Source: a virus
Strand: one strand, 5' to 3'
Length of the DNA stretch: 26,326 nt
IMG/VR virus record: IMGVR_UViG_3300044675_004833
Location: 1-26,326 of that record
Shown here: piece by piece, positions 1 to 26,326 of the stretch
Position numbering within the stretch: the first letter of the stretch is position 1
Layout of the letters: every line of letters starts with the position of its first letter
Position numbers and translations under genes: made by a program
Notes under the pieces: generated by a model
Seen by the model: the letters and a program-made list of their open reading frames with translations, nothing else
Database searches by the model: none
What the model was told of the DNA's origin: nothing

Positions 1-99
1 TGGTTATTAACATTTGGTATCACAACTCAAGTTGATTTATGGTTATGTGTACTAACTAATTCATATCTGGTTGGATTATTTAGCACTAACAAGAAATAG
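1..99 (+). CDS. C-terminal end of a probable membrane protein (5' partial)
   Basis: Frame 1 is open from the first base to a TAG at 97-99 and gives 32 residues. The visible part is hydrophobic, with Leu, Val, Phe and Trp, and ends in a short polar tail (STNKK). That composition fits a last transmembrane helix with a charged tail. The start lies outside the window. The strand and tight spacing match the downstream genes. No family can be named from so short a piece. Confidence 0.5.
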   Translation, partial: WLLTFGITTQVDLWLCVLTNSYLVGLFSTNKK

Positions 100-105
100 T
101 TAGTT

Positions 106-130
106 ATGTGGGAGTTCTATACTCCCCCAT
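106..130. terminator. intergenic hairpin (GGGAG/CTCCC)
   Basis: GGGAG at 110-114 pairs with CTCCC at 122-126 around a 7-nt loop. The stem extends outward past one T:C mismatch to A106:T130. It lies between the stop at 99 and the gene starting at 187. There is no T-run, so termination is uncertain. It is one of six similar intergenic hairpins in this window. An ATG at 106 opens an in-frame extension of the next gene, but that start would sit inside the hairpin. Confidence 0.45.
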
Positions 131-186
131 TAATATTCAATTATCAACTTTCTAAGTCTGAATTAATAATTATTAGAGGACTAAAT

Positions 187-1350
187 ATGCTATACCAAGA
201 TATGCTCACGTTAGCCGCTATCAATTTTAACAAGCCTGAATTAGCAGAATTAGCTCGTGGATTAACACCTGAAGAATGGCGCAGTAAGAGAATAGGTAAT
301 AAGAAGTTAAGTAGGCATTTATTATCAATTGGATTAGATAATAAGAATGTAAGTGATTTATTATCAGCTACAGTAACAAATTCTACTACACGTATAGTAA
401 GTGATGAAGATACCTGTTGCAATCAAGGTAATTCGATTTACTATTCATCATGCCAAGCTACAGATGATCGTGCCAAACATGATGCTAATTCCAGGATGAA
501 TAAAATAGATGGAGATATGAAGCATCTAGGTAAGACTCTATTTTTCTGGGTAGCTGGAGAATCTATGTCAGTAGATGGTAAAGGTTTCACCGCAAGAGCT
601 AAATTACGTATAATGTACAGTGATCCTGATCATACTAAGATATTTGGTTTATGGTTAGAGAATATATACGGTAATGCTCTGATATTATTAAGTAACTTTA
701 ATGACTTAAATGAGTGGTGGCATGGTACTATGCAACAATCTACACCAGTATACAAACATTGTAATCATAGATCAAATATTCCAGTATTTATTCCGTCAGC
801 GGCTAACGGTTATCAAGATACAGCGTCAACTAGTACCTATTATTATCAGCTAGTAATGAATGAATCATTACTAGCTAAAGCCTACAAGATGAGATCAAAG
901 AGTTCTAAGACATATCAATACCCACTAGCCGACGTTAAATTCAATCCTCAGAATTGTGAATTTATCTTACCTGAAGTAGTAGATAAACCATGGAGAGGTA
1001 AGATAGATAGTGATACGCGTCGTTACATTAATATGTTAATTGAGTTATTTGGATTTCCTAAATCTAGTGAGTTTGATAAAAATAATAAATATCGCACTAC
1101 CTACATAACATTTAGATACGAGAATAATGTTAAAGCGGTACTATATTTTTGTGGTACTAGCTATAGTCTACATTACGATGGACATTATCTCATAAGTTAT
1201 TACCATAATATCTTACGTGTAACTAGCACGCATAGTGGTTTCTATATAGCATGGGATATAGAGTATTATCGAGGATTAAGTAAAAATATATTAGATTGCA
1301 TAAATGAGGAGTTTGATGAACTTTATGAATCAGCTAATAAAATTAATTAA
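187..1350 (+). CDS. hypothetical phage protein, 387 aa
   Basis: I do not recognise this family. The start at 187 is preferred over an in-frame ATG at 106 because AGAGGA at 175-180 is a good ribosome binding site for it, and the ATG at 106 lies in a hairpin. The N-terminal third contains a helical stretch. A middle segment has several Cys and His residues (CCNQG, YYSSC, later HCNH), which could hold a metal. The following segment is aromatic and rich in beta structure (LFFWVAGE). There is no signal peptide or obvious membrane helix. The next gene overlaps its 3' end, so the two are probably co-transcribed. Confidence 0.7.
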   Translation: MLYQDMLTLAAINFNKPELAELARGLTPEEWRSKRIGNKKLSRHLLSIGLDNKNVSDLLSATVTNSTTRIVSDEDTCCNQGNSIYYSSCQATDDRAKHDANSRMNKIDGDMKHLGKTLFFWVAGESMSVDGKGFTARAKLRIMYSDPDHTKIFGLWLENIYGNALILLSNFNDLNEWWHGTMQQSTPVYKHCNHRSNIPVFIPSAANGYQDTASTSTYYYQLVMNESLLAKAYKMRSKSSKTYQYPLADVKFNPQNCEFILPEVVDKPWRGKIDSDTRRYINMLIELFGFPKSSEFDKNNKYRTTYITFRYENNVKAVLYFCGTSYSLHYDGHYLISYYHNILRVTSTHSGFYIAWDIEYYRGLSKNILDCINEEFDELYESANKIN

Positions 1351-1747
1351 CGAGAGTAAACGTACTGACTGTAAATTAGTTGCGAATTACACTTGGTCAG
1401 TGTTGTTCCATTATGCAATTAGTAATCCTGATTATCTGATACTAATAGAATCCGATGGTGTAAATAAGAGAGGTGATTTAATTTTAATTAAAGATGGTAA
1501 ATGGGGAGCTTGTATACCAGTAACTAAACTTAAACCCGATGTTCTTGGATTTTGCTATAACTCAATAGGTAAGAAATATTTCAGTTATGTAACTAGAAAA
1601 AGACAACTAATTACAGTTAAACGCCGCATTCATAAACGCGATGTTAAACCATGCCTACCTGGACAAACTGAGTATCTGATGAGTAAGTTAAGTGATTTGT
1701 GTCCACACTGGTTTCATATAGCTAAGATGTACTTGATTAATGTCTAA
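1316..1747 (+). CDS. hypothetical protein, about 143 aa
   Basis: No family recognised. Three in-frame ATGs exist at 1304, 1316 and 1325. The sequence GAGGAG at 1306-1311 serves the second or third, and I chose 1316. The protein is basic in its C-terminal half (RKR, KRRIHKR), which could allow nucleic-acid contact, though no domain supports that. It overlaps the upstream gene by 35 nt and shares ATGTCTAA with the start of the methyltransferase gene downstream, so translation is probably coupled. Confidence 0.6.
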   Translation: MNFMNQLIKLINESKRTDCKLVANYTWSVLFHYAISNPDYLILIESDGVNKRGDLILIKDGKWGACIPVTKLKPDVLGFCYNSIGKKYFSYVTRKRQLITVKRRIHKRDVKPCLPGQTEYLMSKLSDLCPHWFHIAKMYLINV

Positions 1748-2237
1748 TAGTAGTAGTTGGTATACACCACCATATATTTGGGATAAAGTTAATTCAACAT
1801 TAGGTGTAACTTTAGATCCATTTCCTCCTGATGGTACAGGCGGCTATGAATTAGATTGGACTGGTAATGTATATTGTAATCCGCCCATTCCTGCTAGTCG
1901 TGCGGCAATTAAAGCAATTGAGACATACGAGAATGATAAGAGTGTTAACATCATATTTGCTGGTTACAGTGAGTCTGTATGCTGGCAAGTACCTGAACTT
2001 GAAACCTATGTTCATGTTAAGTGTCGCAGCCGTATTAATTGGATAGATGGTAGAACTGAGGTTAATGGTGTTAGTAACCCCAATTATCTCCAACCAGGAC
2101 GTAATCCGGCGCATTACTCTTCTTTTTTCTTACTAAGTCAGGATACTGCGATAATTCAACGCTTCATAGACAACTTTTCTGATATGGGAGTGATTAAATA
2201 TGCGACAATATATAATCAAGGTTATAGATTGGCTTGA
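1740..2237 (+). CDS. phage Dam-like DNA N6-adenine methyltransferase
   Basis: The N-terminus (SWYTPPYIWDKV) and the order of later motifs match the phage DNA N-6-adenine methyltransferase family. DPF at residues 26-28 sits where family members have an Asp-Pro-Ala type SAM-site motif. CNPPI at 46-50 corresponds to the catalytic (D/N)PP(Y/F/W) motif. Known members transfer a methyl group from SAM to adenine N6 in duplex DNA. Here the last motif position is Ile rather than an aromatic residue, which would normally stack on the flipped adenine. Activity is therefore uncertain. The 165-residue length is typical. It overlaps the upstream gene by 8 nt. Confidence 0.65.
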   Translation: MSNSSSWYTPPYIWDKVNSTLGVTLDPFPPDGTGGYELDWTGNVYCNPPIPASRAAIKAIETYENDKSVNIIFAGYSESVCWQVPELETYVHVKCRSRINWIDGRTEVNGVSNPNYLQPGRNPAHYSSFFLLSQDTAIIQRFIDNFSDMGVIKYATIYNQGYRLA

Positions 2238-2277
2238 AGATTTAGCAACTACACCGTATTCATGCGTAATTAAATAA
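2200..2277 (+). CDS. possible 25-aa small protein
   Basis: An ATG at 2200 follows GGGAG at 2186-2190 and opens 25 codons ending in TAA. It overlaps the 3' end of the methyltransferase gene and fills the gap before the first AAA+ gene. The peptide contains WLEDLATTPYS. The ribosome binding site and fit between genes favour it, but so short an ORF can arise by chance in A+T-rich DNA. Confidence 0.3.
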   Translation: MRQYIIKVIDWLEDLATTPYSCVIK

Positions 2278-2289
2278 ATAGGAGTTTCC

Positions 2290-3447
2290 ATGTTAGATAA
2301 CTTAATCAATAAGCTCAATAATGATGGATTTATTAATGTAGATGAGTTTGCCGATACATTTATGTTGAGCGTATTAGCTGACATCCCAATCATCTATCAT
2401 GGTGAAGGTGGATATGGTAAATCAGAGATGTTAATTAGTGCATTATCTCTGTTCAATGGACGTTTCGGAATGCTTGAATGTGATCCTGAAACAACTAGTG
2501 CTGCTATTAAAGGTGGCGCAATTGCAAGAACCATTAATCAAGAAGGTGGTAGTTTAACTGAAGCGTATTACAATGTGGCTAATTCGCTACTACAGCATGA
2601 CTACTTCATGTTAGAAGAAGTATTAGATGCGAGTTTCAATGCACTTAGTTTCCTGAAGGCTGTGATTACAGGTAAGAAAATACATATTAATGGTGATGAG
2701 ATCATTAATAATTGTAAGATTCTAGTATGTGCGACTAACATTAATCCCACATCTGTAACATCTACAGTACGTGAGAATCAACGTAATAGTTGTGCTGCAT
2801 TTCTTCAGAGGTTCATGATAGTTGAACATGGTTGGAAATCTCATAATGCTGACGATTATATTGCATTATATCCATCAGTTAACGAATTACCAGTTGTTCA
2901 ATTTGAGTTAACTGACATTGATAAATGGCGTAATGATGTTAAATTAATTGAATTTAATATTGACTTATGGCGACTATTAGCTAAGTTAGCTGAAGATAGT
3001 GCTAATAGTGGTAATACTGTTAGTCCTAGAGCATTTCAATGGACAGTGCGATTAATTAAAAGTGCTGCATTATTGCGTGGGTCTAATGTAGTTGAGAGAT
3101 GTGATTTCAGAGTTATTGATTATCTAAGTTACTGGAGCGTTGATTGGGATGAAGTTGATGAAGCAATTGAGGAGATTGAATTGAGACAGGTATCTAATGA
3201 AAAGTTAGATAACTTTAGTAGTAGATTAGTTACAGCTAGACGTATGTTTAATACCTCTGTTAGTAACTATTACAACTATGCTGTATGTCACACATCAATC
3301 AGTAAATTGTATGATAAATTTTTAACTACAGTTACGTATGATGATGATACTGAAGTTAAATACAATGAAGTTAAGTTAGAATTTCGCACACTTCTAAATG
3401 AAGTTGCTATTGCACGAGATAACTTAATGGTTGCAATTGAACTATGA
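2290..3447 (+). CDS. MoxR-like AAA+ ATPase, copy 1
   Basis: This is a MoxR/CobS-type AAA+ ATPase. Walker A is GEGGYGKS at residues 38-45, Walker B is FMLEE at 106-110, sensor 1 is ILVCATN at 144-150, and a likely arginine finger lies in FLQRF at 171-175. The C-terminal half is helical. Family members form hexameric rings and remodel protein or metal-enzyme complexes, usually with a VWA partner. A TAGGAG site precedes the ATG. The stop overlaps the start of the VWA gene by 4 nt, so both are probably translated together. It aligns without gaps over at least the first 190 residues with the second ATPase at 4599. Confidence 0.9.
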   Translation: MLDNLINKLNNDGFINVDEFADTFMLSVLADIPIIYHGEGGYGKSEMLISALSLFNGRFGMLECDPETTSAAIKGGAIARTINQEGGSLTEAYYNVANSLLQHDYFMLEEVLDASFNALSFLKAVITGKKIHINGDEIINNCKILVCATNINPTSVTSTVRENQRNSCAAFLQRFMIVEHGWKSHNADDYIALYPSVNELPVVQFELTDIDKWRNDVKLIEFNIDLWRLLAKLAEDSANSGNTVSPRAFQWTVRLIKSAALLRGSNVVERCDFRVIDYLSYWSVDWDEVDEAIEEIELRQVSNEKLDNFSSRLVTARRMFNTSVSNYYNYAVCHTSISKLYDKFLTTVTYDDDTEVKYNEVKLEFRTLLNEVAIARDNLMVAIEL

Positions 3448-4589
3448 GAACTATCGCACATCTAGATGCAGTTACTCCAACTACTGATGAAATGGATGTA
3501 GTTGCTGCTAAATTCGACATTTATAACTATTGTCCTACTTTAGTTATTGATATGTTTAATATGTTAACTGGAGGTACATTAACTTCAGTTGAATATATGC
3601 AGCAACAGTGTATAGATAACATTGATTATGAAGTCAATGTTCAATCTTTCCTAGAGAAAGTACCATCATTAGCTAGTAGTTTATCGGGATCTCCATTAGA
3701 ACAAGTATTTAACATACTTGAGTTATTAGCTAATGGTGAAACTGGTGATGATAATAGTAATAGTGAATTAACATTACCAATATTCAATAATAATCATGAG
3801 GTAAGAAAAAAGGTTAAGAGTATTAAGGAAACTGTTAAATCACTGGGACGTAGATCCGCCGATGAGAAGTTACTTCTATCTGGTGAAATCAGTTATAAAT
3901 TAGCTGAGGTATTACGTGCTAGTGACACTCTTGATAAGTTAGGTATCATAGATACTAGTAATACTATGATCGCCGATTCTACTGGTGAATACTGCGAAAC
4001 TAGACCTATACGCGGATTTGATGAACTTAATCTAATCAATCCAATTGAGTTGATTAATCCAGTTAATTATCTCAGTTATCGCATCATTAATAATGAATCT
4101 CACATTATTGAACGATATCGGAAGGAGGATAAACTTTCATTTATAACGCTAATATGTGATGTTAGTGGTTCTATGCAACGTGATAACAAGATGAATAAGG
4201 CTCTTGGTATCATATTCAACATAATTAAGCGTGTCCAATCGGGCGAGTGTGAACTACTTTTTTCTTACTTTGAGAGAACTTGTTTCGATTGGTATCACGT
4301 AACTAAGGATTCAGATGTTACTAGTATCTGGAATGCTATCTATCATACATCATTTGATAAAGGGGGTACTGATGTTCAGAGGTGTATTAAAGAGGCTATT
4401 AGTAAGTCTAGAGGTGTAATATCAACTAATAAACAACTAATTGTAATTAATGATGGTCAAGATGAATGTAACTTAACTCTACCTGATTTAGATGGATTTA
4501 AGTTACATAGTTTTATATTAGATAGCAGTAATTATAACTTACAGAAGTTATCTATTGCTAGTGGTGGTACATATCGTAATCATATCTAG
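3444..4589 (+). CDS. VWA-domain (CoxE/CobT-like) protein, copy 1
   Basis: The C-terminal 150 residues form a von Willebrand A domain with a complete metal-ion-dependent adhesion site: DVSGS at 239-243, Thr309 in KGGTD, and Asp337/Asp340 in the NDGQDE segment. The N-terminal 220 residues are a helical, acidic region. In MoxR/VWA systems this protein usually binds the substrate through Mg2+ and docks on the ATPase ring. The start overlaps the ATPase stop. The protein ends in SGGTYRNHI, nearly the same ending as its paralogue (SGGTYREKI), which suggests a functional C-terminus. Confidence 0.88.
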   Translation: MRTIAHLDAVTPTTDEMDVVAAKFDIYNYCPTLVIDMFNMLTGGTLTSVEYMQQQCIDNIDYEVNVQSFLEKVPSLASSLSGSPLEQVFNILELLANGETGDDNSNSELTLPIFNNNHEVRKKVKSIKETVKSLGRRSADEKLLLSGEISYKLAEVLRASDTLDKLGIIDTSNTMIADSTGEYCETRPIRGFDELNLINPIELINPVNYLSYRIINNESHIIERYRKEDKLSFITLICDVSGSMQRDNKMNKALGIIFNIIKRVQSGECELLFSYFERTCFDWYHVTKDSDVTSIWNAIYHTSFDKGGTDVQRCIKEAISKSRGVISTNKQLIVINDGQDECNLTLPDLDGFKLHSFILDSSNYNLQKLSIASGGTYRNHI

Positions 4590-4598
4590 GAGAATCAC

Positions 4599-5774
4599 AT
4601 GACATTCAATTTAAACAACGTTTTATCTAACGCTGGATTTATTAACACCGCTACATTTGCTAACTCTATGGAATTAGCTGTTGTATCTGGTATTCCTCTT
4701 ATGTTATATGGTAAGGGAGGATACGGTAAAACTGAGATGATTAAAGCTGTATTTGACAACATTGATGGATCATCTGCAATGTTAGAGTGTGATCCTGAGA
4801 CTACAGCTAGTTTAATTAAAGGTGGTGCAATAGCTCGTACTACTAAGACTGATAAGGAAGACATTACATTAGCTCACTATAATGTAGGAGCTAGTATATT
4901 ACGTAATCATAGCTTCTTTTATGAAGAGATGTTAGATGCTAGTTTTCAAGCACTTAGCGTACTTAAAGCTATAATTACTAATAAGCAATTAACACTTAAT
5001 GGCGAAGTAGTTAAGAGTATTAATAGGTTGTTAGTTGGAGCAACTAACGTTAATCCATATGATCGCATTGAACAGCTACCTCCATCTGAAGCTAATAGTT
5101 ATGATGCGTTTCTTCAACGTTTCATTATTGTACGTCATGAATGGGATAGTCATGATAGTAGTGATTATTCTAGATTAATTCGTGCTATTAGTAATAAGAA
5201 GAATGATAATAGCAAGTTAACTATTGCTCAAATTGATGATGCTCGCATTTCTCGTGAAGAAGTTAAATTAGATAAAGAGTTACAAGGTATTCTGTGTTCT
5301 CTAGCTGAGAAATCTGGTAATGAAGGTCGTATTATTAGTCCTCGTATGTTTATGTGGACTATTAATATGATTAAGTCTCAGGCGTTACTGAGTAATAAAT
5401 CAGTTGCTACTATTGAACAACTTAATGTACTCAATTATCTTCCAAGTTGGGATCAATCACTTCTATCTAACTTAGAAGAAGAAATACAACAACAGAAGAT
5501 TTACAATGATGCTAAATCTAGTCTTGATACATTTAAGACTCACTTTGATAGAGCCGTTGATAAGATTAATGAATATAAGGCGAAAAAAGATGTTGTATCT
5601 ATATTAGCTCTAGTTAATGCACTTCAACTTATGGAGGTTGAAATTATTAACGTTAGTAATATTCCAGATAGTTTAGTTAAAGAGAGAAATGATCTTATTA
5701 ACACGGTAGGTAATCAAGCTAGAAAAACTATGAATGAAATTCCTGCATTAGCATCTGCAACAGTAACTAAGTAA
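4599..5774 (+). CDS. MoxR-like AAA+ ATPase, copy 2
   Basis: This is a paralogue of the ATPase at 2290. Walker A is GKGGYGKT at residues 38-45, Walker B is FFYEE at 106-110, sensor 1 ends at GATN 147-150, and FLQRF is at 171-175, all at the same residue numbers as copy 1. CDPETT and KGGAIART are shared blocks. The C-terminal region diverges more and contains a probable coiled coil around residues 290-350. CTAGGAGAATCAC gives a good ribosome binding site. It starts 10 nt after the first VWA gene and is followed by the second VWA gene. Confidence 0.9.
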   Translation: MTFNLNNVLSNAGFINTATFANSMELAVVSGIPLMLYGKGGYGKTEMIKAVFDNIDGSSAMLECDPETTASLIKGGAIARTTKTDKEDITLAHYNVGASILRNHSFFYEEMLDASFQALSVLKAIITNKQLTLNGEVVKSINRLLVGATNVNPYDRIEQLPPSEANSYDAFLQRFIIVRHEWDSHDSSDYSRLIRAISNKKNDNSKLTIAQIDDARISREEVKLDKELQGILCSLAEKSGNEGRIISPRMFMWTINMIKSQALLSNKSVATIEQLNVLNYLPSWDQSLLSNLEEEIQQQKIYNDAKSSLDTFKTHFDRAVDKINEYKAKKDVVSILALVNALQLMEVEIINVSNIPDSLVKERNDLINTVGNQARKTMNEIPALASATVTK

Positions 5775-5784
5775 TTAAAATTAT

Positions 5785-5805
5785 GTGGGGACGTATTATC
5801 CCCAC
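5785..5805. terminator. intergenic hairpin (GTGGGG/CCCCAC)
   Basis: GTGGGG at 5785-5790 pairs perfectly with CCCCAC at 5800-5805 around a 9-nt loop. It lies between the ATPase stop (5774) and the preferred VWA start (5813), only 7 nt away. The flank TATTACT lacks a clear T-run. It could be a weak terminator, an mRNA-stabilising stem, or a translation element. The downstream gene has no Shine-Dalgarno sequence. Confidence 0.55.
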
Positions 5806-5812
5806 TATTACT

Positions 5813-7081
5813 ATGACAATTAGAACAGAAGCAAGTAGTTATTACACTGTATTTCCAAGGGAAATACGTCAAATGACAAGTGAGATGAATGTCGCGCATT
5901 ATGATGAAGAATTAGTGACGGATCTAGCTAATATGTGGAGTGGTGGTCAATTAACTACTCTTGAACATATCAGAAGTAATACTAATTATCGCAATCTACA
6001 TACTGAGTCTAATGGTGAATATAAGTTACCTAGCGGTGGAACTGTAACCAAGCTAAGTCAGGCTCAAGATGAATGGCATAAACATGACGTAAAGGTTCAA
6101 ACTGATACTCAGGAGTTTATTAAAGAAATAATGGGTGTAGATGTTCCAGGAGATAGTCCCCTCGAACAAGCTATTAATACTATAAAGTTTCTTGATAAAG
6201 ATCAAGACATGAGTAGAGGAAGAGCTAAACAATTAGCAGTTAGTATTAAGAAGAAATTAGAAGCAGCTAAGTCAATGGATTCAGTTGACATGAAGATAAC
6301 TGGTAATAATGATGTAAATGACGTAAATCGTGCTGCTAAATTGGACAAATCCTGGACTGAGATACTACGTGTTAGTGCTGTTATGAATAAGATAGCTGCG
6401 CTTTCTACTGCACCAACTCCTACATTAATACGTAAAGTTAATGGAGATATAGTTCGTAGTCGTCCCATAACTGGATTTGATGAACTGCATAAGATACCAC
6501 CGAGAGAGTTAATACTACCTCGCAATGTACTTAATTCGCGGATCATTGAGAATGAATGTCATGTTAATGAAAGGTATGAAAAACAATCCAAGATTCCATT
6601 TGTTAACTTAATAGTTGATAATAGTGCATCTATGCGTTCTGCCAATAAGAACTATAAAGCTATGGGGATTATATATAACCTAGTTAAACGTGTTTATGCT
6701 GGCGAATGTTGGCTCAACTTCTCTTTCTTTGAGGAACATTGTCATAAATTCTACTTTCTCCCATTTGATTATGCTGATATAAGTAGTTTCTTCAATTCAG
6801 TTATTAAAAATGAGGGTTTTAATGAAGGAGGTACTGAAGTTGGTAATTGTATAGTTGAGGCATTACTTCAAGCAGATAAGATAGCTGCTGAACATCCTAA
6901 TCAAATAAGTGCTAAGGACAAACATCTTGTAGTGGTTAATGATGGTGATGATTATGCTGGTAACATAACATTGTCTATGCTTAAAGGAGCTAAATTGCAT
7001 AGTTTCATATTAGATAGTAAGAATGCGGATCTCCGTCGCATTAGTCTTCAGAGTGGTGGTACATATAGAGAGAAAATCTAG
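5813..7081 (+). CDS. VWA-domain protein, copy 2
   Basis: This is a paralogue of the VWA protein at 3444. The MIDAS is DNSAS (DxSxS), with GGTEV for the Thr and an NDGDD segment for the Asp. The ending SGGTYREKI matches copy 1. An upstream in-frame ATG at 5783 lies at the edge of a hairpin. Starting at 5813 puts the shared block MWSGGQL at residue 41, against residue 40 for the matching MLTGGTL in copy 1, so I chose 5813. No Shine-Dalgarno is visible. The copy is longer than its partner because of a Lys-rich helical insertion in the middle. Confidence 0.85.
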   Translation: MTIRTEASSYYTVFPREIRQMTSEMNVAHYDEELVTDLANMWSGGQLTTLEHIRSNTNYRNLHTESNGEYKLPSGGTVTKLSQAQDEWHKHDVKVQTDTQEFIKEIMGVDVPGDSPLEQAINTIKFLDKDQDMSRGRAKQLAVSIKKKLEAAKSMDSVDMKITGNNDVNDVNRAAKLDKSWTEILRVSAVMNKIAALSTAPTPTLIRKVNGDIVRSRPITGFDELHKIPPRELILPRNVLNSRIIENECHVNERYEKQSKIPFVNLIVDNSASMRSANKNYKAMGIIYNLVKRVYAGECWLNFSFFEEHCHKFYFLPFDYADISSFFNSVIKNEGFNEGGTEVGNCIVEALLQADKIAAEHPNQISAKDKHLVVVNDGDDYAGNITLSMLKGAKLHSFILDSKNADLRRISLQSGGTYREKI

Positions 7082-7459
7082 ATGTATAATTGTCTTAATT
7101 GTAAAATTGACGTATATAAGTCAGATAGGTGTTATATGTTTAAACGTCTTGATGCAATGATTCATAACTTTCGATTTATGGCTAACTATAATTGGTTTCC
7201 ACGTAAGGAGGCAGTTAAAGATTATAAGTTAATGAAAGATAATCAGTTCTTTGATTTTCTCAACGATGTTCCAGATCAAATTAAAAGTCCAGTATTAGCT
7301 ATGAAATTAGTTGAGCAGGTTAAGTATATGCACATGAACTATGGTATACGTAAAAGATCTCTAGGTGAATGGGCAAGTAAGATCATGGATATTTATAACA
7401 CTGAGTTAATGAAAACTGTTGAAGCTAAACAGAAACTTGAATCATTGATTAATGAGTAG
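7082..7459 (+). CDS. hypothetical protein, up to 125 aa
   Basis: No family recognised. The first ATG directly follows the upstream TAG without a ribosome binding site. A second in-frame ATG at 7136 follows AGGTG and gives 107 residues. The extra N-terminal segment contains CLNC and a later Cys, so if real it might bind a metal. The rest is helical and charged, with two aromatic patches (FRFMANYNWF, QFFDF). It sits between the AAA+/VWA bicistrons and the third AAA+ ATPase. Confidence 0.6.
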   Translation: MYNCLNCKIDVYKSDRCYMFKRLDAMIHNFRFMANYNWFPRKEAVKDYKLMKDNQFFDFLNDVPDQIKSPVLAMKLVEQVKYMHMNYGIRKRSLGEWASKIMDIYNTELMKTVEAKQKLESLINE

Positions 7460-7541
7460 ACGACGCAAATTCAAGTCACTATTTAAACAACGTAAGAAAA
7501 AGGAATTAAAATGTCTAAACAAACAGAAATTGCTCAACTAG
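7452..7541 (+). CDS. possible 29-aa highly basic peptide
   Basis: An ATG overlapping the end of the previous gene opens 29 codons that start MSRRRKFKSLFKQRKKK. It crosses the 51-nt intergenic gap and ends inside the next gene. The basic character is partly due to a GTAAGAAAA copy at 7492-7500. No clear ribosome binding site is present. It may be only an accidental frame. Confidence 0.2.
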   Translation: MSRRRKFKSLFKQRKKKELKCLNKQKLLN

Positions 7542-8656
7542 TAGCTGAAGGTTGGGAAATATTCACTCCTGAGATTGATATATCGCGCATTAATCTCTGG
7601 AATGCAGGTAAGTTTATATCTACAGTTAGTAATGAATTGTTCAATGTAACTAGACATCCTATAGCTAATATTATTGCTCTATTTAGCGAAACTGTATCTG
7701 ATAGTTGGGATACGTTCATCGTTGAAACTAGTAAGTGTAATATCGAAGATGAAGGTGGGTTCTACTACATTAGTGTAGATGATACAACTCGTAATACTGG
7801 GAAGGTTAATAATAGCAATAATAAACCTCACATATTAGACCTACTTCAATTAAGTATTATCTATCGAATAGTTAATTTACTTGGTCTACCTAATAGTATT
7901 ATTCAATACGTATGGGATGATAGTCGTAGAGTATTTCTATCACATGATGTTAATGTAGATGTTGCTAAGTTAACTTTAGTTGGAACTATCGAAGTTAAAT
8001 GGGATAACGCAACGTGTATTATCCATACTCAATATGGGGACAATCCGCGTATTAGAGTTAGTTTTGCTGATGAAACTACATTACATAGTTACATTGATAA
8101 AGCTGCATCTAATTTAGCAGCTTATATAACAAGTGATAATTATCAAATTGGTTATCCTAATGCTAACTATGAATTAAGTAGTTTCGTTAATAATGCTGAA
8201 TTAACTAATGTTATTAATGATAAAGTTAAACAACTTGAGTTAGGTGAGATTAATAAACTCAATGTAATATTAACTGGAGAACCCGGTGTTGGTAAAACTA
8301 GTTGGAGTAACTCCTATTGTAAGGAAGTGTTATCTAAACTAGGTTACATCATCATCAACATGGATAGTGCTAGTATGAGAAGTTTTACACCTCCAGCATA
8401 CCTATCTAAAATAGCCATAGTTGTTAATGATGCAGATAACATAGCTCCAAGTCGGACATCTAATAATGATGGCGCAACTGAGAAGATGTTATCTTGGTTA
8501 GATGGTAATGTCTATACAGCTATTACACCATTTGAACAAACTCGTTTACCTCAAATCATTACAATCTTCACTTGCAATACAACTGAACGATGGGATATTG
8601 CAGCTATGAGAGAAGGTCGTATTGATTTTAATTATCCATTCGTTAAAGAAGTTTAG
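7511..8656 (+). CDS. AAA+ ATPase with unknown N-terminal domain
   Basis: The C-terminal third is an AAA+ module: Walker A GEPGVGKT at residues 256-263, Walker B IAIVVNDAD at 301-309, sensor 1 IFTCNTT at 352-358, and MREGRID at 366-372 containing a likely arginine finger. The arrangement looks like FtsH/Vps4/BCS1-type ATPases rather than MoxR. Residues 1-240 are unfamiliar. Walker B ends NDAD rather than the usual DE, so hydrolysis may be altered. AAGGAATTAAA before the ATG gives a ribosome binding site. A hairpin follows the stop. It is not a paralogue of the two ATPases upstream. Confidence 0.82.
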   Translation: MSKQTEIAQLVAEGWEIFTPEIDISRINLWNAGKFISTVSNELFNVTRHPIANIIALFSETVSDSWDTFIVETSKCNIEDEGGFYYISVDDTTRNTGKVNNSNNKPHILDLLQLSIIYRIVNLLGLPNSIIQYVWDDSRRVFLSHDVNVDVAKLTLVGTIEVKWDNATCIIHTQYGDNPRIRVSFADETTLHSYIDKAASNLAAYITSDNYQIGYPNANYELSSFVNNAELTNVINDKVKQLELGEINKLNVILTGEPGVGKTSWSNSYCKEVLSKLGYIIINMDSASMRSFTPPAYLSKIAIVVNDADNIAPSRTSNNDGATEKMLSWLDGNVYTAITPFEQTRLPQIITIFTCNTTERWDIAAMREGRIDFNYPFVKEV

Positions 8657-8662
8657 AGTAGT

Positions 8663-8679
8663 GCGGGTTAATAGCCCGC
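8663..8679. terminator. intergenic hairpin (GCGGG/CCCGC)
   Basis: GCGGG at 8663-8667 pairs with CCCGC at 8675-8679 around a 7-nt loop. It lies 7 nt after the ATPase stop and is followed by TTAATAAT. The next possible ATG, of a broken ORF, is at 8688. The short G/C stem fits the same class as the other intergenic hairpins here. Confidence 0.5.
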
Positions 8680-8687
8680 TTAATAAT

Positions 8688-8993
8688 ATGATTCAATATG
8701 TATTTGCAATAGACGATAAATCTGAAGTTAAATATTCTCCTGCTAAATACAGCAAATATTAAGCTTATAAAGATTGTAAAAAGCATTATCCTAATCAATT
8801 TGTTTCTTACGTGGGAAAGTATTGTGATGACTGGGAAATTAAATATGGTTTGAAAAAACTTAAATTTCAATTGAATAAACTAAAGTCAATTAAACTTAAA
8901 CTACTAAATAATGAACAATCTATAAAACAAATTGATTTAGATATTGCTGCAATTAAACATGAGATAAGACAACTGGAGTTTAGACTGACATGA
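8688..8993 (+). pseudogene. ORF interrupted by one in-frame TAA (lysine-rich, coiled-coil end)
   Basis: Reading from ATG 8688 gives 24 codons, a TAA at 8760-8762, then an open frame in the same phase to the stop at 8991-8993. Together this would be 101 codons. The second half can also start at GTG 8811 (60 aa, VGKYCDDWEIKYGL onward), and it contains a Lys/Leu-rich coiled coil. The continuous phase across the stop suggests a single gene split by a point mutation, a sequencing error or readthrough. The downstream part alone may be expressed from GTG. The function is unknown. It overlaps the next gene by 4 nt. Confidence 0.5.
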
Positions 8994-9385
8994 TTACAAT
9001 AGATAAGTTTAATGAATTAACATCTGAGTTAATTGGACAACCTCTAACTCAAGTTAGTGATAGTTATGGTGATGTAGTTGTATTACATTTCGGTAACTTA
9101 ACTAATTATACTCATCCTAAGTTAAGTGATTTAATGAGAGGTGAATATGAATTAGTTATTAAGATGAGTAATTTAGTAATTAATGGTGATTTAATTAATC
9201 ACATATTAAAAGAAGTAGTTGTGAGTTTTACTTTAAATTTACATTTAACTTTCGATAATAATAAATCAATTGATGTGTTTTCTCTTGATACTGAAACTGA
9301 ATTACCATATTGGGAATTATCGCTACCAGGAGATAACTACATAGTTGCAGATAGTACAGGTTTACAGTTATTAAATAAGTATTAA
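8990..9385 (+). CDS. hypothetical protein, 131 aa
   Basis: No family recognised with confidence. It is acidic with alternating hydrophobic residues typical of beta strands (VVVLHF, VVVSFTLNLHL) and a C-terminal WELSLPGD segment. There is no signal peptide or membrane helix. ATGA overlap with the upstream ORF points to coupled translation. GGAATAA separates it from the next gene. Confidence 0.65.
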   Translation: MITIDKFNELTSELIGQPLTQVSDSYGDVVVLHFGNLTNYTHPKLSDLMRGEYELVIKMSNLVINGDLINHILKEVVVSFTLNLHLTFDNNKSIDVFSLDTETELPYWELSLPGDNYIVADSTGLQLLNKY

Positions 9386-9397
9386 ATAGAGGAATAA

Positions 9398-9811
9398 ATG
9401 AACGATAAACTTGGAACAACAATAATAAATAGTAATGTAACTATATCTCAGATAGCTAAATCAACTGGATATAGTGAATCAGACATATTACTTACTATTG
9501 AAGGTGTTAAACCAATTAATGAATATCTAGCTAAACATCTAGCTATACTATTAGGACATGATGAACATTACTGGTTAGAGATTCAACGTGAATACGATAA
9601 CTCGCGGAAGTCAAGCTTATACAGATCACTACTTCACATAGTTGAGATACTAATAGATATAGGCATACCAAGTTTATTTGTTAGTCTATCTTGGCAGTAT
9701 GTCAACATACATAATAAGTTGTGTGTAGATCGCGCCATCCATATTATTCCCGCCATAATGATTCTATGTGTAGTTATTTACATTATTAAGCAGGTTAAAT
9801 ATGTTAAGTAA
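9398..9811 (+). CDS. membrane-anchored HigA/XRE-like helix-turn-helix protein
   Basis: Residues about 14-55 resemble the helix-turn-helix of HigA/XRE antitoxins (ISQIAKSTGYSESDI, then LAKHLAILLG, then HYWLEIQREYD), a DNA-binding fold. Two hydrophobic helices follow at about 77-99 and 113-131, with a basic tail (KQVKYVK), so the protein is predicted to sit in the inner membrane. This combination is unusual for an antitoxin and suggests a membrane-tethered DNA-binding or protein-interaction role. No toxin partner is visible nearby. AGAGGAATAA gives a good ribosome binding site. Confidence 0.7.
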   Translation: MNDKLGTTIINSNVTISQIAKSTGYSESDILLTIEGVKPINEYLAKHLAILLGHDEHYWLEIQREYDNSRKSSLYRSLLHIVEILIDIGIPSLFVSLSWQYVNIHNKLCVDRAIHIIPAIMILCVVIYIIKQVKYVK

Positions 9812-9837
9812 TGATGTAGATACAAGAGATAATACGA

Positions 9838-10134
9838 TTGTTATATGATGTTGAATATGAAAGTTATACAAACTATCAAGATTGTATGGATTCTCATAAT
9901 GCAGCTAAATTAGCCCATCGTGACACTTGGATATTAGCTAATCAGATATATGATGTTGCAGTTGATGGATGTTACTGTCACATTAAAATAACACCTTATT
10001 ATGATAAAGCTCATCATTGGCAATATACTATTAATAGAGTGTTGTCATTAGGTGATTACGGTAATGAAAATTTAGAGATACTTTATAAATTCAGAGATAA
10101 GTATTGGGAAGAATATGATTACTTAAACTCATGA
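9838..10134 (+). CDS. hypothetical protein, 98 aa, TTG start
   Basis: No family recognised. It is rich in Tyr, Asp and His, with CYCHIKI near the middle. No ATG begins the frame, and the best start is TTG at 9838. A short frame opening with ATG at 9801 (MLSNDVDTRDNTIV) runs into this region and ends at a TGA, so a one-base frameshift joining the two is possible. The end overlaps the next gene by 4 nt (ATGA). Confidence 0.6.
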   Translation: MLYDVEYESYTNYQDCMDSHNAAKLAHRDTWILANQIYDVAVDGCYCHIKITPYYDKAHHWQYTINRVLSLGDYGNENLEILYKFRDKYWEEYDYLNS

Positions 10135-10322
10135 TATTTACATCAATCAGAACCATAACTATTTTTCTTACTGAGTCAGAAGCTCTCAGGTTATTAGATA
10201 CTGGTTATGTTTATTTCTGGGGTACTTATGCTGATGTAGTATCAATAACTAAGGATTTTACATTAGATATGTATTGGGTTAAGTTAGTGTTTTTAGATGA
10301 CATTTATCCATTAGGAGAATAA
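10131..10322 (+). CDS. hypothetical protein, 63 aa
   Basis: No family recognised. It is a small acidic protein with an N-terminal hydrophobic strand and LTESEALRLLD, followed by aromatic beta-like segments. It starts in an ATGA overlap with the previous gene and ends 2 nt before the next start, which supports a real, co-translated gene. A GTAAGAAAA copy lies inside it on the - strand (10163-10171). Confidence 0.6.
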   Translation: MIFTSIRTITIFLTESEALRLLDTGYVYFWGTYADVVSITKDFTLDMYWVKLVFLDDIYPLGE

Positions 10323-10324
10323 TT

Positions 10325-11101
10325 ATGGTCACTTGGGTTATTGAACATGGTATATTTGATAACGAAGTTCAACTTATTGAAGAGGTAAGAAAACAAGGTC
10401 ATAATGTGATTGAGATTGATTATAAGCATGATTGCTACGTTGACGATATAGCACGTAATCAACGATATACTAAACTACTAAGTCAACCAGTTATATTCAG
10501 AGGTTCACTTAATGTAAGTAGTGAAGTGGAGTACACACTATGGATTCCTGGCACATATTGTAACCGTGATAACTTTAATTGTTCAACATATTATGCTTAC
10601 TGGGGTAAGTATATGTTGAATACCAATTACACCATGATGTCAGGATCTGAGTTAATTAGACGATGGTATGCTGATAGATTATTTGTTCGACCTGATATTG
10701 GATTCAAGGAGTTTAATGGTGGAACTTATACTAGAGATGAGTTCATTAAGTTGAATCTCCATCCTGAGTTACTAGTTATTAGTTCACCAGTTAAAAAAGT
10801 AGATTGGGAGTGGAGATTTGTAGTTACTGGTAATACTATCGTTGCAGGATCTCAATATCTGCCAATTGAAACAAATGTAACATCTAACGCAGCAATTGAA
10901 TATCTTCAATCAATATTAAATGAATTAACTTGGTGTCCAGATGATATCTATACAGTAGATGTATGTTTCGCCAATGGTAGTTATCATGTACTTGAGTTGA
11001 ACAGCCTATCATGTAGCAATTTATACCAGTGTGATTTGGCGGCTGTAGTTGAAACTGTTTCTAAATTAGCAATTAATGAGTACGATTACTGGAATGAATA
11101 A
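10325..11101 (+). CDS. ATP-grasp domain protein (DUF4343-like)
   Basis: The C-terminal half carries ATP-grasp features in order: FVRPD at residues 120-124, EWRF at 162-165, AGSQY at 174-178, DVC at 212-214, and ELN at 224-226, where the last acidic and Asn residues bind Mg-ATP. Such enzymes join a carboxylate to an amine or thiol through an acyl phosphate. Phage members of this group are known, but I know of no established substrate. The length (258 aa) is typical. TAGGAGAATA gives a strong ribosome binding site. Confidence 0.75.
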   Translation: MVTWVIEHGIFDNEVQLIEEVRKQGHNVIEIDYKHDCYVDDIARNQRYTKLLSQPVIFRGSLNVSSEVEYTLWIPGTYCNRDNFNCSTYYAYWGKYMLNTNYTMMSGSELIRRWYADRLFVRPDIGFKEFNGGTYTRDEFIKLNLHPELLVISSPVKKVDWEWRFVVTGNTIVAGSQYLPIETNVTSNAAIEYLQSILNELTWCPDDIYTVDVCFANGSYHVLELNSLSCSNLYQCDLAAVVETVSKLAINEYDYWNE

Positions 11102-11402
11102 ACTACTATATCAATTAGATAATGAATGGTATGATTTTTTAATGATGGGAATTGTTAATTATAACGGTGTTAAACATCTAGCATTATGTTTAGAACAAGA
11201 AGATGATTATCAATCCTATGTTTTCTTACCTGTAGATGATAAGTTCTTTAATAGAGAAATTGATTTATTTACAGCATTTAAGTCATGTAATTCTATGTAT
11301 TTAAGTAATTATATACCTAGTATTGATTTAGAGATAATTACAATTATAACTGGATTACCTGATAGAGATTTACCTAAACCTGGAGTGTATTATGGATTAT
11401 AG
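11094..11402 (+). CDS. hypothetical protein, about 102 aa
   Basis: No family recognised. In-frame ATGs exist at 11076 and 11094. I chose the second because it overlaps the ATP-grasp stop by only 8 nt, as other junctions here do. The protein is acidic, with QLDNEWYDFLMMG at the N-terminus and a Pro-rich C-terminus. It overlaps the next gene by 11 nt. Confidence 0.6.
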   Translation: MNKLLYQLDNEWYDFLMMGIVNYNGVKHLALCLEQEDDYQSYVFLPVDDKFFNREIDLFTAFKSCNSMYLSNYIPSIDLEIITIITGLPDRDLPKPGVYYGL

Positions 11403-11898
11403 ACCTGTTATTGATCGTTGTGTTGATACTGAGTTAGCTGCTATTATATTCAATGGACTATTACGAGGTGATGTGATAGATCCTGATAAACTTAATACAT
11501 TCAAGATAGCTAACTACAATGAATATAATGAGTTAGTTAACATAGCTAAGTATCTAACTAATGATATTTACTATGCTAATAATCTCGGTGACATTGAAGA
11601 AGTTCCAGCTTGGAAATTTCAAGGAAAGTTATATCATAATAAATCTGATGCTGTTAGTTGGCGAGATAGATGTAGAACGGTTAATGTATCAGATAAGTTC
11701 TGGATACCTAAAATTGGACAAATTATTTATGTGATTAATGATCGATTACAAATGCGACGTGTAGTAAATGTTAAAGTGTGGTATTCAGGTAATAACCGTG
11801 AATGTCAAGTAATACATGAGGATTTAAATGGTTATGATGCAGAGGAAGATTATATCTTTCGGTGTTTCAATAACCCAGAGGATTCTTATGATTGGTAA
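11392..11898 (+). CDS. hypothetical protein, 168 aa
   Basis: No family recognised. The N-terminal 60 residues are helical. The C-terminal part (WIPKIGQIIYVIN and following) has strand-like segments that could be a small SH3-like barrel. There is no signal or membrane segment. It overlaps its upstream neighbour by 11 nt and is followed by a group of very small ORFs. Confidence 0.6.
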   Translation: MDYRPVIDRCVDTELAAIIFNGLLRGDVIDPDKLNTFKIANYNEYNELVNIAKYLTNDIYYANNLGDIEEVPAWKFQGKLYHNKSDAVSWRDRCRTVNVSDKFWIPKIGQIIYVINDRLQMRRVVNVKVWYSGNNRECQVIHEDLNGYDAEEDYIFRCFNNPEDSYDW

Positions 11899-11901
11899 CT
11901 T

Positions 11902-11994
11902 ATGACTAAGTTTGAAGGTGGAGATTTTCGTAACTATCTAGTTAGAAATATTCGTCAATTTGATGCTATTTCTATCGGTCAATATGATGACTAA
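11902..11994 (+). CDS. possible 30-aa small protein
   Basis: An ATG 3 nt after the previous stop opens 30 codons (MTKFEGGDFRNYLVRN onward). Its end overlaps the next ORF by 8 nt. Position and overlap follow the style of this genome, but there is no clear ribosome binding site or known family. Confidence 0.35.
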   Translation: MTKFEGGDFRNYLVRNIRQFDAISIGQYDD

Positions 11995-12241
11995 AGAGCA
12001 GTATTTGAAGTATCTAGTTGAGTTAGATGAAACATCATATAACTTCCTTACTAAATTGCTATTACGTTATCCATCTCGTTACACATTAGATAAGATATGT
12101 ACCGAATGAATATTTTCGACGAGTAGGTATAAGTATAGAGAAGATTTACGGGATTATCTTCATCTAACATACGCTGATTTATTAGATGATAATGTTACAT
12201 CATCTAATGTTAGTTATCAAGACATATTAGATGCGTTATGA
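11987..12241 (+). pseudogene. ORF interrupted by one in-frame TGA
   Basis: ATG 11987 opens 40 codons (MTKEQYLKYLVELDETSY onward) to a TGA at 12107-12109. The same frame then stays open for another 43 codons to a TGA at 12239-12241 (TSRYKYREDLRDYLHL). The two halves have similar composition and together would make an 83-residue helical protein. TGA is a normal stop elsewhere in this window, so this looks like decay or readthrough, not a changed code. It overlaps the end of the - strand gene by 25 nt. Confidence 0.4.
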
Positions 12242-12570
12242 TCCCGTAGTTGAGTAATAATAACTTGAGCCTGATATAGTTTAAGTTGACATTCATCTTC
12301 AACTTTCTCTAACTCAGTTAACTTATTACGTATCTCAATCAATTCAGTACGTAATTCATCCTTATCTTTACGTATCTGAGTTATTTCATCATTTATTAAT
12401 ACTTGAATACGATTACGCTCTTGAGTTATATAGTCGTATTCACGTTGAGATAGTTTATCACCATTATTGTTACGGGTAAGAAAATAAGTGCCGATTCCCG
12501 TAACAGCAGCAGATAGGATAGGCGCAAGATCACTTATAATTTTGGAGAAATCAATCGTGGCTAATAACAT
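12217..12570 (-). CDS. small membrane protein with coiled coil (spanin-like architecture)
   Basis: This is the only convincing - strand gene. Starting at the ATG at 12570-12568 it gives 117 residues. One hydrophobic helix at about 10-30 (IISDLAPILSAAVTGIGTYF) is followed by a long Glu/Lys/Leu/Ile-rich coiled coil up to residue 110. An N-terminal anchor plus periplasmic coiled coil is the architecture of inner-membrane spanins and of several phage membrane proteins, but no partner or lysis cassette is visible. No strong ribosome binding site is seen. Its start overlaps the GTG of the + gene by 14 nt, and a longer start is less likely. Confidence 0.55.
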   Translation of the reverse strand: MLLATIDFSKIISDLAPILSAAVTGIGTYFLTRNNNGDKLSQREYDYITQERNRIQVLINDEITQIRKDKDELRTELIEIRNKLTELEKVEDECQLKLYQAQVIITQLRDHNASNMS

Positions 12571-12952
12571 AGAAAATTCATTGGTTGAGTTGGGATTGGA
12601 TGATGAAACTAGAAAAAAGATAGCAGCCTTAATAGCAGGTGTTCCTAAACGTCGTAAAACAGGTATCCTCAAGTATGCTGAGTCATGTGGTACTGACATT
12701 AAGAGTAAGTTTGAATTAATACTAGCAGCAATACTCACATTATATCCTGAAGTTATGAATGCTTCAACACGTATAGTTGATGAGTTTAAGGAACTTAATT
12801 ATACTAATGTTGAGTTATTGAAGTTAATTAGTAGTTTAGTTGATTGGAAAACTAAAGGTGAATCACTTGCATTAGTTGTAAATCAATTAACTGATGTTCC
12901 AGTTGCAGAAGATGTAGTAGAAGATGTAGATGATTTATTAGACATAGAGTAA
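12557..12952 (+). CDS. hypothetical protein, about 131 aa, GTG start
   Basis: No family recognised. GTG at 12557 is preceded by GGAG at 12544-12547. An upstream ATG at 12488 would overlap the divergent gene deeply. It is helical, with an Ala/Leu-rich middle segment (LAAILTLYPEV) and an acidic tail (AEDVVEDVDDLLDIE), which resembles tails that bind basic or AAA+ partners. A hairpin/terminator follows the stop. Confidence 0.6.
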   Translation: MANNIENSLVELGLDDETRKKIAALIAGVPKRRKTGILKYAESCGTDIKSKFELILAAILTLYPEVMNASTRIVDEFKELNYTNVELLKLISSLVDWKTKGESLALVVNQLTDVPVAEDVVEDVDDLLDIE

Positions 12953-12959
12953 CCTTAGT

Positions 12960-12980
12960 TGGGGTAATTAATTTACCCCA
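12960..12980. terminator. intrinsic terminator-like hairpin (TGGGGTAA/TTACCCCA)
   Basis: TGGGGTAA at 12960-12967 pairs perfectly with TTACCCCA at 12973-12980 around a 5-nt loop, followed by TTTTAATT. Stem plus short T-run fits a factor-independent terminator. The next gene starts 8 nt later at 12989 without a Shine-Dalgarno sequence. If this terminates, the next gene must be read from leak-through or from a promoter inside the previous gene. Confidence 0.65.
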
Positions 12981-12988
12981 TTTTAATT

Positions 12989-14449
12989 ATGATGACTTTA
13001 GATACTATCACAAGTGACTTTATTCTATCTCAATTACCAGAACTACCAAATGAAGGTGTTGTAGCTGGTGGAGCAATTGCATCTATTGTATATAGTGCAG
13101 TAACTGGACTTAAATCAGAGTATGGTGATATAGATGTATTTAGATTAGTTACACAAGAAAATTGTGACTATTATCGAACAACTCATAAAATTAAAAACTT
13201 ATATTACCAAGATAAGCATTTTACAATCTTTAATGTTAGTAGAGTTGATAATATTAACTATGTTGATATTTATTCAATTAATAGTAAACTAACTAATATC
13301 ATTGACACATTCGATATTAATTGTTGCATGATTGGTATTGATCTAGCTACTAAACAATTAATATATAGACCAGAATTTGCGGCATTTCTAGTAACACGAC
13401 AAATAGAAGTAGTTAACTTCAATACCTCTAAATTTACTTTATTTAGATTACTGAAGAAGAAACGTCAATATCCCGATGCTTATTTAGATGTAGATAAGAT
13501 AGTTGGTTATATCGCACATATTAATCCACGGTATGCTCCAACAGCTATTAAAGTACCATCATTTATTAATGAAGATGAGTTGAATTTGATATCTAATTAC
13601 TTTAAATTAGTTGATACTAAACCAATTGAAGTTATTTCTAATTATGTAATACCTGAGTTAAAGTCATTAACATTTAATGATAAACACTGGAACATAGTAT
13701 TTCAACGACTATATGGTAATGGAGTTAAGAAGCATCAGAAGGAACAATGGTTAGAGTTACTTAAATACATCACGTTATGTAATGCTTGCATAACTAATGA
13801 TACCTATTTTCTTACTCTTCCAAAAGGTTGGAAAACTCAATTGGCGCGATTAGGTAAGTTTACTAATGAACATTATGGAATTACTATTTGGTTTAAGTAT
13901 CTTAATCTAGATAAACAATTAGAGTTATTTAAGTTCATTGAGAATCTAGTTACTGTTGAAGGTAAATGGGTTATCGGTATATTGGAGAATGACTTTTATT
14001 CGGATTCTCTATGTATTGATTTAATTAAGTTAAAGATAACTGAAAAAATTAACTCTGCTAAAACTAGATTAAATAAGGTACTTGTAACTCCATTACCAAT
14101 TAATAGACATTACCTAGAATGTGAAGTAATTGAGTTAGTTACGTCACTTCAGTTACTAGATGAAGGTAGATACAATAATCACTGTGTAGGTGGTTATTCT
14201 AATTCACTTAATGAGAATCGCCGCATCTTCAGTATTAGGATTGATAAGTATAGATTTACTTGTGAATTTACTCAAGGTAAATATTCTAGAACTGATAATA
14301 TAACTGATTGGAGATTAGTTCAATGTAAATCATTCAACAACACGACACCTGACAAATATCCAACTATTAAAACACGAATTGAGGCTGTCATATCATGGTT
14401 ACTACTACAACTGGAACAGACCAACGCATCAAAATCCCTCGCTTTCTAG
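12989..14449 (+). CDS. nucleotidyltransferase-like / PcfJ-like fusion protein
   Basis: The N-terminus has VVAGGAIASI (residues 24-33) and GDIDVF (46-51), the GG...DxD signature of nucleotidyltransferases with a two-Asp metal site. The C-terminus, around residues 380-450, has NNHCVGGYSNSL at about 395-406, then IFSIRI and a later strand, which matches the PcfJ-like domain seen in mobile elements and phages. The middle 250 residues are helical and unfamiliar. The function is unknown, and nucleotide transfer to an RNA or protein is possible for the first domain. It starts just after a hairpin, and the first Met could be residue 1 or 2. Confidence 0.6.
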   Translation: MMTLDTITSDFILSQLPELPNEGVVAGGAIASIVYSAVTGLKSEYGDIDVFRLVTQENCDYYRTTHKIKNLYYQDKHFTIFNVSRVDNINYVDIYSINSKLTNIIDTFDINCCMIGIDLATKQLIYRPEFAAFLVTRQIEVVNFNTSKFTLFRLLKKKRQYPDAYLDVDKIVGYIAHINPRYAPTAIKVPSFINEDELNLISNYFKLVDTKPIEVISNYVIPELKSLTFNDKHWNIVFQRLYGNGVKKHQKEQWLELLKYITLCNACITNDTYFLTLPKGWKTQLARLGKFTNEHYGITIWFKYLNLDKQLELFKFIENLVTVEGKWVIGILENDFYSDSLCIDLIKLKITEKINSAKTRLNKVLVTPLPINRHYLECEVIELVTSLQLLDEGRYNNHCVGGYSNSLNENRRIFSIRIDKYRFTCEFTQGKYSRTDNITDWRLVQCKSFNNTTPDKYPTIKTRIEAVISWLLLQLEQTNASKSLAF

Positions 14450-14745
14450 ACATTAAAACTATCAATTGGACAGAGTTTCCTAAATTTCTAACATTAAGTA
14501 GACTCCGAACTGCCATACTTAAATGTGAGTATTTAATTCGAGATATTGAATTACAAATAGCTCAACGTAATGCAGATCATCGTCTTCATCAACTCCGATT
14601 AGAATCTAGTGATCCTGCTCTAGATTACATTGAAATTGATTATCAACAATGGATAATTAATCGTAATGCAGTATTACGTGGTCAAATAGCTGCATTATTC
14701 GTATATCAAGTAGCATTAAACAATTACGAGGAGACTTTATCATGA
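14395..14745 (+). CDS. hypothetical protein, 116 aa
   Basis: No family recognised. It is mostly helical with a Leu/Arg/Glu-rich middle segment that may form a coiled coil (IQAQRN-type heptads around residues 35-70). It overlaps the previous gene by 55 nt and the next by 4 nt (ATGA), which supports translation coupling. No later in-frame Met gives a sensible protein, so the start at 14395 is the best available. Confidence 0.55.
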   Translation: MVTTTTGTDQRIKIPRFLDIKTINWTEFPKFLTLSRLRTAILKCEYLIRDIELQIAQRNADHRLHQLRLESSDPALDYIEIDYQQWIINRNAVLRGQIAALFVYQVALNNYEETLS

Positions 14746-15014
14746 ATGCAGTATTAGATAGAGAGCCATTTACATTTGTTAACAATGCTCCAATGGTTAA
14801 GTTGATTCTACATGATGACAGCATATTTCCTGCTGAAGTTGTAGTAGAGATATTAAGTAGTGTTATGGGATTCAGTAATGATAAGAGTTATCAAATTATG
14901 ATGGATGCTCATCTTAATGGTAAAGCTCTAATAGGAGAATATACCGAACCGTTTGCTGAATTAAGTAGAGATCAATTGGTAGCTGAAGGTTTAACTGTAA
15001 CTGTTGAGAGATAA
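14742..15014 (+). CDS. clpS: ClpS-like N-degron adaptor
   Basis: The protein resembles ATP-dependent Clp protease adaptors: LILHDD at residues 21-26, PAEVVVEIL at 29-37, an AHLNGKAL helix with the conserved His near residue 57, and a C-terminal TVTVE strand. ClpS binds proteins with N-terminal Leu, Phe, Tyr or Trp and delivers them to ClpA/ClpC. Compared with E. coli, an ungapped alignment puts DDS where NDD binds the alpha-amino group, and Ala replaces the gating Met. Specificity may therefore differ. The 90-residue length is slightly short for the family because the flexible N-terminus is brief. ATGA overlap with the upstream gene. Confidence 0.8.
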   Translation: MNAVLDREPFTFVNNAPMVKLILHDDSIFPAEVVVEILSSVMGFSNDKSYQIMMDAHLNGKALIGEYTEPFAELSRDQLVAEGLTVTVER

Positions 15015-15016
15015 GT

Positions 15017-15268
15017 ATGTTTACTAAGAAAGATGTTAGAGACTGGATGATTAATAACAATGTATATAATGTTGATTGTGTTCAAAAAGTAGACAAACGA
15101 CTAAGAGATAAAGGTGATAAAACACTTAGAAGTATATCATGTAACTTTGATGATAATTGGGAATCTAAGTTTGATGCTTACTTTAGAGAGATCGGAAATA
15201 GTATTTATAACAATTTACCAGACGGTGAACCTACTATTAACTATCTTGACATACTGGATAAATTATGA
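15017..15268 (+). CDS. hypothetical protein, tandem paralogue 1
   Basis: The protein shares with its neighbour the start TKKDVRDWMI, the middle RSIS and FDxxF blocks, and the end NYLDILDKL. The pair is a clear tandem duplication. It is acidic and helical, with no known domain. It starts 2 nt after the ClpS-like gene and overlaps the second copy by 4 nt. Co-expression with ClpS is likely, but no link is shown. Confidence 0.65.
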   Translation: MFTKKDVRDWMINNNVYNVDCVQKVDKRLRDKGDKTLRSISCNFDDNWESKFDAYFREIGNSIYNNLPDGEPTINYLDILDKL

Positions 15269-15543
15269 TAACTAAAAAAGATATTAGAGATTGGATGATT
15301 GAACATAATGTATATGGTGAAAATATTGAGGAAATAGATAATAGATTAACTTACGCTCAAATAAATCGTTACATTGTTAGATCAATATCTGCTGATTTTT
15401 CTGATTTAGAAGACAATGAGGTAAGAAAATTAGAAAATGACTTTGATAGACATTTTGAAGATGTAGGGTCGCATATATATAATGAGTTACCTGATACTAA
15501 TGAACCTCAATTAAATTACCTTGACATACTGGAGAAACTCTAA
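15265..15543 (+). CDS. hypothetical protein, tandem paralogue 2
   Basis: This is the second copy of the pair. It has TKKDIRDWMI, RSIS, a longer acidic middle and the ending NYLDILEKL. It is 9 residues longer than copy 1 because of an insertion in the middle. A GTAAGAAAA copy at 15421-15429 falls inside that more variable middle. No catalytic motif was seen. Confidence 0.65.
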   Translation: MITKKDIRDWMIEHNVYGENIEEIDNRLTYAQINRYIVRSISADFSDLEDNEVRKLENDFDRHFEDVGSHIYNELPDTNEPQLNYLDILEKL

Positions 15544-15749
15544 TGTGGATAATGACAACCGTGTTACGTGAATATGGTCAAACCTTAACTAAAGGCGATA
15601 GAGTTCACTTTCTAAATACTACAGCTACTGTTGAAAGTGTGGTATTATATGGTGAAGTAGCTGAAATACAATTAACACTAAATGTTAAATGTACTTTAGT
15701 TAAGATTAATGACGTAGTTGAACCAGTTTATTTAGAACAATTAGGATAG
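15543..15749 (+). CDS. hypothetical small protein (SH3-like?)
   Basis: No family recognised. The frame opens at 15543, sharing one base with the previous stop. A second ATG at 15552 is possible. The pattern LTKGDRVHF and repeated short strands would fit a small SH3-like barrel, but that is only a guess from residue pattern. It is followed 7 nt later by the ATPase gene. Confidence 0.5.
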   Translation: MWIMTTVLREYGQTLTKGDRVHFLNTTATVESVVLYGEVAEIQLTLNVKCTLVKINDVVEPVYLEQLG

Positions 15750-15756
15750 ATTTATC

Positions 15757-16587
15757 ATGGCTTTAATATTACCAAGAACAAGTACAGTTGCAGCTAATAC
15801 AGATCCACGTATTTTAGTGTTACTAAGTAATACCAAAATAGGTAAGTCGTCAAATTTACTTAAATTACCTAATAGTCTACTTATTGACCTAGAAGATGGT
15901 AGTGAATATTATGATGGTACTAAACTTAACTTACGCAAAGAAGCTGCTACTAGCGGTACTGGTTTAGGTTCATTATTAGAAGAAACAGCTAAGTTAATTA
16001 AAGCTGAAAACGTTAAAGCTGGTAAACCCATATATGATTACATTGCACTTGATACATTAACTGCAATTGAAGCACTTGCTCTTGCTAAGGCTACATTCGA
16101 GTATAAGAAGTCGCCTATTGGTAAGAACTTCACTGGAAAGGATGTAACTGAGTTACCTAAAGGTGCTGGTTATGGTCTACTTAGACGGGCATTTATTGAC
16201 ATCGTTGAACCATTTAAAGGTTTAGCAGGTAAAGCTCTTATTCTCAGTGGTCACATTAAAGTAACGTCTGATGAGAAAACAGAGTTAGATGTGAAGGATA
16301 TTCAGTTAACAGGAAGTCTTAAATTATACACAGTAGCTAACGCCGATGCTATTGGGTATATGTATCGTAGTAAGAAAAATAAGAATCAGAATATAATTAG
16401 TTTTCTTACTGATGAATCTAATATTGCTACTGGTGCTAGAAGTGAACATTTACGTAATAGTGAATTTGTGATTAGTGAATTAGATCCAACAACTAAAGAG
16501 TTAACTGTACATTGGGATAAGATATTCACATCATTAGGTAGTAATCCATTACCAGTTGTACCTGCAACTAAGAAGATTCCTGTATGA
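15757..16587 (+). CDS. Sak4-like RecA-fold ATPase (single-strand annealing)
   Basis: The fold order fits phage Sak4-type proteins. Walker A is SNTKIGKS at residues 24-31 (the first Gly is replaced by Ser), then LLIDLEDGSEY at 41-51, and Walker B is YDYIALDT at 93-100. LSGHIK and a later TGS loop follow, as in Sak4. Sak4 proteins are RecA-related and promote single-strand annealing with a phage SSB. An SSB and a PD-(D/E)XK exonuclease lie about 5-6 kb downstream in the same orientation. The 276-residue length is slightly above the usual 230-260, with a Pro/Val-rich tail. Confidence 0.75.
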   Translation: MALILPRTSTVAANTDPRILVLLSNTKIGKSSNLLKLPNSLLIDLEDGSEYYDGTKLNLRKEAATSGTGLGSLLEETAKLIKAENVKAGKPIYDYIALDTLTAIEALALAKATFEYKKSPIGKNFTGKDVTELPKGAGYGLLRRAFIDIVEPFKGLAGKALILSGHIKVTSDEKTELDVKDIQLTGSLKLYTVANADAIGYMYRSKKNKNQNIISFLTDESNIATGARSEHLRNSEFVISELDPTTKELTVHWDKIFTSLGSNPLPVVPATKKIPV

Positions 16588-16826
16588 ACGATGCTGTAGC
16601 ATATCAAGTAATTAGTCGTAATAACGATAGATCCGGCAATCCATATAGACTTATATTAATTTATGATGCGGGATTTAAGGTTATCCATGTTGTAGAATCT
16701 CGCCAATCAAGTCCTAATTATGTCTATCATGAATGTCGTGGATTAATAGAGTTACCATCATTTCATCTAGAACCTAGAAGATACAATTCTTTTAAATCTA
16801 GATATGATGTAGTTAGCGAAATTTAA
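16584..16826 (+). CDS. hypothetical protein, 80 aa
   Basis: No family recognised. It has strand-rich sequence (YRLILIYDAGFKVIHVVES) and a C-terminal basic/aromatic tail. It begins in an ATGA overlap with the ATPase gene and ends before an intrinsic terminator, so it is probably the last gene of that transcription unit. Confidence 0.6.
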   Translation: MNDAVAYQVISRNNDRSGNPYRLILIYDAGFKVIHVVESRQSSPNYVYHECRGLIELPSFHLEPRRYNSFKSRYDVVSEI

Positions 16827-16833
16827 CTTAGTT

Positions 16834-16861
16834 AGTGCAGTTAGTAATAGCTGCACTTTTT
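16834..16861. terminator. intrinsic terminator (AGTGCAG/CTGCACT + T-run)
   Basis: AGTGCAG at 16834-16840 pairs perfectly with CTGCACT at 16851-16857. The stem is followed by a run of five T including its last base. This is the best terminator of the window. The next ATG (16863) begins only 6 nt past the stem, so that gene either has an internal promoter upstream or is reached by readthrough. Confidence 0.75.
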
Positions 16862-16862
16862 A

Positions 16863-17054
16863 ATGATGATTAACAATAAACGCGTGTTAATTAAGTTTGG
16901 AAGTTGTCCAAATGATAATAGATATTACAATCAATCTCGTCTTTGTAACATTCGTCATAGAATCAGACAACAAACTAAGCGACAATTAAAAGATATAGCT
17001 GATAATTATTCAATAAATCGTAGTTGGGATAACTTTATTCAACCAATATGCTAG
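16863..17054 (+). CDS. small basic protein, 63 aa
   Basis: No family recognised. It is strongly basic (RHRIRQQTKRQLK, residues about 31-43) and may bind nucleic acid. Two consecutive Met codons start it, with no ribosome binding site. It overlaps the RNA ligase start by 7 nt. It is the first gene after an intrinsic terminator. Confidence 0.55.
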   Translation: MMINNKRVLIKFGSCPNDNRYYNQSRLCNIRHRIRQQTKRQLKDIADNYSINRSWDNFIQPIC

Positions 17055-18124
17055 TACAAGAATATCTCCGAACTAAGTCATTAAAAGACTTAACCGCCGA
17101 ATTAGGAATACAAGTTAGACGACATACTAAATATCCTAATCTAGTTGGATTATGTTATTGGAATGTTACATCACCCTATTATCATCCAATAGTAACTGAA
17201 TGTCGCGGATTAATATTAGATGAAGCTAATGATTGGAATGTTGTAGCATATCCATTTGATAGATTCTATAACTATGGTGAATCATGTGCAGCAGAAATAG
17301 ACTTCGATAACTCTTATGCTTATAAGAAGTTAGATGGCAGTCTAATCATTATGTATTACTACAATGATGAATGGTTAGTTGCAACTACTGGATCTCCTGA
17401 TGCTGGTGGAACTATACTTGATTATAGTGTTACATTTGCTGAACTTGCATGGACTGTATTTATGCAAGAATCATATAAATTAGATGACTTTGATGTTAAC
17501 TATACGTATATGTTTGAGTTATGTACACCATTTAATCCAGTAGTTGTATCACATAGTAGTAACTCATTAACTTTAATTGGAGTTAGAAATAGAACTACAT
17601 TACGTGAGGAGTCGATAGCACAACCTAAGTTCACTTCGTTTAAGTTAGTTGACTATCTTGAATATGGTTTAACTATAGATGAAGTTAGAGATGAGTTAGT
17701 TAAGTTAGATGGATTACATAATGAAGGTTATGTAATAGTAGAATGGTGTACTTGGAAACGAGTTAAATTAAAACACGATGATTATGTTAAATATCATAGG
17801 ATTAAATCAAGCGTTACCAAACGTGACATATTAGAGTTAGTTAGAACAGGTGAAGGTAATGAGTTTATCAGTTACTTCCATGAATTTAATAGCATCTACA
17901 ATAACTACTTAACTAAATACAATAAGTTATGTGAGTTAATTGAACATGATTTAAATGAGTTCGCTAAAATCACCGATAAGAAACAGTTTGCAATAGCTAT
18001 CTCTAACATCAAATGGAAAGTTATCCTATTCTCAATTAGAGATGGTCATAGTAAGTCAGTTAAAGAAGCACTATCTAAGTTGTTGTTAAAGAATTTTGAG
18101 ACGTTGATGGAATTATGCAAGTAA
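17048..18124 (+). CDS. rnlA: T4 RNA ligase 1 family enzyme
   Basis: This is an ATP-dependent RNA ligase of the T4 Rnl1 type, which seals cleaved tRNA after anticodon nuclease attack. The adenylation motif is KLDG at residues 94-97 (Lys94 is the nucleotidyl acceptor). ECRGLILDE at 51-59 holds the conserved Arg. YMFELCTPFNPVVV at 154-167 is motif III/IIIa, EGYVI at 226-230 is motif IV, and VKLKHDDY at 239-246 is motif V. The C-terminal 100 residues are helical, as in the Rnl1 specificity domain. The 358-residue length is close to the T4 enzyme (374). It overlaps the kinase gene downstream by 10 nt. Confidence 0.93.
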   Translation: MLVQEYLRTKSLKDLTAELGIQVRRHTKYPNLVGLCYWNVTSPYYHPIVTECRGLILDEANDWNVVAYPFDRFYNYGESCAAEIDFDNSYAYKKLDGSLIIMYYYNDEWLVATTGSPDAGGTILDYSVTFAELAWTVFMQESYKLDDFDVNYTYMFELCTPFNPVVVSHSSNSLTLIGVRNRTTLREESIAQPKFTSFKLVDYLEYGLTIDEVRDELVKLDGLHNEGYVIVEWCTWKRVKLKHDDYVKYHRIKSSVTKRDILELVRTGEGNEFISYFHEFNSIYNNYLTKYNKLCELIEHDLNEFAKITDKKQFAIAISNIKWKVILFSIRDGHSKSVKEALSKLLLKNFETLMELCK

Positions 18125-18963
18125 TTATGACAGTTGGCTTACCTGGATCTGGTAAAACTACATACGCTATACAATTAGTTACCGATGTACCTGGATGGAA
18201 GCGTATTAATAAAGACGATATTCGCACCATGATGGACAACGGCGTATACAGTAAGAAAAATGAGAAGTTTGTTATTCAATGTGAGGAATTACTAATACTA
18301 GAGGCACTTAGTAATGGGTATAATGTGATACTTGATAATACGCACCTTTGTCCAAAGCATAAGACTAGAATTGCCGCATTAATTGAAGGTAAAGCTGAAT
18401 TAATCATCAATGATAGTTTTCTTACCGTTCCTTTATCTGAGTGCATTAAACGTGATCTAACTCGAACTAACTCAGTAGGTGAAGCTGTTATTCGTGGTAT
18501 GTACGATAAATATCTGTATGTTGATCCTCCTAGTGCAGCTAGAATAGAAGGTCTTCCAGATTGCGTCATAATTGACCTTGACGGTACTCTAAGTCTACTT
18601 AATGGTCGTAATCCCTATGATGCTAGTACGTGCGAGGATGACCTACTTAATGAACCAGTCTATGAATTATATAAGTCGTATTATCCAAGTAAGAAAATAG
18701 TATTAGTATCAGGACGTAAGGATACTTGGAAAGATCAGACTATTAGTTGGTTAGATAAACATAACATTAGATATGATGCGTTGTATATGCGTGCTGAACT
18801 TGATCAACGTAAGGATAGTGTAGTTAAACAGGAGATATATGAAGCGTATATCAAGAATGTTTATAATGTTCATGCTGTAATTGATGATAGACCACAGGTA
18901 TTAAGAATGTGGCGGGATAATGGACTATTCACTATTAACGTAGGACATGGAGTTAATTTCTAA
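18115..18963 (+). CDS. pseT: polynucleotide kinase / 3'-phosphatase (T4 Pnkp family)
   Basis: The N-terminal kinase has GLPGSGKT at residues 8-15 (Walker A) and a downstream DNTH motif, and it phosphorylates 5'-OH ends. The C-terminal HAD-type phosphatase has DLDGT at 154-158 with Asp154 and Asp156, LVSGR at 197-201, and DDRPQVLRMWR at 257-267, and it removes 3' phosphates and cyclic phosphates. All motifs are intact and the 282-residue length is near the T4 301. With RNA ligase immediately upstream it forms the repair pair that heals and seals cut tRNA. Confidence 0.95.
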   Translation: MQVIMTVGLPGSGKTTYAIQLVTDVPGWKRINKDDIRTMMDNGVYSKKNEKFVIQCEELLILEALSNGYNVILDNTHLCPKHKTRIAALIEGKAELIINDSFLTVPLSECIKRDLTRTNSVGEAVIRGMYDKYLYVDPPSAARIEGLPDCVIIDLDGTLSLLNGRNPYDASTCEDDLLNEPVYELYKSYYPSKKIVLVSGRKDTWKDQTISWLDKHNIRYDALYMRAELDQRKDSVVKQEIYEAYIKNVYNVHAVIDDRPQVLRMWRDNGLFTINVGHGVNF

Positions 18964-19274
18964 TGATAGAGAACGATAATCAACTTGAAGTTACATTAAA
19001 TGCAATATCTAAGTTTGCTACATCTATTGCTAACTTAGCTAATGTAGATAGAATTGGTACTACAACTAACGATAAGTTAAAAGGTGTTAGAGTTGTTCAA
19101 TTGTTAAGTAATCATCAATTAGAGCAATTAAATCAATTGCGACAAACTGATATGTATGAAGCATTAGATACATTATCTAATTGGGTTCAGGCTATGAATA
19201 ATAATAATGATGTACCTGATGAATTACAAGCTGTATATGACCGTGTTTGGGAAATGGAGAAACACAATATTTAA
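18963..19274 (+). CDS. hypothetical protein, 103 aa
   Basis: No family recognised. It is acidic and helical, with a segment LDTLSNWVQAMNN and a C-terminus with many Glu. It shares one base with the kinase stop (TAATG junction) and ends before the non-coding stretch at 19275-19428. It may be a small regulator or partner of the repair pair, but this is only position-based. Confidence 0.6.
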   Translation: MIENDNQLEVTLNAISKFATSIANLANVDRIGTTTNDKLKGVRVVQLLSNHQLEQLNQLRQTDMYEALDTLSNWVQAMNNNNDVPDELQAVYDRVWEMEKHNI

Positions 19275-19304
19275 TTAGAACATCAGTTACTAATTAATGA
19301 CGGC

Positions 19305-19344
19305 GTAGCAATAACTGTTGTATTAATACAGTGGTTATTACTAC
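19305..19344. ncRNA. large imperfect dyad in non-coding gap
   Basis: The 40-nt segment is an imperfect palindrome: GTAG..AATAAC on the left pairs with GTTATT..CTAC on the right, around the perfect core TGTATTAATACA. As RNA the only non-pairing position is one C-A, with three G-U pairs. It lies in a 154-nt stretch without a gene (19275-19428). It could be an RNA element, an operator for a dimeric protein, or a weak terminator. Confidence 0.4.
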
Positions 19345-19357
19345 GTTACTAAATATC

Positions 19358-19378
19358 TAGTTCCTAACTATGGAACTA
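19358..19378. ncRNA. second hairpin in the non-coding gap (TAGTTCC/GGAACTA)
   Basis: TAGTTCC at 19358-19364 pairs perfectly with GGAACTA at 19372-19378 around a 7-nt loop. It follows the 40-nt dyad by 13 nt. The pair could be two domains of a small RNA or of the 5' leader of the next gene. No T-run follows, and it does not fold as a tRNA. Confidence 0.4.
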
Positions 19379-19428
19379 AGTTAATTGCGCGAACATTATT
19401 GAATTAACTAGTGTAATAGGTGAAACAC

Positions 19429-19629
19429 ATGGAAACACAAGAGATATTAATTAAGATACTTGAACTATTAGACAAACAGAATTGTGTAATTTCTGATCTT
19501 GTTTGGAATAGTGAAGACACTAATTTTCAATACGATATATATAAAATAGGTGATGAAATAACCCAATTGCATAATCAAATGATAAGTAATGCTAAGTCAA
19601 CTGATATTACATGGGATGCAAGTAAATGA
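19429..19629 (+). CDS. hypothetical small protein, 66 aa
   Basis: No family recognised. Start at ATG 19429 because AGGTGA precedes it. A GTG at 19420 is possible. It is helical and acidic (METQEILIKILELLDKQNC onward). It overlaps the antirepressor-like remnant by 14 nt. Confidence 0.5.
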   Translation: METQEILIKILELLDKQNCVISDLVWNSEDTNFQYDIYKIGDEITQLHNQMISNAKSTDITWDASK

Positions 19630-19879
19630 TGAAAACAGAATTAAATTTAATCAAGATTTAGCATTACAGTTACTTGAATCTGAAGTAGAATTTCCAATTG
19701 ATTTTGAAGATGCTTGGACATGGTTATCATGATATGATAAATCTACAGGTAAAAGAGCATTACTAAATTGTGGTTTTGTGGAGGAATTAGACTTCCACAT
19801 TTCTGCGGAGGCGACAACCACAGGCATTTCAGCCATTCCAAGGAGTCTATTTTTCTTACTAGTCTCACATTTACATTAA
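19616..19879 (+). pseudogene. antirepressor-like (AntA/AntB-type) remnant, split by TGA and truncated
   Basis: ATG 19616 reads 38 codons (ending DFEDAWTWLS) to a TGA at 19730-19732. The same frame stays open to a TAA at 19877-19879 (RALLNCGFVEELDFHISAE, then TTTGISAIPR). Across the stop this resembles the N-terminal domain of AntA/AntB-type antirepressors (WLGY..K..A...L, then FVEGVDF). The family region after ISAIP should continue through a helical block, but the frame here ends in a hydrophobic tail (SLFFLLVSHLHLH). So it has both an internal stop and a lost C-terminus. A GTAAGAAAA copy (19851-19859, - strand) lies exactly at the point where similarity ends. It is probably a degraded gene. 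The next gene may be its functional relative. Confidence 0.5.
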
Positions 19880-19894
19880 TTAGGAATTAAACAA

Positions 19895-20695
19895 ATGAAA
19901 GCTACAAGAACTACGATTAAATACGGTTCAGTTGATTTAGAAGTATTTATGCTTCCTGATGGTACGTATAAACTTAGTCAAACTCAAGCTGGATTATCAA
20001 TAAATAAACGTCCTGCAAGCCTTAACGAATTTTTAGCAGGTAAATCCTCAGAAGCTTTACCACATAAGGATTCCAGCCTTGTCGAAGTTGAAATTGACAG
20101 TAGACCTGGTATTAAATTTAACGCTGTACCTATTAAACTTATTGTTTCTTACTGGACATATTGGGCTAATAAAGGTAATACCTTAGCTCAAGCGTTATTA
20201 GCTGCTGGTACAGAAGAAACTATTAATCGTCTATGTGATACAGCATTTAACGTAATTAAATCAGATGAGGAATATAATAATCAAACATTAGATAACATTA
20301 ATCAGAATCAGATGTTATTTAAAATGATGAAGATGATTAACTCAATGAACGAGAAGTTAACACAACAAGAAGAAACTAATAAACAACTATTATCTAGAAC
20401 AACTAAGTTAGATGCTATTGAAGAAGCTCACACTAATAATCCTGGTATTAAAGATGTAATTGATGCAGAGTTAGAACATAATTATTCAGATGATGTTAGT
20501 TTTACGGTAGTTGAATATCTTAATCATAAAGGAGTTAGCTTAACTCATGCCACTACATTAAGTAAACGCGCTCCTCAGTTTGTTAGATGTGGTAGTTTTG
20601 GACAACCTACACGTAATAGTAAATGTCAATACGTTTATACAGGCAACCAAGTTAATTATCTAGATTGTGCATTAAGAACTATATTGGATATTTAA
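19895..20695 (+). CDS. hypothetical phage/cyanobacterial-type regulator-like protein, 266 aa
   Basis: The N-terminal domain (SVDLEVFMLPDGTYKLSQTQ, residues about 12-31) resembles proteins I associate with cyanobacteria and their phages, of uncertain function but close to antirepressor-type genes. A KRPASLNEFLAGK segment follows. Residues about 140-175 form a coiled coil (MLFKMMKMINSMNEKLTQQE). The C-terminal domain has ISxF-type strands and VGYxx patterns near residues 205-250. It has a TAGGA ribosome binding site and directly follows the broken antirepressor-like ORF. A regulatory role is inferred from that context only. Confidence 0.6.
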   Translation: MKATRTTIKYGSVDLEVFMLPDGTYKLSQTQAGLSINKRPASLNEFLAGKSSEALPHKDSSLVEVEIDSRPGIKFNAVPIKLIVSYWTYWANKGNTLAQALLAAGTEETINRLCDTAFNVIKSDEEYNNQTLDNINQNQMLFKMMKMINSMNEKLTQQEETNKQLLSRTTKLDAIEEAHTNNPGIKDVIDAELEHNYSDDVSFTVVEYLNHKGVSLTHATTLSKRAPQFVRCGSFGQPTRNSKCQYVYTGNQVNYLDCALRTILDI

Positions 20696-20698
20696 ATT

Positions 20699-20956
20699 AT
20701 GAAGATAACATTACCAATTCAATACTTTCTATTTAGTGTAGTTGCAGAACATAATAATCCCGCAGTATTGAAATACATTGCTGATGTATTATGTGATCAT
20801 TACTTTGTACCTGATGAAATAACTGAAGCAATGTTAATTGACTTTGCTGCTAGTAAAGCTGCCTGTAATAACGCTACTGAATGTGAGTGGGTTAAAACAA
20901 CACTAATAACTTGGTATAAGAAGTATTATCGACCTAGTCGTCATAGTCCCATGTAA
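20699..20956 (+). CDS. hypothetical protein, 85 aa
   Basis: No family recognised. It is helical with two Cys (DVLCDH, AACNNATECEW) and ends basic. It starts 3 nt after the previous stop. A 91-nt non-coding leader follows before the SSB gene. Confidence 0.55.
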   Translation: MKITLPIQYFLFSVVAEHNNPAVLKYIADVLCDHYFVPDEITEAMLIDFAASKAACNNATECEWVKTTLITWYKKYYRPSRHSPM

Positions 20957-21047
20957 TTTTAGATTATTGTGGTAATATAGTTGAAGTAACATCGTGCGGG
21001 GTGACTAAGCACAACAAACGACAAAGTTAAATAAGGAACAAAGAATC
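20957..21047. promoter_or_regulatory. ssb: leader region of the SSB gene
   Basis: No gene fits in this stretch. A GTGC...GCAC stem (20994-20997 with 21009-21012) and an A/T-rich block with TAATATAG upstream (about 20971-20980) could be an RNA stem and a promoter. The sequence AAGGA before the ATG is a ribosome binding site. Promoter assignment is weak because no -35 box is clear. A promoter here would suit an SSB, which needs high amounts. Confidence 0.3.
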
Positions 21048-21467
21048 ATGGCTTATCAATTTTATCTATCTGGTACTGAATCTACAATTGCTGGACGTTT
21101 AGTAGCAGATATTGTTATTGAGACTAAAGGTGAGAAGCGTACTGCAAAGATTAAGATTGCAGCTAACGCAGGAAGTAAGAAAAATGAAGCGGGTGATTAT
21201 GAGAACATTGTAGATTTTTATGATCTCACAATCTGGGATAACGGTGGCGCATCTACTGAGTTTCTAGATGCTATTGAGAAACCACCATCTGAGAAGTTAG
21301 TATTCAAGAAGGGTAATAATGTTGTATTCCATGGCATGATTACTAATGGAGTACGCGAATATGAAGGTAAAGCATATAAAGATACTAAGGTTAATCACTT
21401 CTTTCATCTAGCTAAAGTAATGCCTAATGTAGCTAAACAACAAGAAGATGTTAGTGGTGGTTATTAA
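21048..21467 (+). CDS. ssb: single-stranded DNA-binding protein
   Basis: It is a phage SSB with an OB-fold pattern: strands LVADIVIETK, AKIKIAAN, VDFYDLTIW, and NNVVFHGMITNGVREYEG. The 139-residue length fits small phage SSBs. The acidic C-terminal tail of host SSB (DDxPF) is absent, and it ends QQEDVSGGY. It would coat ssDNA and hand it to the Sak4-like annealing ATPase. The 91-nt leader suggests its own promoter. It shares one base with the next start. Confidence 0.75.
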   Translation: MAYQFYLSGTESTIAGRLVADIVIETKGEKRTAKIKIAANAGSKKNEAGDYENIVDFYDLTIWDNGGASTEFLDAIEKPPSEKLVFKKGNNVVFHGMITNGVREYEGKAYKDTKVNHFFHLAKVMPNVAKQQEDVSGGY

Positions 21468-21805
21468 TGCAACTAATACTAAATCTAATAATAGTAATAT
21501 TAACTGTATTTAGTTGTACTGCAATTGACGCATCTGAATTAACTCACACTAATATTAATGGTGTACTAGTTGATAAGTGGCATGAGGAATCATGTACACC
21601 TAACTTCGATGGTAGCGGTAACTATCTAGGTGAAAGTTGTTCAGATAAGTACACTATTGTAGTTGTTGATGATACTAATGAACGACATGAATATCAAGTT
21701 AGTTACAGTGAATTTGGTGATTTATTAACTAAGTCATTCATCTCTGTTTCTTACGATATAGGTCGTCTTGGTATATTTCATAATTTCCATTTAGAATCCA
21801 AGTAA
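21467..21805 (+). CDS. exported or lipoprotein-like protein, 112 aa
   Basis: Residues 1-22 (MQLILNLIIVILTVFSCTAI) form a typical signal peptide, with VFSC at 14-17 close to a lipobox. If it is cleaved there, Cys17 would carry lipid. The mature part contains a further pair of Cys in PNFDG...GESCSD and beta strands (YTIVVVDD). It should act in the periplasm or cell surface. It is odd to find it between SSB and the exonuclease. Function unknown. Confidence 0.65.
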   Translation: MQLILNLIIVILTVFSCTAIDASELTHTNINGVLVDKWHEESCTPNFDGSGNYLGESCSDKYTIVVVDDTNERHEYQVSYSEFGDLLTKSFISVSYDIGRLGIFHNFHLESK

Positions 21806-21811
21806 TGTGAT

Positions 21812-21848
21812 ATATTAGTCTTATATTTAATATGTATAAGACTAATAT
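21812..21848. promoter_or_regulatory. perfect 14-bp hairpin around the exonuclease start codon
   Basis: ATATTAGTCTTATA (21812-21825) pairs perfectly with TATAAGACTAATAT (21835-21848) around a 9-nt loop. The loop contains the ATG at 21832-21834, and the second in-frame ATG (21847) overlaps the right end of the stem. No Shine-Dalgarno precedes either. The stem is long enough to hide or present the start codon, or to be an operator for a dimeric DNA-binding protein. Confidence 0.6.
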
Positions 21849-22644
21849 GTTAACTCAAATAAATGATGAAGTAGAAGGTCGTTCATATCAATTAGATGGA
21901 ACAACTAAGAAATTTAAATCAGTTACTACATTAATTAACTACGCTAAACCTAAAGAGGGATTACTTAAATGGCGTGCTAGTGTAGGTGAAGCTGAAGCTA
22001 ATAAAATAACACAGACTGCTGCAACTCGTGGTACTGAGGTACATAAATTAATCGAGGATTATTATAAGAGTAAGAAAACAAGCGTAACTCAAACAAGTGA
22101 TGATGTATTCTTCAATAAGTTTCTACCTGTACTTGATCTCATAACTCCCATAGCTGTTGAAGAGAAGACATATTGGGTAGATGAAGCTACTGGACGTGGA
22201 TTTGCTGGTACATACGATATGTGCGGCAATGTAGATACCACTAAGTTCATTGGTAGAGATAGTGGGGTTATTACTTCATCTAATTCAGTGGCGGACTGGA
22301 AAAACTGGAATAGAGCTAAATATCCAGTTGCACAAACTAAAGATGGTGGTAAGTATTATCCTCTAATTGGGTACTACTTACAATTATCTGCTTATTGTGC
22401 TGCTATAAATCAACGTACTAATTGCATTCATGAAGTAAGTAACGCATATATTATTGGAGTTACTGAAACTTGCAGATCACCATTTATCTATTATCTTAAT
22501 GATGATGCTGTAATGTTCTATTGGGATAAAATGAAGAACTTAGTTAATTGCTACTATAATAATGCTAAGTTCGATTGGGAACAAATGGAAACTGAAGCTG
22601 AACGATATGGGTTTCTAGGAGAACGAGTAGATTTAGTTAAATAG
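21832..22644 (+). CDS. PD-(D/E)XK nuclease, RecB/Cas4-type exonuclease
   Basis: The motifs of a RecB-like nuclease are present: RGTEVH at residues 66-71, Glu at 110-111, GFAGTYDM at 123-130 with Asp129, VADWKNW at 153-159 (the D-x-K pair 155-157), and QLSAY at 184-188. Such enzymes degrade DNA ends in recombination with an SSB and an annealing protein. The SSB lies upstream and a Sak4-like ATPase is about 6 kb away. The length of 270 fits. The start may be the ATG at 21832 or that at 21847, both in the hairpin. Confidence 0.8.
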   Translation: MYKTNMLTQINDEVEGRSYQLDGTTKKFKSVTTLINYAKPKEGLLKWRASVGEAEANKITQTAATRGTEVHKLIEDYYKSKKTSVTQTSDDVFFNKFLPVLDLITPIAVEEKTYWVDEATGRGFAGTYDMCGNVDTTKFIGRDSGVITSSNSVADWKNWNRAKYPVAQTKDGGKYYPLIGYYLQLSAYCAAINQRTNCIHEVSNAYIIGVTETCRSPFIYYLNDDAVMFYWDKMKNLVNCYYNNAKFDWEQMETEAERYGFLGERVDLVK

Positions 22645-22654
22645 GAATAGTAAC

Positions 22655-22960
22655 ATGACAATATCTTTCAAACACTTACAATCTAAATGTATTCCTGAAT
22701 CAAGAACTATAGATGAAATAAATAAGTTAAAAGAGTTATACGTTTTAAGTACATTACATACTAAACAACTTCTTAATTTAAAAGAACTTTTAATTAAAGT
22801 TCATTGTGCAGGACGTACATTAGGTTTTTACGAGAGTTGGGTTAAAGATACACTGTATAGTGGTATTTGGATAAGAGAAAGTCTATTAAGACGTGAACTT
22901 AATAGAAGAGAACATATACCAAATAAAGCAGAAAGTAAACAACTTAGAAAACAACATTAA
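22655..22960 (+). CDS. hypothetical protein, 101 aa
   Basis: No family recognised. It is basic and helical (RRELNRREHIPNKAESKQLRK), which could allow nucleic-acid contact. It starts after TAGGAATAGTAAC, a fair ribosome binding site, and is directly followed by the next gene. Confidence 0.6.
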   Translation: MTISFKHLQSKCIPESRTIDEINKLKELYVLSTLHTKQLLNLKELLIKVHCAGRTLGFYESWVKDTLYSGIWIRESLLRRELNRREHIPNKAESKQLRKQH

Positions 22961-22961
22961 C

Positions 22962-23429
22962 ATGACATATTCATACCAATACATTCACAATCATCCAGGT
23001 AATCCATTCATTAATATCTACTATCAAGATAAATACGTTCACATTAATTCAGATGATGTAACTAGAGATTATGTAATTAAGATTTACTTCACGTTACTTA
23101 AGTTTAATGATGTTGAAGTACAACCTAAGTTAGCTGAGTTATATGAGATAGCTAAATCAGAAGGATGTGAAAATATTAACTTCGATAGAACTAGTTATCA
23201 TGACTTAGATAGAATTGCGCTAACTAAGGATAAGTCTGCGCGATTTATAATTGCGTTAGTTAAATGTAACGGAGAATTAACTAGTTATATTGTATGGGGT
23301 GATGATAGGTTAGCAGACAGAAGTAGAAGTATGAGTTGCCGCATTAAATTACCTTATGATAAACGTGAGCAATTTGAGACATTAAGTGGTTTAACGTTAC
23401 ATGAAATAGAAGTAGTTGTAGGAAATTAA
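22962..23429 (+). CDS. hypothetical protein, 155 aa
   Basis: No family recognised. An in-frame ATG at 22893 exists, but that extension overlaps the previous gene by 68 nt, so the start at 22962 (MTYSYQYIHNHPGNPF) is preferred. It is a strand-rich domain with many Tyr and Asp. It stops 2 nt before the next start. Confidence 0.6.
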   Translation: MTYSYQYIHNHPGNPFINIYYQDKYVHINSDDVTRDYVIKIYFTLLKFNDVEVQPKLAELYEIAKSEGCENINFDRTSYHDLDRIALTKDKSARFIIALVKCNGELTSYIVWGDDRLADRSRSMSCRIKLPYDKREQFETLSGLTLHEIEVVVGN

Positions 23430-23431
23430 TT

Positions 23432-24112
23432 ATGCAAGTTTACAATGCAATAGTATTACGTAATTTACCTGAATGTCGAGGTGAAGATGTAGATTACTCA
23501 TTCTATCCTGGAGATAAAGTAATATTAACCATTGAAGATAATGGTGTTATGTGGATTAATGAGATAGGACATAATCCCGCAACTAGTATTGAAGTAGATG
23601 AAGATAATGTAGCTTACTTTAAAAGTGATAACTTATTTGAGTTATTAGAAAGACGAGTTAATTACGATCTACAACATGATTTAGATGGAGTAGATAAATA
23701 TCTAAATGATTTAGCTAGTGTAATCAAATCACATAGAACTACAGTTAAGTTAACTAGAGATAAGTTAAATAAAATAACTGATGATGAAGTAACTGTAATT
23801 AAAGATAAGTTAGATAGTGCGTTTAATTTAACGTGGTTTACTGAAAATAATGAACTTAATTGTATTCAATTTAAAACTTCATTCAAATCTATAAATTTAC
23901 GAATTTATCATTTTCATGATAATCGTAAATTCATACTATATATTAATTCAATGTCTGATATTGATGACGAAATAGGAAATACAATTGACAGTTGTGTATC
24001 TACCGATTTAGATGAAGTAATAAACCACATCTCTACTTTTTTCTTACGTCTAAAAGATTCCGTTAATTATTTAGAGGTTAATAATGCAGCTATTCATACC
24101 ATCGCGGATTAA
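23432..24112 (+). CDS. hypothetical protein, 226 aa
   Basis: No family recognised. The N-terminus may be a small barrel (DYSFYPGDKVILTIEDNG). The middle is helical with charged repeats, and the C-terminus has alternating strands. The downstream gene overlaps by 29 nt, with its ribosome binding site inside this gene. Confidence 0.6.
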   Translation: MQVYNAIVLRNLPECRGEDVDYSFYPGDKVILTIEDNGVMWINEIGHNPATSIEVDEDNVAYFKSDNLFELLERRVNYDLQHDLDGVDKYLNDLASVIKSHRTTVKLTRDKLNKITDDEVTVIKDKLDSAFNLTWFTENNELNCIQFKTSFKSINLRIYHFHDNRKFILYINSMSDIDDEIGNTIDSCVSTDLDEVINHISTFFLRLKDSVNYLEVNNAAIHTIAD

Positions 24113-25094
24113 AGTTGGATTTCAAGTTAGAAGTGAATGTTTCACTAAGCAATTAGCTTATATCATCTACTATGATGCTACTGGTAAGTTACGCAAAGAG
24201 AAGTCATTTAATGGTTGGATAGATACGACTATCCCTACATTAGAGTTAGATAATACTCCTCGATCTGGTTTCATTCTAAATAAGGATGTAACTAGAGATA
24301 GTTGGTCACACTATTCAAGTGGTAGATCAATGATTCGAGTATACGATGATAGAGGATTTGAATTTGAGATAACACCATCTAATCTACTATTCATATTAAT
24401 GAATACTAACTGCAATAAGCGAGAGTTAGAAGGTGAATTTATCTATGCTTGGGATGGTAAGGAATTAGTATTACTACCAGCTAACTGTGAAGAATATAAA
24501 GCTGCCAATCAATTCACATCTCTTCAAGGTAAGAAAATAAGTGTGCGGGATTTAGTACCTGGATGTATCTATCAAACTAAAAAGCAAGTTAACTTAACTT
24601 ATCTTGGTAAGTATGATTGGTATGATTACAACTGGTGTGATTCTAGTTATGACTTAGTTAAGAGATATGTGTTTATTGATGATAATAATAAGTTAGTTCC
24701 TCTAACTGGATTAACTAGTTTATCAGTTAGGTTAAGTGAGTTACCTGTAGATAACTATGTTGACTTACTAGAGATAATGAACTGTAGTAAAAACATATCT
24801 CTTATAAGTCATGTATCTCTAACTCAATTAACTCCTACTAATGATAAACGTTATGTATATAAAGAGATTAATGGTCATATCTATGGTTATTATCTACAGG
24901 GTTATCTTCCATTAATTTCAGATTACGTTGTGTTAAGTTACTGTAAGTTAATTACAGTTAGTAACAATGCAGTTAACACAACTGAAGTTAGTTGTCATGA
25001 TAAATACATAACAGTAACTAAAGATGATTTATTAATGAACTATTCTGATTTAGTAGTTCATTTAGTTAACGGTAAACAATACATTCAAGGATAG
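24084..25094 (+). CDS. conserved phage protein of unknown function, 336 aa
   Basis: The sequence IPSRIKVGFQ...LAYIIYYDATGKLRKEKS and the later block RGFEFEITPSNLLFILMN, then YAWDGKELVLLPAN, match a protein I have seen in many large phages without a known function. It looks like a compact alpha/beta fold. GAGG at about 24073 precedes the start. The C-terminal 120 residues diverge more. It is followed in one operon by the coiled-coil protein. Confidence 0.7.
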   Translation: MQLFIPSRIKVGFQVRSECFTKQLAYIIYYDATGKLRKEKSFNGWIDTTIPTLELDNTPRSGFILNKDVTRDSWSHYSSGRSMIRVYDDRGFEFEITPSNLLFILMNTNCNKRELEGEFIYAWDGKELVLLPANCEEYKAANQFTSLQGKKISVRDLVPGCIYQTKKQVNLTYLGKYDWYDYNWCDSSYDLVKRYVFIDDNNKLVPLTGLTSLSVRLSELPVDNYVDLLEIMNCSKNISLISHVSLTQLTPTNDKRYVYKEINGHIYGYYLQGYLPLISDYVVLSYCKLITVSNNAVNTTEVSCHDKYITVTKDDLLMNYSDLVVHLVNGKQYIQG

Positions 25095-25102
25095 TGAAAC
25101 AT

Positions 25103-25531
25103 ATGTCTGATATTAAAGTTCAAGAATTACTCGATATCGTAAATAAGAAGAAAGCTGAAATCGCGGCACTTGAAGTTAAACCTAATTGGGTTACTAATTG
25201 TGCATTTAAATGGTTTGTTGATGCTAATGCTATTGTTAATATTCAAACTGCAAATGAACAACAAATACTAGACATACTTGTTTTCTTACTTAATAAAGAA
25301 GTTATGCACACTAGAGCAACTGAAATATTAGGTTTAGATAATAAGTTTACTTATCTAGGTTACACATTAAATGAATGGACAATTGATCTTAAAACTAGAT
25401 TAAGTAGATTAAGTATCAGTACGAAGAAGAGTGAGTTGGCTACATTAGAGAAACGTCTAAATAACTTAATGAGTGCGGATCTTAAAACTCAATTAGAGTT
25501 AGATGAGATAACTAAGTTACTTAATAATTAA
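25103..25531 (+). CDS. coiled-coil protein, about 142 aa
   Basis: No family recognised. I chose ATG 25103 over GTG 25094, since GTG shares its base with the previous stop. Two helical segments at the N- and C-termini (LLDIVNKKKAEIAAL and LATLEKRLNNLMSADLKTQ) look like a pair of coiled coils around a more compact middle. The gene ends before a perfect palindrome and could be a scaffold or adaptor. Confidence 0.6.
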   Translation: MSDIKVQELLDIVNKKKAEIAALEVKPNWVTNCAFKWFVDANAIVNIQTANEQQILDILVFLLNKEVMHTRATEILGLDNKFTYLGYTLNEWTIDLKTRLSRLSISTKKSELATLEKRLNNLMSADLKTQLELDEITKLLNN

Positions 25532-25542
25532 ACACTTTAACT

Positions 25543-25560
25543 AGGGGTTAATTAACCCCT
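25543..25560. terminator. 18-bp perfect palindrome between genes
   Basis: AGGGGTTAATTAACCCCT is a perfect 18-bp palindrome. As RNA it could give a stem closed by a tight AATT loop, and as DNA it could be a binding site for a dimer. It lies 12 nt after the stop at 25531 and 8 nt before the Thg1-like start. There is no T-run. Confidence 0.55.
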
Positions 25561-25568
25561 GTACTATT

Positions 25569-26036
25569 ATGGATTCACTTGGAGATAGAATTAAAGGTTA
25601 TTACGAGAGTAGATGTACTCACTATTTAACTAGACGTACACCTGTTATCATACGTCTCGATGGTAAAGCGTTTCATACATACACTAAACCATTGAAGAAT
25701 AAGTTTGATGCTAACTTAATTAATGTTATGAATTTAACAGCTATTAAGTTATGTGAGGAAATTCAAGATGTACAAGTTGCTTATATTCAATCAGATGAAA
25801 TAAGTTTACTATTACATGACTATAAAGAGATAACTAGTGAAGTACAAGAGTTATGTTTTCAACAAGGCTATAACTGGAATGATTTATCTACTTCAAATAA
25901 ACGTGGTAGATGTGTAGTTAAAAGTTATTATAATGTCGGTGATACAACTAGAAGTAGTTGGATTATTGATAATAAAATACCTGAGTTTACTAAAGATAGA
26001 AATTACATTGAGAAGTATTATGCAATTAACACCTGA
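25569..26036 (+). CDS. Thg1-like tRNA guanylyltransferase with central deletion
   Basis: The N-terminal palm matches Thg1/TLP enzymes: RLDGKAF at residues 29-35 (Asp31) and QSDEISLLL at 74-82 (Asp76, Glu77), the metal-binding acids. The C-terminal part also matches (VQELCFQQGYNWNDL, KRGRCVVK, then the FTKDRNYIEK end). Known family members are about 240-270 residues. Here only 155 residues are present because the segment between LLLHDY and ITSEVQELCF (about 80-90 residues in the family, including the SVxAS and HFNNLYN-type blocks) is absent, in frame. The enzymes add nucleotides 3'-5' to tRNA 5' ends. Whether this short form works is doubtful. It lies about 6.6 kb after the RNA ligase/kinase pair. 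Confidence 0.8.
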   Translation: MDSLGDRIKGYYESRCTHYLTRRTPVIIRLDGKAFHTYTKPLKNKFDANLINVMNLTAIKLCEEIQDVQVAYIQSDEISLLLHDYKEITSEVQELCFQQGYNWNDLSTSNKRGRCVVKSYYNVGDTTRSSWIIDNKIPEFTKDRNYIEKYYAINT

Positions 26037-26238
26037 ATTAGAAGAACATTTAGATAAGTTAGTTAAGTTAATTAAAGATGAGACGTATGACTTATTTCAA
26101 TTAAGTTCATCATATAATAACTACATTATAGATATGGTACTTGAAGGAGATGAAGTTCTAGTAACTCTAATTGATTATAAAGGTGATATAGAACATAGAT
26201 TAACAATACATGGAGTAGTTCATCATGCACATAAGTAA
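26020..26238 (+). CDS. hypothetical protein, 72 aa
   Basis: No family recognised. An ATG at 25933 is in frame but overlaps the Thg1-like gene deeply. At 26020 the overlap is 17 nt and GAGAAG precedes it. It is acidic and helical at the N-terminus (LTPELEEHLDKLVKLIKDE), then strand-rich. The last codons overlap the next gene. Confidence 0.55.
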   Translation: MQLTPELEEHLDKLVKLIKDETYDLFQLSSSYNNYIIDMVLEGDEVLVTLIDYKGDIEHRLTIHGVVHHAHK

Positions 26239-26326
26239 AGATCAATTAGAAGCGTTATTGTTAATTGGTTTAGAGTTTGCAGAATGTTCATTTGACGATA
26301 ATGAGAAACTAGATGATTTAAAAACT
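26225..26326 (+). CDS. hypothetical protein, 3' partial
   Basis: The ATG at 26225 overlaps the previous gene by 14 nt and opens 34 codons that run to the end of the window (MHISKDQLEALLLIGLEF onward). It is acidic. The stop lies outside, so the size is unknown. Confidence 0.45.
   Translation, partial: MHISKDQLEALLLIGLEFAECSFDDNEKLDDLKT

Follow-up and report, generated by a model that had tools for sequence, protein, structure and literature searches.

Why should a stretch of viral DNA repeat the same nine letters on both of its strands? The window, as we call the whole 26,326-nucleotide stretch analyzed here, contains 22 exact copies of GTAAGAAAA, compared with 0.26 expected under a third-order Markov model (z 42.8), and in this count over the whole window GTAAGAAAA is the top-ranked 9-mer. 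The runner-up 9-mers are overlapping pieces of the same word (TAAGAAAAA, AGTAAGAAA, and GGTAAGAAA) or an A/G run (AGAAAAAAG, n 5), and the reversed pattern does not occur in the window. Twelve copies lie on the plus strand, at 2672–2680, 3801–3809, 7492–7500 (between ORFs), 10385–10393, 12476–12484 (just upstream of the ORF at 12488 and within the opposite-strand ORF 12217–12738), 15421–15429, 16370–16378, 18251–18259, 18689–18697, 21175–21183, 22070–22078, and 24529–24537. The 10 minus-strand copies are found at 2125–2133, 4260–4268, 10163–10171, 11221–11229, 13807–13815, 16401–16409 (31 bp from the opposite-strand site at 16370), 18417–18425, 19851–19859 (between ORFs), 24039–24047, and 25281–25289. 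The outermost copies thus start at 2125 and end at 25289, with a spacing of 31 to 3232 bp, and the long ORFs of the window are nearly all on the plus strand. An earlier note on this DNA had given the same number and strand distribution of copies, the same first copy, a spacing of 31 bp to 3.2 kb, and nearly all genes on the plus strand; its claim of over-representation also holds under the Markov model.

The window is a fragment of a phage genome of at least 111.6 kb, and the hosts of this virus family are probably cyanobacteria. A 111.6-kb relative (G004), 98.5–99.6% identical to the window in aligned blocks, has the same sites, except that the copy at 11221 is one base shorter, the copy at 15421 lies in a region with indel differences, and the copy at 18689 carries one substitution. 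G004 possesses 87 copies of GTAAGAAAA (42 on the plus and 45 on the minus strand) against 1.3 expected. Within genes, 76 copies are seen compared with 9.6 in synonymous-codon shuffles (maximum 18 in 200), and we rejected codon bias and protein repeats as the cause. Orientation is not tied to genes: 44 copies run with their gene, 31 against it, and 12 lie outside genes, and the corresponding numbers for the sites of G408, a phage of a related group, are 19, 18, and 9. The earlier note had argued that neither codon bias nor protein repeats nor a promoter specific to one strand could explain the pattern, and for a genome-wide DNA signal also to be sought in related phages, a view that these data and the selective conservation described below bear out; other A-rich 9-mers are not equally frequent, and the word continues through the rest of the genome. 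Only its statement that all reading frames are used needs correction. Counted over ORFs of 60 amino acids or more in G004, GTAAGAAAA occupies two of the three coding-strand frames (28 and 15 copies; in the remaining one it would introduce a TAA stop) and every frame of the opposite strand (14, 10, and 6 copies), with 14 copies outside ORFs.

The word is also strict. One-mismatch forms of GTAAGAAAA are near-absent from G004, and none comes near the count of the exact form. Away from the sites, AGAAAA is avoided no more than composition predicts (ratio to expectation, 0.88), and GTAAGA is scarce there in G004 (0.48).

The spacing in G004 becomes informative when each strand is considered by itself. 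The copies follow each other at a mean distance of 2.64 kb on the plus and 2.49 kb on the minus strand, with a CV of 0.52 on the former (none of 5000 random sets was as low) and of 0.69 on the latter (P 0.007). When the strand labels are shuffled among the fixed positions, the per-strand CV is 0.808, compared with 0.606 seen (P 0.00065). The orientations alternate in excess, with 60 runs compared with 44.4 expected; rotating one strand against the other yields a mean of 57.9 runs, so that the independent regularity of each strand explains the alternation, and we dropped the idea of paired or alternating sites. The evenness per strand in G004 is as expected of a signal that is read on single strands. 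Regularity under label shuffling is only a trend in G408 (pattern G[ATG]TAGAAAA, P 0.08), G006 (P 0.054), and Pam2 (P 0.16), and in G014 (50 copies), a near relative with a shorter sequence, neither strand alone is significant (P 0.15 and 0.11). Unfiltered CAGAAAA in the Pam2 group is spaced mostly irregularly, one set of PA-SR01 being regular (minus strand P 0.0008, runs P 0.0017).

Two related phage groups use a different spelling around a common AGAAAA core. In G408, GTT-AGAAAA (GTTAGAAAA) occurs 46 times in 86 kb, with a looser second letter (GATAGAAAA, 15 copies; GGTAGAAAA, 7 copies), and in four phages, two of which are the isolates Pam2 and PA-SR01, C-AGAAAA occurs 108–134 times per genome against 44–48 expected. 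The spellings hardly overlap, as the counts of GTAAGAAAA, GTTAGAAAA, and CAGAAAA are 87, 4, and 7 in G004, 0, 46, and 11 in G408, and 3, 2, and 132 in Pam2. A purine-rich tail is found in two of the spellings and is absent from the third. Sites are conserved above controls (e.g. 53 of 70 kept, compared with 27% for permuted words), and the word is, judged from the sequences, maintained by selection. The third lineage was found by a search with the primase, not with the word, and its top 9-mer turned out to be the new spelling GTTAGAAAA; a viral scan with the primase of this phage matched only itself.

What reads such a word? The earlier note had left the function open, and priming, which we now think most likely, was absent from its list. 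We give even chances to the proposal that the GTAAGAAAA sites are putative priming sites of the phage's own DnaG/T7-type primase; we infer this reader, the strand that it reads, and the sequence of the primer. A T7/DnaG-type primase with a zinc ribbon is encoded in all three groups, as judged by homologues and, for one of them, by a modeled fold. The G004 enzyme (L017:16624–17457) is encoded ∼0.4 kb beyond the extrapolated right end of the window, which diverges after 25842. Its four zinc-ribbon cysteines are invariant in an alignment of 6 sequences and its TOPRIM residues in an alignment of 23. A first structure model (pLDDT 52) was set aside. The model used has a pLDDT of about 90 over residues 101–180 and of 81–91 on to residue 260, the zinc-ribbon part being poor (below 60). 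It superposes with the T7 primase fragment (PDB code 1nui; Z 14.3, 2.6 Å, 155 residues) and also matches DnaG cores, and all six Foldseek matches with an E value of 0.001 or less are primases. A PDB sequence search and Pfam gave nothing useful for this protein. All three groups have few DNA-handling genes in common, and those for primase and helicase belong to this small set. Capsid, portal, terminase, RuvC, and exonuclease genes are also common to the word-bearing lineages, so that the association does not single out the primase. A replicative polymerase was rejected as the reader, one being common to Pam2 and G408 with no match in G004.

If the primase is the reader, the template strand at a site would read 5′-TTTTCTTAC-3′, the zinc ribbon would recognize TAC in its 3′ portion, and synthesis by the catalytic domain would begin across from the T in the CTT triplet, giving a primer that begins 5′-AGAAAA. 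Sites on both strands lie at about the spacing of Okazaki fragments. Read on the template strand, the three spellings become TTTTCTTAC, TTTTCTAAC, and TTTTCTG, and all of them offer a start triplet of the form d(CTN) (CTT, CTA, and CTG, respectively). The relatives keep the AGAAAA core and would hence keep the same start of the primer, and the letters for the zinc ribbon would change, with CTA-AC in one lineage and CTG in another. According to the accessible text of PMC5204125, the start triplets of bacterial primases are d(CTG), d(CTA), or d(TTA), their primers have a purine as the first base, and their zinc domain affects specificity.

The closest known likeness is to the sites of the T7 gene 4 primase (5′-(G/T)2GTC-3′ with a 3′ flank), which is likewise a phage TOPRIM primase with a zinc domain, acting strand-specifically and genome-wide. 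As far as the available parts of PMC12839067 go, the bases that follow the core triplet on its 3′ side are also of importance to T7 primase, and T7 Okazaki fragments average about 3 kb with a range of about 1–6 kb, compared with a mean of 2.5–2.6 kb between sites here. T7 differs in its many core triplets and loose context, whereas the word described here is a strict 9-letter sequence, strongly over-represented, present equally on both strands, and spelled by lineage. The primase-polymerase of phage NrS-1 resembles our case as a phage priming enzyme with a long (8-nucleotide) template word, 5′-TTTGGTTA-3′, as described in part of PMC8718748; it differs in being an AEP PrimPol that also primes at GTG. 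An AEP-type primase-polymerase had been our first guess and was dropped, the fold being T7/DnaG-like.

The main difficulty for priming is that both orientations of GTAAGAAAA are equally common. A simple origin leaves only one lagging template per region, and equal use of both strands therefore requires replication that depends on recombination or has several origins. Genes for Sak4-like, SSB-like, exonuclease, and RuvC proteins are present in the phage, but they are no more than compatible with these modes. Moreover, we know of no precedent for a strict 9-letter site among TOPRIM primases. The restriction of significant regularity under label shuffling to G004, the lack of the purine-rich tail in one spelling, and the poor zinc-ribbon part of the model weigh against priming as well. 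That the phage family has written its primer starts into the genome as a strict word, even per strand, with the word drifting and the first letters of the primer staying, is a broader idea to which we give slightly less than even chances. If so, replication starts could be read straight from the sequence, and primase specificity and genome would have co-evolved. Even for T7, how a primase selects the few sites that become active, when short triplets number in the hundreds, is open according to the accessible text of PMC12839067; under the priming proposal, the genomes themselves would display these sites, spelled in three natural ways, and Pam2 and PA-SR01 among the carriers are isolates. Even with another reader, it would be unusual, and testable, for a phage family to preserve a strict word by selection and to space it strand by strand. 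A literature search, mostly of papers outside subscription, found none describing the word, and the accessible portions of one PA-SR01 paper (PMC7431792) and of the Pam2 paper mention no such motif.

Among other readers, the best surviving candidate, in our view an unlikely one, is a Chi-like or other recombination or exonuclease-control signal, at which a helicase-nuclease or phage exonuclease would be stopped or reloaded on one strand. It would explain the spacing on each strand and the use of both orientations no less well than priming, and RuvC and an exonuclease of one family are present in all three groups (window 21832–22644 and t3_246 match phrog_298, and t3_246 matches the Pam2 protein). 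We know of no solo exonuclease that recognizes Chi. A UvrD-type helicase domain (PF00580) is found in only one of six phages, as a short match in G007, and PDDEXK_1 (PF12705) in none of the six, although a host enzyme could take this part. If the word were a Chi sequence of the host, enrichment in the host genome would be expected, but GTAAGAAAA is not markedly enriched in 386 cyanobacterial genomes, which may not include the host; recBCD is patchy in cyanobacteria and absent, for example, from Anabaena sp. 90, according to part of PMC5101192.

Also unlikely are dispersed sites of a duplex-DNA-binding protein, be it a repressor, a partition protein, or a genome-organizing protein. The stoperators of Cluster A mycobacteriophages are such short, asymmetric, dispersed sites with related spellings in relatives, according to the accessible text of PMC6550527. 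They are oriented with transcription and number 20–30 per genome, whereas the 111.6 kb of G004 hold 87 sites in both orientations (44 follow the direction of their gene and 31 oppose it). An HTH regulator of G004 has a relative in Pam2, but the genes in common with the GTTAGAAAA lineage, known from an 86-kb contig that may be incomplete, include no HTH or antirepressor gene, and we rejected these proteins as readers; scanning genome contigs with an antirepressor-like protein gave nothing useful. PA-SR01, which carries CAGAAAA, is described as lytic in the available text of PMC7431792, a point against such sites. A duplex binder offers no reason for per-strand spacing, and the near-absence of one-mismatch forms in G004 would be unusual for a regulator, although the second letter is looser in G408.

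Quite improbable is a modification or restriction word, marked or spared by a phage methyltransferase or nuclease. Window positions 1740–2237 match phage DNA methyltransferases (phrog_111, E 6e-6), and GTAAGAAAA is strict and asymmetric, as type III and IIG targets are; however, the genes in common with the other two groups include no homologue of this one, even spacing per strand would be unexpected, and phages usually lose rather than gain restriction words. Most improbable is a host-derived word, such as an uptake sequence or a HIP1-like iterated sequence gained by mimicry; the earlier note had listed mimicry of a host signal among the possible roles. The 92-kb genome of Aphanizomenon phage CL131 contains 157 copies of the HIP1 octamer in its host-type form, showing that cyanophages can carry such words. 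However, GTAAGAAAA, with a density of 780 per Mb in the phage, does not exceed about 53 per Mb in any of 386 cyanobacterial genomes (the host may lie outside this sample) and stays near the reversed control there, GTTAGAAAA is likewise not marked in 194, and the best ratio over the reversed control in genomes with 30 or more copies is about 2. Chi sites, DNA uptake sequences, and HIP1 are similarly highly iterated genome-wide but are words of host genomes; HIP1, to which the word had been likened, is a palindrome (GCGATCGC) with no copy in G004, whereas GTAAGAAAA is not palindromic.

The distribution of the words was followed at further loci. Nineteen of 25 loci with primase relatives (9 kb or more, G004's own left out) contain none of these words, which counts against the primase as reader. 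In a screen of 63 loci, comprising terminase relatives of 8 kb or more and known members, the four best words of the first 22 kb were listed for each; 44 loci fell outside the three groups by our sorting, and an AGAAAA word was listed at none of them. The TKAGAAAGG word of G411–G414 follows one strand at a time and is a different kind of element.

Our recount of GTAAGAAAA in the window gave 12 copies on the plus strand and 10 on the minus strand, in agreement with the count, extent, and spacing stated in an earlier note. A third-order Markov model predicts 0.26 copies (z 42.8), and none of the unrelated 9-mers of the window comes near this number. Five relatives of the window were retrieved by an IMG/VR gene search. 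The largest, G004 (IMGVR_UViG_3300042396_000450, 111,623 bp), is 98.5–99.6% identical to the window over aligned blocks and carries 42 and 45 copies on its two strands (1.3 expected, third order), against a single copy of the reversed control word; 19 of the 22 window sites are intact in G004, and three are changed. The relatives G001, G002, G003, and G005 contain 18, 14, 49, and 17 copies. The word is strict: the commonest of its 27 one-mismatch forms occurs nine times in G004 (1.6 expected) versus 87 exact copies, and the flanks show weak preferences (V before, H-W-R-R after).

In a capsid search, 36 of 65 loci, including G004, formed a close group. All 36 hold at least two copies of GTAAGAAAA, although these contigs are near-identical and therefore not independent. 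Among the remainder, 28 distant loci contain zero or one copy each, and an 8.8-kb locus with 73% capsid identity has one. The more diverged relative G015 (blocks of 77–95% identity to G004 over L047) carries 9 + 13 copies.

G004 encodes a terminase, a capsid protein, a tape measure protein, a B12-type ribonucleotide reductase, and a polymerase. A 1033-aa G004 protein without known function (L016:8096-11197) has matches in 13 phage records; the host is Nodularia, Planktothrix, or Aphanizomenon in 12 and unstated in one. The best-ranked isolates by G004 capsid are the Pseudanabaena phages Pam2 and PA-SR01 (26% identity). The phage of the window likely has a cyanobacterial host. The 386 cyanobacterial genomes in which the word was counted were sampled evenly from a larger group, and this host may lie outside them.

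GTAAGAAAA is rare in Pam2 (three copies) and PA-SR01 (two copies). The most enriched 7-mer of both phages is CAGAAAA, with 132 and 133 copies versus ∼46 expected and equal use of the strands; 146- and 148-kb IMG/VR relatives contain 108 and 134 copies (44 and 48 expected). The consensus at conserved CAGAAAA sites is KRC-AGAAAA-RRRAD. A third spelling was found in G408 (86,345 bp), a phage retrieved from IMG/VR with a primase alignment, whose top 9-mer is GTTAGAAAA (25 + 21; reversed control 0 + 0). In this genome, the word varies more at its second letter (GATAGAAAA, 15 copies; GGTAGAAAA, seven). AGAAAA is preceded by GTA in 87 of 141 occurrences in G004 and by GTT in 46 of 159 in G408. The spellings overlap little: CAGAAAA occurs seven and 11 times in these genomes.

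Coding as the cause of the word is excluded by synonymous-codon shuffles. Shuffled G004 ORFs contain 9.6 copies of GTAAGAAAA (maximum 18 in 200 shuffles) versus 76 real ones, and shuffled G408 contains 5.7 copies of GTTAGAAAA (maximum 12 in 200) versus 37. For CAGAAAA, the values are 50.6 (maximum 65 in 60) versus 122 in Pam2 and 45.3 (maximum 62) versus 100 in G006, an IMG/VR phage of the same group. Sites are preserved between diverged relatives at higher rates than permuted words with matching composition, after omission of sites and controls with flanks >97% identical or with <60 aligned flank bases. From G006, 53/70 sites are intact in Pam2 (permuted, 142/524), 52/73 in its group member G007 (138/505), and 52/71 in PA-SR01 (148/494). 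The corresponding values are 51/68 (183/460) from Pam2 to PA-SR01, 51/84 (178/481) in the reverse direction, 65/98 (211/624) from Pam2 to G007, and 64/96 (218/613) back; the same genomes recur in these comparisons, which are not independent of one another. For GTAAGAAAA, 7/7 sites are intact in both directions of the G015–G004 comparison (controls 4/9 and 1/5). The word is real, selectively kept, and genome-wide, with lineage-specific spellings.

In G004, plus-strand sites have a mean gap of 2640 (CV 0.52) and are more evenly spaced than random (0/5000), as are minus-strand sites (mean gap 2492, CV 0.69, P 0.007). Orientations alternate, with 60 runs versus 44.4 expected (window alone, 19 versus 11.9, P 0.002). 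Rotating one strand against the other reproduces the alternation (57.9 runs, P 0.36). When strand labels are permuted over the unchanged positions, the regularity is lost (per-strand CV 0.808 versus 0.606 real, P 0.00065). Each strand is therefore spaced independently, and it thus looks as if the word is read on a single strand. Outside G004 and the window, spacing support is weaker: P is 0.08 in G408 (pattern G[ATG]TAGAAAA), 0.16 in Pam2 and 0.054 in G006 for sites retained by two or more of three relatives, and, in the shorter near relative G014, 0.15 and 0.11 per strand, 0.16 for runs, and 0.006 for all sites pooled. Unfiltered CAGAAAA sets mostly lack regular spacing.

DNA-handling genes common to G004, the Pam2-like phages, and G408 are terminase, primase, helicase, RuvC, and exonuclease (the G004–Pam2 exonuclease pair being linked via G408). 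The G004 primase (L017:16624-17457) possesses four zinc-ribbon cysteines that are invariant across a six-sequence alignment. Its model from a 23-sequence alignment has a mean pLDDT of 72 (∼90 for residues 101–180, 81–91 on to 260, <60 for the zinc ribbon) and superposes with T7 primase (PDB code 1nui; Z 14.3, 2.6 Å, 155 residues) and DnaG domains (Z 8.7 to 13.3). All six Foldseek matches at E ≤0.001 are DnaG-type primases, with low TM-scores (0.35–0.41 by query). Bacterial primases are described, in an excerpt of PMC5204125, as starting on d(CTG), d(CTA), d(TTA), and d(CCC), with the zinc domain influencing specificity. For T7, excerpted text (PMC12839067) reports that the primase uses a limited subset of its sites, that 3′-side bases matter, and that Okazaki fragments measure ∼3 kb. 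Because the template-strand spellings are TTTT-CTT-AC, TTTT-CTA-AC, and TTTT-CTG, each of the three would yield a primer beginning with AG. The most likely reading, to which we give an even chance, is that the phage-encoded primase uses the word as its priming site. Against priming stands the equal strand use, which requires both strands to serve as lagging template. Furthermore, primase homology yielded 36 loci; of the 25 with at least 9 kb (without G004's own), six carry one of the words and 19 carry none. The word-carrying lineages also share genes other than primase.

Several further features of the window and G004 were observed. An ORF at 1740-2237 of the window matches phage DNA methyltransferases (phrog_111, E 6e-6). 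Positions 2290-7081 hold a tandem pair of an AAA/MoxR-like ATPase gene followed by a VWA-domain partner-like gene (2290-3447/3444-4589 and 4599-5774/5783-7081); the first ATPase weakly matches AAA_lid_8 and a phage ATPase, and the second ATPase copy and the putative VWA partner were assigned by eye. An RNA repair set (17048-18963 and 25569-26036) comprises a T4-type RNA ligase, a PNKP kinase-phosphatase, and a Thg1-like tRNA guanylyltransferase, the last 155 aa long in the window versus 242 aa in G004, from which the window diverges after 25842. Four diverged paralogues of one phage (window 19895-20695, L015:5130-5948, L016:470-1324, and L017:3711-4562; 18–24% identity to the first) are taken for putative antirepressor-like proteins. 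The palindromes GAATTC, ATGCAT, ACATGT, and TTCGAA are each absent from all of G004 (L014-L019; 38 expected by base composition, 10–29 by a higher-order model), as if restriction were avoided.

In other phages, the HIP1 octamer occurs 157 times in 92 kb of Aphanizomenon phage CL131 (MG209611.1; L198, L199). Public neurotoxin gene names in Pam2 (ON014754.1, 2064-3905, in the head-gene region, and 57601-58398) look like an annotation artefact. Four contigs (G411-G414; L302, L299, L307, L292) carry TKAGAAAGG five to 14 times each, on one strand and then the other, and this might be a promoter-type element. In 14 kb of L316, CCTTGCAAG occurs 15 times (8/7; 0.5 expected), and G410 (L264-L266) contains the palindrome ATTCTAGAAT eight times in 48 kb and GATGTCAATA predominantly on one strand (1/10).
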